From a virus, in the IMG/VR virus record IMGVR_UViG_3300030099_008341, positions 1 to 57,403 of that record: a DNA stretch of 57,403 nucleotides; one strand, given 5' to 3'. This document shows positions 1 to 57,403 of this stretch, piece by piece. Position 1 is the stretch's first letter, and every line of letters starts with the position of its first letter. Both the position numbers and the translations under genes were made by a program. The notes beneath the pieces were generated by a model. The model saw nothing but the letters and a program-made list of their open reading frames with translations. It was not told the DNA's origin and made no database searches.

Positions 1-180
1 AGCTATCTCATACTCTTCATCTTCTATGAATACATGACCTCTTCTACCTCTGAACTTACCTATACTATCGGTATCGTAACCTGACATAGAAGCCATAATA
101 GAAGTAACCACATTCTCTAAGCCGTCCTTATTATACTCTACTTTAATTTGTTTTACCCAAATACTATATTCGAATGCCAT
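1..180 (-). CDS. hypothetical protein, partial (C-terminus outside window)
   Basis: The reading frame is open from an ATG at 180 to the window edge (60 codons, no stop), so the C-terminus lies to the left. It starts MAFEYSIWVKQIKVEY. I do not recognise the family. The start is supported by a late-type TAAATA box at 187-192, six bases before the ATG. Confidence 0.65.
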   Translation of the reverse strand, partial: MAFEYSIWVKQIKVEYNKDGLENVVTSIMASMSGYDTDSIGKFRGRRGHVFIEDEEYEIA

Positions 181-192
181 ATACCATATTTA
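181..192 (-). promoter_or_regulatory. late-type promoter (TAAATA + 6 nt + ATG)
   Basis: TAAATA (187-192) reads on the minus strand and is followed by six bases and the start codon of the partial gene at 180. It resembles the T4 late -10 element TATAAATA. Confidence 0.5.
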
Positions 193-374
193 TTCTTTCC
201 CTTTAGAAAGGAAACGGAAAAGGAATGGGAAATGGAAAAGGAATAGGAACCCTATATAGAAGGAACTTCAGAGCGCGCTAAAAATTTTTTATAGCCATGG
301 CTCAAACCGGGTTTTGGAACCCGCTCTCTATATAACCAATCTCGAACGCTACCGTCTCTAGAGCGCGGGTTGCT
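193..374. other. non-coding stretch with purine-rich tract and hairpins
   Basis: I see no gene here. The stretch holds a purine-only run of GGAAA/GGAAT words (about 205-250) and an AAGGAACT box facing the plus strand near 262. It also has a perfect 6-bp hairpin with a 4-base loop (308-313 with 318-323), and the first arm of a 7-bp hairpin (358-364 with 372-378) that overlaps the stop codon of the next gene. No T-run follows either hairpin, so they are not classical terminators. The purpose is unknown. Confidence 0.4.
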
Positions 375-563
375 CTAGGAGCCGCGGTCATCTAGAGAAG
401 TGTTCTTCTCTCGCTGCTCCTTCTCTTCTGCTTCGGTGACCATAGCTAGTAGTCCGCTACTAGTATATACTCTATGTACGGCTCTAGCTTTATCTATATC
501 GAAAGGTCCGACATCAGCTACATGCTCTAGTTTATCGACGCTATATACTTCTACGTAATACAT
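375..563 (-). CDS. small paralogous protein, VGPF/VGPV family (62 aa)
   Basis: This 62-residue protein starts MYYVEVYSVDKL. The longer open frame (to 704) overlaps the upstream gene, whereas this ATG lies one base after that gene's TAA stop and directly after a TATAAT. It is clearly similar to the protein at 4252-4443. Both have a Y-x-VE-(V/I)-(Y/F)S opening, a central VGP(F/V), then (A/V)VH and SG(L/M)LA(M/T)(V/I)TE. The pattern suggests a small alpha/beta domain of unknown function. The C-terminus is charged (EAEEKEQREK). Confidence 0.7.
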   Translation of the reverse strand: MYYVEVYSVDKLEHVADVGPFDIDKARAVHRVYTSSGLLAMVTEAEEKEQREKNTSLDDRGS

Positions 564-564
564 A

Positions 565-759
565 TTATATCCAGTCTTTACATCTAGCCTCTTCATGCTT
601 AGCAAGAGCGGCTTTGAGACGTTCGTTAATGACCCTATCATCAGGAGAGTTATTAGTATAGCCAACAAGCCAAACAAGCTCATCTCTAAGATGGGTAGCT
701 GCATTTCGTTCTTTTAGAAACTTATCGTAATCGGTTTTCTCGTAATCGGTTTTCCTCAT
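565..759 (-). CDS. hypothetical protein (64 aa)
   Basis: The product is a charged 64-residue protein beginning MRKTDYEKTDYDKFLKER, mostly helical by composition, with no recognised family. The start is fixed by an early-type promoter directly upstream (760-784). Its stop codon lies one base before the start of the next gene, an arrangement also seen at 4011-4015. Confidence 0.65.
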   Translation of the reverse strand: MRKTDYEKTDYDKFLKERNAATHLRDELVWLVGYTNNSPDDRVINERLKAALAKHEEARCKDWI

Positions 760-784
760 CTCTTTTATTATATTAGAGTTCCTT
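760..784 (-). promoter_or_regulatory. early-type promoter (AAGGAACT / TATAAT)
   Basis: AAGGAACT, then CTAA, TATAAT and seven bases precede the ATG at 759. The AAGGAACT box overlaps the stop codon of the upstream gene. Confidence 0.6.
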
Positions 785-939
785 TACCACTTCAACCTAT
801 CCTCTAAATTACACAACTGATTTTCTAACCTCTCACTCCACAATCCATCCTCTTCAGTATCATCATCCAAAAATCTCATAATCAGACGACAAGCATCAAT
901 AACCTCTTCTTCTCTATCAATCATACTTTTCTCTCTCAT
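784..939 (-). CDS. hypothetical acidic protein (51 aa)
   Basis: The frame encodes 51 residues starting MREKSMIDREEEVIDACR and ending LEDRLKW, then TAA. It fills the gap between two promoter elements exactly: its ATG follows one early-type promoter and its stop runs into the next AAGGAACT box. I do not recognise the family; it is acidic and likely helical. Confidence 0.6.
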   Translation of the reverse strand: MREKSMIDREEEVIDACRLIMRFLDDDTEEDGLWSERLENQLCNLEDRLKW

Positions 940-964
940 CTCCTCTATTATATTAGAGTTCCTA
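940..964 (-). promoter_or_regulatory. early-type promoter (AAGGAACT / TATAAT)
   Basis: AGGAACT (957-963), CTAA and TATAAT lie just before the ATG at 939, with seven bases between TATAAT and ATG. Confidence 0.6.
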
Positions 965-1297
965 AAGCAGGCCCTTCTTCAGATATTGATCAGCAGTGCC
1001 TATGGCGTTCTTGAGATAGGTGAGGTCGACCAGGATATCGTCCAGCATCTCCCTAGCATGCATACAGTCGCGACCCGCTTCGATGTTGCCGCCTACTAGG
1101 TCCATGATGTGCTCGATGAGTTTATCGTGTTCGGGGTACTGCCGATCCTCTGGGGGCAGCGGTAGCTTCGCACCGGCGATGCCGTTGCTCGCTCCGAGAT
1201 ACTCCTCCTCCAGCCCAGTCCGGATAGCGCGTTGAGCTGCTATTTCTTTCCGCATGTTAATTCTGGCAGCATAGTGATCGACGTTATTCTTCGGCAT
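962..1297 (-). CDS. hypothetical protein (111 aa), GC-richer than neighbours
   Basis: I start this gene at the ATG at 1297 (MPKNNVDHYAARINMRKE). The frame is open further upstream to 1357, but that extension only translates the promoter (reading KELAYNK). The protein looks helical, with a Glu/Asp-rich middle and a C-terminal half (HAREMLDDILVDLTYLKN) that may form a helical bundle. Its base composition is visibly more GC-rich than neighbouring genes, which hints at a separate origin. No family is recognised. Confidence 0.65.
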   Translation of the reverse strand: MPKNNVDHYAARINMRKEIAAQRAIRTGLEEEYLGASNGIAGAKLPLPPEDRQYPEHDKLIEHIMDLVGGNIEAGRDCMHAREMLDDILVDLTYLKNAIGTADQYLKKGLL

Positions 1298-1321
1298 ACT
1301 CTTATTATAGGCTAGTTCCTT
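1298..1321 (-). promoter_or_regulatory. early-type promoter (AAGGAACT / TATAAT)
   Basis: AAGGAACT, AGCC, TATAAT and eight bases lead into the ATG at 1297. Confidence 0.6.
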
Positions 1322-1324
1322 TTC

Positions 1325-1418
1325 CACATATCGATCAGATCGACCTATTACCAACACATATCGAAATTCCCCTGTTTTTTCGACCTATGTTGCGGACATG
1401 TCGATCAGATCAACCTAT
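1325..1418. repeat. cluster of direct repeats (TCGATCAGATCRACCTAT)
   Basis: The 18-base word TCGATCAGATCGACCTAT occurs at 1331-1348 and again with one change at 1401-1418. A truncated copy (TCGACCTAT) lies between them near 1379, and CACATATCGA is also repeated (1325 and about 1355). The core GATC-rich word is partly self-complementary. It sits immediately upstream of the promoter of the 962-1297 gene and could be an operator array; this is inference. Confidence 0.5.
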
Positions 1419-1433
1419 ACGTCTTAACGGTTA

Positions 1434-1547
1434 TTATAACGTCGACGAAATTATTTCCCCGGGAAAAGTTATTTCACATGTATTGTTGTATTTCGGAGAC
1501 TCTCCTTCTACGGCAGATCTGGTTTGTACAAAAGGAACTCTTAACAT
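1434..1547 (-). CDS. possible small protein (37 aa)
   Basis: An open frame runs from an ATG at 1547 (MLRVPFVQTRSAVEGE) to a TAA at 1434-1436 that lies inside a TATAATAA. A TATAAATC sequence resembling the late box lies upstream with a spacing of eight bases. The stretch is otherwise a 300-base gap without genes. The call is weak because the frame is short and no family is recognised. Confidence 0.25.
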   Translation of the reverse strand: MLRVPFVQTRSAVEGESPKYNNTCEITFPGEIISSTL

Positions 1548-1658
1548 AACCCTTTGATTTATAATGGTTTTGGGCAGTTTTTAGCCGTTCACGTTGTTGG
1601 CTAGACTTGCCCAGGTCTCTACTGCAAACTCCCCTTTTTGGGAAGATTCTTCGTTTTT

Positions 1659-1940
1659 CTACGATTTTTTCTTAATTTCTGCTCTCTTTTTCTTAGAGAC
1701 CTTAGTAAACTTCCTTACTGTCTTAGCTGATACTTGATCATATGTCTCAAGCTTCTTAGCTAGTTCGTTTACTTGTTTTACTGACGTAGCAGCTTTAAGT
1801 GTTTCGATAATTCCTAGTTTCTTTTTCATATTATTTGATTGTCTCCGCTCTTCTGCTTTAGTTATTTCATGCTGCATACACATATCATTGTAATCGCATG
1901 TTACAGGGAACTCACACGTCTTTTCGATACATTTCATCAT
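1659..1940 (-). CDS. small Cys-rich, Lys-rich protein (93 aa)
   Basis: The N-terminal 25 residues hold four spaced cysteines and a histidine (CIEKTC, then TC, then MCMQH), which looks like a small zinc-binding knuckle. The C-terminal half is a basic helix ending KKKRAEIKKKS. That combination suggests a nucleic-acid-binding protein, but no family is recognised. The start overlaps the end of the upstream gene by about 29 bases; either of two adjacent ATGs may be used. Confidence 0.6.
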   Translation of the reverse strand: MMKCIEKTCEFPVTCDYNDMCMQHEITKAEERRQSNNMKKKLGIIETLKAATSVKQVNELAKKLETYDQVSAKTVRKFTKVSKKKRAEIKKKS

Positions 1941-2202
1941 AGAGCTTATCTGCTATTTCAAGTTGTGCTTCTACCCACTTAATTTCTTCTTTGCTAATCT
2001 GCTCATCCTGTGCTTCTAAAGTAGCTTCATACAAGCTATCTAACCACTCTTTCTCCTTCTCTAATGAAAAATTATCTATTGTACTTTGAACCTTATCTAT
2101 CTTTTGTTCTTTATTAAGAATAATCTGTTTATGAGCTTCTTCTAGAGATATTTTATTATCAATAGCGTAATCTACGACGCGTTTAGGGTAGTGTTTATCC
2201 AT
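1912..2202 (-). CDS. hypothetical helical protein (96 aa)
   Basis: The product begins MDKHYPKRVVDYAIDNKI and is rich in Glu, Lys and Gln with heptad-like spacing, so it is probably a coiled coil. A TATAAT at 2249-2254 lies about 45 bases upstream, giving a short leader that includes a GC-rich hairpin (CCCTCGTAGGG). That leader is an exception to the leaderless pattern of the neighbours. Confidence 0.55.
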   Translation of the reverse strand: MDKHYPKRVVDYAIDNKISLEEAHKQIILNKEQKIDKVQSTIDNFSLEKEKEWLDSLYEATLEAQDEQISKEEIKWVEAQLEIADKLYDEMYRKDV

Positions 2203-2273
2203 TTTTCGAATTTTTTTGCCGGGCCCCTACGAGGGTTTTAACTGCTTTATTATATACTAGGGAACTCATATCT

Positions 2274-2525
2274 CTACTGTGAAGAAGGAAAGCGGTTGCC
2301 TGGGCGGCCTCTTCGTTTATCCTGACTGTAGAGCTCATCAAGATATTCATTTCGAGATATTCCGCGCTGATCGGCTTCATATTCTATGAGAACCATTTCC
2401 TCGAGATTCTTAAGTGTTCTTTTAAGATTATTCTTAAAGTTACCAGGTGTTTCGGACTGCTGGTGAGTCCAGGCATAAAAATAATCTACGAGATTGCGCA
2501 TTGAATAAGGATTTTTCTTTTCCAT
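2274..2525 (-). CDS. hypothetical protein (83 aa)
   Basis: The product begins MEKKNPYSMRNLVDYFYAW and ends with a basic tail (QDKRRGRPGNRF). The start is supported by a late-type TAAATA box exactly five bases before the ATG. A second frame overlapping its 3' end (2195-2380) lacks such support and is not annotated. No family is recognised. Confidence 0.6.
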   Translation of the reverse strand: MEKKNPYSMRNLVDYFYAWTHQQSETPGNFKNNLKRTLKNLEEMVLIEYEADQRGISRNEYLDELYSQDKRRGRPGNRFPSSQ

Positions 2526-2537
2526 AATACTATTTAA
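2526..2537 (-). promoter_or_regulatory. late-type promoter (TAAATA + 5 nt + ATG)
   Basis: TAAATA (2531-2536) and GTATT precede the ATG at 2525. Confidence 0.45.
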
Positions 2538-2779
2538 TCCAGAACAGTAACTTGCGATACACTCAATATAAACGTTTCATCGTGCACTGCTTTAAAGATT
2601 CCAATCTCTCTTTGATCAGCTTGTCTATCGTAGACGTCTTTGTTTCGGAGGTAGAATTCTTCGCATTCTTCTGCAGAGTTAAACATCGGGGAATGAGCTA
2701 ACCTAGTCCAATAATCTTTATAAATAGAGCCTTCGACTCCGCTGATCTTGTATTTAAGAATATAATATTCTCTTCTCAT
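2534..2779 (-). CDS. hypothetical protein (81 aa)
   Basis: The product begins MRREYYILKYKISGVEG and resembles a small alpha/beta protein with several aromatic residues. It follows the 2784-3104 gene with a 4-base gap and no promoter of its own, so the two are probably co-transcribed. Its 3' end overlaps the promoter of the next gene. No family is recognised. Confidence 0.6.
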   Translation of the reverse strand: MRREYYILKYKISGVEGSIYKDYWTRLAHSPMFNSAEECEEFYLRNKDVYDRQADQREIGIFKAVHDETFILSVSQVTVLD

Positions 2780-2783
2780 ATCA

Positions 2784-3104
2784 CTAACATTTAACGCCTG
2801 CCATGGCAGAACCTTGAGTAAGAAAGAGCTCAGGACTTACTTTATAAACCCATCTGCGTCCTACTTTTTCTCTACTTCCTCCGAGAAGTAAAACAGATCT
2901 ATAGATATGACGGTTCATTCTATCGTTAAAGCTATCCCAGTTCCAACTTACAGAAGGCTTTTCCTTCCTATAAAGCTTATCAAGATAACTCCTGTCAAGC
3001 AATTTATTATTAACATCAGTAGAGTTAAACTCTCCTCCGTTTACAAAAGCAATGCGCTTAAGTTGCTCTCCAAGATACTCATCAAACTTCCATTTCTTTG
3101 CCAT
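2784..3104 (-). CDS. hypothetical protein (106 aa)
   Basis: The product begins MAKKWKFDEYLGEQLKRI and has a central aromatic segment (SVSWNWDSFNDRMNRHIY) followed by a GRRWVYKV motif, as in small DNA-binding winged folds; this resemblance is only suggestive. The start follows an early-type promoter (3105-3127) with six bases between TATAAT and ATG. Confidence 0.65.
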   Translation of the reverse strand: MAKKWKFDEYLGEQLKRIAFVNGGEFNSTDVNNKLLDRSYLDKLYRKEKPSVSWNWDSFNDRMNRHIYRSVLLLGGSREKVGRRWVYKVSPELFLTQGSAMAGVKC

Positions 3105-3127
3105 ACTATTATTATATTAGAGTTCCT
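3105..3127 (-). promoter_or_regulatory. early-type promoter (AAGGAACT / TATAAT), best copy
   Basis: AGGAACT, CTAA, TATAAT, AATAGT, ATG. With a standard -10 placement the start codon's A at 3104 would be the first transcribed base. Confidence 0.65.
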
Positions 3128-3326
3128 ATTGATGTACTAGAGTAAATGCAACTCGATCTTCTCCTGGAATCGCTTGAATATCGGCATCAATGATTGGTAC
3201 TTGAACTTCTTCTCCATCCATAGTTCCGCAAGTTCCAATCTTTCCGATAATTATCTCAGAAAAATCATTAACGTAATTATGCTTCTCAAAGAATTTGATA
3301 TGCTCTTTTAGCTCACCTAATCTCAT
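3126..3326 (-). CDS. hypothetical protein (66 aa)
   Basis: The product begins MRLGELKEHIKFFEKHNY and contains a beta-rich C-terminal half (EVQVPIIDADIQAIPGEDRVAF). This pattern is seen in many short phage proteins of unknown role. The start is fixed by an early-type promoter and the stop overlaps the next AGGAACT box. Confidence 0.65.
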   Translation of the reverse strand: MRLGELKEHIKFFEKHNYVNDFSEIIIGKIGTCGTMDGEEVQVPIIDADIQAIPGEDRVAFTLVHQ

Positions 3327-3350
3327 ACTATTATTATATCTAAGTTCCTT
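3327..3350 (-). promoter_or_regulatory. early-type promoter (AAGGAACT / TATAAT)
   Basis: AAGGAACT, TAGA, TATAAT and AATAGT precede the ATG at 3326. Confidence 0.6.
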
Positions 3351-3351
3351 A

Positions 3352-3421
3352 CTCCCACCTAGCCTCTCCCTTTCGGGTTGTAGGCGTGAAGATTTTGACG
3401 CCTCGTTAATTGCTAGGAGCA
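3352..3421 (-). ncRNA. putative structured RNA segment downstream of tRNA-like element
   Basis: There is no open frame here. The minus strand can fold into a closing helix (CCTAGC with GCTAGG), a perfect 6-bp hairpin AGGCGT/ACGCCT with a 10-base loop, and CCC-GAAA-GGG with a GNRA tetraloop. The helices fit together as a three-way junction. It may be the 3' part of one transcript with the tRNA-like element just upstream. The function is unknown. Confidence 0.35.
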
Positions 3422-3543
3422 GACCTGGGCAGGATTCGAACCTGCATTCCTTCTATAGACGCACCGGTGCGCGCATCGCGGCGTATGGTACCGTTCGCCG
3501 CTTGGTTTTTTACAGAAGGTCTTCCCTATTAGATGACCGGGTC
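3422..3543 (-). ncRNA. tRNA-like RNA with a large anticodon-loop insertion
   Basis: The 3' part is a canonical T arm (GCAGG TTCGAAT CCTGC) followed by an acceptor strand CCAGGTC. The 5' end GACCCGG pairs with that strand except for one C-A mismatch. A short D arm (TCT/AGA with a GGG-containing loop) follows. CTTCT (3514-3518) pairs perfectly with AGAAG (3450-3454), placed where the anticodon stem belongs. The loop between them is 59 bases instead of 7. The insertion is GC-rich and contains a GCGGCG/CGCCGC hairpin and a GCACCGGTGC palindrome. CCA is not encoded. It could be an intron-bearing tRNA, a decayed tRNA or a tRNA mimic. A TATAAT promoter lies just upstream. Confidence 0.45.
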
Positions 3544-3573
3544 ATATTTTATTCTTATATTATATCAGAGTTC
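3544..3573 (-). promoter_or_regulatory. early-type promoter for the tRNA-like RNA
   Basis: GAACT, CTGA and TATAAT (3559-3564) lie 15 bases before the first base of the tRNA-like element. No real gene start follows, only an 11-codon frame, so the element behaves as a promoter rather than a translation signal. Confidence 0.5.
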
Positions 3574-3759
3574 GTATGCTTCTTCTTCTTCTGATTTCCA
3601 ATAAAGGTTGTTCCAGTATTTCGGATCAGAAGATTCAGATTGAACTAAACTAATTATCCTATTAATTATTGCATTTCTAGCAATATCAGAATCAAGATTA
3701 ACATCATTGAAATCCTTCAATACATCATGCATTTTATCTCGTATATTTCTATGCTTCAT
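3565..3759 (-). CDS. hypothetical protein (64 aa)
   Basis: The product begins MKHRNIRDKMHDVLKDFND and ends in an acidic tail. Its ATG overlaps the TGA of the upstream gene by four bases, so it is translated by coupling. No family is recognised. Confidence 0.6.
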   Translation of the reverse strand: MKHRNIRDKMHDVLKDFNDVNLDSDIARNAIINRIISLVQSESSDPKYWNNLYWKSEEEEAYEL

Positions 3760-3968
3760 GATAGATAATTATCTATTGTTTCGTTATGAATAGCTCTAAG
3801 ATCACCTTCAAGCTCAATTAAAAAATCTAACAAATGCTCTTCAAAATCGTAAATGTCTCCGCCTCTCCCGATGATTTCATCTAAGCTTTTATTTACAATA
3901 TCTCCGTAACCATCAGTCGATATCGTCGAATCCTCCTCCGAATCGTTTCCATGGTTGACGGCAGACAT
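3756..3968 (-). CDS. hypothetical acidic protein (70 aa)
   Basis: The product begins MSAVNHGNDSEEDS and is strongly acidic with a helical C-terminal half (DFEEHLLDFLIELEGDLRAI). It has no promoter directly upstream and its start lies within a possible overlapping membrane-peptide gene (3913-4011). No family is recognised. Confidence 0.55.
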   Translation of the reverse strand: MSAVNHGNDSEEDSTISTDGYGDIVNKSLDEIIGRGGDIYDFEEHLLDFLIELEGDLRAIHNETIDNYLS

Positions 3969-4011
3969 GAACTAATAAAGTAAAGGTTAAAAGTAATAAG
4001 AACAATAGCAT
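3913..4011 (-). CDS. possible membrane peptide (32 aa)
   Basis: The frame starts MLLFLLLLTFTLLVHVCR, a single strongly hydrophobic segment, and continues with RQPWKRFGGGFDDID. Its ATG is one base after the stop codon of the 4013-4228 gene, the same spacing seen at 563-567. It overlaps the start of the 3756-3968 gene in another frame. The short length keeps the call uncertain. Confidence 0.4.
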   Translation of the reverse strand: MLLFLLLLTFTLLVHVCRQPWKRFGGGFDDID

Positions 4012-4012
4012 A

Positions 4013-4228
4013 TTATCGATACTCCTTTCGGTCTCCATGAAATGCAGCATCATCCCATCCAAGCTTATAAGCTTCAACTTCCTCTTCAGTCATATTACTC
4101 TCTTCAACTTTAGCAGAGTTATAAGTATCACCAATATAATAATGTGGAGCGTAAGGTCTGCTATAATAATAATCAGCACTTCCCCTATCAAAGGCTCCAC
4201 CATGTCTTGTATGTATCTTCTTCGGCAT
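4013..4228 (-). CDS. hypothetical protein (71 aa)
   Basis: The product begins MPKKIHTRHGGAFDRGSADYY and has a Tyr-rich, probably disordered N-terminal half followed by a helical segment (TEEEVEAYKLGWDDAAFHGD). The YxxGWDDA pattern is common in small phage proteins of unknown role. The start is fixed by an early-type promoter. Confidence 0.65.
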   Translation of the reverse strand: MPKKIHTRHGGAFDRGSADYYYSRPYAPHYYIGDTYNSAKVEESNMTEEEVEAYKLGWDDAAFHGDRKEYR

Positions 4229-4252
4229 ATCTTTATTATATCAGAGTTCCTT
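4229..4252 (-). promoter_or_regulatory. early-type promoter (AAGGAACT / TATAAT)
   Basis: AAGGAACT, CTGA, TATAAT and seven bases precede the ATG at 4228. The stop codon of the upstream gene abuts the AAGGAACT box. Confidence 0.6.
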
Positions 4253-4443
4253 TAGTTGTTGTAATATTCTCCAACAGCTTTGTAATGATCAACTACTTCT
4301 TTCTCCGTGATTGTTGCTAGCATTCCACTCTTCATAAGGTTGCTATGAACAACATGCGCTTGCTTATATCCAACAGGTCCAACTTGACCTAGTGGTTGAA
4401 AGCTCGTACTAAAAATCTCTACAATATATTCTTTATTTGACAT
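4252..4443 (-). CDS. small paralogous protein, VGPF/VGPV family (63 aa)
   Basis: The start at 4443 (MSNKEYIVEIFSTSFQPLG) follows an early-type promoter; the longer open frame only translates the promoter as KELSYNK. The product is a paralogue of the 375-563 protein, sharing VE-(V/I)-(Y/F)S, VGP, (A/V)VH, SG(M/L)LA and TE. The function is unknown. Confidence 0.7.
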   Translation of the reverse strand: MSNKEYIVEIFSTSFQPLGQVGPVGYKQAHVVHSNLMKSGMLATITEKEVVDHYKAVGEYYNN

Positions 4444-4468
4444 ATCTTTATTATAGCTTAGTTCCTTA
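4444..4468 (-). promoter_or_regulatory. early-type promoter (AAGGAACT / TATAAT)
   Basis: AAGGAACT, AAGC, TATAAT and seven bases precede the ATG at 4443. Confidence 0.6.
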
Positions 4469-4564
4469 TTAGCCTGTTGCGCAAAGTGCAATAACTACAA
4501 CAACAAGAAACACTAAACAACCAAATGTTACAGTTTCGAAAAACTCTCGATCTCGTTTTTTCAT
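4469..4564 (-). CDS. small membrane protein (31 aa)
   Basis: The frame encodes MKKRDREFFETVTFGC followed by one transmembrane segment rich in Val and Leu, ending CATG. Its ATG overlaps the TGA stop of the upstream gene (ATGA), and its TAA abuts the next AAGGAACT box. The tight packing supports it as a real gene. The charged N-terminus would face the cytoplasm. Confidence 0.55.
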   Translation of the reverse strand: MKKRDREFFETVTFGCLVFLVVVVIALCATG

Positions 4565-4776
4565 GCTACAGAAGCGGGGTAAAGTTCATTCCAGTCTTCA
4601 GGAGATATTCCTGACATGAGAAACTCTCTTTCATCAACACTAAGATATGGAAGAGCATCTTGAATATTTGTTTCTCTTTTCTGCCATCTAACGTAATCGT
4701 TAGGATTCATCTTAATCTCCATCGTATTGACTTTTCCAGTCAACGGAGAAGTTTTTTCGATCTCATACACTTGCAT
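4561..4776 (-). CDS. hypothetical phage protein (71 aa)
   Basis: The product begins MQVYEIEKTSPLTGKVNTM and ends with the segment YLSVDEREFLMSGISPEDWNE. That ending resembles a widespread short phage protein of unknown function. The start is fixed by an early-type promoter. It is probably expressed with the membrane peptide that overlaps its stop. Confidence 0.65.
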   Translation of the reverse strand: MQVYEIEKTSPLTGKVNTMEIKMNPNDYVRWQKRETNIQDALPYLSVDEREFLMSGISPEDWNELYPASVA

Positions 4777-4800
4777 ATCTTAATTATAGCTAGGTTCCTT
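4777..4800 (-). promoter_or_regulatory. early-type promoter (AAGGAACC / TATAAT)
   Basis: AAGGAACC, TAGC, TATAAT and seven bases precede the ATG at 4776. The last base of the upstream box differs from the consensus. Confidence 0.55.
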
Positions 4801-5161
4801 ATGAATGTGGAGGGTCAGGTACTATGATTGGATCTGGTGGAGGTATGAGTTCGAGTTGAATTTCTTCCTTTTCAATATCTTTACAGCTTGCCATTAACAA
4901 TGCTGCAGCGCCTACTCCTGCTCCTGACATCCAGCTTAATGAACCTTTAGGAGCTCTTTTCTGAACATCATGTTTCATCTCCATGTAACTCTCTTGATGA
5001 TATCCTCTTTCAAGTTCGATACAACGCTTCAATGTTAGAGGTATATAGTCACCTACGATGAAATGGGTTCCTACTAGCGTCTTGCCAATATCAAAATGAC
5101 CTTTGTAAATCTCTCGATACCACCCTAACCTAATACAAAGTCTATGTAGTTTGTTTTTCAT
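4799..5161 (-). CDS. hypothetical protein with C-terminal hydrophobic segment (120 aa)
   Basis: The product begins MKNKLHRLCIRLGWYREIYK. Around residues 77-93 lies a small-residue hydrophobic stretch (GAGVGAAALLMAS) followed by an acidic and Pro-rich tail (PPPDPIIVPDPPHS), as in some membrane-anchored or spanin-like proteins. The nearest promoter-like element (5239-5260) is about 75 bases upstream, so this gene would have a leader. No family is recognised. Confidence 0.6.
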   Translation of the reverse strand: MKNKLHRLCIRLGWYREIYKGHFDIGKTLVGTHFIVGDYIPLTLKRCIELERGYHQESYMEMKHDVQKRAPKGSLSWMSGAGVGAAALLMASCKDIEKEEIQLELIPPPDPIIVPDPPHS

Positions 5162-5237
5162 AAAAATATGAGCAGTTTAGTTTATAAGGTACATGCTTAG
5201 GTCCTTTTATTTATTGTTGTTGTTGGAATATTGTAAA

Positions 5238-5498
5238 TTAATTATAGCTAAGTTCTTTTTTCTCTCTTCTCTTTTCTTTTCGTTTTATCTTTTCAACGTC
5301 CTCTTTTATCGTTTTTCTGAGCTCTTTACACATATCGTAAAGTTTAGGAAGATAGACGATATCGTCATCCATATATTTTACTCCGTTTTCAAGATAAGCT
5401 AATAGTAAATCTTGAAGAAAGAAATGAGCATCTCCAATATAGCCTCCTAAAGCTAATCGTTCAGCTCTATTTGCATGTCTTTTACTTTTTCTTACCAT
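5238..5498 (-). CDS. hypothetical protein (86 aa)
   Basis: The product begins with a basic segment (MVRKSKRHANRAERL) and ends in a very Lys/Glu-rich helix. Its last residues (KKELSYN) translate an early-type promoter, and the stop TAA overlaps the TATAAT. The start overlaps the upstream stop by seven bases (ATGGTAA), suggesting coupling. No family is recognised. Confidence 0.6.
   Translation of the reverse strand: MVRKSKRHANRAERLALGGYIGDAHFFLQDLLLAYLENGVKYMDDDIVYLPKLYDMCKELRKTIKEDVEKIKRKEKRREKKELSYN
5239..5260 (-). promoter_or_regulatory. early-type promoter variant inside the 3' end of the 5238-5498 gene
   Basis: AAAGAACT, TAGC and TATAAT (5242-5247) read on the minus strand. The next gene starts about 75 bases downstream at 5161. 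Confidence 0.5.
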
Positions 5499-5662
5499 TT
5501 TATGCGACAGTTATATTGCGGTACATCACGATAAAGCTGTCTGCGCTTTTCTCTTTGCTTTCGCTCCCATTCTCCTTCTTTATGATAAAGATTAGTATAG
5601 GATCCTTCAGTTACACGTTTAATCGTATTTGATCTGATTGCTTGTTTTGCATGCTTACCCAT
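5492..5662 (-). CDS. small basic protein (56 aa)
   Basis: I start at the ATG at 5662 (MGKHAKQAIRSNTIKRV) because an early-type promoter ends just before it; the upstream extension runs through that promoter. The protein is strongly basic (EWERKQREKRRQLYRD) and could bind nucleic acid. No family is recognised. Confidence 0.65.
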   Translation of the reverse strand: MGKHAKQAIRSNTIKRVTEGSYTNLYHKEGEWERKQREKRRQLYRDVPQYNCRIKW

Positions 5663-5686
5663 AATGCTTATTATAATAGAGTTCCT
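5663..5686 (-). promoter_or_regulatory. early-type promoter (AGGAACT / TATAAT)
   Basis: AGGAACT, CTAT, TATAAT and eight bases precede the ATG at 5662. The TAG stop of the upstream gene overlaps the AGGAACT box. Confidence 0.6.
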
Positions 5687-6116
5687 ATGTTTGGTTATAC
5701 TTTTTATTAGATTCTTTGAGTAGTAAAAGATGCCACGTTCCATCAGGCCAAGTGTTAGGTAAACTTACCTTTTTGTCGCTTTTAGGTTTAGGAAGTTTTG
5801 TTGACTTCTTTGTTACTTTCCACACTCTAAGCTTTGTATCTGTAATAGCTTGTTTAACTTCTCTTCTAGTAATATTATCTAAAGGTGAAATAAAGATAAG
5901 CTCGTGCCACCCATTTTTCCTTTCCTTTACCTTAATTCCATTAGCCTGAAACTCTTTTTTAAATAACGGCTCAAGAACAGGTAGATGTTTTTCTTGTTCT
6001 AGTTCTGAAACTACAACAGTATACTCTCGCATATTAGCATGAACGGGAATAGACAATGCTGCAGTTAGTAGTAGTACTGTTAATGATGTTAGCAATGGTA
6101 TGTTTGTCGTTTTCAT
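5685..6116 (-). CDS. exported hypothetical protein with signal peptide (143 aa)
   Basis: The start at 6116 gives a clear signal peptide: MKTTN, a hydrophobic core of Leu/Thr/Val residues, and an A-x-A-like cleavage site (PVHAN) near residue 28. The mature part is basic and alpha/beta in character, with a TWPDGTWHLLLLKE ending. It probably acts in the periplasm or envelope. The TATAAT directly upstream confirms the start over a longer open frame. No family is recognised. Confidence 0.65.
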   Translation of the reverse strand: MKTTNIPLLTSLTVLLLTAALSIPVHANMREYTVVVSELEQEKHLPVLEPLFKKEFQANGIKVKERKNGWHELIFISPLDNITRREVKQAITDTKLRVWKVTKKSTKLPKPKSDKKVSLPNTWPDGTWHLLLLKESNKKYNQT

Positions 6117-6140
6117 ATTATTATTATAGAAAGTCTTCAG
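6117..6140 (-). promoter_or_regulatory. early-type promoter, degenerate upstream box
   Basis: GAAGACTT replaces the usual AAGGAACT, then TCTATAATAATAAT leads to the ATG at 6116. The -10 element is intact. Confidence 0.45.
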
Positions 6141-6301
6141 GAGATGTCCACCGTGCCACATGGATTAAGCGTCAAGGCACTGGCCGACTCGTAAGTCAAT
6201 CTCGCCATCTCCACGCTAGAATTCTCTGAGGGCTCTAGACTGGACCCACCTTCCTTGATTATTTTATGACTTATGGAAGGCTTAACCGTGTTTATACTCA
6301 C
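6137..6301 (-). CDS. possible small protein with GTG start (54 aa)
   Basis: An open frame runs from GTG at 6301 (then SINTVKPSISHK) to TGA at 6137-6139. It lies between an early-type promoter (TATAAT about 17 bases before GTG) and the next one, whose upstream box overlaps its stop, exactly the layout of real neighbouring genes. It is Ser-rich and more GC-rich than the surroundings. The non-ATG start keeps confidence moderate. Confidence 0.4.
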   Translation of the reverse strand: MSINTVKPSISHKIIKEGGSSLEPSENSSVEMARLTYESASALTLNPCGTVDIS

Positions 6302-6332
6302 TTGTCAGATACTATTATATGCTAGTTCCTTT
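6302..6332 (-). promoter_or_regulatory. early-type promoter (AAGGAACT / TATAAT)
   Basis: AAAGGAACT, AGCA, TATAAT reads on the minus strand and lies within the last codons of the upstream membrane-protein gene. Confidence 0.5.
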
Positions 6333-6464
6333 TGTTTTTCTCTCTTCTAAGTAAGAAAAAGCCAAATTAAGTATTATCATACTACTCGATATTGCATAAA
6401 GTAAAAGACTATGAAATACAATCGATAGTAAAAAAAGAGTCTGTCCAAGCCCAGCTAATGTCAT
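6315..6464 (-). CDS. small membrane protein (49 aa)
   Basis: The frame encodes MTLAGLGQTLFLLSIVFHSL and a second hydrophobic stretch, then a charged tail (YLEERKTKGTSI) that translates the promoter element. Its ATG overlaps the TAA of the preceding small membrane gene by one base (TAATG). It may form one long or two short membrane helices. The function is unknown. Confidence 0.5.
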   Translation of the reverse strand: MTLAGLGQTLFLLSIVFHSLLLYAISSSMIILNLAFSYLEERKTKGTSI

Positions 6465-6607
6465 TAATGAAATTCAATACCTCCGTCGTTCCAAAATATA
6501 TCCATTTCTAGTTCAGGCCAGTTTTCTTCCATCCATTTAGATTCACTAGACCACCAAACTATTAATAATATGATTATTATTATTAAAAATAGATGAAATT
6601 TACTCAT
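6464..6607 (-). CDS. small membrane protein (47 aa)
   Basis: The frame encodes MSKFHLFLIIIIILLIVWW followed by an acidic, Trp-rich exterior domain (WMEENWPELEMDIFW). This layout, one N-terminal membrane anchor and a short soluble part, is typical of small phage envelope proteins. It overlaps the cupin stop codon by eight bases and the next membrane gene by one base, so the three are probably one operon. Confidence 0.55.
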   Translation of the reverse strand: MSKFHLFLIIIIILLIVWWSSESKWMEENWPELEMDIFWNDGGIEFH

Positions 6608-6929
6608 ACCGCTTTCCGTCAAATACGCATACAAAATAAAGAGGATACTCTTCTGTATTCTTTACCTTATGAAACACACCATCTGGAATTAAAACAGTTT
6701 CCCCGCCTGTAACCGGAAACGTTTCATCGCCTAAAGTCATTTCTCCATGCCCATAGTGGAAGAAATAAACTTCTTCTTGCCCATCATGACTGTGACCTCT
6801 AGTTTCTTTACCTGGTAGCAGGAGCGTACTACTAACTACAAGATTGTTAAGAAGTTTGTTATCTCTGAGTAGATAAGTTTCATTATCCTTAACTATTTCT
6901 CCGCCAATATTATTAGTGGGTACTTTCAT
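6600..6929 (-). CDS. cupin-domain protein (109 aa)
   Basis: This is a single-domain cupin, a small beta-barrel that usually binds a metal. The first cupin motif is visible as H46, H48 and E52/E53 (GHSHDGQEEVYFF), and the second as PDGVFHKV with H87. Its full length matches stand-alone cupin_2 proteins, whose members include sugar isomerases, epimerases and dioxygenases. The substrate cannot be told from sequence. It heads an apparent operon with two small membrane proteins. Confidence 0.8.
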   Translation of the reverse strand: MKVPTNNIGGEIVKDNETYLLRDNKLLNNLVVSSTLLLPGKETRGHSHDGQEEVYFFHYGHGEMTLGDETFPVTGGETVLIPDGVFHKVKNTEEYPLYFVCVFDGKRYE

Positions 6930-6967
6930 ATATTTAATATATGGTGGTTCTCTTAAATATCAACTAA

Positions 6968-7162
6968 TTATTCTATACGCCAAATTTTATTCATTGCCAT
7001 AAATGGCTTACCTGCAAAGATTATACCAGCTACTAATTTATTTAAATTATTATCGCTTAATGTCTCTAAAACTTCTTTAATTGTACGTATTTGTTCTTCA
7101 CTTGCGGAGGATTTTTCTGTAAAAAAATTAATTAACTTGTCAATTTTTTCCTCCTTATTCAT
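6968..7162 (-). CDS. hypothetical protein (64 aa)
   Basis: The product begins MNKEEKIDKLINFFTEKSS and is mostly helical with a hydrophobic C-terminal part (LVAGIIFAGKPFMAMNKIW). The start has a late-type TAAATA box five bases upstream. No family is recognised. Confidence 0.6.
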   Translation of the reverse strand: MNKEEKIDKLINFFTEKSSASEEQIRTIKEVLETLSDNNLNKLVAGIIFAGKPFMAMNKIWRIE

Positions 7163-7173
7163 ACAATTATTTA
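7163..7173 (-). promoter_or_regulatory. late-type promoter (TAAATA + 5 nt + ATG)
   Basis: TAAATA (7168-7173) and ATTGT precede the ATG at 7162. Confidence 0.5.
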
Positions 7174-7536
7174 ATTCTTAGCCATATAATATTCTTTAAA
7201 AGATCTTAAGGTTTTTGGTATTTCTTCATCAGAAATAGCTCTATAAATTTGATTAGCTATTTGTTTATGTCTTTTTTTAGATAAGCTAGGATTTTGATAA
7301 TAAACTTTCATATAAATACCATTCTTAGTAAATTTTTTACCTTTTTCAACCTTCACTTTATAATCTTTTCCTTTATAAACTTTTACCTTATCTGATTTTT
7401 CCTCTTCGTTCTCTTTCTTTTTACCGGCTTTACTAAGAGCTATAGCTACAGCTTGATCTTGAGGATAACCTTCATCACGTAACTTACTAATGTTACTTCC
7501 TATAGTCTTTTGGGATGAACCTCTTTTTAATGGCAT
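7171..7536 (-). CDS. small phage protein with MPLKRGSS N-terminal domain (121 aa)
   Basis: I start at 7536 ([19 protein letters not shown]), because a late-type box lies five bases upstream; the longer frame reads through it. The N-terminal 40 residues ([21 protein letters not shown], then SKAGK) match a short motif widespread in phage proteins of unknown function. The rest is Lys-rich with a predicted beta segment ([10 protein letters not shown]). Confidence 0.7.
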
Positions 7537-7547
7537 ACTATTATTTA
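7537..7547 (-). promoter_or_regulatory. late-type promoter (TAAATA + 5 nt + ATG)
   Basis: ATAAATA and ATAGT precede the ATG at 7536. Confidence 0.55.
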
Positions 7548-7552
7548 TGTTA

Positions 7553-7747
7553 CTAGTCAGAATATTTTGGATCAAGTCCTTCTCGTTCACGTTTAGCAAT
7601 TTGCACCATACAAATACCAGTAGCTCCGAGTACTGGGACTATTGTTGCAAGAAGAAAAAATATTGACCACCCTGCAGCGTCGCCTCCCCCTTCTTGAAAA
7701 GACTTTGCACATGTGGTGCATGCAGAATAAAGAGATTGATGAAACAT
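7553..7747 (-). CDS. small membrane protein (64 aa)
   Basis: The N-terminus carries three Cys ([11 protein letters not shown]), followed by one transmembrane segment (about residues 27-48) and a charged tail ([14 protein letters not shown]). It lies 13 bases downstream of the DUF1501 gene and is probably co-transcribed with it. No family is recognised; it may have come from the host together with that gene. Confidence 0.55.
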
Positions 7748-7760
7748 AGATTAGCGATGT

Positions 7761-9182
7761 TTAAGTTATAATTTCTGTAATAGCATCTGCACCTTCAACT
7801 CCTACTAGCTTTTCATCTAATCCATTATGAAAATAACTTAATACATTAGGATCTAAACCTAATTGAGTTAAGATAGTAGCATGAAGATTTTTAACTAAAA
7901 GAGGCTTCTCTACAGCTGCGCTTCCTAATTCATCAGTACTTCCAACACTAGCTCCTCCCTTTATTCCTCCTCCTGCCATCCACATAGTAAAGCCCATTGA
8001 GTTATGATCTCTTCCTGTACCCTTAGCATATTCTGCTGTAGGTTGTCTTCCAAACTCCCCTCCCCAAACTACGATAGTTTCTTCTAATAACCCTCTTTGC
8101 TTTAAATCTTTGAGTAATCCTGCAATAGGTTTATCAGTTCTACCAGCATGATAATCATGATTCTTTTTTAAGTCTCCATGAGCATCCCAGTTAGAATCAT
8201 TATGAGCTCCTCCCGAATAAACTTGAATAAATCTAACTCCTCTTTCAACTAGTCTTCGTGATAGAATCAACTTACGAGCAAACTCTTCAGTTCTATCATC
8301 GTTAAGTCCATACAAGTCTTTTATATGTTCTGGTTCTTTATCGACATCAATAGCCTCAGGAGCTTCTGTCTGCATTTTAAATGCTAATTCATAGCTGCTT
8401 ATCCTTGAAGATAGATCTGTATTATCTTTTCTATCAGCTAAGTGAATACCGTTTAAATGATTAAGTGAGTTAATAATAGTCCTTTGCTGCCCTCTAGATA
8501 TACCGTAAGGATTTTTTAAATTTAGAATGGGGTCTCCTTCTGATCTAAATACAGTACCAGCATAACTAGCTGGCATATAACCTGAAGTCCAGTTCTTAGC
8601 ACCTGAAATAGGTCCTCCAGACTTATCAAGCATTACCACATAACCTGGTAGACCTTCATTAAATGAACCTAAGCCATAATTAACCCATGAACCAAGAGAA
8701 GGTTTACCGCTTATTAATGATCCGCTATTCATCATAAGCATAGCTGATCCGTGAATAGGAGAGTCAGCTTCCATTGAATGAATAAAAGCTATATCATCTG
8801 CCATTGAACCTACTTCAGGAAAGAGATCAGATATCATCTTTCCGCTTTGCCCGTACGGTTTAAAGCCCCATTTAGGCCCAACTACCCTACCTTGATTTTT
8901 CTTTCCTCCTCTTCCAAACGTTTTAACATCAATAGTCTTATCATTTAACTCATACAGTTTAGGTTTATAATCAAATGTATCAACGTGACTAGGTCCGCCA
9001 TACATAAAAAGAAAGATAACAGACTTAGCTTTGCCTGGAATCATTTTCGATTTAGGGGCAAGAGGATTACTATATCCATCTTGTGCTAACATTCCCGCTA
9101 AAGCTAAACTAGGAAAAGCTCCTCCAACTGTATGAAGAAACTCTCTTCTAGTTTGACCGCAGAAGGTATTCTTTGGATTCAT
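7761..9182 (-). CDS. DUF1501 family protein, exported (473 aa)
   Basis: The protein belongs to DUF1501, an alkaline-phosphatase/sulfatase-superfamily relative that is abundant in Planctomycetota and Verrucomicrobiota and very unusual in a phage. The sequence shows a twin-arginine-like signal (TRREFL at 11-16 with a hydrophobic stretch after it), the GGPSHVDTF motif near residues 62-70, AHNDSNWDAHGD, VVWGGEFGRQP and GRDHNSMGF in the usual order. Length is normal for the family, with no frameshift. Its start overlaps the stop of the thermonuclease gene by four bases, so the two are one operon. The enzymatic role is not established for the family. The base composition is like that of neighbouring phage genes, so acquisition was not very recent. 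Confidence 0.9.
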   Translation of the reverse strand: MNPKNTFCGQTRREFLHTVGGAFPSLALAGMLAQDGYSNPLAPKSKMIPGKAKSVIFLFMYGGPSHVDTFDYKPKLYELNDKTIDVKTFGRGGKKNQGRVVGPKWGFKPYGQSGKMISDLFPEVGSMADDIAFIHSMEADSPIHGSAMLMMNSGSLISGKPSLGSWVNYGLGSFNEGLPGYVVMLDKSGGPISGAKNWTSGYMPASYAGTVFRSEGDPILNLKNPYGISRGQQRTIINSLNHLNGIHLADRKDNTDLSSRISSYELAFKMQTEAPEAIDVDKEPEHIKDLYGLNDDRTEEFARKLILSRRLVERGVRFIQVYSGGAHNDSNWDAHGDLKKNHDYHAGRTDKPIAGLLKDLKQRGLLEETIVVWGGEFGRQPTAEYAKGTGRDHNSMGFTMWMAGGGIKGGASVGSTDELGSAAVEKPLLVKNLHATILTQLGLDPNVLSYFHNGLDEKLVGVEGADAITEIIT

Positions 9183-9535
9183 CGCTTTCCTCCGTGATAC
9201 TCTACAGCATGGCCCTCCTCTAGAAGCATTTGATTAGCGTTCTTTTTTCCATCAGAACTTACTAACTCTCCAAGTAATCTACCAAACTTACCTTTTTTAT
9301 CAATAGATGTTCTAATGATAAACTTGTCACCCCATGACGCTAAGATATCAAATAGTCTTTCTTTAGCTGCTAACCCTTTTGCTTTCTCTTCTAAATCTCT
9401 TGTTCTGCATTCAGGAGTGTTGATACCTTTTAATCTAACTCTCTCTTTAATGTGCATTTTGAATCCACAATCTATAGTTACGTCAACAGTATCACCATCA
9501 ACTACTCTCCTTAACTCTGCAAAGTATTCGTACAT
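9179..9535 (-). CDS. thermonuclease (SNase-like) family protein (118 aa)
   Basis: This is a staphylococcal-nuclease-fold protein that would hydrolyse DNA or RNA. VDGDT (D13, D15), RLKGINTPE (R34, E42) and GKFGRLLGE (R86) correspond to the catalytic Asp, Arg, Glu and second Arg of SNase. The usual Asp of the DTPE segment is Asn here (NTPE), a substitution found in other homologues. There is no signal peptide, so it probably acts in the cytoplasm. It is the first gene of an operon with the DUF1501 gene. Confidence 0.85.
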   Translation of the reverse strand: MYEYFAELRRVVDGDTVDVTIDCGFKMHIKERVRLKGINTPECRTRDLEEKAKGLAAKERLFDILASWGDKFIIRTSIDKKGKFGRLLGELVSSDGKKNANQMLLEEGHAVEYHGGKR

Positions 9536-9546
9536 AATTATATTTA
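9536..9546 (-). promoter_or_regulatory. late-type promoter (TAAATA + 5 nt + ATG)
   Basis: TAAATA (9541-9546) and TAATT precede the ATG at 9535. Confidence 0.5.
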
Positions 9547-9553
9547 TTTAATC

Positions 9554-9679
9554 TTAAAACGGTCCACATCCAAGGGCTATAGTACCGAATACCATTGCTG
9601 CAACTATGCTACCAATTGCTGCAATAGTAATTAAAGCTGCTAAGATACAAATACTAACTAGTTTAATTGCATTCAACAT
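9554..9679 (-). CDS. small membrane protein (41 aa)
   Basis: The frame encodes MLNAIKLVSICILAALITIA, then GSIVAAMVFGTIALGCGPF, essentially one long hydrophobic helix. It starts two bases after the stop of the lipoprotein gene, consistent with co-transcription. The function is unknown. Confidence 0.5.
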   Translation of the reverse strand: MLNAIKLVSICILAALITIAAIGSIVAAMVFGTIALGCGPF

Positions 9680-9681
9680 AA

Positions 9682-9912
9682 TTAGTAACGACAATGACGT
9701 CGTGTTGGTCTCCAGTTACCGCCATATCTCATCCAATCTGGACGAACATCATAATGATAATATCTCGTAGCGCGGTAAATAGCAGGTTGATGTAAAGGCC
9801 TATAAGTAGGATAACTAACAGCACTTACTCCAAAGCTTGCACTATCAAGCGTACAGGAAGAAAGTGAAACTGCTGCTAATACTACTAAAAAGATAGATTT
9901 TATTTTTTTCAT
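9682..9912 (-). CDS. putative lipoprotein (76 aa)
   Basis: A typical lipoprotein signal is present: MKKIKSIFLVVLAAVSLSSC with a lipobox LSSC and Cys at residue 20. The mature part is short, Tyr/Arg-rich (RPLHQPAIYRATRYYHYD) and probably sits in the outer membrane or periplasm. Phage lipoproteins of this size often act in lysis (o-spanin) or superinfection exclusion; the sequence does not decide between them. A degenerate early-type promoter lies upstream. Confidence 0.65.
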   Translation of the reverse strand: MKKIKSIFLVVLAAVSLSSCTLDSASFGVSAVSYPTYRPLHQPAIYRATRYYHYDVRPDWMRYGGNWRPTRRHCRY

Positions 9913-9941
9913 CTTTATTACTTATTGTAGTTTAGTTCGTT
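9913..9941 (-). promoter_or_regulatory. early-type promoter, degenerate
   Basis: CGAACT, AAAC, TACAAT reads on the minus strand ahead of the ATG at 9912. It overlaps the stop of the sigma-factor gene. Confidence 0.4.
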
Positions 9942-11088
9942 ATGATTTAGTATTGAACATTTCAAGTTTTTGTAATCTTAAAGGATTAGTAAGCTTACGA
10001 ATAGCTTTAGCTTCTATCTGTCTAATTCTTTCTCTCGTTACTTCAAATCTATCTCCTACTTCCTCTAGAGTTCTCCTTACACCGTCTAACATTCCAAATC
10101 GCATCTCCATAACACCCATTTCACGATCATTGAGAGACGATACAGCATCAGCAATTTTCTCTCTCATACCATCAAGAGCTTCAATATCAACTCCTTGATA
10201 TTCTTTTTCATCTTCAATAAAGTCAGCAATAGTTGTATTACCATCACCAACTGGCGTTTGCAATGAAATAGGATGCATTGCAACTTTAAGTATAGTCTTA
10301 ACACGACTTACAGGTAAATCGATTTCTTCAGCAATTTCTTCTGGACTAGGCTCACACCCCCCAGCTTGAACTAACTGTCTTTGAATCCTAAATACTTTAT
10401 TAATAGTATCAATCATATGCATAGGTACGCGAATAGTTCTCCCCGTTTCACCTACACATTTAGTAATCGCTTGACGTATCCACCACGTAGCATAAGTAGA
10501 AAACTTATAACCACGTTTATATTCGAATTTTTCAACAGCTTTAATTAATCCAAGATTACCTTCTTGAATAAGATCTAGCAAAGCTACACCTCTATTCGTA
10601 TATTTCTTTGCATTAGCAACTACTAATCTTAGGTTAGCTTTAACCATTTCATCTTTTGCAATTCGTAATTCGCGAAGAGTTTTAATCATTAGAGGCATTC
10701 CTTCTTTAGCAATATCTTCACACCAGCTATCGATAATTGATTGCTTCAAGTAAAATCGCTTATATAAAGTTTTAAGCTTCGAAATAGAATTTCCCTTCTT
10801 CGTTAGCGTAGCAACTAGCTTAGGAAGCCCTTTCATAAACTTTTCCTTAGAATCACTATCAATAGTATCTTCGAATCTTTGTTTACCTTCAATTAGATCG
10901 CAACCCAATCGATTAAAGAGCATTAAAGTATTATCTACTTTACAAAGAATATTAAACGCTTTTTTCTGAGATTTTTCAATTCTTTTAAATATCTCTACTT
11001 CTTGCTCTTTAGTTAAAAGCTCCGTCTGACCCATTTGCTTCATATAGGCGCGTATCGGATCATCTACGCGTTCATTTATTTTAGGCAT
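9940..11088 (-). CDS. RpoD-type (primary-like) RNA polymerase sigma factor (382 aa)
   Basis: This is a sigma-70 factor of the primary or RpoD-like group, which binds host RNA polymerase and selects promoters. I start it at 11088 (MPKINERVDD) because an early-type promoter ends directly before it. Region 1.2 is at about 8-38 (DPIRAYMKQMG), region 2 at 146-222, including the melting and -10 segment FSTYATWWIRQAIT, region 3 at about 245-295, and region 4 at 315-375 with the -35 helix VTRERIRQIEAKA. The residues that read TATAAT in RpoD appear conserved. A short unconserved spacer lies at 60-140; the acidic region 1.1 of large RpoD proteins is missing. It could redirect host polymerase to the TATAAT-type phage promoters, including its own. 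Confidence 0.92.
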   Translation of the reverse strand: MPKINERVDDPIRAYMKQMGQTELLTKEQEVEIFKRIEKSQKKAFNILCKVDNTLMLFNRLGCDLIEGKQRFEDTIDSDSKEKFMKGLPKLVATLTKKGNSISKLKTLYKRFYLKQSIIDSWCEDIAKEGMPLMIKTLRELRIAKDEMVKANLRLVVANAKKYTNRGVALLDLIQEGNLGLIKAVEKFEYKRGYKFSTYATWWIRQAITKCVGETGRTIRVPMHMIDTINKVFRIQRQLVQAGGCEPSPEEIAEEIDLPVSRVKTILKVAMHPISLQTPVGDGNTTIADFIEDEKEYQGVDIEALDGMREKIADAVSSLNDREMGVMEMRFGMLDGVRRTLEEVGDRFEVTRERIRQIEAKAIRKLTNPLRLQKLEMFNTKS

Positions 11089-11113
11089 TATCTTATTATA
11101 TCTGAGTTCCTTT
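11089..11113 (-). promoter_or_regulatory. early-type promoter of the sigma-factor gene
   Basis: AAGGAACT, CAGA, TATAAT and seven bases precede the ATG at 11088. The longer open frame translates this element as KELRYNK. Confidence 0.6.
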
Positions 11114-11168
11114 AGTAATATAATATCTTTTGATACTATGTTCAACTAAAGATTAAAGTTTTTTTTAG

Positions 11169-11190
11169 AGTTCCTTATGCATAAGGAACT
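11169..11190. repeat. perfect 22-bp palindrome of two AAGGAACT boxes
   Basis: AGTTCCTTATG (11169-11179) is followed at once by its exact reverse complement CATAAGGAACT (11180-11190). It consists of two head-to-head copies of the early-promoter box, between tRNA-Leu and the sigma-factor gene. No U-run follows on the minus strand, so it is more likely a protein-binding site than a terminator. Confidence 0.6.
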
Positions 11191-11196
11191 TTTAAA

Positions 11197-11273
11197 TGGT
11201 AGGAGCGGTGGGACTCGAACCCACACTGGACGGATTTTAAGTCCGTTGTCTCTGCCAATTGGACTACGCTCCC
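11197..11273 (-). tRNA. tRNA-Leu (UAA), short variable loop, CCA encoded
   Basis: The cloverleaf is complete: acceptor GGGAGCG/CGCTCCT, D stem GTC/GAC, anticodon stem ACGGA/TCCGT with loop CTTAAAA (anticodon UAA), T arm GTGGG TTCGAGT CCCAC, then A and CCA. The variable loop is only five bases (CCAGT), whereas bacterial leucine tRNAs normally carry a long variable arm. It would decode UUA, a frequent codon in this AT-rich genome. It lies two bases from tRNA-Met and is probably co-transcribed with it. Confidence 0.88.
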
Positions 11274-11275
11274 TT

Positions 11276-11351
11276 TGGTGCGCCCGGCTGGACTTGAACC
11301 AGCGACCTGCCGATTATGAGTCGGATGCTCTAACCACTGAGCTACAAGCGC
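11276..11351 (-). tRNA. tRNA-Met (CAU), CCA encoded
   Basis: The acceptor GCGCTTG/CGGGCGC pairs with two G-U pairs, the D arm has the AGCTCAGTGGTTAGAGC form, and the anticodon loop is CTCATAA (CAU). The T arm has GCTGG/CCAGC with TTCAAGT in the loop. A and CCA follow. Elongator, initiator or a lysidine-modified Ile tRNA cannot be separated with certainty, but the D arm and A-rich loop fit elongator Met. An early-type promoter lies just upstream. Confidence 0.88.
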
Positions 11352-11383
11352 TTTCATAATCATATTATATCTGAGTTCCTTTA
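11352..11383 (-). promoter_or_regulatory. early-type promoter of the tRNA-Met/tRNA-Leu unit
   Basis: AAGGAACT, CAGA and TATAAT (11364-11369) precede the tRNA by 12 bases. Because no protein start follows, this copy shows that the element drives transcription. Confidence 0.6.
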
Positions 11384-11387
11384 GTAT

Positions 11388-11459
11388 TACTCCTACCAAG
11401 AATCGAACTTGGATCTAAGCATTAGAAGTGCCTTGTTTTATCCGTTAAACTATAGGAGC
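11388..11459 (-). tRNA. tRNA-Arg (UCU), CCA not encoded
   Basis: The acceptor GCTCCTA/TAGGAGT, anticodon stem AGGCA/TGCTT with loop CTTCTAA (anticodon UCU) and T arm CCAAG TTCGATT CTTGG are all visible. The discriminator is A, followed by ATA instead of CCA, so the CCA end would be added post-transcriptionally. It would decode AGA, the favoured Arg codon in this AT-rich genome. Confidence 0.88.
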
Positions 11460-11485
11460 ATAATATTATTATATCGAAATTTCTA
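11460..11485 (-). promoter_or_regulatory. TATAAT promoter of tRNA-Arg
   Basis: TATAAT (11468-11473) ends eight bases before the tRNA. The upstream box is only partly similar (AGAAATTTC instead of AAGGAACTC). Confidence 0.45.
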
Positions 11486-11503
11486 GATTTTCAAACAATA
11501 AAC

Positions 11504-11516
11504 TATAAATAAACAT
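11504..11516 (+). promoter_or_regulatory. late promoter, perfect TATAAATA
   Basis: TATAAATA (11504-11511) is identical to the T4 late promoter core and is followed by AACAT and the ATG at 11517. Confidence 0.65.
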
Positions 11517-11972
11517 ATGAGACAGTTCGATAAAACAGCTAATGCAATCTTAAAAAGATTAAATGAAAATTTTATTAACAGCGCTGATGACGCTATTCAA
11601 CATCAATGAGCTAAGACTATTGCACACCCAGGTCTGGGTGAAGAAGATGAAGAGTTTCGTGTGATTGATCATAGCTTAACTGCTGATGGAGTTGTAGAAG
11701 AGTACTATGTTGATTATAATGACGAGTTAATCTCAGTGCCGGCTGGTGAAGCTACAATTGTAGTTATAGAAGAGCATGATGAAGAAACTAAGATGCCTAA
11801 GCATAAAAAGAAAGAAGACGAGGAAAAGAAGAAGAAGAAGCATGACGAAGATCATGACGAAGACGAGGAAGAACTTAACTCTATTCGCGAAGCTTATGGG
11901 CTTTCTAAAAAGAGAAAAGGTCCTCATGGAGAGAAACCTAAACTTAACTGTAGATCAGTCCACAGTCTTTAA
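11517..11972 (+). CDS. acidic/basic repeat protein with in-frame TGA at codon 31
   Basis: An ATG at 11517, five bases after a perfect late promoter, opens MRQFDKTANAILKRLNENF, continues to CAA, and meets TGA at 11607-11609. The same frame then stays open to 11972 (AKTIAHPGLGEEDEEFRV, then IDHSLTADG) with no break in character, giving 151 codons if the TGA is read. The C-terminal half alternates Lys runs and Asp/Glu runs (KKKKHDEDHDEDEEE), as in phage prohead-core proteins. The TGA could be a real stop, a decayed Trp codon, a sequence error, or programmed readthrough. If it is a stop, translation would restart at GTG or ATG codons downstream (for example 11661). Confidence 0.55.
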
Positions 11973-11986
11973 TTTAACTTAAACAT

Positions 11987-12017
11987 AAAAAAAAGCCTCC
12001 TTTCGGAGGCTTTTTTT
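11987..12017. terminator. bidirectional intrinsic terminator
   Basis: A-run, GCCTCC, loop TTTC, GGAGGC and a run of T form a strong rho-independent hairpin that works on both strands. It lies between the converging genes ending at 11972 (plus) and 12016 (minus). Confidence 0.85.
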
Positions 12018-12273
12018 ATGAACAGACGTTTCTACTAAAGTTCTTCAACGCCGATCGCGCACCGTTCGGAGTAAAGTACTTCTTATTTTCATTCCAACTC
12101 TCCTCAGAGAGTATCTCAATCTCGGCACCAGTCTTATGACTATATACCATTCTACCTTTCGGTCGAGAGACATCAGGGCCCGAATGCGCGCAAATCGAAC
12201 AGTTTTTATATCCAAACTCGACTCTAGGCTCTTCAACTTCTCTTCCACAACCACAAATAATATTTTCTACCAT
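12016..12273 (-). CDS. small zinc-ribbon protein (85 aa)
   Basis: Two Cys pairs, CGCG near residue 8 and CSIC near residue 25, form a likely zinc ribbon. A segment with PKGRMVYSHKTGAEIEILS follows, which resembles short proteins of marine T4-like phages with no known role. A further Cys lies at the C-terminus. Its ATG overlaps the upstream TAG by seven bases (ATGGTAG), suggesting coupled translation. Confidence 0.7.
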   Translation of the reverse strand: MVENIICGCGREVEEPRVEFGYKNCSICAHSGPDVSRPKGRMVYSHKTGAEIEILSEESWNENKKYFTPNGARSALKNFSRNVCS

Positions 12274-12455
12274 GCTGCGTAAATAGCTTGCGGACTATTC
12301 TCAAAGTCCATTCGTTCTTTTTCTTGCATTTGATACCAAGTAACCATCATCTCTTCTTCTCGAATCATATCTTCCTTAAAGTCTCTCATTTCTCCGAAAG
12401 TAAGACCATGCTGCTTAGCGTACTCTTTATCACTATCAGTAAGTTCTATCGTCAT
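12267..12455 (-). CDS. hypothetical protein (62 aa)
   Basis: The product begins MTIELTDSDKEYAKQHGLTF and is acidic and helical, with a Met/Trp-rich middle (IREEEMMVTWYQMQEKERM). The start is fixed by an early-type promoter. It is the first gene of a pair with the zinc-ribbon protein. No family is recognised. Confidence 0.65.
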   Translation of the reverse strand: MTIELTDSDKEYAKQHGLTFGEMRDFKEDMIREEEMMVTWYQMQEKERMDFENSPQAIYAAW

Positions 12456-12480
12456 ACTATTATTATAGCAGAGTTCCTTA
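12456..12480 (-). promoter_or_regulatory. early-type promoter (AAGGAACT / TATAAT)
   Basis: AAGGAACT, CTGC, TATAAT and AATAGT precede the ATG at 12455. Confidence 0.6.
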
Positions 12481-12660
12481 TTATTGCTCTACTTTCTTAG
12501 AATACCAATCCATTATTTCATAATGAAATGTTTTCTCATCTATATCACGACCTACAGGAATATACCAGGTAGGTTCTGAACCCTCTCCTCGCTGATAGAC
12601 AGAAATTCTACTTAATTCGTTATCCAATTCAAACGTGAATTCTCCAATTTTACCATTCAT
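12481..12660 (-). CDS. hypothetical protein (59 aa)
   Basis: The frame encodes MNGKIGEFTFELDNELSRI and ends YSKKVEQ with TAA abutting the next promoter. It is predicted beta-rich, with a PTWYIPVGRD segment. Its start overlaps the end of the upstream gene by 11 bases. No family is recognised. Confidence 0.6.
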   Translation of the reverse strand: MNGKIGEFTFELDNELSRISVYQRGEGSEPTWYIPVGRDIDEKTFHYEIMDWYSKKVEQ

Positions 12661-12889
12661 TTTTTAGCTCTTTTAGTTCCTCTGTTATTAATTTAGTAAG
12701 ATATAAGTGAGAAACAATATCTAATTCATCAGCTATATCTTTACCAACTTCTTTCTTATGTACATAATAGACTCGCATATTAGTTATGCAAGGTACAGAA
12801 TGCTCAAATTCATAATAAGAGTGAACTAGTATCCCGGGCCCGTGCTCGGACTCCGGGATATAAGTTCTATGAATATTTATCCGGCCCAC
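12650..12889 (-). CDS. hypothetical protein (79 aa)
   Basis: The product begins MGRINIHRTYIPESEHGPG and ends with a helical segment (LYLTKLITEELKELKNEW). Its start overlaps the stop of the DUF932 gene by 13 bases, so it probably belongs to that operon. No family is recognised. Confidence 0.6.
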   Translation of the reverse strand: MGRINIHRTYIPESEHGPGILVHSYYEFEHSVPCITNMRVYYVHKKEVGKDIADELDIVSHLYLTKLITEELKELKNEW

Positions 12890-13716
12890 TGGATCTTAGG
12901 CTCCTTCAGTACCCTAAGTGCTTTAGTTGAGAGCGTATTACCCATCAGAGATCTTACGAGCTTCTCAGGAGACTGCTTACGGTTATGAGTTTCAAACTCA
13001 GTGAAAGCATTCAGAGCATCCCAGCGAGACTCTCCTACGTTACCTCGACCGTTCGCGTAGAGTTCTACGATACCCTCGCGCTGATTAACCCTGCGAGTAG
13101 ACTCGTCCTTCTCAACCGGAATAAGCTTTTGAGTAAGCTTAACCATCTGGTCACGTGAAAACTTATTGCTCTTCAAGAACTCAACAGTAGAGTTAAAGCC
13201 TTTGAAGTCTTCAATATTTTTAGCAATCCTATGAACCATACGCTCAACGTTTGCATCGAAGGTAGCTGAGTGACGGAGATTATCTCCACGACGCTTCTCA
13301 ATCAAGTGAAGAGCATTATCGCAAGCAATCCTCGTAGTAGAAGGAGCACATTTATTAGAGCTCATTCCAGTATTATCGATGATAGTATAGAAGTAACCAT
13401 CTACTTTATCACCTTCAACGTCAATCGGCTCACCGAGCTTAGACTGAACAACGACTCGTTTACCGTCACCGGCAAAGGTAAATCCTTTATGCTCAATACC
13501 GCCTACCTTATCACTAGCCGTATCAAGAATATCAAACATCTCTTCCATTTGAATTGGACGATATTTTCTTCCGCAACTACCAAGGTGTGCGCCATTATCA
13601 GAGCGTTCAAGAGCGAATACTCCGTTATGTTCGCCGCGATCATTTTTAAGCGGCACTTTATTTACCTCAAAGCGAGGTACTTCTTCTAGCGTTTCGATTT
13701 CAGTTAAGAATCCCAT
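12877..13716 (-). CDS. DUF932 phage/plasmid-like protein (279 aa)
   Basis: The protein matches the DUF932 (phage/plasmid TIGR03299-like) family by its overall pattern: a conserved N-terminal part with YRPIQMEEMFDILD, a central segment with TIIDNTGMSS followed by STTRIACDNALHL, and a helical C-terminal half with NAFTEFETH. The family is common in phages and plasmids and of unknown biochemical role. A leader of about 45 bases separates the start from a degenerate early promoter (AAGGAACT, then TTAAAATAAAA). It heads an operon with two small genes. Confidence 0.85.
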   Translation of the reverse strand: MGFLTEIETLEEVPRFEVNKVPLKNDRGEHNGVFALERSDNGAHLGSCGRKYRPIQMEEMFDILDTASDKVGGIEHKGFTFAGDGKRVVVQSKLGEPIDVEGDKVDGYFYTIIDNTGMSSNKCAPSTTRIACDNALHLIEKRRGDNLRHSATFDANVERMVHRIAKNIEDFKGFNSTVEFLKSNKFSRDQMVKLTQKLIPVEKDESTRRVNQREGIVELYANGRGNVGESRWDALNAFTEFETHNRKQSPEKLVRSLMGNTLSTKALRVLKEPKIQWAG

Positions 13717-13750
13717 TTTTTTTATTTTTTAGTTTGTTTCGTTCTACCCT

Positions 13751-13775
13751 TTTATTTTAACCTAGTTCCTTTAGA
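13751..13775 (-). promoter_or_regulatory. early-type promoter, weak -10
   Basis: AAGGAACT is intact but the -10 reads TTAAAAT. The DUF932 start at 13716 lies about 40 bases downstream. The box abuts the stop codon of the HExxH gene. Confidence 0.4.
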
Positions 13776-14209
13776 TTAAATCTTTCAAATTTTTCTTCAG
13801 CTTTCTTAAATGAATCATAAATTTTTATTAATTCAGTAGTCAACTTCTCTTGTTTTCTAGCGTCTCTTTCTTCTTGAGAGTTATAGTAAGCATTATAAGT
13901 AGCAAATCTCGCTATATGAGTAAAGTTAAATACGTATTCTTGAAAAGCATGCCTTAATTCATGGAGAATAGTACCAAATATATATCGTCTATTACCAGAA
14001 GTATCTAAGTTCATCTTATAGTATCGCATACTTCTAGAAGTACGCTCCATAGTTGATTGCTCTTTTACTTTACTCTTCCATATTACTACTTCAATATTGA
14101 TTCTTCTCTCGAACCCCTTTTCAAATATATTAGAACAGATCGTTCCAAGTAAATCAAAATCAATTTTAGTATCGTTAATTATCCCTGTTGAAGGTAAAAA
14201 CTTAATCAT
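13757..14209 (-). CDS. putative zinc metallopeptidase, HExxH motif (150 aa)
   Basis: The segment ILHELRHAFQ (H83, E84, H87) is a canonical HExxH zinc-peptidase motif, followed about 25 residues later by QEERDARK, where a third Glu/Asp ligand could sit. This arrangement is similar to small SprT- or ImmA-type metallopeptidases, although I cannot assign a family. No signal peptide is seen, so it would act in the cytoplasm. Its ATG overlaps the TGA of the upstream gene by four bases. Confidence 0.6.
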   Translation of the reverse strand: MIKFLPSTGIINDTKIDFDLLGTICSNIFEKGFERRINIEVVIWKSKVKEQSTMERTSRSMRYYKMNLDTSGNRRYIFGTILHELRHAFQEYVFNFTHIARFATYNAYYNSQEERDARKQEKLTTELIKIYDSFKKAEEKFERFNLKELG

Positions 14210-14394
14210 CCTATTTTTTTAATAACTGGTTCATGATAGCCTTCCCGTAATAATTTTTCCCGGATTTTTTCAGCATCTTTGTAATTATCTATGCGTTCCT
14301 TATAGAATCTAAGTAGACCTGCTTTCTCTTCACGATACTCAATCAGATACTTACCATATTCGAATGGCTTTATGGGAGGTCTACGTTTAGGCAT
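14206..14394 (-). CDS. hypothetical basic protein (62 aa)
   Basis: I start at 14394 (MPKRRPPIKPFEYGKYLIEY), because the longer frame only translates the promoter (KELAYNKK). The product is basic with a helical core (DAEKIREKLLREGYHEPVI) reminiscent of small host-takeover proteins. It is coupled to the HExxH gene. No family is recognised. Confidence 0.65.
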   Translation of the reverse strand: MPKRRPPIKPFEYGKYLIEYREEKAGLLRFYKERIDNYKDAEKIREKLLREGYHEPVIKKIG

Positions 14395-14421
14395 TTCCTT
14401 CTTATTATATGCTAGTTCCTT
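14395..14421 (-). promoter_or_regulatory. early-type promoter (AAGGAACT / TATAAT)
   Basis: AAGGAACT, AGCA, TATAAT and nine bases precede the ATG at 14394. It is back to back with a late promoter for the plus-strand gene at 14446. Confidence 0.6.
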
Positions 14422-14433
14422 AGCCATGGCAAC

Positions 14434-14445
14434 ATAAATAATTAT
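14434..14445 (+). promoter_or_regulatory. late-type promoter (ATAAATA + 5 nt + GTG)
   Basis: TAAATA (14435-14440) and ATTAT precede the GTG at 14446; the ATG two bases earlier is in another frame. The spacing selects GTG as the start. Confidence 0.55.
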
Positions 14446-14922
14446 GTGTTCGAACAGATTATATTAGAAAATAGCTCAGAAAAACAAGCTAAGCTTTTGG
14501 GTCCCGCGCAACGTGCTCATAAGAAGCCGGATATTGGTGTTGAGATCCAGAATAAATCAGCCTATTATGTTATTAGAGACTGCGCAATGATTACGCAAAA
14601 GTATCTTGTTCATCACATCTGGAGTTCATATTCAGACCCTTTTAAAGCTCTAAAAGGAAAGTTTACAAAAGACGATGTAACAGATTTTCTAAAGAGAGCG
14701 GAAAAAGATGACCCTGTAAAGCAACTCAAGCATACCATTATCGGTGATATTAAAACAAAGTTTGATACTACCGTAACAACGTCAACTAACTTCGACTATA
14801 GTATGGAAGAAGAGGATATCTACAAATATTATAGCGATACAGAAGAAACAGAAAATGAAACTATAGTAGAAACAGAAATGACTGAAGAGGAGATGCTTTT
14901 AAAATTTTTTAATGTTGATTAA
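14446..14922 (+). CDS. hypothetical late protein, GTG start (158 aa)
   Basis: The product begins (M)FEQIILENSSEKQAKLLG and ends with a strongly acidic tail (EEEDIYKYYSDTEETENE). GTG is chosen as start because it lies exactly five bases after a late promoter. It converges on the minus-strand rmlB-like gene with a six-base gap. No family is recognised; a virion or scaffolding role is possible given the late promoter. Confidence 0.65.
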   Translation: MFEQIILENSSEKQAKLLGPAQRAHKKPDIGVEIQNKSAYYVIRDCAMITQKYLVHHIWSSYSDPFKALKGKFTKDDVTDFLKRAEKDDPVKQLKHTIIGDIKTKFDTTVTTSTNFDYSMEEEDIYKYYSDTEETENETIVETEMTEEEMLLKFFNVD

Positions 14923-14928
14923 TAATCT

Positions 14929-15897
14929 CTAAGATCGATATTTTTCAACGTAATATTTTACAGTTGATGATAAACTAAATTTCTTTTGCTTTTTTATAGC
15001 ATCCAATTTATGTTTAGTAGCTAGCTGATATTTGAAGTCGTGTCCTTTTCTATCAGGTACAAATTCAATATATTCATCTTTCTTTCTTTTATAGTTTGGA
15101 AATTGATGCTCTACTTCTTTAATAATTTTATTAATTAGCTCTAAATTATTGCATACTAAATTGCCTGGTAAGTTATGTACTTGACAGCTATCAGTATGTA
15201 AAACTTCTAGAATAGATTTAGCATGATCTTCAGCGTTAATCCATTCGCGTATATTTTCTCCTGTACCGTAAACTGGTATTTTATTTCCTTTAATAATAGA
15301 TCTAATTACTGTAGGAATTAATTTTTCATCATCTTGCCGCGGTCCGTAATTATTACAACATCTAGTAATTGAAGCATTAATATTAAACGTTTCAATATAA
15401 GACTGTACTAATAAATCTGAACCGGCCTTAGTTGCTGAGTATGGTGATCTTGGAGCAAGAGAACTCTCTTCTGTAAATGGAGGGTCGTCCTTTCCTAAAT
15501 GACCATACACTTCATCAGTTGATACATGAACCATTCTAGATCTATGTTTTCTTACTAACTCTAATATATTAGCTGTACCTTTTAAATTTGAATCAACAAA
15601 CGATAAAGGGTTATCAATAGAACGATCAACATGCGACTCAGCAGCTAAATGAATAACATAATTGATATCTTCAGATATAAAATCTAAAGGATGCGACATA
15701 TGTAGCCTCCAAGCATCATCATTAGCAATATCCATAAAATGATTTTCGACGCGATCATCTTCTACAATATTTTCTTTAGATGAGCCGATACCCATCTTAT
15801 CGATATTGTATATAAAAATATCTTCTTTTTTGAGAAGCTCTTTGATTACATATGATCCAATAAAACCACAACCTCCAGTTACAACATATGTATTCAT
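14929..15897 (-). CDS. rmlB: dTDP-glucose 4,6-dehydratase-like SDR protein (322 aa)
   Basis: This is an extended short-chain dehydrogenase that would act on a nucleotide sugar. The NAD-binding motif GGCGFIG is at 8-14, the catalytic Thr segment HVSTDEVYG and the YSATK motif (around residue 150) follow, and SIDNPLSF and NCCNNYGPRQ-like segments (RCCNNYGPRQ) are typical of RmlB. Length is slightly shorter than RmlB enzymes. It is the last gene of a four-gene operon with a nucleotidyltransferase-like, an RmlD-like and a GMP reductase gene. The exact sugar is not known; other 4,6-dehydratases or epimerases remain possible. Confidence 0.82.
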   Translation of the reverse strand: MNTYVVTGGCGFIGSYVIKELLKKEDIFIYNIDKMGIGSSKENIVEDDRVENHFMDIANDDAWRLHMSHPLDFISEDINYVIHLAAESHVDRSIDNPLSFVDSNLKGTANILELVRKHRSRMVHVSTDEVYGHLGKDDPPFTEESSLAPRSPYSATKAGSDLLVQSYIETFNINASITRCCNNYGPRQDDEKLIPTVIRSIIKGNKIPVYGTGENIREWINAEDHAKSILEVLHTDSCQVHNLPGNLVCNNLELINKIIKEVEHQFPNYKRKKDEYIEFVPDRKGHDFKYQLATKHKLDAIKKQKKFSLSSTVKYYVEKYRS

Positions 15898-16334
15898 TTC
15901 TTTAAAACGTCAGGATTCTGCTTTATTGTCTGCTTTGTAATAAGATCTTTTAGTCGCGTAGTAGACCACCCATGAGAACGTGTCGTATATATTACTTTAG
16001 GAGGTAAATCATCACCAGTAAATGATTCTTTTTCAATATAATCTTCTCCTAAGATACGAATATCCGGTTTCCAAAACTTAATCAAGCTATAAAGCTCTTC
16101 TTCTGTTTGATACGTATATACATCATCAATATATCTAATAGCCATTAACGCTTCATATCTATTGTATAAAGATATAACAGGTTTATATTTACTCTTTCTA
16201 TGAAGAGAAGGATCTTTCTGCAAAAAAACAATAAATCTATCACAATGTCTTTTAGCTTCCCTAAAGCATCTAATATACCCAGGGTGTAATAAATCAAAAT
16301 TGCCTGCAGTAAAACCTACTATTTCTTTATTCAT
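15894..16334 (-). CDS. cytidylyltransferase-like (HxGH-type) nucleotidyltransferase (146 aa)
   Basis: The protein resembles the small nucleotidyltransferases that activate sugars or polyols (RfaE C-terminal domain, TagD). GNFDLLHPGY at about 12-21 is the HxGH signature with Tyr in place of the final His, and WSTTRLKDLI near residue 123 matches the second signature STTxxxxxI. It would join a sugar phosphate to a nucleotide. The changed signature residue may lower activity or change specificity. It overlaps both neighbours by a few bases, so the operon is translationally coupled. Confidence 0.75.
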   Translation of the reverse strand: MNKEIVGFTAGNFDLLHPGYIRCFREAKRHCDRFIVFLQKDPSLHRKSKYKPVISLYNRYEALMAIRYIDDVYTYQTEEELYSLIKFWKPDIRILGEDYIEKESFTGDDLPPKVIYTTRSHGWSTTRLKDLITKQTIKQNPDVLKK

Positions 16335-17181
16335 CCTTTATTATCTTATTCAATGCACCGCGAATAGCAACCTCTTCCTTTATTGGATAAAATCCATACT
16401 TTGATCCTATCTTTGAAGTATCTAATACGCAATTAGATCTATTTGCTCTACAATTTAATTCTTCAAACTGTACCCATTCCCAGTTACTGTTACCAAGATT
16501 ATAAGTTTTCATTAGCGATACAATATCATCTGTACGGAGTGGTTCAGGTTGAACAAAATTAATTATATCTTTTTCTTTTGCTTCCTGCCCTGAAGCAATA
16601 AACTCACTTACAAATTGAGTTAGTGAAGGTATATAAGTTTTAGAGTTAGTTAAATTGATTAAGTTATCATATTTTTTAATTTTAGTTAGATATGATCTTT
16701 CATGAAGCTTATCGCAAAATGGCATTCTTACTCTAAAAATTAGACCATAATCACATCCTAGCTCATACGCGTGTTTGCTTTTAGAATAGGTAGAAGATTC
16801 TTCATCATGAAAACCAAAATTAGGAATATCATCTTCTTCATAAGGCTTGTCGTATCCTGTATAAATACACCCTGAAGAAATATGAATATAATTTATACCT
16901 AAGCACTGACATATAGTACTAACTCTTAAAGGAGCAAAAGTATTTAACTCATAACATAATTCAGGCTCTAGTTCACCTTGATCAACATTCGGTCTACCAG
17001 TAAAACCAAAAGCATTAATAACATAATCAAATTTAGAACTACAAAGATATTTTATTAGATCGTTAGCGTTAGTATAGTCTAAAAATTCTCTTCTTACAAT
17101 TTCTACATCATTATCTTTTTTTAATTTGCTGTAGAGGTATCCCCCAACGTATCCATATCCGAGTATAAGTATCTTTTTCAT
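16327..17181 (-). CDS. dTDP-4-dehydrorhamnose reductase-like SDR protein (284 aa)
   Basis: An N-terminal Rossmann motif (LGYGYVGGYL) is followed by VINAFGFTGRPNVD, HISSGCIYTG and a YSKSKHAYE segment carrying the YxxxK pair. The order matches RmlD/RfbD-like reductases that complete deoxysugar synthesis. Its ATG shares one base with the stop of GMP reductase (TAATG). Together with the rmlB-like and cytidylyltransferase-like genes it suggests synthesis of an activated sugar, perhaps for a surface glycan or DNA decoration; that role is inferred. Confidence 0.75.
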   Translation of the reverse strand: MKKILILGYGYVGGYLYSKLKKDNDVEIVRREFLDYTNANDLIKYLCSSKFDYVINAFGFTGRPNVDQGELEPELCYELNTFAPLRVSTICQCLGINYIHISSGCIYTGYDKPYEEDDIPNFGFHDEESSTYSKSKHAYELGCDYGLIFRVRMPFCDKLHERSYLTKIKKYDNLINLTNSKTYIPSLTQFVSEFIASGQEAKEKDIINFVQPEPLRTDDIVSLMKTYNLGNSNWEWVQFEELNCRANRSNCVLDTSKIGSKYGFYPIKEEVAIRGALNKIIKDE

Positions 17182-18233
17182 TATATTTCTAAAGTATTAG
17201 CTTCATATATTTTACTATGAGTATTTGTACATCTTATAAACGTTGCGCATTTGCTAAGATGTCTAAGTTGATTAGCTCCAACGTAAGTACATGTACTTCT
17301 TAAACCTCCTAGAATATCTTGTACTACGTTCTTAATTTCTCCTCTATAGGGTAGTAGAACTCTTCTACCTTCTGAAGTCCTATAATCTTTAAGACCGCCA
17401 TTATGTTTTTCATTAGCGACTTTACTACTCATTCCATAGAACTCTACATATTCTTTACCGTCAATTTTAACTATTTTACCACCTCCTTCTTTACAGCCGG
17501 CTAACATTGAACCGAGCATAACAAAATCAGCTCCAGCACCAAAAGCTTTTGCTACATCACCAGGAGAAGTACAACCCCCATCAGCTACTATATGACCGTT
17601 AAGACCATGAGCAGCATCAGCGCATTCAGCAATACTACTAAATTGAGGATAACCTACTCCAGTTTTAATTCGCGTTGTACATACACTTCCAGATCCAATA
17701 CCAACTTTAATAATATCAGCACCGGCTAGTAAAAGCTCTTCAACCATCTCTCCAGTAACCACATTACCTGCTATAATATTGGCATAAGGTATTTCATCTC
17801 TTACTTCTTTAATAAAATCAACAAAACTCTGACTATAACCATTTGCTACATCAACGCATATATATTTTAATTTATAACAAGGTGAAAGCTCTTTAACTAT
17901 TCTCTTGAGCTTTTGTAGGTCATCCTTATTTCTACCTACAGTAACTGCAAGATTATTACCTTCGGTAGCTTTTAATTCCTTAATGAGAAATTTTTCACTT
18001 AAAGATTTTCTTAAGCAAGTAAATAATCCTAAATCTCCTATCTCTTTTGAAACATCTAAAGTTCCTACCCCATCCATATTAGCAGCCATAATAGGAATGC
18101 CAAAATACGTTCCGCCATGTTTAAACTTATATGATCTATGCAAATCAACTTCTTTTCTTGATTTTAAAGTCGATCGCTTAGGACGGATAAGTACGTCATC
18201 AAAATCGTACTTAAGTTCAGTTTCTATTCTCAT
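17181..18233 (-). CDS. guaC: GMP reductase (350 aa)
   Basis: GMP reductase converts GMP to IMP and ammonia with NADPH, moving guanine nucleotides back to the shared purine pool. The IMPDH/GMPR signature VGIGSGSVCTTRIKTGVG carries the catalytic Cys at residue 185. DGGCTSPGDVAKAFGAGADFV and FYGMSSKVA follow, and the C-terminal part (DILGGLRSTCTYVGA) is that of GuaC. At 350 residues it lacks the CBS domains of IMP dehydrogenase. A TATAAT lies nine bases before the ATG. It heads the sugar-nucleotide operon. Confidence 0.9.
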   Translation of the reverse strand: MRIETELKYDFDDVLIRPKRSTLKSRKEVDLHRSYKFKHGGTYFGIPIMAANMDGVGTLDVSKEIGDLGLFTCLRKSLSEKFLIKELKATEGNNLAVTVGRNKDDLQKLKRIVKELSPCYKLKYICVDVANGYSQSFVDFIKEVRDEIPYANIIAGNVVTGEMVEELLLAGADIIKVGIGSGSVCTTRIKTGVGYPQFSSIAECADAAHGLNGHIVADGGCTSPGDVAKAFGAGADFVMLGSMLAGCKEGGGKIVKIDGKEYVEFYGMSSKVANEKHNGGLKDYRTSEGRRVLLPYRGEIKNVVQDILGGLRSTCTYVGANQLRHLSKCATFIRCTNTHSKIYEANTLEI

Positions 18234-18265
18234 GCCTATCTAATTATAGTGCATATTAAATATTT

Positions 18266-18469
18266 TCAACCTATTATTTGATCTCTTATATCTTCAAGTT
18301 TAATATCACCTTCTTCAATAATTTCAGCTATTTGATCTAAAAATCGATTTCCTAAGTCGGAAAGTTCAAAATCATCTGAACTTTCTAAAAGGTCTTTCAT
18401 CTTGTAAAGCTGTTCCCATAAGTCTGCTGTTTGCTTATCAAACTTTTTGAGTAAAGAATTTCGTTTCAT
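18266..18469 (-). CDS. hypothetical helical protein (67 aa)
   Basis: The product begins MKRNSLLKKFDKQTADLWEQ and is acidic and helical throughout (IAEIIEEGDIKLEDIRDQI). A late-type promoter lies five bases before its ATG, divergent from the promoter of the superoxide dismutase gene. No family is recognised. Confidence 0.65.
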   Translation of the reverse strand: MKRNSLLKKFDKQTADLWEQLYKMKDLLESSDDFELSDLGNRFLDQIAEIIEEGDIKLEDIRDQIIG

Positions 18470-18481
18470 ATCGCTATTTAT
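18470..18481 (-). promoter_or_regulatory. late-type promoter (TAAATA + 5 nt + ATG)
   Basis: TAAATA (18475-18480) and GCGAT precede the ATG at 18469. A divergent copy lies at 18485-18490. Confidence 0.5.
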
Positions 18482-18484
18482 TTA

Positions 18485-18497
18485 ATAAATATAATCA
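18485..18497 (+). promoter_or_regulatory. late-type promoter (TAAATA + 6 nt + ATG)
   Basis: TAAATA (18485-18490) and TAATCA precede the ATG at 18498. Confidence 0.55.
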
Positions 18498-19124
18498 ATG
18501 AAGTTCTTAAATCAAGTAGATTTGCTTTTAGAAGAAGTAAGTACATATAAACCTATAGTCTTGCCTTATTCTTTAAATGCTTTAGAACCCATAGTCAATA
18601 GACAAACTACCGATTTTCATTACAATGATCATTATAAGGGGTATGTTAAAAAGCTTAATACTGCTATGAGTAGTAAGAGAAAGCCAGCCTTAGTTGAATT
18701 AGTTAAAGAGATATCAAAATATAATGATCATATAAAAGATAATGCCGGTGGAGCTTATAACCATCAGCTGTTTTTTAATATGATGAAGCCTGGGGGTAGT
18801 GACTTTAATGGAGAAATAAAAGATAGAATACTAAAACGATTTGGTACTTTTTCAAAGTTTAAAAAAGAATTTATTGATAATGCAGCTGGGCAGTTTGGTT
18901 CTGGCTGGGGATGGTTGGTAGAGAAAAATGATAAATTAGATTTAGTAAGAACACCTAATCAAGATAATCCTTTAATGTTTAATTTAGGTAAGCCTATTCT
19001 CGGTGTTGATGTATGGGAGCATAGTTATTATCTAATGTATGGTCCTAAAAGAAAAGAATGGTTAAGCAATTTTTTCGATATTGTTAACTGGGACTTCTGC
19101 TCCGCTCTGTTGCATACTAGCTAA
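18498..19124 (+). CDS. superoxide dismutase, Mn-type (208 aa)
   Basis: The enzyme dismutates superoxide to oxygen and hydrogen peroxide. The four metal ligands of the Fe/Mn family are visible: H41 (FHYNDHYKGY), H89 (YNHQLFF), D171 and H175 (GVDVWEHSYY). The outer-sphere pattern (GGAYNH rather than AAQ-WNH, and Gln155 in PNQDNPLM) fits the manganese type. GSGWGWL is present. No signal peptide is seen. A late promoter drives it, so it would act late in infection or travel in the virion. Its 3' end overlaps the converging nuclease gene by 63 bases. Confidence 0.92.
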   Translation: MKFLNQVDLLLEEVSTYKPIVLPYSLNALEPIVNRQTTDFHYNDHYKGYVKKLNTAMSSKRKPALVELVKEISKYNDHIKDNAGGAYNHQLFFNMMKPGGSDFNGEIKDRILKRFGTFSKFKKEFIDNAAGQFGSGWGWLVEKNDKLDLVRTPNQDNPLMFNLGKPILGVDVWEHSYYLMYGPKRKEWLSNFFDIVNWDFCSALLHTS

Positions 19125-19787
19125 GATAGCTTCTACTTCTGCTTTCATATAGTTTACATGATAAGACAAAAATCTATCATCTTTCAAATAATAGATAACA
19201 CATTTTCTACATCTCTTACTAGTCATTCTCTCGTAGAGATAAGCATACATAGATAGCTGCAATCCATATAAATTAAACTCGCAGTTATGTAAATGACTTA
19301 CTGGATCCTTTAATCTTTCGCTAAATGGAGAACTAAATCTGAATCGTTTATTAGTTTTAAAGTCACCTATAGTAAACTCATTTTTATGTTCATAGATAAG
19401 ATCAGCTGTACCAGCCACCTTATATTCCTCATCATATAAAAGATTCTCACATAATACATTTTTAAATGAATCTATAGATCGCTCAGCAGCTTTATCATAT
19501 GATTTACATAACCACCCATAGTTATCTTTAACATCACCAAAGCTAATATAATCTTCTAAGATCTTATGAATATCTGTACCGCGGTTGCAAGCTCGTACCT
19601 TTTCCTTTTCCCACATTTCTAAAACAAGCTCCTGCGATACTCCTTCTCTATCAGCTACTCTTTTAGAATGACCTTCTCTATCAAAAGGTTGTTTGTATTT
19701 GCCAAGTAGAGTAGTTACTGAAATAAACTTTTCTTTTGTATCTTTATGCGTATAAGTATGAGACGCTTCATCAAACTTTATCTTCAC
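19062..19787 (-). CDS. PD-(D/E)XK nuclease superfamily protein (241 aa)
   Basis: The protein looks like a stand-alone RecB/Cas4-type nuclease domain. An N-terminal SVTTLLGKY segment and a core with AGTADLIYEHKNEFTIGDFKTNK supply the D and D-x-K catalytic residues, and a Q-x-x-x-Y-like helix follows (LYGLQLSMYAYLY). A lone CRKC near the C-terminus is too few cysteines to support the Cas4 iron-sulphur cluster. The start codon is GTG, eight bases after a TATAAT. It may act in DNA recombination, repair or host DNA degradation. Confidence 0.78.
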   Translation of the reverse strand: MKIKFDEASHTYTHKDTKEKFISVTTLLGKYKQPFDREGHSKRVADREGVSQELVLEMWEKEKVRACNRGTDIHKILEDYISFGDVKDNYGWLCKSYDKAAERSIDSFKNVLCENLLYDEEYKVAGTADLIYEHKNEFTIGDFKTNKRFRFSSPFSERLKDPVSHLHNCEFNLYGLQLSMYAYLYERMTSKRCRKCVIYYLKDDRFLSYHVNYMKAEVEAILASMQQSGAEVPVNNIEKIA

Positions 19788-19861
19788 TATCTAATATTAT
19801 ATACGGAATAATTATAAATCAATAATAAATTTACAACTCTCTAGAACTACGCAGATTTTAA

Positions 19862-19875
19862 TATAAATATATAAA
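19862..19875 (+). promoter_or_regulatory. late promoter, perfect TATAAATA
   Basis: TATAAATA (19862-19869) and TATAAA precede the ATG at 19876. Confidence 0.6.
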
Positions 19876-20193
19876 ATGGAACCTGAAAAATCCCTGCTAA
19901 AAGAGTTCCTCCAAGGAGGCTGGGTCGTACCTTTGATCGGTGCTGGCGCGATGCTTGCTCGTCTACTATCTGGAGAAAATAATTATACTTGGGGACAACA
20001 ACTTAAAAAGATATTTACTGCTGGTCTTTCAGCAGGTATAGCATGGTTTATACTAGAGCAAACAGAAATCTCGTCTCTTTATAAAGCTGTTACCTACGGT
20101 ATTATTGGTGTTATCTCCCCAGAAGTAATAGCAGGTATTGTTAAACTTGGTAAAAAATTCGCTGATAGTCCCGAAAAAATTCTTAAAAAATGA
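19876..20193 (+). CDS. putative holin (105 aa)
   Basis: The protein has about three hydrophobic segments (GGWVVPLIGAGAMLARLLS, then FTAGLSAGIAWFIL, then TYGIIGVISPEVIAGIV) and a charged C-terminal tail (KKFADSPEKILKK). This topology, size and the GGWVVPLIGA opening resemble LydA-like phage holins, which form the pores that end infection. It overlaps the next small membrane gene by four bases, as lysis genes often do. No endolysin is seen next to it, so the call rests on topology. Confidence 0.6.
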   Translation: MEPEKSLLKEFLQGGWVVPLIGAGAMLARLLSGENNYTWGQQLKKIFTAGLSAGIAWFILEQTEISSLYKAVTYGIIGVISPEVIAGIVKLGKKFADSPEKILKK

Positions 20194-20429
20194 AACCAAG
20201 GTATCTAGTATATATTCTATCTGCTATAATCTTAACTTTTGTTATAAGAGGCTATACTTGCGCGGAAGAATTAAAGCTTTCGTTAGAGGCTATTCAAGTC
20301 AGTGGAAATAAAGCTACAGACTTCAATAGCCTTTGCACAACGGTTGATGGATTTAAGAAACATTTACTATTCTCTGGAATTTTTGCAATAGTTATTGCTA
20401 TTTGTTGCAGGCTAAAAGCGCCGAAGTAA
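20190..20429 (+). CDS. small membrane protein, possible lysis accessory (79 aa)
   Basis: The product has an N-terminal membrane anchor or signal (MKPRYLVYILSAIILTFVI), a soluble loop of about 35 residues with two Cys, and a C-terminal membrane segment (LLFSGIFAIVIAICC). It starts within the stop of the holin-like gene (ATGA). A role with the holin is inferred from the overlap only. No family is recognised. Confidence 0.55.
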   Translation: MKPRYLVYILSAIILTFVIRGYTCAEELKLSLEAIQVSGNKATDFNSLCTTVDGFKKHLLFSGIFAIVIAICCRLKAPK

Positions 20430-20441
20430 ATAAATATACAT
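20430..20441 (+). promoter_or_regulatory. late-type promoter (TAAATA + 5 nt + ATG)
   Basis: AATAAATA ending at 20436 and TACAT precede the ATG at 20442. Confidence 0.55.
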
Positions 20442-22847
20442 ATGGGTAAAAAGATTACTGAGCTCAATGAAGGCGTTATACCATATACCGGAACCGAAGA
20501 GGTAGCATTAGTCGACGACGCACAAACTCGACGCGCTTCTCTGAGCTCAATTACAAATTATCTTTCAGGTGCAACTTACCAAACAGCAGCAGGTCAGCCA
20601 ATCGATAGACCTATAGCCTCTCCACTGGGTAATAATTTCTTTCAAAAAACTCAATCAACAGTAGGAGACTTAAGTGCTACAGGAAGATTGTTTATTGGTG
20701 AGAGTATTGTAAGTAGTGGTACTCTAGCCTCTGTTGTTGGTGGAACTGGTAACAGCGCAACAGGTGGTTGTTCTGTTGTCGGCGGTCAACAGAACTCAGC
20801 TACTCAAGCTAATACTAATATTGGAGGAGGTCGATCAAACTTTGCATGTGGTGCATGCTCGACTGTAGGTGGTGGATTTAGTAACAAGGCCGGGTCTGGT
20901 GGCTGTGCAACTGTCGGTGGTGGTCAAGCTAATGATGCGTCTGGCGCCAGTGCGAGTATTTTAGGCGGTAGGCTAAATTGCGCTAGTGGTGTTTGTTCTA
21001 CAGTAGGAGGAGGGTTTAAGAATAGTTCTAGTGGCTCTCAAGATGTTGTAGCGGGTGGTTTTTATAATATAGCTAATGGCAACCAAGCTTTTGTAGGTGG
21101 GGGTAAGAATAATCAAGCAAACGCGGACTTTTCTACAGCTGTAGGTGGTCTTAGTTCATGCGCAAGATCAGATTATGCTTTTGTTGGTGGTGGTTTTGAT
21201 AACTGCGCTAGTCAACAATATGCAGCTGTTGTCAGTGGAGGTGCAAATACTGCATCAGGTTTAAGTTCATTTATTGGTGGTGGTGAATGCAATACAGCTT
21301 CAGGTAACTGTGGTTCAGTTGTTGTTGGAGGTATGAAGAGTAGTGCGACTGGCTTAAGTTCATTCATTGGAGGGGGTCAGTGTAATACAGCTGGCTCTGA
21401 AGGTAGTGCTGTAGTTGGAGGACATACTAATTCGGTAGGATCTACACTCGGTTTTATCGGCGGTGGTGTTGGTAATAATGTTAATGGAGCTAAGAGCGTT
21501 ATTACTGGTGGGCAATCAAATTCCATTTGTGGGCGCCATTCTACTATTGGTGGAGGTTGTAGTAATATTGCTTCTGATTGCGGATGCTTTTCTACTGTTG
21601 CAGGAGGAAGTAATAATAGAGCTGCGAATATTGGATTCGTTGGAGGAGGGGAATGCAATATTGGGGCTAGTACTTGTTGTTATGATACAGTTGTTGGTGG
21701 TTTAAGAAACTGTGCATGCGGTGGTAAATCTTTTGTAGGTGGTGGTGAGGGTAATAGCTCCTCTGGAACGTGTAGCATTATTGTAGGAGGTGGCTTTAAT
21801 ACTGTGACAAGCACTAATGGCAGTATAGGGGGTGGTGACGGCAATAAAGTTACAGGTGATGCTGGAACTGTTGCAGGTGGTAAACATAATCACATTACAG
21901 CGTCGTGTGTATTTATCGGTGGTGGTTTTGCTCTTTCAGCAGCAGATCTTTTTTCAACAATTGTTGGTGGTAATAAAAATAATGTACCTGCAACAGGAGG
22001 TGGTGCTCGAGCAAGCTTTATAGGCGGAGGGGAAGAAAATGTTGTTACATGTGGTAGGCAAGCAGTGATTGTAGGTGGTAGTAAAAATACTACTACTGGT
22101 GACGCTAAAAATGGAGTGGTAGTTGGTGGTTTTTCGAATGTAGTTGGAACAAGTGCTTTTGCAGGCGGCGGTACTAATAACTCTGCATGTGGATCAACTA
22201 GTGTAGTTGTTGGTGGTAGGAATAATAGAGCTCATGGATGTTTTTCAAACATTGTAGGAGGTTGCAATAACGTAGCGCGTAATTGTTACTCTACAGTTGT
22301 AGGTGGTCAGTCTTTATCTGCAGCAGGAAATTGTGCATTTATAGGTGGAGGTACTGCTAACTGTACTACGACAGATCAAGCTGCACTCGTTGGTGGTTTT
22401 TGTAATGCTATTTTAAAAGGAGGCTGTCTGAGTATAATAGGTGGTGGTAGTAATCACACCACATGTGCAAAAAATAGCGTTGTTATTGGTGGAGATGCAA
22501 ATCAGTTAAACTCCTGTGGATGCTTTTCATCTATAGCTGGTGGTCAGCGAAGTTGCATATGTACTAATTTTAGTTTTATTGGCGGTGGGCTTTGTAATAC
22601 TATTGGTGGCGTTGGTACCGCATCATCTCCACGACCAGGTGGTGGATCCGGAGCGAGCCGAGCATGTTTTTGTCATTCTTCAATATTAGGTTCTGATATT
22701 GTTGCAGTTTCTGGTCATATGCTTCATACTAATAGACTCTTTCTTAGTGCTGATTGCTCTGGTTGTGGTATACCAACAAGTGATCCAAAAGTTGCGGGTG
22801 TTGTCTGGCGTTCCGGAACTGACTTAAAGATCTCTGTTGGACCATAA
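20442..22847 (+). CDS. tail fibre with about 40 YadA-head-like repeats, Cys-rich (801 aa)
   Basis: The N-terminal 90 residues (KITELNEGVIPYTGTEEVAL) look like a phage fibre attachment domain. From about 95 to 745 the protein is an array of about 41 units with the core (V/I)GGG-x-x-N, spaced 13-20 residues. Many are in alternating FIGGG and VVGG types, the pattern of YadA/Hep_Hag trimeric beta-roll heads. The C-terminus (LFLSADCSGCGIPTSDPKVAG) resembles fibre tips. Cysteines occur in most repeats, which is unusual for phage fibres and may mark disulphide or metal cross-links. It is probably the host-binding fibre or a fibre shaft. Confidence 0.8.
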   Translation: MGKKITELNEGVIPYTGTEEVALVDDAQTRRASLSSITNYLSGATYQTAAGQPIDRPIASPLGNNFFQKTQSTVGDLSATGRLFIGESIVSSGTLASVVGGTGNSATGGCSVVGGQQNSATQANTNIGGGRSNFACGACSTVGGGFSNKAGSGGCATVGGGQANDASGASASILGGRLNCASGVCSTVGGGFKNSSSGSQDVVAGGFYNIANGNQAFVGGGKNNQANADFSTAVGGLSSCARSDYAFVGGGFDNCASQQYAAVVSGGANTASGLSSFIGGGECNTASGNCGSVVVGGMKSSATGLSSFIGGGQCNTAGSEGSAVVGGHTNSVGSTLGFIGGGVGNNVNGAKSVITGGQSNSICGRHSTIGGGCSNIASDCGCFSTVAGGSNNRAANIGFVGGGECNIGASTCCYDTVVGGLRNCACGGKSFVGGGEGNSSSGTCSIIVGGGFNTVTSTNGSIGGGDGNKVTGDAGTVAGGKHNHITASCVFIGGGFALSAADLFSTIVGGNKNNVPATGGGARASFIGGGEENVVTCGRQAVIVGGSKNTTTGDAKNGVVVGGFSNVVGTSAFAGGGTNNSACGSTSVVVGGRNNRAHGCFSNIVGGCNNVARNCYSTVVGGQSLSAAGNCAFIGGGTANCTTTDQAALVGGFCNAILKGGCLSIIGGGSNHTTCAKNSVVIGGDANQLNSCGCFSSIAGGQRSCICTNFSFIGGGLCNTIGGVGTASSPRPGGGSGASRACFCHSSILGSDIVAVSGHMLHTNRLFLSADCSGCGIPTSDPKVAGVVWRSGTDLKISVGP

Positions 22848-22887
22848 TAAGTATTGATCTTTTTTTACAAGGTCATATATATAACGT

Positions 22888-23784
22888 ATGGCTACTACTG
22901 TATTTCACATTGAAGGAGGCATTGGAAAAAATGTTGCCGCAACTGCTGTAACGCATGCGTATAAAAAAGCAAATCCAAAGCGTAAGATTATTGTTGTTTC
23001 GGCTTGGCCTGAAGTATGGGTTAAAAATAAAGATATTGCTAGATTTTATAGAATAGGAAATACACCATATTTTTATCAAGATGTTATCAAAGGTAAAGAT
23101 GTAAAAGTATTCGCTCAAGACCCATATAAGCAGACAAACCATATTACAAAAAAGACACACTTAATTGACACATGGTGTGATATGGTTGGTATAAAATATA
23201 ATAGTGAAGAACTTGTCCTTAATTTTAATTTTAGAGAAATAGAAGAAGCACGAGCATATATGAGTCAGTTTGCTGTTGATCAAAAACCTTTACTAGTATT
23301 CCAACCATTTGGAGGACCTGGCCCTGATCATCAACAGCATCCTTACTCTTGGACAAGAGATATGCACCCTGCTCAAGCACAAGAAGTGGTTGATGGGTTA
23401 GCAGAAAAATATAACATTGTTCATATATGTTATGAATTTCACCCTAAGTTAAATAACTGTCATAGATTTGACAAAACGATTGGTAAAAAGCCATTATTTG
23501 CAATGATTGCTCATGCTGAAAAACGAATCTTTGTTGATTCTTCTTTACAACATGCAGCTGCAGCTCTTAAACTACCTTCCGTGGTGTGCTGGGTTAATAC
23601 ACAACCAAAAGTTTTTGGGTATGATATTCATACAAATATCCTTACAAAGGTTGCTAAAGATAACGGTACGGTTGATTCTTATTTTTACGATTATGATTTC
23701 GGAGGAACAATACATCAATGCCCGTATGATAGTTTAGATGAACTACATGATGTTCAAACTATTATTAAAGCAGTTGAAGCTTAA
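22888..23784 (+). CDS. glycosyltransferase family 9-like protein (298 aa)
   Basis: The sequence resembles the GT-B ADP-heptose:LPS heptosyltransferases. The N-terminus (VFHIEGGIGKNVAATAVTHA) has the loop that holds the acceptor side, and KRIFVDSSLQHAAAALKLPSVVCW is the characteristic donor-binding segment. It is shorter than typical family members (about 340 residues). It follows the fibre gene and, with the sugar-nucleotide operon, may modify a glycan on the host surface or on the virion; the target is unknown. Confidence 0.65.
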   Translation: MATTVFHIEGGIGKNVAATAVTHAYKKANPKRKIIVVSAWPEVWVKNKDIARFYRIGNTPYFYQDVIKGKDVKVFAQDPYKQTNHITKKTHLIDTWCDMVGIKYNSEELVLNFNFREIEEARAYMSQFAVDQKPLLVFQPFGGPGPDHQQHPYSWTRDMHPAQAQEVVDGLAEKYNIVHICYEFHPKLNNCHRFDKTIGKKPLFAMIAHAEKRIFVDSSLQHAAAALKLPSVVCWVNTQPKVFGYDIHTNILTKVAKDNGTVDSYFYDYDFGGTIHQCPYDSLDELHDVQTIIKAVEA

Positions 23785-24602
23785 TAATACGACCCGTAAA
23801 TATCAGTATCGTTAACATCCATATCAGTAACTTGAGTTTTTGATACTTCATTTATATCATAAGGATCATGCACATTAGGATACGTCTTATCTTCTGATGC
23901 TGATTGACTAAAGAAGGTTGTAGATAGTATACCACTCTTTGTACTATCATAAATTTGTTCATTAACAGGCTCACTAGATAAGCCTGACTCAAATGAGTAG
24001 TTAAACCTCTTACCACGAAGTCTATAAACGTAGTGACCAAGTATAGGGTTTAAAGTAGATAAGTCTTGATCCATTCTTTCTGTTACTTGAAACATAACAG
24101 AACCTCTTTGATTAGGTCGATCGCAACCTAACACTTTAAGATCAATTACATCACCTGCTTTTGGTTCTATTGCTTGTGCTACAGCTGAATAATCAAAATA
24201 GGCTGAAGCTGTAGATTGAAAACTACTTATATGTACAAAGGCAGTAAATTCATCATCTGGATCAAAACCAAATCTAGAAAGATTTACTGCATCATCAGAT
24301 AATTCAACATACATTTGCATACCTGATAGAGGTCCTTGATATTGCCTTCTGTTGGTTTCATTACCAAAATCTTCTCCATAAAGTAAATCAGCTGCAGATA
24401 GATTAAAAGTATTAATATAATAATCAACTGGTATACCAAAATTATTAATTAAGTCATTATATGCTTGATCAAAAATTAACTGCTCTGCTTGTAAATTAAA
24501 TGGATTAACAAGCTGACCACATGAAGGTATTGCAGTCGCTGCTAAAACTTCCTCTGGGAGGCAGTTTAATCTATTTTGATTACATGGAGGGGTTGATGGC
24601 AT
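23781..24602 (-). CDS. putative neck protein, gp14-like (273 aa)
   Basis: The segment YYINTFNLSAADLLYGEDFG, followed by GMQMYVELSDDAV, SRFGFDPDDEF and TAFVHISSF, matches the LYGED neck protein (gp14) pattern of T4-like phages. That protein joins the head portal to the tail. The N-terminal 25 residues are Cys/Pro-rich. It lies on the minus strand opposite the late tail cluster, downstream of a nucleotidyltransferase-like gene by a one-base gap. The assignment rests on the motif order and should be tested by profile search. Confidence 0.6.
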   Translation of the reverse strand: MPSTPPCNQNRLNCLPEEVLAATAIPSCGQLVNPFNLQAEQLIFDQAYNDLINNFGIPVDYYINTFNLSAADLLYGEDFGNETNRRQYQGPLSGMQMYVELSDDAVNLSRFGFDPDDEFTAFVHISSFQSTASAYFDYSAVAQAIEPKAGDVIDLKVLGCDRPNQRGSVMFQVTERMDQDLSTLNPILGHYVYRLRGKRFNYSFESGLSSEPVNEQIYDSTKSGILSTTFFSQSASEDKTYPNVHDPYDINEVSKTQVTDMDVNDTDIYGSYY

Positions 24603-24603
24603 T

Positions 24604-25638
24604 TTACTTTTTTCTTAACATTCCACAAGGTGAACCTTCGTTATCTTCAAACATTTGTACTTCTACACCTGAGTTTCCTAAGCTATTAGTTACACCAGGT
24701 TTGTAATCTACTTCATATGCTGCTAGAGTATCTAATAAAGGTCTACCCATAAGTTGTATTTGGTGAGCTGACCCATTAACAATATTATCTACATGTGGAC
24801 ATTTATGTTTATACTTTTTTGGTAAAGTGTTTAAGTTCTTTTTTGTTATTCCTACCCTGTTAATATTTTTACCACTACGCATATGAGGATTCATAATTGA
24901 GTTACCTTGAAAATATTCAAAAAATGTCATAAATTTTTCTGAATAAATTTTATCATAAGATGTAGAAATTATATCTATTAGATCACCAATAGCTTCGGTA
25001 TTACGAAGCACTTTAAAAGCTAAATTTTCAACACTGAATTCCCCTTCACGCGCTAGCCCACGCTTGCGCATTTTAGATATTTTTTCTTTTAACTTTTTTG
25101 CCCTCTCATGTAGCTTTCTAGCTTCTTCACTATCTGCTTTTGATATTTTATCTTTTAAAATATCTATATCTGTCTCAATAGCTTTAGCTTTTTTAAATAC
25201 ATCTTTTGTATCTATTGAAGGCGGGTCATAAGATGGTACAGTTATCCACTTATCATCTTTCAAAGAATATAAACCAGAAGCAATATGAGGTTCATCTTTG
25301 TCTTGCATATACATTTCAACATCATGATCTCTAAGATTTACATTATGTCTAAGATTCCATACAAAGCGCGGTCCATCTAAAGACTTTTTAACTAAATCTT
25401 CATCTTCATTAATATCTTTAAAATCGATAAGCACATGTACATCTAAATCAGAATATTCATTATAGTTATAATTACTATTACTACCTGTTAAAGTTATATC
25501 ATGTATTTCAACATCTTGTAAGTCTAAGCTATCAATAAAATCATCAGTAATTGATAAAAGCTTTTTCCTAATGTCAGGATTAAATTTATTATCTTCTGAC
25601 CAAAATTTTTGATTAAGAGTATTATTATAAAACCTCAC
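24604..25638 (-). CDS. Pol beta-type nucleotidyltransferase domain protein, GTG start (344 aa)
   Basis: The N-terminal domain carries TGSNSNYNYNEYSDLDVHVL, the GS...DxD signature of nucleotidyltransferases (G52, S53, D64, D66). A basic coiled coil follows (about 140-190), and the C-terminal 100 residues are of unknown type. The GTG at 25638 is selected because a late promoter lies exactly five bases upstream. It sits next to the neck gene on the minus strand. The substrate (RNA, protein or small molecule) cannot be read from the sequence. Confidence 0.75.
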   Translation of the reverse strand: MRFYNNTLNQKFWSEDNKFNPDIRKKLLSITDDFIDSLDLQDVEIHDITLTGSNSNYNYNEYSDLDVHVLIDFKDINEDEDLVKKSLDGPRFVWNLRHNVNLRDHDVEMYMQDKDEPHIASGLYSLKDDKWITVPSYDPPSIDTKDVFKKAKAIETDIDILKDKISKADSEEARKLHERAKKLKEKISKMRKRGLAREGEFSVENLAFKVLRNTEAIGDLIDIISTSYDKIYSEKFMTFFEYFQGNSIMNPHMRSGKNINRVGITKKNLNTLPKKYKHKCPHVDNIVNGSAHQIQLMGRPLLDTLAAYEVDYKPGVTNSLGNSGVEVQMFEDNEGSPCGMLRKK

Positions 25639-25649
25639 AATTATATTTA
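25639..25649 (-). promoter_or_regulatory. late-type promoter (TAAATA + 5 nt + GTG)
   Basis: TAAATA (25644-25649) and TAATT precede the GTG at 25638. Confidence 0.55.
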
Positions 25650-25650
25650 T

Positions 25651-25688
25651 TAAAAAAGCCCGAAGAGGGGTACTCAACGGGCTTTTTA
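25651..25688. terminator. intrinsic terminator
   Basis: AAAAAAGCCCG, a 16-base loop and CGGGCTTTTT form a rho-independent hairpin with A- and T-runs on both flanks. It ends the transcript of the EF-hand gene (25714-26748) just before the next minus-strand promoter. Confidence 0.8.
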
Positions 25689-25713
25689 TTGTATTTAATT
25701 TTTGAGCGACTTA

Positions 25714-26748
25714 CTATTCGAAGGCGTTTTTACCTACTGCTAAGGTACCAACTTTATTCTTTCCACCTTTACCATCATTTACAGTATGGTTTAAAGTAGA
25801 GCCGGCATCCATACCATAACCTCCACCGTCTGTTTGCTTAGCACCACCAGCAGGCTTCAAGTTACTAACTTTATTTTTTCCTCCGTGGCCCATATCTACA
25901 GTATGATTTAATGTTGAACCAGCATCCATACCATATCCACCTCCGTCTTTCATGGCTGCTTCTTCATCTTCTTCAAACTGACTATCGGTTACTTCTTCAA
26001 CATCAACGTCAATATCAACATCAGTTTCTTGCTGTGCGATAGCAGTTTGAAGTAGGTTAGCCATCTCTTGTGCTAATTTACCAGGAATGGAAACTGTAAT
26101 CTCATCTGGAACATCATCAACTTCAACATCAACATCAGTTTCAATTCCTAAAGCTTCGAGTTCAGTTACATCTTCAGCATCTTCGCCAAAGCTTTCACTT
26201 ACCATTACTTTATTATAAAGTTTATCAAATACGGATTTGCTCATAAAATTATTTAGGCCAGAGCGTGCAATTTTCTCGTGTTCTTCCAAAAATTCTTCAT
26301 CTTCTTCCTTAGAATCCTTACTCATAGACTTTTCAATAGCTTTTCCTCTCTTCTTTTCATACTCTGAAAGCTTACCATCTTTATTAAGATCTGCTTTTTT
26401 CTTATTTTTAACACTATCTTCTTCGTCCTCTTCAGGTCCAACTGCTCCTGTATATGGTACTTGTGCATATTCCGGACCTGTTGGTTTAGGCTCTTGACAA
26501 TCTACTGGATCATTACCATCGCCGTATGTATAGCCTTTTATATTATAGATATTATCCTTTTTATCTTTTTCAGACATTTTAGTAATATCAATTAACGGCT
26601 CTCTAAATCCTCCTTTCTCTAATGGACCACCGGCTTCAAGAGGCGCAGCACCAACTTGACCCTCAGGTACGTTTTCATTTACAACAACTTTACTGAAGAC
26701 ATCTTTATATGCTTCACCTAATGATACCCAGTCTTTCTTTTTTGACAT
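25714..26748 (-). CDS. EF-hand and tandem-repeat structural protein (344 aa)
   Basis: A canonical EF-hand loop DLNKDGKLSEYE lies at residues 120-131, within a charged linker. The middle is very acidic (DVDVEVDDVPDEITV, DVDIDVDVEEVTD). The C-terminus has two direct repeats of GGGYGMDAGSTLNHTV followed by GGKNKV, separated by about 37 residues. Acidic, low-complexity composition is typical of prohead core or scaffold proteins, and EF-hand loops of this kind occur in phage structural proteins. It lies next to the terminase, divergently transcribed. A function is not assigned. Confidence 0.65.
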   Translation of the reverse strand: MSKKKDWVSLGEAYKDVFSKVVVNENVPEGQVGAAPLEAGGPLEKGGFREPLIDITKMSEKDKKDNIYNIKGYTYGDGNDPVDCQEPKPTGPEYAQVPYTGAVGPEEDEEDSVKNKKKADLNKDGKLSEYEKKRGKAIEKSMSKDSKEEDEEFLEEHEKIARSGLNNFMSKSVFDKLYNKVMVSESFGEDAEDVTELEALGIETDVDVEVDDVPDEITVSIPGKLAQEMANLLQTAIAQQETDVDIDVDVEEVTDSQFEEDEEAAMKDGGGYGMDAGSTLNHTVDMGHGGKNKVSNLKPAGGAKQTDGGGYGMDAGSTLNHTVNDGKGGKNKVGTLAVGKNAFE

Positions 26749-26759
26749 GTAATTATTTA
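26749..26759 (-). promoter_or_regulatory. late-type promoter (ATAAATA + 5 nt + ATG)
   Basis: TAAATA (26754-26759) and ATTAC precede the ATG at 26748. It is back to back with the terminase promoter. Confidence 0.55.
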
Positions 26760-26769
26760 TGCTAGCTAC

Positions 26770-26780
26770 TAAATATTTCT
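26770..26780 (+). promoter_or_regulatory. late-type promoter (TAAATA + 5 nt + GTG)
   Basis: TAAATA (26770-26775) and TTTCT precede the GTG at 26781. Confidence 0.55.
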
Positions 26781-28514
26781 GTGGCCAGACAAGATAATAT
26801 GTTTTATATGGGTAATAAGAATTTACCCAACGTAAACTGGAAAGGTGAATATACTAAACAACAAGTAAAAGATCTTAGAAAAGCAAGTAAAAATATTCTT
26901 TATTTTGCAGAAAACTTTTTTCATATTGTAAATTTAGATAGAGGTAAAGAAAAGATACAATTATACAAGCCACAAAAAAGAGCTCTTAGACAGATGAGAG
27001 ATAATCGTTTTTTCTGTTTGCTAGCTTCTAGGCAGATAGGCAAGTCAACTATGATGACTATCTATATTCTTTGGCAAGCATGCTTTAATAATGATCAACG
27101 TATACTTTTAGTAGCAAACAAAGAAGCTACTGCTATTGAAATATTTCAACGCGTAAGAATGGCGTATGAGGAATTACCTAACTGGTTAAAACCACCAGTA
27201 AAGGAGTATGCTAAGACATCTATGACATTAGAAAATGGCAGTCGTATAGGTATTACAACTACAACTGGTACTGCTGCACGGGGTCAGTCTGTTAATTGTT
27301 TAGTAATTGATGAGATGGCTTTTATTGAACCTCACTTAGTTGAAGAGTTTTGGAAATCGGTCTTTCCAATTATTACCTCTTCTAAGAAATCAAAAGTGTT
27401 TGTGTGTTCAACTGCTAATGGTACAGATAATCTATTTTATAAATTATACATTGGAGCTATCGAAGGTGATAACGGATGGGCACATGATAAAATTAAATGG
27501 AATGAGATACCTGGAAGAGATGAAGAATGGGCTCAAGCTACTAAAACAGCAATAGGATCAGCAGATGCTTGGTTGCAAGAATTTGAATGTGAGTTTATTC
27601 ACTCAGGTGAATCAACTTTAGATGATGAGCTGTTTGAAGAAATGATGTCAAAAGTATCTAAACCAAAAATAGTTCTTGATGAAGGTCACTATAAGTTATG
27701 GGAAGAACCAGATGAATCTAAGCTATATGTTGCTGGTGTTGATATATCAGAAGGTGTAGGTGTTGATTCTTCTGTTATACAAATTTTAGATATAACTGAT
27801 ATAAAAGACATTAAACAAGTAGCTGTTTATAGAAATAACAAAATACCACCATTAGAGTTTACTAACAGATTATATAAAATTTTACGTAATTGGGGTTCAC
27901 CTTTAGCTTTAATTGAGAGAAATAATTGTGGTGCACAGGTAGTTGATAGGCTAGCTGTTGATTTAGGCTATGAAAAAATAGTTTCTTATGGAAATAAAAA
28001 TGCTCATAGGCGAAATGTTATGCGTGGAATGATTGCACATACAAATACAAAGTATAAAGGCGTTTTAAATATGCGCTATTTTATGAATGAAATTAGAGTA
28101 GTTAATGTTAATGAGCAAGAAACAGTTGAAGAACTTAGAAATTTTGTACGTTACCCTAACGGTACATGGAAAGCTAGAGGAGGTTTTCATGATGACAGAG
28201 TAATGGCTATGTTATATGGGTTGTTCATTTTAGAAAAAGAAATAACAGAGCGGTTTTTTGAAATTGTTGAAGTGGATGATATGGGTAAGCCTTCTGTTAT
28301 TGAGCCGATGGATTTTGGAGTAGAATATTTTGAAGATCCAACATCGATCTATTTAGATGATGAGATAGTAGGTAATCATAATAATGAAATGAATGCTCTA
28401 GTATGGGGTATGGGTGAGGAAGTATTATCAGATAAAGATGAACTCGAAGCTTTTGGTTATCAATTACTGAATGAAAAACCACCTACTAATTGGACAGGTG
28501 AACGGATTAGGTAA
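26781..28514 (+). CDS. terminase large subunit, gp17-like (577 aa)
   Basis: The packaging motor has an ATPase domain with Walker A ASRQIGKST (82-90) and Walker B CLVIDEMAF (172-180), a coupling segment (VFVCSTANG), and a C-terminal RNase H-fold nuclease. The nuclease acids are seen in VAGVDISEGVGVD (about 315-327) and FHDDRVMAMLYG (near 475). It powers DNA into the prohead and cuts the concatemer. Size and motif order fit T4 gp17. The start is GTG, exactly five bases after a late promoter. The candidate small terminase is far away (41084-41530), unlike T4. Confidence 0.95.
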   Translation: MARQDNMFYMGNKNLPNVNWKGEYTKQQVKDLRKASKNILYFAENFFHIVNLDRGKEKIQLYKPQKRALRQMRDNRFFCLLASRQIGKSTMMTIYILWQACFNNDQRILLVANKEATAIEIFQRVRMAYEELPNWLKPPVKEYAKTSMTLENGSRIGITTTTGTAARGQSVNCLVIDEMAFIEPHLVEEFWKSVFPIITSSKKSKVFVCSTANGTDNLFYKLYIGAIEGDNGWAHDKIKWNEIPGRDEEWAQATKTAIGSADAWLQEFECEFIHSGESTLDDELFEEMMSKVSKPKIVLDEGHYKLWEEPDESKLYVAGVDISEGVGVDSSVIQILDITDIKDIKQVAVYRNNKIPPLEFTNRLYKILRNWGSPLALIERNNCGAQVVDRLAVDLGYEKIVSYGNKNAHRRNVMRGMIAHTNTKYKGVLNMRYFMNEIRVVNVNEQETVEELRNFVRYPNGTWKARGGFHDDRVMAMLYGLFILEKEITERFFEIVEVDDMGKPSVIEPMDFGVEYFEDPTSIYLDDEIVGNHNNEMNALVWGMGEEVLSDKDELEAFGYQLLNEKPPTNWTGERIR

Positions 28515-28526
28515 TAAATATATTAT
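28515..28526 (+). promoter_or_regulatory. late-type promoter (TAAATA + 6 nt + ATG)
   Basis: TAAATA (28515-28520) and TATTAT precede the ATG at 28527. The stop of the terminase gene overlaps this region. Confidence 0.55.
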
Positions 28527-29114
28527 ATGGCATACAATTCCATGCAGCAATCAATTCTCAACAAGTCAAGAGCTGATAAGTTTTTGCTTGTGTTTGATAT
28601 ACCTCCCATCTTGAGAGAATTTAATAAAAAATTTAATCAAGATAACACATCAATTATAAGCGATTCTGTTCAATTTTCTATTTTTGGTTCTGCAGTACCT
28701 GAAATAACTGTACCAGCTGTAGAAAATAGATATTCTGGAAGCACGTTATATGTTACTTCACATAGTAAAAATCCTTATCCCCCCGTAAGTGTTAACTTTA
28801 ATGTAGATAATGAATACAAAAATTACTGGGTAATATATCAATGGTTAAATTTATTACATGATCAGTATACTGGTACATATAATGCACGGGAAATAAATGC
28901 AAACGATCCAGATGAAAATTTTAAAGACTATCAAACTAATTTATCTATTTTTGGTAAAGACGAGTTTAATAACAATAGGATAAAATTTACCTATACTAAA
29001 GCATTTCCAACTACCATTGATCAAATAAATTACAACTACCAAACAGCAGATGAAATTACTTCTGGATTTACGTTTGTATACTCGCAATTACATACGGAAG
29101 TTATGGATTTTTGA
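28527..29114 (+). CDS. gp19-fold tail tube-like protein (195 aa)
   Basis: The sequence shows the pattern of T4 tail tube proteins: an N-terminal strand with FLLVFDIPPIL, a region with GSAVPEITVPAVENRYSG (compare gp19 'P(G)R...'), and a beta-rich C-terminus (FTFVYSQLH). A second gp19-type protein is at 32045. This copy may be the tube itself or a tail completion/terminator protein; the two roles cannot be separated here. Confidence 0.6.
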   Translation: MAYNSMQQSILNKSRADKFLLVFDIPPILREFNKKFNQDNTSIISDSVQFSIFGSAVPEITVPAVENRYSGSTLYVTSHSKNPYPPVSVNFNVDNEYKNYWVIYQWLNLLHDQYTGTYNAREINANDPDENFKDYQTNLSIFGKDEFNNNRIKFTYTKAFPTTIDQINYNYQTADEITSGFTFVYSQLHTEVMDF

Positions 29115-29135
29115 ATATAATTGTCATGAAATAGA

Positions 29136-29146
29136 TAAATAATTTT
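29136..29146 (+). promoter_or_regulatory. late-type promoter (TAAATA + 5 nt + ATG)
   Basis: TAAATA (29136-29141) and ATTTT precede the ATG at 29147. Confidence 0.55.
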
Positions 29147-32020
29147 ATGGCACAGCGTACGATTAACTCTCCTGGAGTAGAAATTAGAGAAGCAGATCTT
29201 TCACTCACCGCCCCGTTAAACGTTGGAACTAACGTATATGTTACTGGTTTCGCGCAACAGGGACCCCTTGATGAAGTTCTTAAAATTACAACTAAACAAG
29301 AACTAAATAACGTCTTTGGACCTCCAACCAACTCATCTGAAAGATATTTCTACTATACTATAAATGAATTGTTAAATTCACCAGCTAATATATTTGCTAG
29401 TAGATTGCCATACGGTCATGGTACTGGTGATGGATTTGGATCTAAATATTCAGCTTTAGTATACCCAGTACGTAACGTTACTGGTGATTCGCAACTGGGT
29501 CAGTTAAGTGCCTTCCATCTTAATCAAAAATTTAATGCTACTAATTCACATACTGCTCTCTCTGGAGTAGAGATTCAAATTCAATCTGGTCGTGGAGTTC
29601 TAAGCTCTGTTGTCTTTGGATTTGGCACTGCTAAACCAAGTGGTTCTGCCAACCCTCTTGTGGGTGCTAATACCGGTGCTAGTGAATTCCCTACGACGTC
29701 CTCTGTAGGAATTAATCGTGGTGGAACTACTAACGTAATTCAAATTAGTGCTAGTAAAACTGGTGGTAATACACCTCAATCGATTAGACACGTATTGTCT
29801 TCTGTAGTTCGTTTATCAGCTGGTTATGGTACTAAAGCTGCAGCTCCTGGTGTTAATAACACAATTAAAGTAGATTCATTTAACTTTGCAGCAAGTGCAG
29901 GAAATGCACCTAATACTTTCGCTAGTACTTCTATTAAAATTAGTCTTACTGGTGCTTCTGCACTTAAGACTGTTGGTGTAATTACACCGTCAGTTAATAA
30001 TCCATTTACCGGTGCTACTGATACTTTCTCTATTAGTGCTGAATCTAATCAGCAAATTTCAACTAGCTTAGATACGGCTTCAGCAGTATACGTATTAGGT
30101 CAGCCTACACACTTAGAACTTACTGAATCACAATATCTTAGTGCTTTACAAGGTACAGCGTATACTTGGTCAAAAACTGCTGGTGCGAAAGATTCTTTCA
30201 GTACTATTGCTGATGCAGGAGGAGCCGGCGCTGTTATCTTAAATAAGTCAACGTCAACTATTAATAATCAATTTGAAGGTTTTTATGTTGGTCTTGCTGA
30301 TAACACAAACACAACGCCAGGTACTAACTTTAATAATATATTAACAACTAAGACGCTAACACAATCAGCTGCTGCAACAACAACATATACAACAATACCA
30401 GCAGGTACGCAAGTGTTTAAACTATCAGCTAACTTTGAAACAGGTACAACTAATTCAGTATCTGAAGTGATGGAAAATCTTACTGATTTTGAAATCGATG
30501 GAAGAACTGATGATGATGTCTTAAGCTTAGGTGTATTTAAGTTACGTAAATCGATTTACGCTAATGAAGCATTCAAGCTTGATTATGTATTAGAAGATGG
30601 TATAGCTGGATCAATTAACTATTATAGAACGCAGCTTAACCCAGCTGGAGGACAGGATATTCCATTCTTTGTAGAATCTCGAGATGATTTATCACGTAAC
30701 GTTGTTGTTAAAGTTAATGATTACGTATCAAATAGACTTAGAGGTACAAACGCTCTAGATGCTAATGGAAATGTTAATAAGAGAATTAGATTATTAACTA
30801 CTGAGCTAGCTACTAATACTGATGCTGAGGGTGTAGCAAAGACAGGAATTGATGGATCGCAATATTCAGGCTTAGAAACTGCTGTTGGAAAAGCTGAAAG
30901 TTTATTCCCATTAGGTGCTTATACCGAAGCAACTGTCGAAGGTAAAGAATTAGGAGATATTCCTAATAAGTTAGAAAGAGCACTTGATGCTATTAAAAAC
31001 GATGATATCTACGATATTGATGTTGTTGTTGAAGGTGGCTTAGGTACAATCTATACTATAGCAAGTGCTGATAATTTAACTTATTACGATGAGTATTCAG
31101 CAACATCTGCTGAAGCTGTTAATGGATTAAGAACATCGAATGAAATTACAGGTGCTGCAGCAACTCTTAGAAATAATTACTCGACTATCTTTAATAAATT
31201 CGAGCAATTTGTCTCACCACCTTACTTAGGAGGTGGTAGAGGTGATTGTATATTTATTGCTGATCCATTACGTCAAATCTTTGTACAAGGAACAGAAGGT
31301 AAGATACTTGATGATAAAAATAAGAACTTCCAGACAGATATTTACTGGCCTGTAAGACATCAATTTGAAAACGAGAATACATCTTACGCGGCAGTATATG
31401 GTAACTGGGCATTAATATATGATACCTATTCTGGACGTCAAGTATATGTTCCGTTCTCTGGATTTGCTGGAGCTATAATGGCAAGATCAGATGCTGCAAC
31501 CTTCCCATGGTTTGCACCAGCTGGCTTCACAAGAGGGCTTGTAACAAATGCTAATGACATAGCGGTTAATCCTAATCAAAAGCAAAGGGATGAGTTTTAT
31601 AAAGCAAACATTAACCCTGTAGCACAATTCCCATCGCAGGGATTAGTAGTATTTGGACAGAAAACACTTTCAAAGAAATCGAGTGCATTTGACAGAATTA
31701 ATGTTAGAAGGTTGTTCTTAAGCTTAGAAAGACCTACTAAGAAAGCTACTAGATTCTTTGTATTTGAACAAAATACAGAGTTTACTAGAACAAGAATAGT
31801 TAATACTCTTACCCCAATCTTTGAAAGGGCTAAGAATAACGAAGGCTTGTTTGATTACTTGATTGTATGTGATGAGAGAAACAACACACCAGCAATTATA
31901 GATGCTAATGAGTTGGTAGTTGATATTTACATCAAACCAACAAGAACAGCAGAGTTTATCTTAGTTAACTTCTTTGCCACTAGAACAGATGCTAATTTTG
32001 AAGAATTAGTCGGTGGTTAA
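29147..32020 (+). CDS. tail sheath protein, gp18-like (957 aa)
   Basis: This is the contractile sheath. The N-terminus has SPGVEIREADLS and the TGFAQQGPLDEV segment typical of sheath subunits. The C-terminal third (GDCIFIADPLRQI, then GNWALIYDTYSG, FPWFAPAGFTRG and SLERPTKKATRFFVFE) is the conserved assembly and contraction domain. At 957 residues it is much longer than T4 gp18 (659). The extra mass lies between about 100 and 450, in a Thr/Ser/Ala-rich region that is probably an outward-facing insertion. Confidence 0.95.
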   Translation: MAQRTINSPGVEIREADLSLTAPLNVGTNVYVTGFAQQGPLDEVLKITTKQELNNVFGPPTNSSERYFYYTINELLNSPANIFASRLPYGHGTGDGFGSKYSALVYPVRNVTGDSQLGQLSAFHLNQKFNATNSHTALSGVEIQIQSGRGVLSSVVFGFGTAKPSGSANPLVGANTGASEFPTTSSVGINRGGTTNVIQISASKTGGNTPQSIRHVLSSVVRLSAGYGTKAAAPGVNNTIKVDSFNFAASAGNAPNTFASTSIKISLTGASALKTVGVITPSVNNPFTGATDTFSISAESNQQISTSLDTASAVYVLGQPTHLELTESQYLSALQGTAYTWSKTAGAKDSFSTIADAGGAGAVILNKSTSTINNQFEGFYVGLADNTNTTPGTNFNNILTTKTLTQSAAATTTYTTIPAGTQVFKLSANFETGTTNSVSEVMENLTDFEIDGRTDDDVLSLGVFKLRKSIYANEAFKLDYVLEDGIAGSINYYRTQLNPAGGQDIPFFVESRDDLSRNVVVKVNDYVSNRLRGTNALDANGNVNKRIRLLTTELATNTDAEGVAKTGIDGSQYSGLETAVGKAESLFPLGAYTEATVEGKELGDIPNKLERALDAIKNDDIYDIDVVVEGGLGTIYTIASADNLTYYDEYSATSAEAVNGLRTSNEITGAAATLRNNYSTIFNKFEQFVSPPYLGGGRGDCIFIADPLRQIFVQGTEGKILDDKNKNFQTDIYWPVRHQFENENTSYAAVYGNWALIYDTYSGRQVYVPFSGFAGAIMARSDAATFPWFAPAGFTRGLVTNANDIAVNPNQKQRDEFYKANINPVAQFPSQGLVVFGQKTLSKKSSAFDRINVRRLFLSLERPTKKATRFFVFEQNTEFTRTRIVNTLTPIFERAKNNEGLFDYLIVCDERNNTPAIIDANELVVDIYIKPTRTAEFILVNFFATRTDANFEELVGG

Positions 32021-32033
32021 TGAAACAAACTAT

Positions 32034-32044
32034 TAAATAATATT
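32034..32044 (+). promoter_or_regulatory. late-type promoter (TAAATA + 5 nt + ATG)
   Basis: TAAATA (32034-32039) and ATATT precede the ATG at 32045. Confidence 0.55.
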
Positions 32045-32581
32045 ATGGCAACAACTATTCAAAACTTCTTTACTAGAGCTGCAGAAAAGCAATTTTCCCG
32101 TGACTTTCTATTTCGAGTTAGGCAAATAGATCTAATCGGTGGAATTAGTTTTAACGGAGAGGACGACCTAGTTTATGCTAGGACAGCAAACTTACCGGGT
32201 AGAAATATAACTAACCAAACAGTTAATTATTTCGGTCAAGAGTTTCAGGTGCCTGGAAGATCAACTTACGCAAACGCTGAAGGTTATTCGATTGAATTCT
32301 ATCATGATGAAAATTGTGAGCTTCGAACTAAAATGGAAGCTGCTTCAAGGGCAGTATTTAACAACGAAACTTCTTTAGGGCAATATGGAATGCCTGGAGA
32401 AGAATCAAGAATAAATCTTGTACAAATTGATAAGAGTTTAAACGACGTGAGAAATATTGAGCTTGTTGGTGCATCTATTAGAGAGATTGGTGATATTGAA
32501 TACTCTATTGCAGAAGGTGAAGGTGCTGTATTAAACTTCTCAACTACATTTGCTTACCATTTCTATAGAGACTTTAGTTAA
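32045..32581 (+). CDS. tail tube protein, gp19-like (178 aa)
   Basis: The product starts MATTIQNFFTRAAEKQFSRD and carries LVYARTANLPGRNI, VPGRSTYANAEGYSIEFYHDE and the C-terminal strand YSIAEGEGAVLNFSTTFAYH, the usual order in gp19 tube proteins. Length is close to T4 gp19 (163). It directly follows the sheath gene, as in T4, so it is the best candidate for the main tube protein. Confidence 0.85.
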   Translation: MATTIQNFFTRAAEKQFSRDFLFRVRQIDLIGGISFNGEDDLVYARTANLPGRNITNQTVNYFGQEFQVPGRSTYANAEGYSIEFYHDENCELRTKMEAASRAVFNNETSLGQYGMPGEESRINLVQIDKSLNDVRNIELVGASIREIGDIEYSIAEGEGAVLNFSTTFAYHFYRDFS

Positions 32582-32606
32582 TTACATGTTTAATTAAATT
32601 GCCGAT

Positions 32607-32618
32607 TAAATATTATTA
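32607..32618 (+). promoter_or_regulatory. late-type promoter (TAAATA + 6 nt + ATG)
   Basis: TAAATA (32607-32612) and TTATTA precede the ATG at 32619. Confidence 0.55.
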
Positions 32619-33323
32619 ATGGCGCGTGAACTATACGATTTTCTTAGCAAATATAGTATTAATGGTCCTTCGAGATATGTTCTCTCGTTACCAACGCTTT
32701 GGAAGATAGAATTTTCTAATGCTGAAACTGTAAGGGGTCAGGTTGATGCTGCATTAGAAAAAGCAGGTGAATCTTGGCGTGTTGAAAATACTCCTGAAGA
32801 ATTTGTTTCTAATGGTAATACTTTAGTAGCGCGTGAAGTTTCTGTTCCAGGTGAAACTACAGAGTTTTTAGAAGCGGGGAGTGATATAAATAAAGGAGGC
32901 TTTTTACCGGCGTTCGGTGTAGAGAAAAGGCAGGGATTCTTAAACAGAAATTTAGGTGTAAATATTTTTGATACTGAGGATGATTTAGAGCATACTTTTT
33001 TTAGACCGTGGATGATAGCGGTTGGAATAGATGGCTTAATTAATAGAGGATTATTATGTCCTAATGTTGTTTTAAGGCAATATAACACTAAAGGGGAGAT
33101 TCGTAAAGGTTATATTTTTACAGATGTATTTCCTACAAACATAGAAGGCTATCAATTAGATTATGATAATGAAACATTTATGGAAAAGAGTGTAACTTTT
33201 GCATTTAAAAATTATCGTCCTATAAAAACAACAAAGGGCCAAGGAACAGATAATCAGCTACCAGTTGGTGATTTTGGTGTGCCCTTTGATCAGTCTATTG
33301 CTGATGTTGGTAACATTGCTTAA
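32619..33323 (+). CDS. tube-fold protein, possibly tube initiator gp54-like (234 aa)
   Basis: The product shares tube-protein features: VAREVSVPGETTEFLEAG, PWMIAVGIDGL, a GEIRKGYIFTDVFPTNIEGYQL strand pair and VTFAFKNYRP at the end. It is longer than gp19 and lies next to it, which fits a baseplate-side tube initiator such as gp54 or a second tube ring. The assignment is by fold pattern and position. Confidence 0.5.
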   Translation: MARELYDFLSKYSINGPSRYVLSLPTLWKIEFSNAETVRGQVDAALEKAGESWRVENTPEEFVSNGNTLVAREVSVPGETTEFLEAGSDINKGGFLPAFGVEKRQGFLNRNLGVNIFDTEDDLEHTFFRPWMIAVGIDGLINRGLLCPNVVLRQYNTKGEIRKGYIFTDVFPTNIEGYQLDYDNETFMEKSVTFAFKNYRPIKTTKGQGTDNQLPVGDFGVPFDQSIADVGNIA

Positions 33324-33348
33324 ATGTTAATGCACAATAATTAATAGT

Positions 33349-34143
33349 ATGGATTTATCCTTTACCCTTCTTAATAAGAAAGAAGTTACAGTAAAAGAAA
33401 TACTCTATAGAGATCTAAGAAAGTTAGCATTATATAGCGATTCTTCTATATCAAATATAATTAAATTTTTGGAGTCGTTTATTATAACAAAAGGATTAAC
33501 AGTTGTAGAAAAATTATTAGCTTTTTTTATCTTAAGAGAAAAGTGTATTGGGGAACAGGTTGCCGTAGGTTCTACTAAAGGTAACGTTAATATAGATTTA
33601 CAGCTTTTTAAAAATAATATTGGTTCTTTTGATGATATACAAGAAGAAGTTGTTGTTGATAATATAGTATGTACTTTAAATTATCCTACTAAGTTTTATA
33701 CGGGTGATACAGATTTTATATTTTCTCTTATAGAAAAATTAAAGATTGAAGATGAGGAAATAGTTGTATCGTTATTATCTGAAAAGGAATATAAAGACGT
33801 CTTTAGTCGGTTGCCAGATAGTATTTTTGGACATCTCGAGGCTTTTGTTGACAAAAATAGATCTCATTTTGATATTCTAGTGTTTGAAGGTAAAGAGAAT
33901 ATGAAAATAGATCCTATTAGAATTAATATGTTTGATATATCTCTTACTACTTTTATTGTTAGGCTATTTGATTGCGTACAAGATACTGATTATAGAGAAA
34001 TGATTTTTACTTTAAGTAAAAGAATACCTGATGTATCATATCTTACATCGTGTACTTTTTTAGAGCTTAATGATTATTATAAATTATACTTAGATGAAAT
34101 TGAAAAGCAAAACCAAGACTTGAAAAACCAAAAGATTAGCTAA
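33349..34143 (+). CDS. putative tail/baseplate hub assembly protein (264 aa)
   Basis: The protein begins MDLSFTLLNKKEVTVKEIL and is helical, with VVEKLLAFFILREKCIG and a Cys/Asn pattern seen in gp26-type baseplate hub or tail-assembly proteins of T4-like phages. It lies between the tube genes and the tape measure, the usual place for tail-assembly chaperones. No clear late box precedes it (only AATAATTAATAG), so it may be read through from upstream. The family call is tentative. Confidence 0.5.
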   Translation: MDLSFTLLNKKEVTVKEILYRDLRKLALYSDSSISNIIKFLESFIITKGLTVVEKLLAFFILREKCIGEQVAVGSTKGNVNIDLQLFKNNIGSFDDIQEEVVVDNIVCTLNYPTKFYTGDTDFIFSLIEKLKIEDEEIVVSLLSEKEYKDVFSRLPDSIFGHLEAFVDKNRSHFDILVFEGKENMKIDPIRINMFDISLTTFIVRLFDCVQDTDYREMIFTLSKRIPDVSYLTSCTFLELNDYYKLYLDEIEKQNQDLKNQKIS

Positions 34144-34151
34144 ATATCATT
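34141..34151 (+). promoter_or_regulatory. late-type promoter (TAAATA + 5 nt + ATG)
   Basis: TAAATA (34141-34146) contains the stop codon of the previous gene; TCATT and the ATG at 34152 follow. Confidence 0.55.
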
Positions 34152-34880
34152 ATGAGTAAAAATGTTTCTTCTTTTCTGAATAAGTTAGATAAGCTTCAAG
34201 ATGAAACTATCGAAGTTTTTGTACCATCTTTAAAGAAGAAAGTACCAACAAAGCCTTTAAATTTAAAGCAGCAAAAAGATTTAATTTCTTCTGTGCTTGA
34301 TGGTCTTAAAGGAGCCTTAGATTTTAACAGAACACTTAATAAAATTATTATTGAAAACTCAGGCTTATCTGATTTGAAGGTATATGATAAGCTACCTTTT
34401 ATTATTGCATTAAGAAAAAATGCTTTAGGTGATAAAGTAGGTGGTATTGAATTGCAAAGCGTTCTTAATAATATTAAGAATATTCCGTTTAATATAAAAG
34501 ATACTTTTACTATCAAAGAAGGTACTTTAAAATTAACGCTTAAGATTCCTACATTAAAGCAAGAAAATATTTTGCTTAATAAATGCGAGCAAGAGATTGA
34601 TGGAGATCAATCTGTTCTTAAAGAAGGTGTTGGGACGCTTTATATTTACGAAATAATTAAATTTATTGATATTATACAAATTGAGGAAGATGTTATTGAC
34701 TTAGATGATATTCGAATACATGAACGTATAAAACTTGTTGAAAAGCTTCCTCTTAGTGTTTATTCTAGAATATCTAATTTCATTGAAGGTGTTAGCAAAT
34801 ATAATAATGACCTTCTAACTGTTGATGAAACAGAGCTTGAGATTGATGCAGAATTTTTCGATACATCGAGTGGTGATTAA
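34152..34880 (+). CDS. gp26-like baseplate hub protein (242 aa)
   Basis: The segments EVFVPSLKKKVPTKPLNLKQ, QKDLISSVLD and a C-terminal ISNFIEGVSKY followed by ELEIDAEFFDTSSGD match the T4_baseplate (gp26) family pattern. In T4 these proteins help build the central hub before tail polymerisation. Position before the tape-measure gene supports this. The neighbouring 264-residue protein may be a distant partner. Confidence 0.65.
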   Translation: MSKNVSSFLNKLDKLQDETIEVFVPSLKKKVPTKPLNLKQQKDLISSVLDGLKGALDFNRTLNKIIIENSGLSDLKVYDKLPFIIALRKNALGDKVGGIELQSVLNNIKNIPFNIKDTFTIKEGTLKLTLKIPTLKQENILLNKCEQEIDGDQSVLKEGVGTLYIYEIIKFIDIIQIEEDVIDLDDIRIHERIKLVEKLPLSVYSRISNFIEGVSKYNNDLLTVDETELEIDAEFFDTSSGD

Positions 34881-34888
34881 ATATTTAA
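34878..34888 (+). promoter_or_regulatory. late-type promoter (TAAATA + 5 nt + GTG)
   Basis: TAAATA (34878-34883) contains the previous stop codon; TTTAA and the GTG at 34889 follow. Confidence 0.55.
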
Positions 34889-36832
34889 GTGGCAGATGAT
34901 ATTATACCCATACAGCAAGCTTTAGAAGCGTTAACTGCTATGCAGCGTGCAGAAGGTCAAGCTGCACAAGATTACGATGCTGTTAATAACATTGGTAAGA
35001 ATGTTAATAATTCTTCTCTTTTTGGCGTTAAGAAAAAGGAAACAGTAAAAGCATCTTTAACATCAGCAGAAAGAGGCAGACTTAAAAATAGCACAGCTAT
35101 AGTTATTGCAGAATTTTTCAAATTAAAAAGTAGGTATGAAAAAGATACAAAACCTGATACTGTTATAAAGAGAAAACAAGCTGATGCTAAAAAAAGCACA
35201 GATCTTATGATGGGAAAAGGTGAAGGTGAAAGAGATGGTCAAAGTATTCTGGATTATATATCTGGTCTAATGGGATTGTTTGGTATTGGTGGTGCACTAG
35301 GTCGTCGTGGTTTATTAAAAATGCTTGGTGATTGGATCTGGAAGGGTATAAAATTTGGTGGTGATAAAATTTGGCAAGGATTAAAAAATGTAGGATCAGC
35401 GGCGTGGACTGCTATCAAAGCAGGATTTACTGGTGTAGGTAATTTCTTTAAAAATTTATATACTGGATTTAGAAATTCATCTTTCTGGAAAGGTTTTACG
35501 GGTGCTATTAATAGCGGCTTAGCATCTGCTAAAAACTTTATAATGTCTGCAAAAAATGCACTTGCAAGTGCATTATCTGCTGTAGGTACTGCTACAAAAA
35601 ATGCTCTCTCTGCAGCTGTAGCAGCACGACCTCCAAGACGACCAACACCAGCAAGAAGATCGCCGCCGAAGTCGAAGGGCCTTTTTGGAAAAATTGGTGA
35701 TTTTGCTGGCAAGGCTCTTAAAAGTGGTGGGGAGTTAATTGGTTCAGGTGCAAAATTTGTTGCTGATAAAGCTGTACAAGCTAAAGACTTTACTGTTAAA
35801 ACTGTAGCTAAGGGTAAAGATATTGTAGTTAAAGGAGCTAAGCTTGTTGGTGAGAAAGCTCTGCAGCCTGTCATGATGGTGATAAGAAAAGGATTTGAAA
35901 GTGTTATTGGTAAAGGAGGGGCAAATATAGCAAGATTTCTAGGAGGTACAGCTAGAAGAATTCCTATCATTGGACCAGCTATTGAAGGATTGTTTACAGC
36001 TGCTGATATAAAAAAGCTAAAAAAGAGACATTTAGAAGACCCAACTGGATTTTCTGCTAGTCAATTAAATGAAGCTGCTGGGCGAAGAGCTATAAAAGGT
36101 ATTACAGCGGCAATTGGTGCAGCAGGTGGTGCATTCTTAGGTGGTGTAGCTGGTGCAGCTTCTGGTCCATTTGCTTTCTTAGGCACACCTATAGGAGCAT
36201 TTTTAGGAGGGGTTAGTGGAGATCTCTTAGGTCGCTTTATTGGTGATTTGCTTAGCACATATATAGTACCAGATTCTGCAAAACTATCAATTGGTAGATT
36301 ATTTACAGGCGTTGAGGATAGGAAAATGCCTACAGAATTACAAGACTTTATTATCCAACGTGGAGTTGTTACTCCGTTTAGCGAAAAAGATGTTGTTATG
36401 GGTATGAAGCCGGGCGGAGCTATTGGCGAGTTTCTTGGTGAAACTGGTAATAGTATAAAAAATTTAATAAACGAAGTAAGACAACCAAAACGTCATACTA
36501 CTGTTAGTCAAATATTTAGTGACCCATTTTTAACAGCAAATGGAAATTCAAAAGCTTTAACACTTAGTAACGCTTTAGGAAGATTACAAGTAAAAGCAAT
36601 TGGTGTATCAAACAACCATTTAGCCCAACTTGTACAACTTACCCAATTATTAGTCAAAAAGCCAGCCGGGGGTAGTGTTGGCGGTTCAGGTAATACTATA
36701 CTCAATGTATCACAGCCATCAGATTCTATACCCGGAACGCAAGGAGATCCAACAGGTCCAGAATTTGCTGATAGTCGAACTGAGTTTTATAATTCCGCTT
36801 ATAGTATGCATACACCCGGTACTCTGACATAA
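34889..36832 (+). CDS. tail tape measure-like protein (647 aa)
   Basis: The protein is Ala/Gly/Lys-rich with repeated Trp/Phe motifs (IWKGIKFGGDKIWQGLKNVG, then AAWTAIKAG). A basic Pro/Arg segment lies near residue 250 (ARPPRRPTPARRSPPKSK), and Gly-rich hydrophobic stretches that could insert in membranes lie near 405-455 (AAGGAFLGGVAGAASG). It is in the tape-measure position between the hub-assembly genes and the gp48-like cap gene. In T4 this role is held by gp29 (590 residues). The start is GTG, fixed by the late promoter. Confidence 0.75.
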   Translation: MADDIIPIQQALEALTAMQRAEGQAAQDYDAVNNIGKNVNNSSLFGVKKKETVKASLTSAERGRLKNSTAIVIAEFFKLKSRYEKDTKPDTVIKRKQADAKKSTDLMMGKGEGERDGQSILDYISGLMGLFGIGGALGRRGLLKMLGDWIWKGIKFGGDKIWQGLKNVGSAAWTAIKAGFTGVGNFFKNLYTGFRNSSFWKGFTGAINSGLASAKNFIMSAKNALASALSAVGTATKNALSAAVAARPPRRPTPARRSPPKSKGLFGKIGDFAGKALKSGGELIGSGAKFVADKAVQAKDFTVKTVAKGKDIVVKGAKLVGEKALQPVMMVIRKGFESVIGKGGANIARFLGGTARRIPIIGPAIEGLFTAADIKKLKKRHLEDPTGFSASQLNEAAGRRAIKGITAAIGAAGGAFLGGVAGAASGPFAFLGTPIGAFLGGVSGDLLGRFIGDLLSTYIVPDSAKLSIGRLFTGVEDRKMPTELQDFIIQRGVVTPFSEKDVVMGMKPGGAIGEFLGETGNSIKNLINEVRQPKRHTTVSQIFSDPFLTANGNSKALTLSNALGRLQVKAIGVSNNHLAQLVQLTQLLVKKPAGGSVGGSGNTILNVSQPSDSIPGTQGDPTGPEFADSRTEFYNSAYSMHTPGTLT

Positions 36833-36840
36833 ATATTATT
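36830..36840 (+). promoter_or_regulatory. late-type promoter (TAAATA + 5 nt + ATG)
   Basis: TAAATA (36830-36835) and TTATT precede the ATG at 36841 and overlap the stop of the tape-measure gene. Confidence 0.55.
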
Positions 36841-37968
36841 ATGCCGGTTGATTCGGATATAGTTAGAAATTATGACTGGACCTCTGTTCCAAGAAACTCA
36901 GCTTTGAGGGAAGAGGCGCCAGTAGCTATATGTACGGCGCATACACTTAATAGTAATCAATTGCAACAATTTGTTCAAGGTTATATGAATACTGTTCGAT
37001 TCACGGATACAGTTGGTGATGATGGTATTGCTTTTTATAAAGGTCTTTATCAAGGAGGAGAAATAATTGATACATTCTTTTTTCCTTTTTTTACAGATGA
37101 TTTTCGAGCATTTAGTAATGAATATTCTGATTCCTTTTCCCCTATAAGTCAGCGAGGAGCGCGTATGGTAGGTGCAGAAATAATTGAAAACTTGGCTGGT
37201 GCAGGAGAAAAATTAATCGGTGGTGGAGCTGCTTTAGGAAAAGGTCTTTTATCTGTTGGTGCTGGTTTAGTTGAAGGTGTAAAATCTTTAAGTGATACAA
37301 CAGCTGATCAGACTATGATTGGGGGGATGGGTAGGCTTGGATCATTTTTAAATGACCTAGGTAGTAAAGCAGCAACTATGCAAGGTCAAATGGCAGGTAC
37401 AAAATCGATAGGTGCACCTGGATCATTTATTGAAACGCCAAAATTCTATCAATATGCTAACACTGATCAAGGGTTACAAATATCATTTGCTTTATCTAAT
37501 ACATTAAATGATGACGCACCTCTAAAAAATGCTGAGTTTATAAAAGAGTTTACTATTATAAATAGACCTAGACGAGAAGGACCGTTAGGTATGACCTTCC
37601 CAGCAATCTATCATATTGAAGTACCTGGATTAAGATATATAGAATGGGCTTACTTAGAAAATTTTGGCATATCAATGTTAGGTCAAAGAAGAAAAATTAA
37701 CGATGTTATAATTCCTGAAGCTTATATTATAACATTAAACTTTATATCATTAACAATTGAGCCGGCTAACTTTATGAAATTTGTACAAACACCAAGTCAA
37801 AGTGGAGTTGAGTATGAACGTGAAAGGGCTGCAGCTTTAGGTCAACTGAGAGAGCAGTTTGAGACAGGTGAGAATTTTGTAGGACCACCATCAAATTTCT
37901 CACCTCAAACTTTAGCTAATGAAAATTCCCAATTATTAAGACAAAGAAATGAAAGGTTTGGAAGATAA
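36841..37968 (+). CDS. baseplate tail tube cap, gp48-like (375 aa)
   Basis: The C-terminal half has the tube-fold pattern of gp48: ISFALSNTLND, EFTIINRPRREGP, FPAIYHIEVPGLRYIEWAYL and YIITLNFISLTIEPANFM. A Gly/Ala-rich middle (about 115-180) is likely flexible or helical. It would cap the hub and start tube growth. Its stop codon shares a base with the start of the gp53-like gene. Confidence 0.75.
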   Translation: MPVDSDIVRNYDWTSVPRNSALREEAPVAICTAHTLNSNQLQQFVQGYMNTVRFTDTVGDDGIAFYKGLYQGGEIIDTFFFPFFTDDFRAFSNEYSDSFSPISQRGARMVGAEIIENLAGAGEKLIGGGAALGKGLLSVGAGLVEGVKSLSDTTADQTMIGGMGRLGSFLNDLGSKAATMQGQMAGTKSIGAPGSFIETPKFYQYANTDQGLQISFALSNTLNDDAPLKNAEFIKEFTIINRPRREGPLGMTFPAIYHIEVPGLRYIEWAYLENFGISMLGQRRKINDVIIPEAYIITLNFISLTIEPANFMKFVQTPSQSGVEYERERAAALGQLREQFETGENFVGPPSNFSPQTLANENSQLLRQRNERFGR

Positions 37969-38375
37969 TGAGTTTAACAGGTACAACAGGTAAATATCAA
38001 AACCAAATTGAGGAGCTAGAAACCCTTCCTGTTTCTCGTTATGAAAGGATATTTCGTATATTTACAGAGAGTAAGCAAGGGAAAGAATTTTATTTTTATA
38101 ACATACTAAATAAGATAGAGTTTCCAGATAATATAGATCCAGATTTACTTGATACGCATATTGTTAAATCACGTGAACCTCTTACAACAACATCATTTAA
38201 TTTATATGGCGATATCGATAGTTGGTGGATAATATACTTATTAAACAAACCTCTTCTTAATAATTTATTTTATGCTGAAGGTGGGATGCAATTAAAATTT
38301 ATTAAGAAAAACGAAAGAGGTTTAATCTATCAACAAATTACGGAAACTACTGTTTTTAGTGACAGGCACTTTTAA
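37968..38375 (+). CDS. baseplate wedge protein, gp53-like (135 aa)
   Basis: The segments YERIFRIF, FYNILNKIEFPDNID and DIDSWWIIYLLN match the gp53 LysM-like wedge family, in which the WW-x-IY-x-LN motif is typical. Size fits a compact member (T4 gp53 is 196 residues). GGAAG precedes the ATG by a few bases, one of the few Shine-Dalgarno-like sites here. It is coupled to both neighbours. Confidence 0.8.
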   Translation: MSLTGTTGKYQNQIEELETLPVSRYERIFRIFTESKQGKEFYFYNILNKIEFPDNIDPDLLDTHIVKSREPLTTTSFNLYGDIDSWWIIYLLNKPLLNNLFYAEGGMQLKFIKKNERGLIYQQITETTVFSDRHF

Positions 38376-39766
38376 TGAAACCAGGTAAAGACATTTATCC
38401 TATTAATGGAAGTGAGTTTTTCTGTAAATTTAATCTCACAGGACCGAGTATTGATCCAGACAAGCCAGGGGAAATTAACTTTACAAAAGCAGCAGTTCAA
38501 ACATTTGAATTAGAGGAAAACTTTTTTGAACCATTTGCTAATGCAAGTGTTACTGTTAATAATCCATTTGATTTTGTAGAGAATAATGTATTTACAAGAG
38601 GTGATGGTAGAGATACTTTTTCTATTACGTTGTTTAATAATCTAGATAAGAGACCAAAAGATGAAATAAAATTAGAATATGATTTTGTTATAGTTAACGA
38701 GAATAACAGTGTTTCAAAAACTGATAGATCAAATAATTTTAAGACGTATACGTTAGTAGAAAAAAATTATTTTAAATTAAATGAGCAGATTCCATATGGA
38801 AAAAGGTATGGTGGTGGTGGTAGAGGTGGTACGGGAGTTGCTGTTGGTGATATGATAAAAGAAATTCTAGAAGATGTTCTTGAATCAGATATTGTAGATT
38901 TAGAAAATTGGGAGCCTGGTGATATGATAATAGATAACTTTCCAGAATATATAATACCTCCAAGAACATTTAGATATTCAGATTTAATTAGATATTTGTT
39001 AAGAATTTATTATTTCATTGATGGTAATTTACCTTGTCAAGCAATGTTAACATTTGATAGAGTTAAGAAAAAGTATCAATTACGACCTATTAGTAAAATT
39101 TTTGGACAAAATTCTAAACTAACGCAAGAAGCTTTTGGTATTGGTGATTTAACTAATATAAAGAATGAAGGAACTGTTGGCAGTAATCCAATAGATGAAA
39201 AAGTTCCAGTAAATGAATATACTAATGCTTTAAAAAATACAAATTTTACAACACCTATGGTAACTTGGAGTAATGAATTTTTTACTAACTACACTATTTC
39301 AACTACTGATAGAGTATTAGGTACAGAAGTACAAGAGTTAATGACAATTAAAGATATAAAAGACGATTGGACAAAATCTTATGTAGATGTTTTTAAGTGT
39401 GTCGGTGGTAAACCAGAACCATTTTTACCTATTAATCAAAGTAAAGCTGATATTTTTAAACCATTTGCTCTTCCGTTTAAGCCCGAACATGTTAGAAATA
39501 TTGCAAAAGCTCAAATGGTATCTAATTTAACATTTTATAATTTACAGCTAGCAATTGATAATATAGGAGATACAGCTAGAAAAGCTGGTAAATTTATAGA
39601 TATTTTTAAGAGAAATAACGATGAGGAAATTGTAGATAAGAAGCTATTAGGTAGATGGTTTGTTACGAAAGTAAGGCATTTATTTAATAGAGATAGATAT
39701 TATAATGTAATATCTTGTATTAAGACATGTGTCGGGCCAGGTCAAGAAATAAAAGATGTAAAATAA
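38375..39766 (+). CDS. baseplate hub protein, gp27-like (463 aa)
   Basis: The N-terminus (SEFFCKFNLTG), the central strand pattern with ASVTVNNPFDFVENN and the C-terminal KKLLGRWFVTKVRHLF with VISCIKTCVG fit the hub protein that forms the trimeric ring at the tail tip (gp27). Position after gp53 supports this. It also has a Gly-rich loop at about 145-158 (YGGGGRGGTG). Assignment is by pattern and position. Confidence 0.65.
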   Translation: MKPGKDIYPINGSEFFCKFNLTGPSIDPDKPGEINFTKAAVQTFELEENFFEPFANASVTVNNPFDFVENNVFTRGDGRDTFSITLFNNLDKRPKDEIKLEYDFVIVNENNSVSKTDRSNNFKTYTLVEKNYFKLNEQIPYGKRYGGGGRGGTGVAVGDMIKEILEDVLESDIVDLENWEPGDMIIDNFPEYIIPPRTFRYSDLIRYLLRIYYFIDGNLPCQAMLTFDRVKKKYQLRPISKIFGQNSKLTQEAFGIGDLTNIKNEGTVGSNPIDEKVPVNEYTNALKNTNFTTPMVTWSNEFFTNYTISTTDRVLGTEVQELMTIKDIKDDWTKSYVDVFKCVGGKPEPFLPINQSKADIFKPFALPFKPEHVRNIAKAQMVSNLTFYNLQLAIDNIGDTARKAGKFIDIFKRNNDEEIVDKKLLGRWFVTKVRHLFNRDRYYNVISCIKTCVGPGQEIKDVK

Positions 39767-39770
39767 TAAA

Positions 39771-41087
39771 ATGGCTATTTGTAATAAAAGTGTTGAAACA
39801 TTAAGAGCTTTAGAACTTACTAAAGATCAATTTACATCTATAATAGAAACAGATTGTAAAGATCAAGATAGAGGTCCAATTCTCGGCTATACGTTTTCAG
39901 AAAAAGATAAAGAGCTTTGCGAATCATTTAAAAAGGTATATCAGCTAGGCTTTAATCAGTTACGTATTTTTGTTGACGATCTTATAAAAGGTAATCCTGA
40001 AATAGATGAACAAGCAGCATTATATTATATAAGATTACTATATAATGGACCATTTACAAATCAAGTAGCAGTATACGCACAAAATCCATATAGAGGATTA
40101 GGAAGAGAACAAAATTGCTTTTTTCCTTCGCCTGATATTATGGCTTGTTTAGCTAATACCGTACAGCAAAATGCTGGGGTATCTGCATATTATGGTTCAT
40201 CTAGTGACATATCAACAAATTTAACTAAAAAGACACCAGCGTTTATAAGAAGAAATCTTAATACTTGTCAAAGAACATGTTCAGATGTGTTTAATTATAA
40301 TTCAGAAAGCGCTATATATAGTGATAACACTTTACCGTATATTGATAAACGTACAGTAGAGCGAGTTAATAGTGAATATCTAGGTGAATATGCATCATCT
40401 ACAATTGCTGTTGGTAATCTAATGCTTAAAGATATAAAGTTTAGTAACGTGCTCCGTGGTATTGCCGACTCAATAATACAGTTAGTAGAAAGTTATCTTG
40501 GTCCTGATGCATTTAGATTGTTTAATTATAAAAGAGATATAAACTTTTTTGATCCAGAACAAAATATTTCAAAAACAGAAAATGGTAAAGTCTGTAAGTC
40601 ATTTCTAATATTAAAGAAAGCATTTGATGAGCAAGGAAATGAATATATTGATGAAGAGTGTGTTGAAGTATGCTGTAGTTGTTGTTGTGGTCCTTCCGTG
40701 CCTGATTTTGGTTTAACTATATCTACTGCATCAGGGTCTTTCGATTTATATACTGTAGCTGGTCAAGGAGGTAGTGGAAATAATCCAAAAGAAAATAAAA
40801 ATATTGGTGGTACACAATTGACGCCACCAGAAACAGCAATTGATCGACTTGGTACTTTCCCTGGAGTTTTAAATGTAACTACTTTTACAAATCCACAGAG
40901 CGCCTCTAATAAAACATTAGAAATAACTAATGGTGCTTTATCAGGGTCACATTCTCATCCAACAAGTACTGGTGGTACTGTATGGATGCCTTTCCCTACA
41001 ATGGAAGAGTTTGAAGATTATCTAGCGCAACTTAAAGAAAGAGATATATGCGCTGATGAAGAAGGATGTAATTCTCTTAATTTTTAA
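39771..41087 (+). CDS. Cys-cluster structural protein (438 aa)
   Basis: The protein starts MAICNKSVETLRALELTKD. Near residue 303 it has a remarkable cluster, CVEVCCSCCCGP, with six Cys within eight residues. The C-terminal part carries SGSHSHPTSTGGTVWMPFP, similar to the collar/H-x-H metal-binding tips of fibres. Because it follows the hub gene it may be a tail-tip spike or baseplate component. Iron or zinc binding by the Cys and His clusters is possible but unproven. No family is recognised. Confidence 0.55.
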   Translation: MAICNKSVETLRALELTKDQFTSIIETDCKDQDRGPILGYTFSEKDKELCESFKKVYQLGFNQLRIFVDDLIKGNPEIDEQAALYYIRLLYNGPFTNQVAVYAQNPYRGLGREQNCFFPSPDIMACLANTVQQNAGVSAYYGSSSDISTNLTKKTPAFIRRNLNTCQRTCSDVFNYNSESAIYSDNTLPYIDKRTVERVNSEYLGEYASSTIAVGNLMLKDIKFSNVLRGIADSIIQLVESYLGPDAFRLFNYKRDINFFDPEQNISKTENGKVCKSFLILKKAFDEQGNEYIDEECVEVCCSCCCGPSVPDFGLTISTASGSFDLYTVAGQGGSGNNPKENKNIGGTQLTPPETAIDRLGTFPGVLNVTTFTNPQSASNKTLEITNGALSGSHSHPTSTGGTVWMPFPTMEEFEDYLAQLKERDICADEEGCNSLNF

Positions 41088-41530
41088 ACATCAATAACAT
41101 CATCATCTTTTTCAACTAAAGCTTTCATTATATCGTCACGTGATAATAACATTTTAGTTTGATTATCAGCCATAGTTATTCTTTCTTTAGATTCAACATC
41201 CATACGCTTTACTTCTTTTTGAGTATCGTTTCTTTCATTTGAACTATGGAGCTTTTGTAAAGTATCTATTGAACCGGCAGTTGCTTTAATAACTTCAGCT
41301 AAAGCAGCTACATCTCTATTTTCCGGAGCTGATGAAATATAATCATTGACGTTATCGACAATCTCGAGAGATTTAGTAACTAATTTTCCTGAAGATTTTA
41401 AGATAAATTCTTCTAAGTTATCTCTATCAATAGAGATTTCTTCATTTTGAAATGATTGTACAGTTTTCTTATTGCCCTTTATTTGAGCAATAATATCGTT
41501 AACTGCTTCATCTAGCTCGTCTTCAGCCAT
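41084..41530 (-). CDS. putative small terminase, gp16-like (148 aa)
   Basis: The protein is helical and acidic. The segment APENRDVAALAEVIKATAGS followed by IDTLQKLHSSNER resembles the central helices of T4-like gp16, where a similar (A-x-R...E...L-K-L-H) pattern occurs. It would recognise DNA for packaging with the large terminase. A late-type TAAATA is found eight bases before its ATG. It converges on and overlaps the stop of the Cys-cluster gene by four bases. The call depends on the motif only. Confidence 0.5.
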   Translation of the reverse strand: MAEDELDEAVNDIIAQIKGNKKTVQSFQNEEISIDRDNLEEFILKSSGKLVTKSLEIVDNVNDYISSAPENRDVAALAEVIKATAGSIDTLQKLHSSNERNDTQKEVKRMDVESKERITMADNQTKMLLSRDDIMKALVEKDDDVIDV

Positions 41531-41544
41531 TACACATATATTTA
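41531..41544 (-). promoter_or_regulatory. late-type promoter (TAAATA + 8 nt + ATG)
   Basis: TAAATA (41539-41544) precedes the ATG at 41530 with a longer gap than usual. Confidence 0.4.
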
Positions 41545-41587
41545 ATCTACTCTTGAATTTTCTACAACATATATTATCATTAGGTAT

Positions 41588-42010
41588 ATGATATTGAAAT
41601 TTAAGAAGCTTACTGATAATGCAGTTTTACCTTCTAAAAACCATAAGGATGATACTGGATTAGATGTAACGTGTGTAGAAGATAAAGTTATTCCTGCTAA
41701 GGGATCTGCTGTAATTGATGTAGGTTTAAAGTTTGCTTATATTGAACCTGGTTTTTGGGTAAGAATAGAAGGTAGATCAGGTTTAGGATTTAAGCATGGC
41801 ATTTTACCTCACCCTGGTATTATTGATAGTGGATATAGAGGTAGTGCTGGAATTAAGCTTTATAACTTAACTAATACTGATTATGAAATTAAAGCTGGTG
41901 ATAGAATTGCACAGTTTGTAGTTTATAATAATCATGAAGTTAAAGTTATTGAAGGTGAAATTGAAAATTCTCTTCGTGGTGAAAAAGGCTTTGGTTCATC
42001 TGGTAAATAA
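41588..42010 (+). CDS. dut: dUTPase (140 aa)
   Basis: Trimeric dUTP pyrophosphatase converts dUTP to dUMP, keeping uracil out of DNA and feeding dTMP synthesis. All five motifs are visible: DTGLDVT (1), EGRSGLGFKHG (2), PGIIDSGYRG (3), AGDRIAQFV (4) and RGEKGFGSSGK (5). Motif 1 has T in place of the usual A before G-x-D. Length is normal. Its stop is two bases from the clamp loader start. Confidence 0.95.
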   Translation: MILKFKKLTDNAVLPSKNHKDDTGLDVTCVEDKVIPAKGSAVIDVGLKFAYIEPGFWVRIEGRSGLGFKHGILPHPGIIDSGYRGSAGIKLYNLTNTDYEIKAGDRIAQFVVYNNHEVKVIEGEIENSLRGEKGFGSSGK

Positions 42011-42012
42011 TT

Positions 42013-42933
42013 ATGATTGATTTTGATAAAATTTGGGTTGAAAAGTATCGACCGAAGACGCTAAATGATGTTATCTTAGATGAAGAGACATTAAGAGTAG
42101 TTAAAGAGTATAAGAATGAAATTCCTAATCTTCTTTTTGTTGGTAATCCTGGTACTGGCAAAACCACCCTTGCTAGAGTTATTGTTAACGATATACTCGG
42201 ATGTAATTATCTTTATATTAATGCTTCTGATGAGTCTGGTATCGATACTATTCGACATAATATCACTAATTTTGCTCAAACTAAATCTTTTGACGGTGGC
42301 ATTAAAGTAGTAATTTTAGATGAAGGTGATGGATTAACTGCTCAAGCGCAAGCTGCGTTGCGTAATACTATGGAAACATTTGCTAAGTATTGCAGATTTA
42401 TTATTACTGCTAACTATAAGCATAAAATTATTCCTGCCTTGCAGTCTAGATGTCAGTCACTAACTATTAAGCCGGTTGTTGAACTAGCAGTTAAAAGATG
42501 TTATCTTATTCTTAAAAATGAAAACGTTAATGTACCTGAAGAACAAAAGAAAAAATTTGTACAACTCGTCAAGCGTCACTTCCCCGATCTTCGGAAAACG
42601 ATCAACGAACTCCAGAAAAACGTTATTGATTCAGAGCTGTGTATTACTAGCATTGTTAGTGATAGCGAGTTGCTCGAAACAATCTACAGAAAAATAAGTT
42701 CTAAAAAATGCCTTGAGGCGAGGAGATACTTGATAGAAAATGAAGATAGGTTTCAAGGTGATTATGATACTTTACTAAGTAACTACTTAAACTTTATCTA
42801 CTCTGCAAATATTGACGATATTAAAAAGAAAGAGATGATTGCTATTATCGCAGATCATCTCTATAAAAGTGCGTTTGTTGTAGATAAAGAAATTAACGCC
42901 TTTGCGTGTCTAGTAAATCTAGAAAAAGTTTAA
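42013..42933 (+). CDS. sliding clamp loader large subunit, gp44-like (306 aa)
   Basis: This AAA+ protein loads the sliding clamp on primed DNA. It begins WVEKYRPKTLNDVI, then has Walker A GNPGTGKT (44-51), Walker B VVILDEGD (99-106), a sensor 1 segment FIITANY and the arginine-finger SRC motif (145-147), followed by the C-terminal collar. The pattern is that of gp44 and RFC small subunits. No gp62 partner or clamp gene is seen in the window. A TAAATA lies three bases from the start. Confidence 0.92.
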   Translation: MIDFDKIWVEKYRPKTLNDVILDEETLRVVKEYKNEIPNLLFVGNPGTGKTTLARVIVNDILGCNYLYINASDESGIDTIRHNITNFAQTKSFDGGIKVVILDEGDGLTAQAQAALRNTMETFAKYCRFIITANYKHKIIPALQSRCQSLTIKPVVELAVKRCYLILKNENVNVPEEQKKKFVQLVKRHFPDLRKTINELQKNVIDSELCITSIVSDSELLETIYRKISSKKCLEARRYLIENEDRFQGDYDTLLSNYLNFIYSANIDDIKKKEMIAIIADHLYKSAFVVDKEINAFACLVNLEKV

Positions 42934-43526
42934 GCTTTTTTAAGATCAGACAAATACTGATTTGTGTATGATGTTACAGCAGGAGATGGCGTTGCTGGGT
43001 CACTTGGAATATCAGTATTTTGCTTAGGTAAAGATCTTTCGGTTGGAGAAAGATCGTGAGGCTCGAGCCCGCCTCTATCAGTCCTATTTGCTCGCATCTC
43101 TTCGTCTTCTACATACTCTTCAGGCTTGATAGTTACAGTACTCTTTCTCTTAAGAGCGTCTGGTATAGGCAAAAGATTAGGCGCGTATTGTATAGCATGG
43201 CCCATCGTACCAGGTACAGTTACGTAGTGTGAATATCTTCCACCGCCCTCATCGAGAGCAAGATTTAAATTTACATGTAGGGAAGATTGTTGCGAGCTGG
43301 CCGGGAAGCGCGTCGGAGCAGTATCTTTTATTCCTGTAACTCTAATATGCAGACCTGAGTCTATCATTTTAGTAATAAGATCTTTTGTAGCTTTACCTAA
43401 TGCTTTATAACATTCCATTGATTGGTAATCATCATTAAACTTAAAAACGTCACCTACGAGAAAGCCTCCACGCTCATACCTTCTCATATACGATTCATGT
43501 AAACTTACAAACTTTTTTTCGGCCAT
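42930..43526 (-). CDS. hypothetical late protein (198 aa)
   Basis: I start at 43526 (MAEKKFVSLHESYMRRYE) since a late promoter lies five bases upstream. The N-terminal half has FLVGDVFKFND, a KALGKATKDLITKMIDSG helix and a HVNLNLALDEGGG strand; the C-terminal 60 residues are Pro/Ser-rich and probably disordered. It ends inside the stop of the clamp loader gene. No family is recognised. Confidence 0.65.
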   Translation of the reverse strand: MAEKKFVSLHESYMRRYERGGFLVGDVFKFNDDYQSMECYKALGKATKDLITKMIDSGLHIRVTGIKDTAPTRFPASSQQSSLHVNLNLALDEGGGRYSHYVTVPGTMGHAIQYAPNLLPIPDALKRKSTVTIKPEEYVEDEEMRANRTDRGGLEPHDLSPTERSLPKQNTDIPSDPATPSPAVTSYTNQYLSDLKKA

Positions 43527-43537
43527 AATATTATTTA
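43527..43537 (-). promoter_or_regulatory. late-type promoter (ATAAATA + 5 nt + ATG)
   Basis: TAAATA (43532-43537) and ATATT precede the ATG at 43526. Confidence 0.55.
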
Positions 43538-43564
43538 TGCCAGCTTGCAAAGAATCATACAGTT

Positions 43565-43849
43565 TTAGCTATCTTTAAGAAAGAAACGTAAAGTATGATA
43601 AGCTTGGAAGATTTCAATATCTTCTTCATCTACTGGTCCTAAACTTTCTTTAAGTTGAAACGAATGAGAAGTATTAACATCTTTTTCTATAATCCAACGA
43701 CTGTTTCCGTCATCGTGTAGTTCAGCCGTAACCTTGCCTTCATTAGGATGAGGAAGCTTTAGCTTTTTATGAACTTCTACTTCAAGAGTATTAAGAATAT
43801 CTTTAAAAGAAACATCAACCTTTACATCAGCTTTACCAATTAACTCCAT
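43565..43849 (-). CDS. hypothetical protein (94 aa)
   Basis: The product begins MELIGKADVKVDVSFKDIL and alternates beta-strand-like and helical segments (EVEVHKKLKLPHPNEGKV, then IEIFQAYHTLRFFLKD). It is preceded by an early-type promoter, the only clear one inside the late structural region. No family is recognised. Confidence 0.65.
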   Translation of the reverse strand: MELIGKADVKVDVSFKDILNTLEVEVHKKLKLPHPNEGKVTAELHDDGNSRWIIEKDVNTSHSFQLKESLGPVDEEDIEIFQAYHTLRFFLKDS

Positions 43850-43872
43850 ACGTAATTATATTATAGTTCCTT
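43850..43872 (-). promoter_or_regulatory. early-type promoter (AAGGAACT / TATAAT)
   Basis: AAGGAACT, ATAA, TATAAT and TACGT precede the ATG at 43849. It is divergent from the late promoter at 43891. Confidence 0.6.
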
Positions 43873-43890
43873 AATCCTGATATGCTACAT

Positions 43891-43902
43891 TAAATATTGT
43901 AA
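43891..43902 (+). promoter_or_regulatory. late-type promoter (TAAATA + 6 nt + ATG)
   Basis: TAAATA (43891-43896) and TTGTAA precede the ATG at 43903. Confidence 0.55.
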
Positions 43903-44391
43903 ATGGCTCTTATTAAGATAACAGATGTTTCAGTAGATAAAGGCAGCGAAGCAGCCTTAAAGGAGGGATATCTATTTAAAGATCTTTTTTTAGATCTAAC
44001 ACCTGAAGTATACTACAACAAACAACTTAATAAAAATGTTATTTTAAAAGATGTACAGGGTTCATATGATTTAGATGCTATTAAAAATAGTATTATAAAC
44101 ATCTTTTTAACTTCACCGGGCCAGAAAATTTTAAATCCAGAATTTGGATTAGATTTAAGAAGATACTTATTTGAACCGGTTAATACCTCAACAGCATATA
44201 AGATTAAATATGATATTGAAGTATTATTACCTGGGCAAGAGCCACGAATTCAATTAGAAAATGTTACCGTGGATGCTATTACTGATGCACAAGAATATTA
44301 TATTGCTATGCAAATAAATATTCCATCACTAAATGCGTTCGGGATAACTCTTAAATCATTATTAAATAGTAACGGATATTACGTCTTATAA
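43903..44391 (+). CDS. baseplate wedge protein, gp25-like (162 aa)
   Basis: The GPW/gp25 family pattern is clear: DLDAIKNSIINIFLTSPGQK, then LNPEFGLDLRRYLFEP and a C-terminal EPRIQLENVTVDA. The EPR segment is the conserved lysozyme-like wedge core motif. It joins gp6 and gp53 in the baseplate wedge core bundle and is found in nearly all contractile tails. An N-terminal extension of about 45 residues precedes the domain. The gp6-like gene follows with a 2-base gap. Confidence 0.9.
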   Translation: MALIKITDVSVDKGSEAALKEGYLFKDLFLDLTPEVYYNKQLNKNVILKDVQGSYDLDAIKNSIINIFLTSPGQKILNPEFGLDLRRYLFEPVNTSTAYKIKYDIEVLLPGQEPRIQLENVTVDAITDAQEYYIAMQINIPSLNAFGITLKSLLNSNGYYVL

Positions 44392-44393
44392 CC

Positions 44394-46238
44394 ATGCCAA
44401 CTAATACAAACGAAACCTCAAACAAGTTTTTAGATTTTAATCTACCGCAAGACGCATATGTAGCGTTTGATGCTGTAAGTTTAAAAGATTACATTATCAA
44501 TCGATTAGATGAAAATGAAAAATTTACAGATCAAAACTTTGAAGGTAGTAATTTAGCAGCAGTAATTGATATAATTGCTTATTCATATCATGTTCTTTTA
44601 TTCTATTTAAATAATTCAGCAGCTGAAGTAAATTTTGATCAAGCAACTTTATATGAAAATATGAATAAGATTGTAAAGTTGATAGGCTATAAACCTGCTG
44701 GAAAGCAAACTTCAATTGTTCCTATAAATGCTGTAGCGACTGCTTCATTACCTATTGGTAATTATACTATCCGTAAATATTCATACTTTCTAGCTGATGG
44801 CGTACAGTATAATTTTATTAATGATATATCTTTTAATAAAGCTACTAATAATCAAGAAACATTACAAACAGTAAATGATGAAACAATTTTATATCAAGGT
44901 ACAATTAAAGAATACCCTGATTATACAGCGCAAGGTGAAAGCTTTGAAACTCTTCCTATTGTAGTTGATAACATAGTAGATAGTAATGATGATAAATTTA
45001 TTGCTGATGGTACTATAAGTGTATATGTAAAAGAGTTAAGCAACAATACATACTATGAATATGAAATTGTTGAAAGCTTATATCTTTCAAAATCTGTTGA
45101 AAGAGTATGTGAGTTAAGATTAAATGAACATGGCCATTATGAAGTAAAATTTGGTAATGGTGTGTTTGGTAAAAAATTAGATAGTGGGGATATTGTGTCT
45201 ATTGATTACATACTTTCGGATAATACTGCAGGTGTAATTAGTAAAAATGTTATAAATGGTAATAAGCTTTTTGTTTACGATTCGACAAGACAGCGAGAGC
45301 TATTTCAAGATTTATATCCTAATAAAGATGAAACAACCTTTTTAAATATCTCTAATAGTCCAAAAATTACCTTTAATAATCCTTTAAATTCTTCTGCTCT
45401 CTCAACAGAAGAAACTGTTGAGCAAATTAGACAAAATGCTCCAAAAATGTTTTCTTCTCAATTAAGACTAGTAACAGAAAAAGATTTTCAGTCATTCTTA
45501 GAGAGAAACTTAGCTAATGTAATTACCAGCGCAAGAGTTTCAAGCAATGATAGCTACGTTAATGAATATATACAATATTTTTATGATATATGTGTTGATC
45601 CTAATAAAGTAAATAGAGTTATTATTAATCAAGTTAATTTTGCTGACTCATGTGATTTTAATAACATTAATGTTTTTGTTGTACCTCGATTTAAAGTAAC
45701 ACAAGATAAATTTTATCCACCATTTTTGAGTAACTCATTTAAAAATTATATAGTTACTCAAACTCAAGATAGAAAAATGCTATCTAATACTGTCGTACCT
45801 CGAGATCCTATATACATGGCATTTGGTTTAGGTATAGGAGATTCAGCAAATCTAACTCTAGATATTTTAGATCAAACAAAATTATACGCTGTTAGAGAGA
45901 CGAATAATAAAATTAATAAAACAACTTTAAAAGCAAGAATCGGTAGTTTAATTGAAAAGTTTTTTGATCCTGAAGATAATATTTTAGGTGGTAATTTACA
46001 ATTAACAAATCTTGCTAATGATATTCTTTCTTTAGAAGGAATAAAAAGAATAGAGACCAGAAATGAATTTACTGGTGAAATATTTACTGGAGGTATATCA
46101 TTTTTATCATTTAACCCACAATATCCGGAAAGTGACATAGAGTTAGTGAATCAAGATAAAACGTTGCCGTTTTTTAAATTTCCATATCTATATTCACCAT
46201 TATCTGTGACTGACCGTATTGTTATAACAGATGAGTAA
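44394..46238 (+). CDS. baseplate wedge protein, gp6/Baseplate_J-like (614 aa)
   Basis: The segments GSNLAAVIDIIAYSYHVLLF, LYENMNKIVKLIGYKPAGKQ, VKFGNGVFGKKLDSGDIV and LRLVTEKDFQSFLERN are typical of gp6 and Baseplate_J wedge proteins. The protein forms the iris-like ring that triggers sheath contraction. Length is close to T4 gp6 (660). Its order after gp25 is standard. No Shine-Dalgarno site is seen before its ATG. Confidence 0.88.
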   Translation: MPTNTNETSNKFLDFNLPQDAYVAFDAVSLKDYIINRLDENEKFTDQNFEGSNLAAVIDIIAYSYHVLLFYLNNSAAEVNFDQATLYENMNKIVKLIGYKPAGKQTSIVPINAVATASLPIGNYTIRKYSYFLADGVQYNFINDISFNKATNNQETLQTVNDETILYQGTIKEYPDYTAQGESFETLPIVVDNIVDSNDDKFIADGTISVYVKELSNNTYYEYEIVESLYLSKSVERVCELRLNEHGHYEVKFGNGVFGKKLDSGDIVSIDYILSDNTAGVISKNVINGNKLFVYDSTRQRELFQDLYPNKDETTFLNISNSPKITFNNPLNSSALSTEETVEQIRQNAPKMFSSQLRLVTEKDFQSFLERNLANVITSARVSSNDSYVNEYIQYFYDICVDPNKVNRVIINQVNFADSCDFNNINVFVVPRFKVTQDKFYPPFLSNSFKNYIVTQTQDRKMLSNTVVPRDPIYMAFGLGIGDSANLTLDILDQTKLYAVRETNNKINKTTLKARIGSLIEKFFDPEDNILGGNLQLTNLANDILSLEGIKRIETRNEFTGEIFTGGISFLSFNPQYPESDIELVNQDKTLPFFKFPYLYSPLSVTDRIVITDE

Positions 46239-48480
46239 TATACAAGTTAACTTTGCAACGTTTGATGTAGAAGATTACAAGCGCGAAGCTAAATTATCTT
46301 CTTATAATTTACCCTTTACCCCGCTTACTTTTAAAGCACGCATTCCAAGCTCTCTAGGAGGTGAAGCTGTAACCACACAGTATAATAATCTTAAAGCAAC
46401 TTTTGATTTCGGTGATGGAAGTTTTGGAAATTCTTTAACAAGCGCACATGTATATCAGTATCCAGGTGTTTATAACGTGCGAATGATTTTACGGGACTGT
46501 AGTAATAATGCTATACTCGCATCATTTAGTACTAATGTAACTATACATGATTATCTTACTAATACATTTACTATTACAGCTGGACCAACTAAAACTAATA
46601 TATTAGAACTATCAGCAAGTGAATTTTCGAAACCTATTACTGTTTATTCACAATCACCATTTTATCAAGATTTTCAAGACATTTACTTTTCTGTATCTGG
46701 TTGTGACGTGCCAAATTATTTTAACTTAAAACCTAACAAATATAATAATCTTAGAGCATTTCATTCTTTTTATAAGAAAAATTATGTAGATACTTTATCA
46801 GGGCATGAATATGAAGAATTAAAAAAACTATCTCTATCTTCTGCTAATATATATGTTCGCTTAAGTGGTAATAATCATACATCTGGTAAAGGACCAACTG
46901 CATTTTCTATAGTTAATACTTTAAGTACGCATATCTCAAGCTTTAATGTTGGTAGCTCTGGTCAAGATATATTTTATTTTAAAACTGATAAGCAAAAACA
47001 GCCTTATAGACCTATAAACATATCTTTATTTAAAGATAGAAATAATATATTTTCAGATACGACTTCAGGATTTAAAAATAACAACTATTCCAATAATTTT
47101 ACTATTACGTTATCTTCTTTAGTGGGTACAGTTTCATCACAAACTATTAGTAGTATAGCAATAACTTCTAATGGCATTCCTGGAGAGGGTGATAGTGTTG
47201 AAACGTTTCAAATTTCCCCTGTGCAGTTTAAAGGATTAGGAATTCCATTTATTTTATCTCCTAAAAATACAGGATACTATACAATGAAGTCGTTATCGAG
47301 TAATACGACACCAACGTTTGAATTATTATCTGGGACTGCACCAGAAATTATACCAGGTGTTAGTGGTGTTGTAGTTGCAACGTCACATTATGATATACAA
47401 AGCTTAAGCGGTGCTCCTTTATCTGCTTTTGATACGAGATTCTGGTATAGAGGTTTGTTAACTTTTAATGATAAAACTCTTGCAACTCTTTCTGGTCGAC
47501 CTTCATTTTTAACTTTAAGTGCAAAATGCGTTTATGAAGATACAGCTACATCAATAAAAAATACTGTTACAGGTGCTACATCATTTACCTGTTACCCTAA
47601 AGATTTTTATGAAGCATATCTTCAAAATGAAGATTTTGATTTCGAAGAGACAATTAAAGATTTAAGATTTCAAGAAGTATTACTAGACAAAAATATTCTT
47701 TTTACAGATTTTCTAGGTACGATTTTTGGTAATGTAAGTAGTAATTACACTGTTTTAGGTAAAAAGCTTTGGTCAAAAATACAAAACTTTACTTCTAATA
47801 ATGCTGATTTAGATTTTTGCGATATTAATTCTCTTATTAATTTAACAAACTTAGCAGATGATGATGGTTTAGTATTTGATAGAGCTTTAGCGCAACAACC
47901 AGAGCTTGTTGATAGATTAATGAGTATGTTGAGTGTAAACTATAATAAATTTAGAGGTACTCAAAATAAATTTAACGAAAACTATAACCCTAGAGGCGAG
48001 ACGACAAAAGTAACGTTTGGGAAAAATTTAAGCTCAATAATTGATACATCTACATATCAAATAACAGCTGGTACGGATATTGTAGCTTACGAAAAATTTA
48101 GTGAAACTTATACAAGACTAAATACATTTCAACCGCTCTGCGCATTAAGCGGTAGTCAATATTCTAAAGCCGGTGCATCAACTACATATATGCTTAGTGA
48201 TTTTACTACATTACATGATAGAACAAGCAGCGGGCCTAATTGGGGATGGCCTCTTGTTTTGCCTTCTTCTTTTGATACTATAGCTGAAGTAGATAAATTT
48301 TATTTGTTTTATAATCTATCTGGTGGTTTTGATAATACTATTGAAGGGGGATTAGTTGATTATAAAAACGGTTTAACAACATTAGAATATAATACACCGT
48401 TGAGTACGTTGGAAGGAGACAACAATATATTTGATGTTATGATTCGAAATTCTTTATTTAGTAGTCTATCTCTGTTTTAG
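46231..48480 (+). CDS. PKD-domain virion protein (749 aa)
   Basis: An N-terminal segment with ATFDFGDGSFGNSLTSAHVY and YPGVYNVRMILRD is a PKD-like domain, an immunoglobulin-type fold that binds glycans or mediates contacts on virion surfaces. The rest is beta-rich with Ser/Thr/Asn-rich loops. It overlaps the gp6-like gene by eight bases, so it is probably a baseplate or fibre-network protein. The exact T4 counterpart is unclear. Confidence 0.6.
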   Translation: MSNIQVNFATFDVEDYKREAKLSSYNLPFTPLTFKARIPSSLGGEAVTTQYNNLKATFDFGDGSFGNSLTSAHVYQYPGVYNVRMILRDCSNNAILASFSTNVTIHDYLTNTFTITAGPTKTNILELSASEFSKPITVYSQSPFYQDFQDIYFSVSGCDVPNYFNLKPNKYNNLRAFHSFYKKNYVDTLSGHEYEELKKLSLSSANIYVRLSGNNHTSGKGPTAFSIVNTLSTHISSFNVGSSGQDIFYFKTDKQKQPYRPINISLFKDRNNIFSDTTSGFKNNNYSNNFTITLSSLVGTVSSQTISSIAITSNGIPGEGDSVETFQISPVQFKGLGIPFILSPKNTGYYTMKSLSSNTTPTFELLSGTAPEIIPGVSGVVVATSHYDIQSLSGAPLSAFDTRFWYRGLLTFNDKTLATLSGRPSFLTLSAKCVYEDTATSIKNTVTGATSFTCYPKDFYEAYLQNEDFDFEETIKDLRFQEVLLDKNILFTDFLGTIFGNVSSNYTVLGKKLWSKIQNFTSNNADLDFCDINSLINLTNLADDDGLVFDRALAQQPELVDRLMSMLSVNYNKFRGTQNKFNENYNPRGETTKVTFGKNLSSIIDTSTYQITAGTDIVAYEKFSETYTRLNTFQPLCALSGSQYSKAGASTTYMLSDFTTLHDRTSSGPNWGWPLVLPSSFDTIAEVDKFYLFYNLSGGFDNTIEGGLVDYKNGLTTLEYNTPLSTLEGDNNIFDVMIRNSLFSSLSLF

Positions 48481-48483
48481 AGA

Positions 48484-48495
48484 TAAATATGTTTA
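48484..48495 (+). promoter_or_regulatory. late-type promoter (TAAATA + 6 nt + ATG)
   Basis: TAAATA (48484-48489) and TGTTTA precede the ATG at 48496. Confidence 0.55.
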
Positions 48496-51465
48496 ATGGA
48501 TACTATTGTTACAGGCTACCCTGAAGTAGATTTATCTATAACTAATCCTAATGTCAAGCGAGATGACGCATTAGATAAATTTACACCATATTCTTTCGTT
48601 CAATTTATTGAAACGGTAACAGAGCAATACGACCCTGAAACATTAACGACATTTTATAAAACTTATCTGAATCGCTGGAATTCTAAAACTAGCTTACAAG
48701 GTAAAACTAACAAAGAAGTAATTATTGATCGATATCGAGATTTCTTAAAAGACATTACTTTAAATTTTTCAACTAATGCTGAGCGTACATTTCTTACTCA
48801 GCTTGATTTTACTGATGCACAAGACTTAGAAATAGCAATGTCTTTCTATAGTAAAAAAATACGAAGTATTATATCATACTATAAAGATAAAAGACAAAAA
48901 TTATTTTATGCTACTACAAAAGCCAAAGTAAAAGGTAGCTCTTTAGGGGTAGAGCAAGCAGCTATTGATCTTATTTTAGAATTTTTAGAAAACCGTAGTA
49001 CAGCTGCTAAAGACTATGATATAGAAAAAATTAAACGAGAGTTATCAATATCTACTACAGAATATTTTGATAATTTTTCACAATATTTTAACAGAGAGCC
49101 AGATGCGTCTTCATATGGTAGATCTTTTAAAAGTTATGATCCAACACAAGCACCACTAGATAATATCTTTTTAGCAGAAGATAGTGAACTTATACAAGAA
49201 GTTTTTGCTAATGTTGCTAGTGATTTAATTGAGCTAAAGGAAGTTCGCAACACTTTAAATTTTAACGTTGAGTCTGATTCTTTATTCAATAATAAAAGAA
49301 AACTAACCCAAAAATATATGGGTGCTGATTTTTATTATCTTGCAACTGATGAAGATGGTAATCCTGAACTTGACGAGAACAACAATCTTAAATTATTGTT
49401 TAAAGCTGAAAAACCTTATGCAAACTTCTTAAACCAAGAGTTTCCGTCAACAGCATCAGTTTTCTCTAATGATATAGTTAGTGAACGTGACTTAGGGTTT
49501 TTTAGACCACAAAATTCAGCAATAGTAGTTATAGAAGGTAAACGATTACAGTTTTTTACAAGAACAAAATATCCTCCTAATCAATTATATATTTTTCCAG
49601 ATCCTAATCTTTTTACAAATACAGAAAATGTTTTAACGTTTATAATTGATACTTCGCGTTCAGTAAATAATGCGAGTAAGGGCATTGCAGTAAATCAACC
49701 TAATACAGATAGAGATAGTACAGCGTTTATTGGGTATAATTCTGAAATGGGTAAAGATAGAAATGTTAATACAGATTTATCATATCTATTTGACGAAGGG
49801 TATATATACGATAGTAAAAAAGACCTTTTTGGAAATATATTTGGATTAGTAAAAGATGAAAATTATTATCGAAATAATGTTGTCTTGGAAACACCTAAAA
49901 AAATAAAAAGCTTGCTAATGAACGGCTATCAATTTTTTGATAGTTTATATGGTGAGGGTTATAATTTTTCTTATAAAAAAACAGATAGTTCGACATTTTC
50001 AGAAACTATTAGATCCGGTCTATCTACATTTACAAATGGGTTTACTGGAAGAGGTGATCTACCAGATACGCCCAGCACATGGACGAGTTTTCCAACTTCT
50101 GCTTATAATATCTTCTTTAGATATTTTAATCCTTATCAAGGATTAAAAGAACCTTCGAACTTTTTAGAAGTAGATTATAGAAGACCAGAAGGATTTACAA
50201 TAGATGCTGATGTTAAAGAAGGTGCATATTTTAAGTTTTCAGATAGTGAAACGCTTGTTGATCCTACTAGTGCTACTGATATAGGTACATCTAATATTTC
50301 AGATTTAAGTTCTTATGCGAGTAGTACTGCTCAATTTTATTTCTCTGAGTTGACTGAAGGTGGTATTGGTGAGTTTAATTCTACACCTCCATATCCAACA
50401 TCTTTTCCTAATAAGACTATTTTTACAGCGTTGTGTGATCCAACAGATAATTTTACGAAGAGCTTATCTGGTAATTTTAGCTTTAATGTTCGTTTATCTG
50501 GAACAAACGGAGTGAAAGATTATGATGGTGGCTTCTTTACTGATAATATCATATTTAATTATACGCAAGATAGAGAACAATTTGAATTTAATTCAAGTGT
50601 CTTTGAAAAAACTTCTATATCTAATGTTACTTCAGCTCGAGAAGCGTTTTTTGATAAGCAAGATCATCTAGGTAAAATATATGTTAAAAATATAAATAAA
50701 GCTCCAGCTGCGCCTGCTGTTAGAGAATTAACACAATCCTTACCGTATCTATCTACAAAATATAATAAATCAATCTGCAATGAGCTTTCAACAGCAGTTG
50801 TTGATTTTGATATCTTTTACAGTACTCTTTTTATTGAAACAAGCAGTCACGTTATAATTGAGAGAACTAATTACGATAACGATAAATTTAAAACTCCAAA
50901 TACATTTACTAACTCTTTAACTATCAATACTAACTTTTTTGATAAAGCAAGTAATCGATTAAAAGTAGGCGATGATGTTTTCTATTGTAGAATGAAAAGA
51001 GAGCAAGTTGGTTATAAAGGAGATAGATTTTATCCAGAAATTTACCGATATAGTTATACAAAGGACGAAAGTGAGCAAATATACCCTACGACCGGTAACC
51101 CTGCTATTTCTTCTGCGGCATATTTTGCTTTAACAGCTGAAGACTCAGTATATATAGAATGTAGTAAGCCAATACTAACTTATAGTAGTGATAACGAGCA
51201 GTTTAACCTCGCTGTTATTTTAAAAGATCAAAATAAAGGACCAGTTTTATTTAACTATCTCTTTCAATATAAAAACGATATTGAAATTTGTAATACAGAA
51301 GCATATATTTGTAATAATAGTAGATTTACTTTTAATTTTACTCAATCAGCAAAAAATATACGTAACTTAGATAATATTAATTTTGTATTATCTTCTACGG
51401 TACCTGCTTTAACAACAACATTTGTAGAGCCATCACCTCTATCTGCAGCAGCTTTAATACTATGA
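48496..51465 (+). CDS. large baseplate or tail protein, possible gp7 position (989 aa)
   Basis: The N-terminal 260 residues are helical (for example RYRDFLKDITLNFSTNAER and EIAMSFYSKKIRSIISYYKD), the rest beta-rich. In T4 the gp6 gene is followed by the large wedge protein gp7 (1032 residues), and position and size fit that role, but I see no diagnostic motif. Another beta-rich virion gene starts within its stop codon. Confidence 0.5.
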   Translation: MDTIVTGYPEVDLSITNPNVKRDDALDKFTPYSFVQFIETVTEQYDPETLTTFYKTYLNRWNSKTSLQGKTNKEVIIDRYRDFLKDITLNFSTNAERTFLTQLDFTDAQDLEIAMSFYSKKIRSIISYYKDKRQKLFYATTKAKVKGSSLGVEQAAIDLILEFLENRSTAAKDYDIEKIKRELSISTTEYFDNFSQYFNREPDASSYGRSFKSYDPTQAPLDNIFLAEDSELIQEVFANVASDLIELKEVRNTLNFNVESDSLFNNKRKLTQKYMGADFYYLATDEDGNPELDENNNLKLLFKAEKPYANFLNQEFPSTASVFSNDIVSERDLGFFRPQNSAIVVIEGKRLQFFTRTKYPPNQLYIFPDPNLFTNTENVLTFIIDTSRSVNNASKGIAVNQPNTDRDSTAFIGYNSEMGKDRNVNTDLSYLFDEGYIYDSKKDLFGNIFGLVKDENYYRNNVVLETPKKIKSLLMNGYQFFDSLYGEGYNFSYKKTDSSTFSETIRSGLSTFTNGFTGRGDLPDTPSTWTSFPTSAYNIFFRYFNPYQGLKEPSNFLEVDYRRPEGFTIDADVKEGAYFKFSDSETLVDPTSATDIGTSNISDLSSYASSTAQFYFSELTEGGIGEFNSTPPYPTSFPNKTIFTALCDPTDNFTKSLSGNFSFNVRLSGTNGVKDYDGGFFTDNIIFNYTQDREQFEFNSSVFEKTSISNVTSAREAFFDKQDHLGKIYVKNINKAPAAPAVRELTQSLPYLSTKYNKSICNELSTAVVDFDIFYSTLFIETSSHVIIERTNYDNDKFKTPNTFTNSLTINTNFFDKASNRLKVGDDVFYCRMKREQVGYKGDRFYPEIYRYSYTKDESEQIYPTTGNPAISSAAYFALTAEDSVYIECSKPILTYSSDNEQFNLAVILKDQNKGPVLFNYLFQYKNDIEICNTEAYICNNSRFTFNFTQSAKNIRNLDNINFVLSSTVPALTTTFVEPSPLSAAALIL

Positions 51466-52028
51466 ACACATTTACATTTTCTATATCTACAACCTCAGCA
51501 GAAATTAGTAAAGTTTATGAAACTACCAATCTCTTTGATATAACTAATTTTAAATTAAATTTAGTAGATGTATTTACTGATACATTTCCTAATTATGTTG
51601 CAATTGATTGGGGCGACGGAACTGAAGTATTAGAACCTGATGTTACTATTTTTCGTGATTATACAAAAGATTCTATTTTCCCAGAAATTAATAAAGGAGT
51701 TGCGCCGAAATATTTAACTGATACATATAGTCATATATACGAACCATCAAACTTTGCATTAAATAAATCTGTTATTTTAAAAGTCAATATAGGCTATGTA
51801 ACAGGTGAAACTACTCAATTGAGTGCTCCAATAAATATTCGTACTAATGGCTACTACCAGTCTATAGAAGATATAGATTTAATTGGATTAGATCTCCTTA
51901 ATAAAGCTGATAACCCATCTAGATTTACTTTTCTTACTAAAAAGGATGATTATATAGTACAAATGGATAATGATCAATTTAAAGAAGACCCTTCTAAAGG
52001 TGGTGCAGGTGGAGTTGGGCAATACTAG
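51462..52028 (+). CDS. small PKD-like virion protein (188 aa)
   Basis: The segment PNYVAIDWGDGTEVLEPDV with a later DTYSHIYEPS is a PKD-type core (WGDGT and Y-x-H-x-Y). It overlaps the upstream stop by four bases (ATGA). It probably decorates the baseplate or fibres and may bind sugars or other virion proteins; this is inference. Confidence 0.55.
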   Translation: MNTFTFSISTTSAEISKVYETTNLFDITNFKLNLVDVFTDTFPNYVAIDWGDGTEVLEPDVTIFRDYTKDSIFPEINKGVAPKYLTDTYSHIYEPSNFALNKSVILKVNIGYVTGETTQLSAPINIRTNGYYQSIEDIDLIGLDLLNKADNPSRFTFLTKKDDYIVQMDNDQFKEDPSKGGAGGVGQY

Positions 52029-52037
52029 TATATAGCA

Positions 52038-52049
52038 TAAATATTGTTA
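52038..52049 (+). promoter_or_regulatory. late-type promoter (TAAATA + 6 nt + ATG)
   Basis: TAAATA (52038-52043) and TTGTTA precede the ATG at 52050; an in-frame TTG two codons earlier lies inside the spacer. Confidence 0.55.
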
Positions 52050-54428
52050 ATGGGATCTTTAGTAAAATCTAGTCTAAGTGCACTTAGCTCTGCAGAGGCT
52101 AGCTTTTGTCCAATGAATATTGAATTAGATCAATTTCCTAGGACATTTAACGGTGGTTTTAAAATAAATTTTATTCAAGCCCTCTCTAGCTCACAAAGCT
52201 TTCAAAATTTAAACTACACTAACTTTTATCTTACTAATAATGTTTTATTAGATAGCATTACAACATATAATGCACCAAAAGTAAAACCGAAAAAATATAC
52301 CTCAACGTTAAGTTTTGGGTTCAGCGCTAATGCATTTTGTTCCTTTAAGCCAGCTTCTTTAAGTACGTTTAAAATAGAGAATAACATTTATGAAGCAGAA
52401 AACTACGGAATAGCAACAATTAATCCTAACAGAGGTAGTGTTTTTGAAATTGAATTAATAGATGATTTTAATTGTAGAGTTGCAACTAGGGTAAATAATA
52501 TTCGATATTTTCTTGTTGTAGAAGATGATAACGACAGTGAGTTTAAAGATACGCGTGAAGTGTTATTTGTTTCAGAAAGTGAATTACCACTATCCGGGTT
52601 TAACTTAAATTATAATTTAAGTAAATATCTATCAATAAGTTACATTAATTTATATTCTACAAAAAATAAATCTGGAGTACAAAATGTTTATGCATTAACT
52701 AGTAACGGAGATAAGGTTATTGCAACAAGGCTTGATCCTGTAAATCAATATAATGAGTTTTCAGTCACTGCTTTTAGTATAAGGCTTGATCAAGAGCTAA
52801 ATTTATCTATACCGTCGCCATATAATACATCTTATATAACATATAATGATAGTGGTAAAATTAAAAATGTTGCAAGTGATTTTCATTTACCTTCTAACTA
52901 CTTATTTTATAGTTCGAGTAATAGCGGTAAGCAAATTTTTAATTTCTTAACTTTAAAAAACATAGTAAATACACAAGACTCATTTACATCGTCAAATAAT
53001 CTTCTATCTACTTCTGAGACAACTACATTCGCACAAAACTTAAGAAACTATACAAGTATTTTTTCAGACGTGGATAGTGAAGAAAATGAAACATTAGCAT
53101 TAAACTACGTTTATAATAATTATGATATAGTTATTGCGCCAGGTACGACACACTTTACAACGCCGTCTTCACTCCAGCCTTTTGATAAGATTAACATTAA
53201 TGATACCAAATTTACGGATTGTGGTTCTTTTTCTTTTACTACACCTGATTTATCTGATAGGGTATATAACTTAGATGATAATTCTGTTAAAGGTGAGAAT
53301 GTAACCTATCTATGTACGTGGTTATCAGGAGGTATAGGTAAACGTGGAACCTGGGTAGATAGATATTTTTACCCGGATTTAGTTACAAAAGAAGAAGCTT
53401 TAGGAGGAGTTGGTTCATTTAATATAACATATGATCAAGCTGTAGAAAATTTAATTATGACTAATTCAGACCTTAAAACGTCTGTATCTCAAAAATATTA
53501 TTTTGATAAAAAGAGCGATTTAATTTTTGAACCATCAAAAAGATACAAATACGTTAGAATTACAAAAGAAGATTTTGTTAGAAAATCTCCAACAAATTTT
53601 TGTGAAACTTCAGTAATAGATAGAAAAATTAATAATTATTTCTCTACTATAAATAAAAACGGTGGCTTTGGATTAGGGTTTACTATACAAAATGATACAA
53701 ATGATTTTTATATAGAGTCAGAATACAATACAATTGATGGGGGCATTAGATTCGAAAAAATAGGGAAAAAATGTAAATTTACATATAAACTATTTGATAA
53801 CAGCACTCAAGGATTAACCTTATCAGCTAGAATAGCTCAAACAACATATGAGTATGAATTTGATATTGATTTATTTGAACAAAATAATATTTTCTTATCT
53901 TTTGATGCTGTGTTAGGTGAATTTAGATTGTATTTAAATTCAATTGAGCTGTATACATTTGAAATTAACGCCTTTCAAATGTTTACTAAGCGTATTCTTT
54001 TTGGTGATATTTATATATACTATATGGATCAAGAAAATGAACAGCAGAGTATTGAAATATTACGTAATGCTGCTAATAATCCGGAAGATAGAATAGCTAT
54101 TGATAATTTATACCTTTCACTCGAACCTCTTAATGAAAATGAGCGATTATCTTTCTTGTTTAGCTCTAATCTCAATAATATCCAAGATATAACTATATCT
54201 CTACCAGGTGGTCAAAGAAATTTAACTGATAATATACAACTTATAAATTCAATAAATACAAATCTCAAGCATAAGAGTACTGAGGTGGATATTAATATTA
54301 AAAATTTAAATATAACAGATAGTAATCTTCGCGATGAGGTAAAAAATATTATTTTGACAAATATTAAAAACTCCATTCCAAAAACAACTAACATTAACGA
54401 GATTAAATTTATAGACTATAAAAAATGA
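52050..54428 (+). CDS. large beta-rich virion protein (792 aa)
   Basis: I start at ATG 52050 (MGSLVKSSLSALSSAE), fixed by the late promoter. The C-terminal part (around 530-690) has a GGFGLGFTIQNDTNDFYIES and LSFDAVLGEFRLYLNSIELYT pattern like a concanavalin/LamG-type lectin sandwich, suggesting glycan contact. The last 60 residues are helical. It is probably a tail fibre or baseplate-associated protein; no family is recognised with certainty. Confidence 0.55.
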   Translation: MGSLVKSSLSALSSAEASFCPMNIELDQFPRTFNGGFKINFIQALSSSQSFQNLNYTNFYLTNNVLLDSITTYNAPKVKPKKYTSTLSFGFSANAFCSFKPASLSTFKIENNIYEAENYGIATINPNRGSVFEIELIDDFNCRVATRVNNIRYFLVVEDDNDSEFKDTREVLFVSESELPLSGFNLNYNLSKYLSISYINLYSTKNKSGVQNVYALTSNGDKVIATRLDPVNQYNEFSVTAFSIRLDQELNLSIPSPYNTSYITYNDSGKIKNVASDFHLPSNYLFYSSSNSGKQIFNFLTLKNIVNTQDSFTSSNNLLSTSETTTFAQNLRNYTSIFSDVDSEENETLALNYVYNNYDIVIAPGTTHFTTPSSLQPFDKININDTKFTDCGSFSFTTPDLSDRVYNLDDNSVKGENVTYLCTWLSGGIGKRGTWVDRYFYPDLVTKEEALGGVGSFNITYDQAVENLIMTNSDLKTSVSQKYYFDKKSDLIFEPSKRYKYVRITKEDFVRKSPTNFCETSVIDRKINNYFSTINKNGGFGLGFTIQNDTNDFYIESEYNTIDGGIRFEKIGKKCKFTYKLFDNSTQGLTLSARIAQTTYEYEFDIDLFEQNNIFLSFDAVLGEFRLYLNSIELYTFEINAFQMFTKRILFGDIYIYYMDQENEQQSIEILRNAANNPEDRIAIDNLYLSLEPLNENERLSFLFSSNLNNIQDITISLPGGQRNLTDNIQLINSINTNLKHKSTEVDINIKNLNITDSNLRDEVKNIILTNIKNSIPKTTNINEIKFIDYKK

Positions 54429-56395
54429 TTGAATATTTTAAATATGCTGCTGCTGGCAGTTTTACTTTAAGTAGCGCGCCGTATACAGGTTTTGTTAACG
54501 TAAGAGATGGTGTAGCTTATACCGGTAAGACATTTACCACAGCTTCACAAGTTTTGCAATCTACTGATACTTTTTTTGCGAATAGCATTTTACATAAGTT
54601 AGAGTTTGATAGAACAACAACACCAATTGCGGAGTCTAATATACTGATAAGACCTACTATATCTCCAAGAAGTGTAATTGATCAATCGTTTATTGATACA
54701 AATTTAGGTATTTTAAATCAAAATAATCTTAATCTATATGCATTAAATATAACATCGCGAAATGATTTGCTTAACTTCAAAAACTCTGCAAAAAATGGAA
54801 ACGCATACTTCTTAGGGTTATCGAGTGGAAAAAATGATATACGTAATGATGATACAAAGCTAGCTAAGGATAATCAATTTCCTATTCAAATTGATCCATT
54901 TAGTTTTATCGATAAAGTACAAGGTGTTAATGTATTAGACGACACTATCGATAGTACTTTATTTGTTTATAATGATGAGACATATTTTTATTTTACGACA
55001 ACGCCAACGACTTCACACACTTTCTCGGGTAGCTTTGTTAAAAATAGTAACTTAGTACCTATTACACCTGACGAGGATACTGGTGAAACCTTGTTCAAAG
55101 GTGGTACTAGATTTACGTATGATAATTCAGCAGATATATTATACAGTTTATCAGCTGGCTCAGTAGAAGTAGAGCTTAACTTATACGACAATAGTTTTAT
55201 TAACCCTTGCGGAAAGTTAAAGCTTGTAGATAAAATAACTCTACGTGAAGATGTAATCGATAAAACAGTTAAAATAGGAAACAATTTATTGGGTTATAGA
55301 TACCGTGAAATAAATGAAGAGGAAGGAATTGATACAATAGCTATTTCTGTTAGAAACAAATACTCGAATAAATTAATTGCAACGATTATAGCTGAAGAAG
55401 ATGAGGATATAGTTTCTTTCGATATAAGAGACACAGATGATTCTATTTTAGTTTTAACTGAACCGGGGCAGGTATCACCGGAAATTAGTGAAAAGGATAC
55501 TAGCGGGGAAGGTGTATTTTACCTATATCAATTAGATGCTGAAAAAATAACTAATCTAAGTTCGAGTTTAAATCCAAAATATGTATTTAGGCATAGACCG
55601 ACATATGAATTTACCGCAGTTGAAGAAGATGATATTGAAATATTTTTCTCACAAAATGATTCAAATGTTTTTATAATAAACGATAGAGGCTTTATAACAA
55701 CAAGATTTATATCAAACCCTGAAGAAGTTTCTGGTTTTGCAGATCCAGAGAATTTACAATATCTACCTGATATGTACTTTAATAGTACTGGAGAACGTTT
55801 TAATTTAATTGAAAAAAAGTTTAATTCTAATATACTTAGATCAAACTACTTTAACTATATAAACTATATAGTAACTAAAAATGAAACTGATCTATTTTTC
55901 CTTTTACATAATATCGGTCGTATATATTTGTTTAAAGAAAGTAATCTGTTGTATCAAAACTTCGTACCATTAGATCTTAAAAATTTATATGAAAAAATTA
56001 CGAGCTGTGAATCGAGCTTAGGAAGCACATTAAATAGCGAAATACAAAATATTATTAAAGATACAATAAACATCTTTTTAAGTCTTAGTCTCATACCAGC
56101 AGCAACAGAATCAGCCGGTATACCTATACTAAGAGATTATATAACTTACAAAGGATTAGATATTAATTTTAGAGATATTGAATTTCATGAAAATGAAGCA
56201 GTGGATTATAATGTTGTTTCACGAGTTATTAACCAACTTTTTGAATTACAGCAACAAGTTTTAAATAGTATAATAGATAAATCAGAACTATTAGAAGGTC
56301 CAGAAGAAGACTTTTTTGGTGACATAGTTATTGGTGAGGTAGAATTTGATGAAATAAACCCGGGTAGTACTGATAGTGGTACTCCTAATTACTAA
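54425..56395 (+). CDS. large virion protein (656 aa)
   Basis: The product begins MIEYFKYAAAGSFTLSSAPY and is beta-rich and acidic, with Ser/Asp-rich strands and two long helical stretches near the C-terminus (about 520-610). It overlaps the upstream stop by four bases. A role in the baseplate or fibres follows from position; no family is recognised. Confidence 0.5.
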   Translation: MIEYFKYAAAGSFTLSSAPYTGFVNVRDGVAYTGKTFTTASQVLQSTDTFFANSILHKLEFDRTTTPIAESNILIRPTISPRSVIDQSFIDTNLGILNQNNLNLYALNITSRNDLLNFKNSAKNGNAYFLGLSSGKNDIRNDDTKLAKDNQFPIQIDPFSFIDKVQGVNVLDDTIDSTLFVYNDETYFYFTTTPTTSHTFSGSFVKNSNLVPITPDEDTGETLFKGGTRFTYDNSADILYSLSAGSVEVELNLYDNSFINPCGKLKLVDKITLREDVIDKTVKIGNNLLGYRYREINEEEGIDTIAISVRNKYSNKLIATIIAEEDEDIVSFDIRDTDDSILVLTEPGQVSPEISEKDTSGEGVFYLYQLDAEKITNLSSSLNPKYVFRHRPTYEFTAVEEDDIEIFFSQNDSNVFIINDRGFITTRFISNPEEVSGFADPENLQYLPDMYFNSTGERFNLIEKKFNSNILRSNYFNYINYIVTKNETDLFFLLHNIGRIYLFKESNLLYQNFVPLDLKNLYEKITSCESSLGSTLNSEIQNIIKDTINIFLSLSLIPAATESAGIPILRDYITYKGLDINFRDIEFHENEAVDYNVVSRVINQLFELQQQVLNSIIDKSELLEGPEEDFFGDIVIGEVEFDEINPGSTDSGTPNY

Positions 56396-56397
56396 AA

Positions 56398-56409
56398 TAA
56401 ATATACATA
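56398..56409 (+). promoter_or_regulatory. late-type promoter (TAAATA + 6 nt + ATG)
   Basis: TAAATA (56398-56403) and TACATA precede the ATG at 56410. Confidence 0.55.
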
Positions 56410-57403
56410 ATGCCAGAAAGTCTTTCACAACAACGTATATCAGATCAATACACATCTTTATTACACATAAGCGGTGGTAGTATTGCTTCTTGGGATAGAC
56501 GTGATGCTGGAGAACACCCAGCTGGGGTAGCGAAAGTGTATGACGGGGTAGGAAATGTTACCGGTATATCTTTAAGTTCAGCTGACAATAGATTTATAAT
56601 TAATAGTTACGTGGAGCCTATAGGGTGGTCTTATCAAAAAGAATGGCTAGATGCTTTTTTTCCTATTAATGTTATAATAATGACAACAAATTTTGTAAAC
56701 CCGGGATCTAGAATAATGGGTACAAAATGGGTTTTAGAATCAGAGGGATTATTTTCGGTTGGTGCCGGAACGTATACAGATAAAAATGACGATACCTTTA
56801 CTTTTACAGCTGGAAGCAACAAGCAAAGAAATGGTAATAATCTTCAACAAGGTGACATAGCTGGTGAGTATAGAGCTCCTATTTTATTAGAAGACTTACC
56901 AAATCATACTCATACAACTGATACTAGAACGGAGATAGTGCCGGCTGGTAAACAAGGTGAAGGTACAAATGTTGGTTTTATATATTACTTCGGAGATACT
57001 ATTAACCCGAAACAATTAACTGGTGATGATGGGCGTTATCTAGATAGTGATGCAATTGTTGCATTTCAAAATAATACCGAATACAACGATCAATTAAATT
57101 ACCGGGATTATTTAATTAAAGCTCGTCATGAACAGGGTAGAACATATACTGATGCAGATTTCGACCCACAGTATTCGAATCAATCACTGAAAGGTTGGGC
57201 TCAGCCATCAGCTGGTGGTCCTGGTTGGGGTGGTATGCTAAATACAACAGGTAAATTTATTGGTAACAGTCCAAGACCAATTAATGTAAGATGGACATTT
57301 CAAGGTACAGAGTATTTTATTGCTAGACCTGTATTTGATCCTCGTACGCAAAGTAGAGTACACCCGGGTAGATTTTCTGATGCAGATTTACTTAAAGCGC
57401 GTG
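56410..57403 (+). CDS. tail collar-domain fibre or baseplate protein, partial
   Basis: The frame opens MPESLSQQRISDQYTSLLHI and stays open to the window edge (331 codons, no stop), so the C-terminus is outside. The middle has KWVLESEGLFSVGAGTYTD, then LEDLPNHTHTTDT, the order seen in phage tail-collar domains of fibres and gp10/gp12-like baseplate proteins. The NHTH segment may bind a metal. The start is set by the late promoter. Confidence 0.75.
   Translation, partial: MPESLSQQRISDQYTSLLHISGGSIASWDRRDAGEHPAGVAKVYDGVGNVTGISLSSADNRFIINSYVEPIGWSYQKEWLDAFFPINVIIMTTNFVNPGSRIMGTKWVLESEGLFSVGAGTYTDKNDDTFTFTAGSNKQRNGNNLQQGDIAGEYRAPILLEDLPNHTHTTDTRTEIVPAGKQGEGTNVGFIYYFGDTINPKQLTGDDGRYLDSDAIVAFQNNTEYNDQLNYRDYLIKARHEQGRTYTDADFDPQYSNQSLKGWAQPSAGGPGWGGMLNTTGKFIGNSPRPINVRWTFQGTEYFIARPVFDPRTQSRVHPGRFSDADLLKAR

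Follow-up and report, generated by a model that had tools for sequence, protein, structure and literature searches.

Genes of a T4-like virus carry the hexamer TAAATA at a fixed distance of 5 or 6 nt from their start codons, and a T4-type late programme, together with an earlier one, very probably yields leaderless or near-leaderless mRNAs. The window, which is the whole 57,403-nt fragment analyzed (IMG/VR virus record IMGVR_UViG_3300030099_008341), contains T4-type terminase, sheath, tube, baseplate, and replication genes, which assigns it to a T4-like myovirus; its large terminase subunit (TerL) is about 39% identical to that of the top-ranked named phage. A megablast search of positions 26000-46000 against phage records gave no direct DNA match, and the superoxide dismutase (SOD) and GMP reductase had no match of at least 60% among phages.

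The 62 window genes were called without the use of upstream sequence by a simple custom script, known to miss GTG and other true-looking starts. Boxes were counted where TAAATA lay 5 or 6 nt ahead of an ATG or GTG opening an ORF with 30 codons or more. A first-pass annotation had placed the box at 25 or more genes; the recount gave 27, of which 18 have a 5-nt and 9 a 6-nt spacer, including the doubtful start 11517 (a 30-codon ORF only) and the internal in-frame start 26244. All 18 example sites of that annotation (10 on the plus and 8 on the minus strand) were re-read with TAAATA 5 or 6 nt ahead of ATG or GTG, its minus-strand numbers being the base just ahead of the start codon, and the same spacing was found at the four GTG starts it had named (14446, 25638, 26781, and 34889). 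Perfect copies of TATAAATA start at 11504 and 19862, in agreement with that annotation; the other 25 of the 27 boxes deviate in one or both of the two leading bases. The late-type TAAATA boxes of the window are as follows.

187-192, minus strand: late-type box, 6 nt to ATG 180
2531-2536, minus strand: late-type box, 5 nt to ATG 2525
7168-7173, minus strand: late-type box, 5 nt to ATG 7162
7542-7547, minus strand: late-type box, 5 nt to ATG 7536
9541-9546, minus strand: late-type box, 5 nt to ATG 9535, nuclease-like gene (PF00565)
11506-11511, plus strand: late-type box, perfect TATAAATA from 11504, 5 nt to ATG 11517, doubtful
14435-14440, plus strand: late-type box, 5 nt to GTG 14446
18475-18480, minus strand: late-type box, 5 nt to ATG 18469, back to back with the box at 18486
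18486-18491, plus strand: late-type box, 6 nt to ATG 18498, SOD
19864-19869, plus strand: late-type box, perfect TATAAATA from 19862, 6 nt to ATG 19876
20431-20436, plus strand: late-type box, 5 nt to ATG 20442 (801 aa)
25644-25649, minus strand: late-type box, 5 nt to GTG 25638
26250-26255, minus strand: late-type box within gene 25714-26748, 5 nt to in-frame ATG 26244, nested product of 176 codons
26754-26759, minus strand: late-type box, 5 nt to ATG 26748, back to back with the box at 26770
26770-26775, plus strand: late-type box, 5 nt to GTG 26781, TerL
28515-28520, plus strand: late-type box, 6 nt to ATG 28527, tail tube family phrog_45
29136-29141, plus strand: late-type box, 5 nt to ATG 29147, tail sheath
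32034-32039, plus strand: late-type box, 5 nt to ATG 32045, tail tube family phrog_45
32607-32612, plus strand: late-type box, 6 nt to ATG 32619, tail tube family phrog_45 (short match)
34141-34146, plus strand: late-type box, 5 nt to ATG 34152, box TAA doubles as stop codon of the preceding gene
34878-34883, plus strand: late-type box, 5 nt to GTG 34889, box TAA doubles as stop codon of the preceding gene
36830-36835, plus strand: late-type box, 5 nt to ATG 36841, box TAA doubles as stop codon of the preceding gene
43532-43537, minus strand: late-type box, 5 nt to ATG 43526
43891-43896, plus strand: late-type box, 6 nt to ATG 43903, baseplate wedge gp25-like
48484-48489, plus strand: late-type box, 6 nt to ATG 48496 (989 aa)
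52038-52043, plus strand: late-type box, 6 nt to ATG 52050 (792 aa)
56398-56403, plus strand: late-type box, 6 nt to ATG 56410, gene runs off the window

The fixed spacing is confirmed and occurs far more often than chance would allow. The two strands contain 118 TAAATA sites, 26 of which lie at distance 5 or 6 from an ATG or GTG of ORFs with at least 60 codons; the runner-up distance, 9 nt, had three sites, and TAAATA is clearly not equally frequent at other distances. Strict late boxes were present at 5-6 nt in 20 of the 62 window genes versus 0.19 per 2-nt bin at 12-53 nt, and 1,000 dinucleotide-preserving shuffles of the 30-nt upstream regions gave a mean of 0.54 and a maximum of 3. Among 14 other arrangements of the TAAATA letters, eleven occurred 0-2 times at 5-6 nt; the excess of ATAATA (13), AAATAT (11), and ATAAAT (10) is read as overlapping registers of the late box or of a TATAAT-type motif.

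The T4 late box spans positions -13 to -6, according to a published account (PMC2988020), so a 5-nt spacer places +1 on the start codon, and the first-pass argument that the start codon is the base where T4-like transcription begins holds for this spacer. TAAATA would act as the core of a late promoter of T4 type, joined directly to the start codon and read by a gp55-type late sigma factor. Transcription would begin about 6 nt past the box: with a 5-nt spacer, at the opening base of ATG or GTG; with a 6-nt spacer, at that base or the one ahead of it. Late mRNAs would then have either no leader or one of 1-2 nt, so the host ribosome would have to initiate at a 5'-terminal AUG or GUG without a Shine-Dalgarno (SD) sequence. 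We infer 5' ends at the start codon, from the T4 geometry only, as well as leaderless initiation by the host ribosome; the earlier interpretation of these transcripts as leaderless is supported at the level of sequence.

In the 5-nt class (n=142), base -1 is T in 79% and C in 16% of cases, and base +1 is A in 85% and G in 15%. The weaker initiator of the 6-nt class (57 of the 199 boxes in the initiator set), with A at -1 in 74%, is equally compatible with a 1-nt leader and with no leader. The box is loose at its two leading positions, with T at -13 in 8% of cases, so that it is not a strict T4 octamer, and the sequence logo contained no upstream element comparable to the box, i.e., no -35 element. 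All 181 NTG codons located 5 nt from the box were ATG (153) or GTG (28), with no TTG or CTG, and at 6 nt ATG or GTG made up 80 of 83, the other three being CTG. In mycobacteria, leaderless initiation works with ATG or GTG alone, as stated in PMC4633059.

A possible, though unlikely, alternative is that the box is a promoter with +1 shifted by a few bases, giving near-leaderless mRNAs with leaders of about 1-5 nt. With +1 fixed 6 nt past the box, the 6-nt class, to which nine of the 27 window boxes also belong, would have a 1-nt leader whose base is A in 74% of cases, and ATG or GTG starts do occur at 7, 8, and 9 nt (16, 22, and 25), although part of the 9-nt starts may come from overlapping TAAATAAATA. 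Against such a shift, the spacing is sharp, with 181 starts at 5 nt and 80 at 6 nt but only one at 4 nt and 16 at 7 nt, and in the 5-nt class no spacer position is as strong as -1, which is a pyrimidine in 95% of cases and precedes a purine, where an initiator is expected. For the 6-nt class, this alternative overlaps with the explanation by a promoter fused to the start codon.

The box follows the gene class. Matches were obtained for 28 of the 45 T4 genes tried, with a gene met by two queries counted once; the late box was found in 43 of 72 structural versus 0 of 66 replication orthologues (p 1.4e-16). The strict box was absent at every start tested in the remaining 29 structural orthologues, including all gp4, gp14, gp15, gp22, and gp23 matches; the called start of gp15 in contig G001 has TAAATA 7 nt away. 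Homologues of gp55 were found in the related contigs G001-G004 (phmmer from T4 gp55, E 6e-10 to 2e-9) and G027 (E 4e-41, with a profile that included the clade), and the gp45 sliding clamp in the same five (E 1e-13 to 9e-8, with a profile without clade members), while the window, itself a fragment, yielded neither. A four-round jackhmmer search from Syn9 gp33 found none in 12 clade contigs; it recovered gp33 of T4, HTVC008M, and XG4 and also missed S-PM2 and phiM9, so the negative carries little weight. The reader of the TAAATA box is presumably gp55. It is improbable that another sigma factor, either host sigma-70 or a phage RpoD-like protein, reads the box, in which case leaderlessness would stand. 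An RpoD-like sigma factor (about 380 aa) is encoded by the window and six other contigs, and the lack of detected gp33 would agree with such a reader, but no such sigma gene was detected in G002, G003, or G004, which have as many boxes, and both the gp55 homologues and the association of boxes with structural genes, like that of T4 late promoters, speak for gp55.

A second cassette, AGGAACT-N4-TATAAT, likewise adjoins start codons of early genes; this class was absent from the first-pass annotation. A TATAAT -10-type box, with or without the upstream AGGAACT, would be fused to early and replication genes in the same way, so that leaderless expression would not be limited to the late phase. The cassettes in the window are as follows.

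767-783, minus strand: early-type cassette, ATG 759
947-963, minus strand: early-type cassette, ATG 939
1304-1320, minus strand: early-type cassette, ATG 1297
3111-3127, minus strand: early-type cassette, ATG 3104
3333-3349, minus strand: early-type cassette, ATG 3326
4235-4251, minus strand: early-type cassette, ATG 4228
4450-4466, minus strand: early-type cassette, ATG 4443
5670-5686, minus strand: early-type cassette, ATG 5662
6314-6330, minus strand: early-type cassette, expected place without a start codon
11095-11111, minus strand: early-type cassette, ATG 11088, RpoD-like sigma gene (9940-11088)
11364-11380, minus strand: early-type cassette ahead of tRNA-Met (5' end 11351), predicted +1 at 11357
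12462-12478, minus strand: early-type cassette, ATG 12455
14404-14420, minus strand: early-type cassette, ATG 3 bases beyond the usual spacing
43855-43871, minus strand: early-type cassette, ATG 43849

At the tRNA-Met cassette, there is an ATG at 11357, whose 60-codon ORF overlaps two tRNAs. No start codon at 22-24 nt was found for 21 of 103 AGGAACT-TATAAT sites, and TATAAT lies 7-19 nt ahead of the 5' end in 6 of the 16 tRNAs listed. Start-abutting TATAAT was found in 0 of 72 structural versus 24 of 66 replication orthologues (p 1.4e-9).

The phage sigma factor was considered as the reader of AGGAACT since the first contigs had paired this gene with many AGGAACT sites. The idea was dropped, not disproved: contigs without a detected sigma gene, all of them fragments, have ATG cassettes (G018 seven, G017 four, G020 five, and G023 six), and the sigma gene of the window itself sits behind an AGGAACT cassette. 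G020 and G023 had been recruited via the AGGAACT pattern and have no TerL in the stretch covered.

Start-abutting boxes of either type precede 37%-52% of genes. The earlier notion of one promoter per gene goes too far: strict late boxes abut 20 of the 62 window genes, or 30 with TATAAT-like boxes included, but not every gene. About a quarter of clade genes overlap or touch the preceding gene, and the late box occurs in one of 222 such genes, which are presumably translated from longer transcripts. SD-like sequences were found in 70 of 1,164 clade genes (34 of 322 overlapping and 36 of 842 others); the respective values were 51 of 96 and 101 of 147 in T4, and 49 of 127 and 60 of 206 in S-PM2 and Syn9 together. 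Strong SDs numbered 17 across 12 contigs of the clade.

Bacteroidota are similarly poor in SD-like sequences; according to PMC6847099, an A at positions -3 and -6 aids initiation there, and the 5-nt class has A at -6. It is nevertheless very improbable that TAAATA-N5 is an AU-rich or Kozak-like translation signal of an SD-poor host, with transcripts starting farther upstream. Genes touching or overlapping a neighbor would need such a signal too, yet nearly all lack it, as do all 66 replication orthologues; the second box type also precedes tRNAs, and we rejected this reading on these three grounds. In addition, base -3 is more often T than A, and two back-to-back box pairs occupy divergent regions of just 28 and 32 nt, so there is no room between the genes for separate promoters plus leaders.

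The start-abutting late box is common to eleven related contigs, with 9-52 genes each: G001 44/206, G002 52/182, G003 38/154, G004 26/92, G013 19/62, G018 17/72, G017 9/74, G020 16/84, G026 20/39, G027 21/96, and G023 13/41. Relatives such as these are not independent samples. Across 43 further loci with 503 genes, boxes numbered 200 at the 5-nt and 40 at the 6-nt spacing, versus 0.79 per nt at 12-53 nt. Among 71 loci grouped by TerL identity to the window, those at 62%-75% had 105 boxes at 5 nt and 15 at 6 nt in 319 genes, and those at 50%-62% had 92 and 41 in 432 genes; at least four loci of the latter group (L446, L465, L467, and L472) had no box at 5-6 nt. Both back-to-back boxes of the 32-nt TerL divergent region were kept in 63 of 63 loci, after 16 of 80 TerL loci whose gene start was absent or lay too close to an end had been left out and one of the remaining 64 skipped. 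The in-frame box inside gene 25714-26748 was present in 46 of the 46 relatives given, and its codons were invariant in 20 of 20 sequences. No late box at 5-6 nt was found in T4 (0/243 genes), S-PM2 (0/165), Syn9 (0/168), XG4 (0/183), or phiM9 (0/230). An artefact of AT-rich sequence or start-codon choice is hardly credible: the clade contigs have 31%-40% GC and the gene caller is simple and misses starts, but shuffles yielded just 0.54, T4, S-PM2, Syn9, and XG4 (31%-41% GC) lack any ATG or GTG at such spacing, and the internal-box codons do not vary.

T4-like late transcription is a model system, in which the promoter is regarded as separate from translation signals. The lineage shares with the T4 system (gp55/gp33/gp45) the TAAATA core, the lack of a -35 element, the use at structural genes, and homologues of gp55 and gp45. 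It differs in that gp33 was undetected, the two leading bases are loose, and the box abuts the start codon, whereas none of the 243 T4 genes has it there and 63% of them carry an SD-like sequence. The cultured Pelagibacter phage HTVC008M (Kyanoviridae) has the box at 5-6 nt in 10 of its 178 called genes. The box reads ATAAATA in 8 of these, and 9 lack an SD-like sequence, but such genes are a minority there, and SD-like sequences precede 53% of all genes of this phage. The claim is therefore testable now.

A literature search covering titles and the beginnings of abstracts, with few subscription papers, found no description of a start-abutting late box for T4-like phages, and the available excerpts on late promoters make no mention of one. 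Thermus phage phiYS40 has leaderless middle and late transcripts, as given in PMC3594737. Phage-wide leaderless expression would be common to both, but phiYS40 belongs to another phage group and host. It is not known to have a T4-type late module. In Deinococcus-Thermus, a -10 motif directly ahead of an ORF yields leaderless mRNA, according to PMC12340547; there and in mycobacteria cellular genes are concerned, while here a viral late-type box appears to act alike.

On balance, we favor the view that a widespread aquatic T4-like lineage has swapped promoter plus leader for a promoter-start-codon cassette in all temporal classes, the late sigma factor in effect also picking translation starts, with leaders only where there is a regulatory RNA (the major capsid gene) and host ribosomes efficient on 5'-terminal AUG or GUG. 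If true, a virus would have rewired late expression for a leaderless-translating host, and the usual ribosome-binding leader would be dispensed with in a large uncultured T4-like lineage of aquatic bacteria. Promoter-start fusion would serve as a host prediction, gene starts could be annotated from the promoter, and nested products would be cheap, since one box inside a gene suffices.

The major capsid gene, the exception to the start-abutting rule, keeps a structured leader. Rfam gave nothing at or above the gathering score for this leader, and among the matches listed a single one fell on the leader itself, with E 1.7 and at the G001 start codon; RNAalifold of the gappy leader alignment gave only four pairs, each of which had changes in both partners. 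The ribosomal protein bS21, sought in phages, was found in 0 of 7. A search of genome contigs with short peptide patterns of the RpoD-like sigma protein gave 32 loci with 33%-54% identity, mostly from Thermodesulfobacteriota.

By its gene content, the window, a 57,403-base IMG/VR virus record, is identified as part of an uncultured T4-like myovirus, with terminase, sheath, tube, baseplate and clamp-loader genes matching T4-type families. Megablast of 20 kb of the window against 50,697 phage records gave no match, and the named phage ranked first by the terminase large subunit (TerL) was Sinorhizobium phage phiM9, with 39% identity. Scanning IMG/VR with TerL yielded 122 relatives, of which the best 80, 77%–100% identical, were retained; contigs bearing such relatives reached 197 kb. 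Three genes flanking the sheath gene (28527–29114, 32045–32581, and 32619–33323, plus strand) matched the tail tube family phrog_45. A DUF1501 protein (7761–9182), GMP reductase (17181–18233), and nucleotide-sugar genes (14929–17181) were found on the minus strand and an Fe/Mn superoxide dismutase (18498–19124) on the plus strand; dismutase and GMP reductase matches were present in all five relatives compared. A Cas4-like nuclease match at 19062–19787 (minus strand) was weak (E = 1.2e-5) and below the cut-off.

The first-pass annotation had proposed that TAAATA, the core of T4-type late promoters, lies at a fixed 5 or 6 nt from ATG or GTG codons, so that transcription would start at the start codon itself and late mRNAs would be leaderless. 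The 18 sites it named all agreed with their descriptions on re-reading, and the fixed spacing was borne out: 26 of the 118 TAAATA sites in the window were located 5–6 nt from the ATG or GTG of open reading frames of at least 60 codons, while no other distance had more than three. In all, the window has 27 boxes, with a spacing of 5 nt in 18 and of 6 nt in 9. Genes called with our own script, which chose starts by codon usage alone and missed some GTG starts, carried the box at 5–6 nt in 20 of 62 cases; over 1,000 shufflings of upstream regions, the mean was 0.54 and the count never exceeded 3.

The start-abutting box is a trait of the lineage. Counted in related genomes, which are not independent samples, it occurred at 5–6 nt before 44/206, 52/182, 38/154, 26/92, and 19/62 genes of five relatives and 17/72, 9/74, 16/84, 20/39, 21/96, and 13/41 genes of six more, including two contigs (G020 and G023) in which TerL was not seen in the sequence part examined. 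Another 43 loci had the box before 240 of 503 genes, the background at 12–53 nt being 0.79 per position. Two groups, together 71 loci, contained 120 boxes for 319 genes (TerL 62%–75% identical to that of the window) and 133 boxes for 432 genes (50%–62% identical). In the latter group, at least four loci (L446, L465, L467, and L472) had no box at 5–6 nt, and Shine-Dalgarno (SD)-like sequences climbed to 11%.

The distribution of the start-abutting TAAATA argues that it is a promoter and not a translation signal. Only 1 of 222 genes touching or overlapping the preceding same-strand gene had the box. Among orthologues of T4 genes (45 queries tried, of which 14 structural and 14 replication ones had matches), a late box was present at a possible start in 43/72 structural versus 0/66 replication genes, and exact TATAAT at 5–7 nt in 0/72 versus 24/66. 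With raw caller starts, the late box preceded 33/79 structural and 0/66 replication matches, one of the latter having a one-mismatch box. Every match of gp4, gp14, gp15, gp22, and gp23 was without a strict late box; gp4 and gp14 overlap their preceding gene. Two divergent gene pairs, with starts 28 and 32 nt apart, each contained two boxes back to back. The two boxes of the TerL divergent region were kept in 63/63 relatives counted (of the 80 loci, 64 were given and one of these was skipped at a contig edge), with variable bases between them.

According to an excerpt of PMC2988020, the T4 late box spans −13 to −6 and has no accompanying −35 element; a 5-nt spacer would therefore set the start codon at +1. 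In the 5-nt class (n = 142), the base at −1 was a pyrimidine (T or C) in 95% of cases, and the start codon opens with A or G. In the 6-nt class (n = 57), this base was A in 74%, which is compatible with a +1 one base earlier. Start codons at 5 nt comprised 153 ATG and 28 GTG, with no TTG or CTG, and those at 6 nt 76 ATG, 4 GTG, 3 CTG, and no TTG; ATG and GTG together numbered 16, 22, and 25 at 7, 8, and 9 nt.

The arrangement would work like T4 late promoters combined with −10-adjacent leaderless genes. Box-abutting starts of the clade (12 contigs including the window) can be likened to the −10-adjacent leaderless genes described in part of PMC12340547 for Deinococcus-Thermus and to the mycobacterial leaderless genes in an extract of PMC4633059. 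A phage precedent is phiYS40 of Thermus, whose middle and late mRNAs are mostly leaderless according to a portion of PMC3594737. Leaderless GTG reportedly performs poorly in Escherichia coli, with <10% activity (PMC4633059, excerpt). By contrast, TerL starts with a box-abutting GTG in 62/63 relatives, suggesting that leaderless initiation is robust in the host.

Homologues of gp55 and gp45 were encoded by the same five contigs (G001–G004 and G027), while gp33 was found in no clade contig by a search that also missed it in S-PM2 and phiM9. An RpoD-like sigma gene, with best matches to RpoD models under cut-offs, was present in seven contigs including the window; in G030 the match runs across a stop codon. 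The window copy (9940–11088, minus strand; 382 aa; regions 1.2, 2, 3, and 4) lies behind an early-type cassette. SD-like sequences preceded 34/322 overlapping and 36/842 other genes in the clade, 51/96 and 101/147 in T4, 49/127 and 60/206 in S-PM2 plus Syn9, and 39/76 and 56/102 in the cultured pelagiphage HTVC008M.

The early-type cassette, AGGAACT-N4-TATAAT, had 14 copies in the window. All are minus-strand copies, most of them lying in the small-gene region. In 12 of them an ATG lies 22–24 nt from the first base of the cassette; one, at 11357, opens a reading frame overlapping tRNAs. Over the 12 clade contigs, 82/103 cassette sites had ATG or GTG at that spacing. The TATAAT occupies −12 to −7 relative to the start codon, the normal −10 position if +1 is the first start-codon base. 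Among replication orthologues, exact TATAAT was found at a possible start of gp43 (3/5), gp61 (5/6), uvsX, gp32, and gp55 (5/5 each), and gp44 (1/8), and at none for gp41, gp45, gp46, gp47, uvsW, nrdA, rnh, and cd. An IMG/VR pattern scan with AGGAACTNNNNTATAATA alone gave at least 119 stretches, with 80 loci among the matches listed; in 5 of 12 records tested from these loci, TerL was 64%–78% identical to that of the window. Of 107 AGGAACTNNNNTATAATA sites in the 80 loci, 40 had ATG or GTG at 23 nt and 45 had neither within 18–44 nt; many single sites are probably chance occurrences. The window tRNA-Met is preceded by the cassette, and TATAAT was located 7–19 nt upstream of the 5' end in 6 of 16 listed tRNAs, the other ten having none that close.

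tRNAs with TATAAT at 7–19 nt
Window: tRNA-Arg
Contig G004: tRNA-Arg
Contig G013: tRNA-Arg and tRNA-Met
Contig G017: two tRNAs

The stretch separating the tRNA cluster from the sigma gene holds the palindrome AGTTCCTTATGCATAAGGAACT (window 11169–11190), which consists of two facing AGGAACT elements. Early cassettes at L084 (G001:24917 and 25119, minus strand) and L357:9147 (G023) were followed by a similar stretch, AATAG..-AAAG.AGTTG, without a start codon at the usual place, and possibly serve a small RNA or a leadered gene. A tmRNA gene was predicted at L357:17080–17495 of G023, a phage contig found via the AGGAACT pattern.

No box abuts the major capsid gene, gp23, in G001, G002, and G003. 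Upstream of this gene is a conserved stretch of ~65 nt that comprises two hairpin-like parts and has GAGGT ahead of an ATG. Related stretches, judged by eye, preceded gp23 at many of 73 further loci; the stems were changed on both sides, while GGTCGA, followed by a purine-rich stretch, was conserved. An Rfam search of the leader gave no match of note.

Structured gp23 leader in many T4-like contigs
L091:12395–12465 (G001)
L485:1395–1490
L486:1400–1490
Other loci

This structured leader argues that hosts of the lineage are probably also able to use leadered mRNAs.

The coding sequence of the gene at 25714–26748 (minus strand) itself contains a box, followed after 5 nt by an in-frame ATG (26244). 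An in-frame internal box with its ATG was present in 46/46 loci given, of the 80 TerL loci, after 125 to 314 codons, so that the N-terminal part is of variable length. The codons of the box, CTA AAT AAT TTT, were invariant across 20 aligned sequences. Of 57 other residues invariant in this alignment, Met and Trp not counted, 7 had a single codon; no fewer than four of them are found ten codons or less from the box, and the codon invariance is therefore partly local conservation. We read the internal box as selection on DNA, with a predicted nested leaderless product. The latter would begin MSK..SVFDKLYNKV, resembling the N-terminus of the full protein.

No gene had the box at 5–6 nt in T4 (0/243), S-PM2 (0/165), Syn9 (0/168), XG4 (0/183), or phiM9 (0/230). 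Whole-record counts of TAAATA-N5-ATG were near control in Melnitz (5 vs 3), P-SSM2 (6 vs 6), Cr30 (0 vs 1), SRB7757 (2 vs 0), and three single-cell phage records (2, 0, and 4 vs 3, 3, and 4). Rhizobium phage RHph_I1_18 (MN988519), with 6 minus-strand copies vs 0 in the control, is a possible independent case of box-abutting starts. HTVC008M had 14 copies vs 4 in the control, and the box preceded 10 of its 178 genes at 5–6 nt.

Box-abutting starts of the ten called genes in HTVC008M (NC_020484)
Plus strand: 6280, 7562, 19456, 24712, 31132, 49760, 75830, 142360
Minus strand: 16007, 18916

With these ten genes, this cultured SAR11 phage is a ready test system.

Follow-up and report, generated by a model that had tools for sequence, protein, structure and literature searches.

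The ornate phage RNAs GOLLD, ROOL and OLE form oligomers consisting of RNA only, through kissing loops together with other contacts, and the genes of GOLLD and ROOL often lie near phage tRNA islands, with GOLLD linkers that sometimes contain tRNAs (PMC12286853). The phage tRNAs that evade tRNA-targeting defences are decoding tRNAs furnished with anticodons (PMC10264068, PMC11555353). The locus analyzed here, on the minus strand of a 57,403-nt stretch of viral DNA (the window; positions 1 to 57,403 of IMG/VR record IMGVR_UViG_3300030099_008341), can be compared with each of these systems. With GOLLD, ROOL and OLE its RNA shares the habitat and a predicted self-association by kissing loops, which is read here from palindromes; it is unlike them in that they are much larger and have another secondary structure, whereas the tRNA fold is a main domain here, and their Rfam models were unmatched at the window site and at the homologous modules scanned. 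An anticodon-less tRNA-like domain with extra structure in the place of the anticodon arm is also found in tmRNA (RF00023), but ours is a phage RNA lacking a tag reading frame, CCA and an RF00023 match, and its 3' module is unrelated. The Y RNA-like YrlA (RF02553; bacterial or phage) likewise joins a tRNA-like module to another domain; the difference lies in a score of 14.4 bits compared to a gathering score of 69, and in a Ro-binding stem that is not recognised here. The defence-evading phage tRNAs resemble our RNA in the tRNA fold, in a phage that also carries tRNAs and in the plausibility of an anti-defence role, and differ from it in the anticodon, which is absent here. We found no paper describing such an RNA in the open-access literature, subscription papers being outside the scope of the search, and treat it as a new class of RNA that perhaps works like the oligomeric phage RNAs. 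Comparison of member sequences shows a tRNA fold, a structured arm of variable length where the anticodon arm would be, GC in place of CCA, a 3' module, and loops that change while remaining self-complementary. The locus is probably a non-coding RNA gene that stands on its own and belongs to a widespread class of phage RNAs, one apparently undescribed so far, and the class and its anatomy are, on this comparative footing, very likely as we describe them.

Results

The locus and its promoter motif

The virus record from which the window comes represents a marine, contractile-tailed phage with genes for a tail sheath, a terminase and a clamp loader, and it encodes a sigma factor of its own (a sigma-70 factor, 9940-11145). 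Two further genes are unusual cargo for a phage (7761-9182 and 18498-19124), one encoding a DUF1501 protein and the other an iron/manganese superoxide dismutase. ARAGORN and Rfam find only three ordinary tRNAs in the window, located at 11.2-11.5 kb, and one of them is a tRNA-Arg(UCU). The whole RNA unit is predicted to be ~205 nt long (3345..3552, minus strand), with a copy of a promoter motif at either end and no minus-strand entry within 3345..3552 in the ORF list of the window. Folding of the unit gives an MFE of -69.8 with z of -2.75, and 1 in 200 shuffles was as good. The copy 5' of the RNA (GAACTCTGATATAAT, 3559..3573, minus strand) predicts a start at ~3552, while the other copy, recovered in the motif scan, begins at the RNA 3' end and is the promoter motif of the next gene (3333..3347, minus strand). 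With at most one mismatch, the motif GAACTNNNNTATAAT has 20 matches in the window compared to 4.1 expected, a number reached in 0 of 100 shuffles, and it closely precedes many of the minus-strand genes at the start codon. It is possibly a phage-specific promoter giving very short leaders. The preliminary description had placed a promoter in front of the RNA, in good agreement with the motif at 3573-3559 and its enrichment. Because the copy at 3347-3333 belongs to the next gene, the RNA is not a leader of that gene.

Another candidate structured RNA, at 6328-6150 on the minus strand, lies behind a copy of the same promoter motif. It consists of AAGUGAGUAUAAACACGGUUAAGC, then a stem that varies yet is paired (CUUCC/GGAAGG in the window, AUAG/CUAU in relatives), then GCCCUCAGAGAA; in the contigs L004-L009, L032, L042, L088, L101 and L111 it occurs upstream of the tRNA-like RNA.

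The tRNA-like domain and its replaced anticodon arm

The tRNA-like domain of the window (3421..3543, minus strand) comprises an acceptor, U8, a D arm, a T arm and a discriminator. The acceptor GACCCGG/CCAGGTC (3543-3537 with 3428-3422) forms 6 of 7 pairs and has one C.A mismatch. Read directly from the sequence are a 3-bp D arm with GG in its loop (3533-3520), a canonical T arm GCAGG-TTCGAAT-CCTGC (3445-3429) and the discriminator U (3421), and a 3-base stretch, AAU in the reading from 3543 to 3421, separates the replaced arm from the T arm. An encoded CCA is absent; GC stands in its place directly 3' of the discriminator (3419..3420), and position 3419 also opens helix P1 of the module described below. 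In 6 relatives, 97.6% of cells in the acceptor and 100% in the T stem are paired, double changes included. ARAGORN and Rfam both leave the tRNA-like at 3421..3543 unreported, and Rfam at relaxed threshold yields chance matches only at this site. A tRNA-Glu ancestry of the window domain, suggested by U8 C9 and the short variable loop, was not adopted and is kept as a lead: the likeness was seen by eye, but the class has many tRNA backgrounds.

The arm in the place of the anticodon arm (3449..3519, minus strand) is built of three helices, namely a closing stem and two hairpins. The 9-bp closing stem CCUUCUGUA/UAUAGAAGG (3519-3511 with 3457-3449) has 5 of its 9 pairs changed on both sides among the 6 relatives, where it covaries to CCUCUAUA/UAUAGAGG. 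Folding and relatives support both hairpin A, GCGGCG-AACGGUACCAUA-CGCCGC with the palindrome GGUACC in its loop (3478..3501), and hairpin B with a 12-nt palindrome, CGCACCGGUGCG (hairpin at 3458..3477, palindrome at 3471-3460). The arm folds at -31.1 kcal/mol with z = -4.7, equalled by 0 of 200 shuffles. A similar multi-helix arm is predicted for the relatives L008, L010 and L032, and the window arm type represents a small sub-group of 4 sequences.

The preliminary description, which had proposed that the anticodon loop of a tRNA-like RNA carries a structured insertion, was right about the RNA itself, which is real, lies on the minus strand and has the acceptor, the D arm with GG and the T arm. 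Of the T arm and acceptor it called canonical, the former is so and the latter carries the one mismatch. The stem CTTCT/AGAAG exists as the middle part of the 9-bp stem, and what was taken as an open 59-base loop is instead a closed arm containing that stem and hairpins A (3501-3478) and B (3477-3458), in accordance with the statement that the insert holds hairpins of its own. The exclusion of a group I intron also stands, given an insert of ~53 nt and no Rfam intron match. The anticodon UCU, supposed to arise on loop closure, is not supported, since UCUAU is partly in the covarying closing stem and the class has no shared anticodon; nor is removal of the insertion, the short members being plain hairpins with nothing left to splice out.

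The 3' module

The preliminary description had overlooked a second structured half of the RNA, situated at 3419-3352. Covariation and a covariance model define this 3' module (3352..3419, minus strand). It consists of P1 (3419-3412 with 3363-3359 and 3354-3352), followed by AACG; P3, AGGCGU/ACGCCU (3403-3398 with 3387-3382), followed by ACAA; and P4, CCC-GAAA-GGG (3377-3368), followed by AGAG. In the general plan, three to four helices (P1, an optional P1b, P3 and P4) surround strands of constant sequence, AACG, ACAA and GAG, a constancy that is partly due to ascertainment because members were gathered by patterns fixing AACGAG and CUACAA. In the alignment of 57 sequences, from which the window and its close relatives were left out, 96% of cells are paired and 253 cells have both sides changed; the covariation score is 0.672, compared to 0.173 for shuffled and at most 0.185 for slid controls. 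These 57 are merely distinct sequences, as are the 100 viral sites of the association analysis below, and relatives among them are not independent. Covariation is strong in P1, P1b and P4, and P3 is nearly invariant. When P3 was left free in the scan, GCG..CGC was recovered in 47 of 52 matches; of the other five, one has a variant form and four are apparently due to chance. The window copy scores 38.8 bits (E 3e-11) under the covariance model R1, which was built from these members and thus not from the window, and Rfam 15 gave zero family matches to the module in the window or in any member scanned. By eye, GUA on the 5' side and GAA on the 3' side beside P1b resemble the bulged-G (loop E) motif.

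Distribution and association of the two parts

The first copies of the module located by pattern scans were those of seven related viral contigs and of the isolate Tetrasphaera phage TJE1; later scans located it in more than 100 viral contigs and in 34 genome contigs, mostly of Patescibacteria. TJE1 was the sole convincing relative in a blastn search of members against named phages. It has ~1.7 kb without an annotated gene around the module (L303, HQ225832.1 36876-38602), and in this cultured phage the stretch may hold a longer non-coding RNA. In Patescibacteria the module appears as a lone small RNA. A TTGAC..TANNNT promoter lies 31-48 nt before the core in 12 of 19 copies, and in 16 of 19 the core is followed at 37-98 nt by a run of T (TTTTT within 100 nt). 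A core RNA of Patescibacteria was ruled out: only 4 of 287 genomes (1.4%) have it, with one match each, hence the module is sporadic there. At three Patescibacteria loci, a nearby gene encodes a protein that by eye resembles SecA, probably a matter of local synteny. A sub-class of the module (L150, L164, L173, L207, L258) has a long P1 and a conserved block upstream of it, CGUUAGCUKCRWAAGGGUCUAAWGRC..GUGUYGCGUU; a tRNA-like is unrecognised in it.

A finder that required acceptor, T-arm and D-stem pairing together with GG in the D loop placed a tRNA-like upstream of the module core, at a distance of at most 45 nt, at 59 of 100 distinct viral sites. Of 1688 positions drawn at random from these contigs, 13 had one. 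The gap between the two parts is only ~2-3 nt. Bases beyond the finder criteria are also those of tRNA (U8 in 33, A14 in 31 and A21 in 33 of the 37 arms left after reduction at 80% similarity, the set used for both arm and tRNA-base tests), and covariation is strong in the acceptor, D and T stems. The Rfam tRNA model picks up some members as tRNAs of 116-146 nt, which is independent support for the tRNA reading. After the discriminator (position 73), GC follows in 53 of the 59 tRNA-like members and CCA in none of them. The finder detected no tRNA-like at 41 of the 100 viral sites, nor at nearly all Patescibacteria copies, and the tRNA-like and the module may be separable parts.

Two further arrangements were seen. 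In what appears to be a second layout (L146, L172, L283, L288), an anticodon-free tRNA-like ending in ACCA abuts AACGAG and is enclosed by P1; this was read by eye, and MFE folding supports P1 and P3 but the cloverleaf only partly. L112 carries, near 4207-4060 on the minus strand, a tRNA-like with an encoded CCA in which ~90 nt including the palindrome AGUCGCGACU replace the anticodon arm; it lies within a phage tRNA array and is without the 3' module.

Arm variation and palindromic loops

Across the class the arm ranges from ~20 to 175 nt, the short versions being plain hairpins, and in 55 of the 59 tRNA-like members it exceeds 45 nt (51-175 nt), where a canonical tRNA with a short variable loop would have ~22. 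The arm ends pair over at least 5 bp in 27 of 37 members, compared to a mean of 9.9 and a maximum of 18 in shuffled sequences. A hairpin of 5-bp stem and 7-nt loop at the anticodon place occurs in just 1 of the 37, and no anticodon common to class members was found. Some arms contain UUGAUCACC, which resembles the 16S rRNA 3' end; this likeness was dropped as unsupported in most members.

In the context AU-NNNNNN-U(A/G) of the arm loops, 12 of 42 hexamers are palindromic compared to 0.66 expected, with no more than 3 in any of 500 shuffles. The palindrome found there varies by member (ACUAGU, UCUAGA, GCUAGC, CCUAGG, ACAUGU, GAUAUC). The same is seen in hairpin B, where CGCACCGGUGCG of the window is represented in relatives by CGCUCCGGAGCG, CGCUCGCGAGCG and CGCUAGCUAGCG, with the centres changed to CCGG, CGCG and AGCU, and in hairpin A, where relatives have UGCA or GUGCAC. 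It counts against self-association that the window arm comes from a small sub-group and that in L008, L010 and L032 the hairpin-A palindrome is within a tight UGCA loop. Sequence change with self-complementarity kept is the trace expected of kissing-loop pairing between two copies. A blanket test for any palindrome in any arm hairpin (26 of 37, shuffled mean 18.4, maximum 25) was judged weak, and the test at homologous positions was used instead; because of this weaker result, self-association is graded as likely only. On the pattern of the loop sequences, the RNA would thus rather be expected to self-associate than not, into a dimer or larger, by kissing of its palindromic loops.

Discussion

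Based on the comparative evidence, the RNA can be understood as a tRNA turned into a self-assembling block, with an arm of kissing loops and an acceptor fused to a module shared with Patescibacteria, that as dimers or cages engages the host tRNA or ribosome machinery; we advance this overall picture tentatively, as one somewhat short of an even chance. The RNA would be transcribed as one piece from its own phage promoter, would stay unspliced and be unable to decode, and could assemble into a dimer or larger through the palindromic loops of the arm. The tRNA elbow and acceptor would be presented to the host machinery that handles tRNAs, that is, RNase P for the 5' end and possibly the ribosome or defence factors. 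A conserved docking site would be provided by the module. No constant protein neighbour of the RNA was found, the largest shared cluster comprising 5 of 37 loci, so that the RNA probably works by itself or together with factors of the host. The likeliest role, itself quite uncertain, would be that of a decoy or scaffold RNA directed against host translation or a tRNA-targeting defence during infection. The preliminary description's suggestion that the RNA may be a mimic is judged right, and pairing, which it proposed to examine in homologues, is conserved in them.

The main rival, possible if on balance unlikely, is that the tRNA-like is a processing signal only, the ends of which are cut by RNase P and RNase Z so that an active 3' module is set free. 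Tight spacing of the two parts, ~2-3 nt, is well compatible with such cutting, as are the sites without a detected tRNA-like (41 of 100 viral sites) and, in Patescibacteria, the occurrence of the module by itself between a promoter and a terminator. The lack of an encoded CCA suits RNase Z, and tRNA-like ends release RNAs elsewhere. A processing signal would, however, have no need of a long replaced arm with conserved palindromes, and in the apparent members of the second layout, assigned by eye, the tRNA-like is inside P1, so that cutting would break the module. Little probability attaches to the RNA being a short or degenerate relative of GOLLD, ROOL or OLE, or of tmRNA. The common habitat in phage tRNA islands and an apparent self-association by kissing loops as in GOLLD, ROOL and OLE (PMC12286853) speak for it, and the tRNA domain of tmRNA is likewise without an anticodon; yet the Rfam 15 models of GOLLD, ROOL, OLE and tmRNA are all unmatched, and the RNA has ~205 nt compared to several hundred, with the message-like part and CCA absent.

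A cis-acting leader of the downstream gene, such as a riboswitch or attenuator, would account for the strongly conserved, riboswitch-like junction strands and for the position just upstream of a gene, but it has only a slight probability when a promoter motif for the next gene itself starts at the RNA 3' end, neighbours are not conserved, and a T run follows 16 of 19 Patescibacteria copies. The remaining reading, that of a tRNA gene whose anticodon loop is interrupted by a small intron-like insert, which some unknown pathway would take out so that a UCU-reading tRNA results, starts from the insert being exactly in the anticodon arm, the acceptor, D and T arms being tRNA-like and the window phage carrying ordinary tRNA genes. 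The bases of the would-be loop are, however, partly paired in a covarying stem; the anticodon is not shared, and arms range from ~20 to 175 nt, some of them plain short hairpins; the conserved GC and the conserved 3' module come without CCA; and a normal tRNA-Arg(UCU) is already present in the window phage. Removal of the insert would yield no product shared by the members, and an intron is accordingly very unlikely.

A tRNA-like domain of tmRNA without a message region, 64-68 nt long and scoring 49.6-65.5 bits with RF00023, occurs at L007:10530-10597, L005:3069-3133 and L111:6437-6500, in phages of the same group, and a minimal tmRNA mimic is a possible interpretation. An OLE RNA (RF01071, 85 bits) is situated in a phage-type tRNA array at L207:5210-5602.

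Lastly, the self-assembling tRNA-shaped RNA proposed here has importance for the question of why phages carry tRNAs, which are many and the purpose of which is debated: codon compensation cannot explain a large tRNA-shaped class that would be unable to decode. The class is mostly missed by tRNA finders and Rfam. The catalogue of structured RNAs gains a covariation-supported family with members in phages, among them one cultured phage, TJE1, and in Patescibacteria, and the family offers a concrete, testable case of tRNA mimicry and RNA self-assembly in phages.
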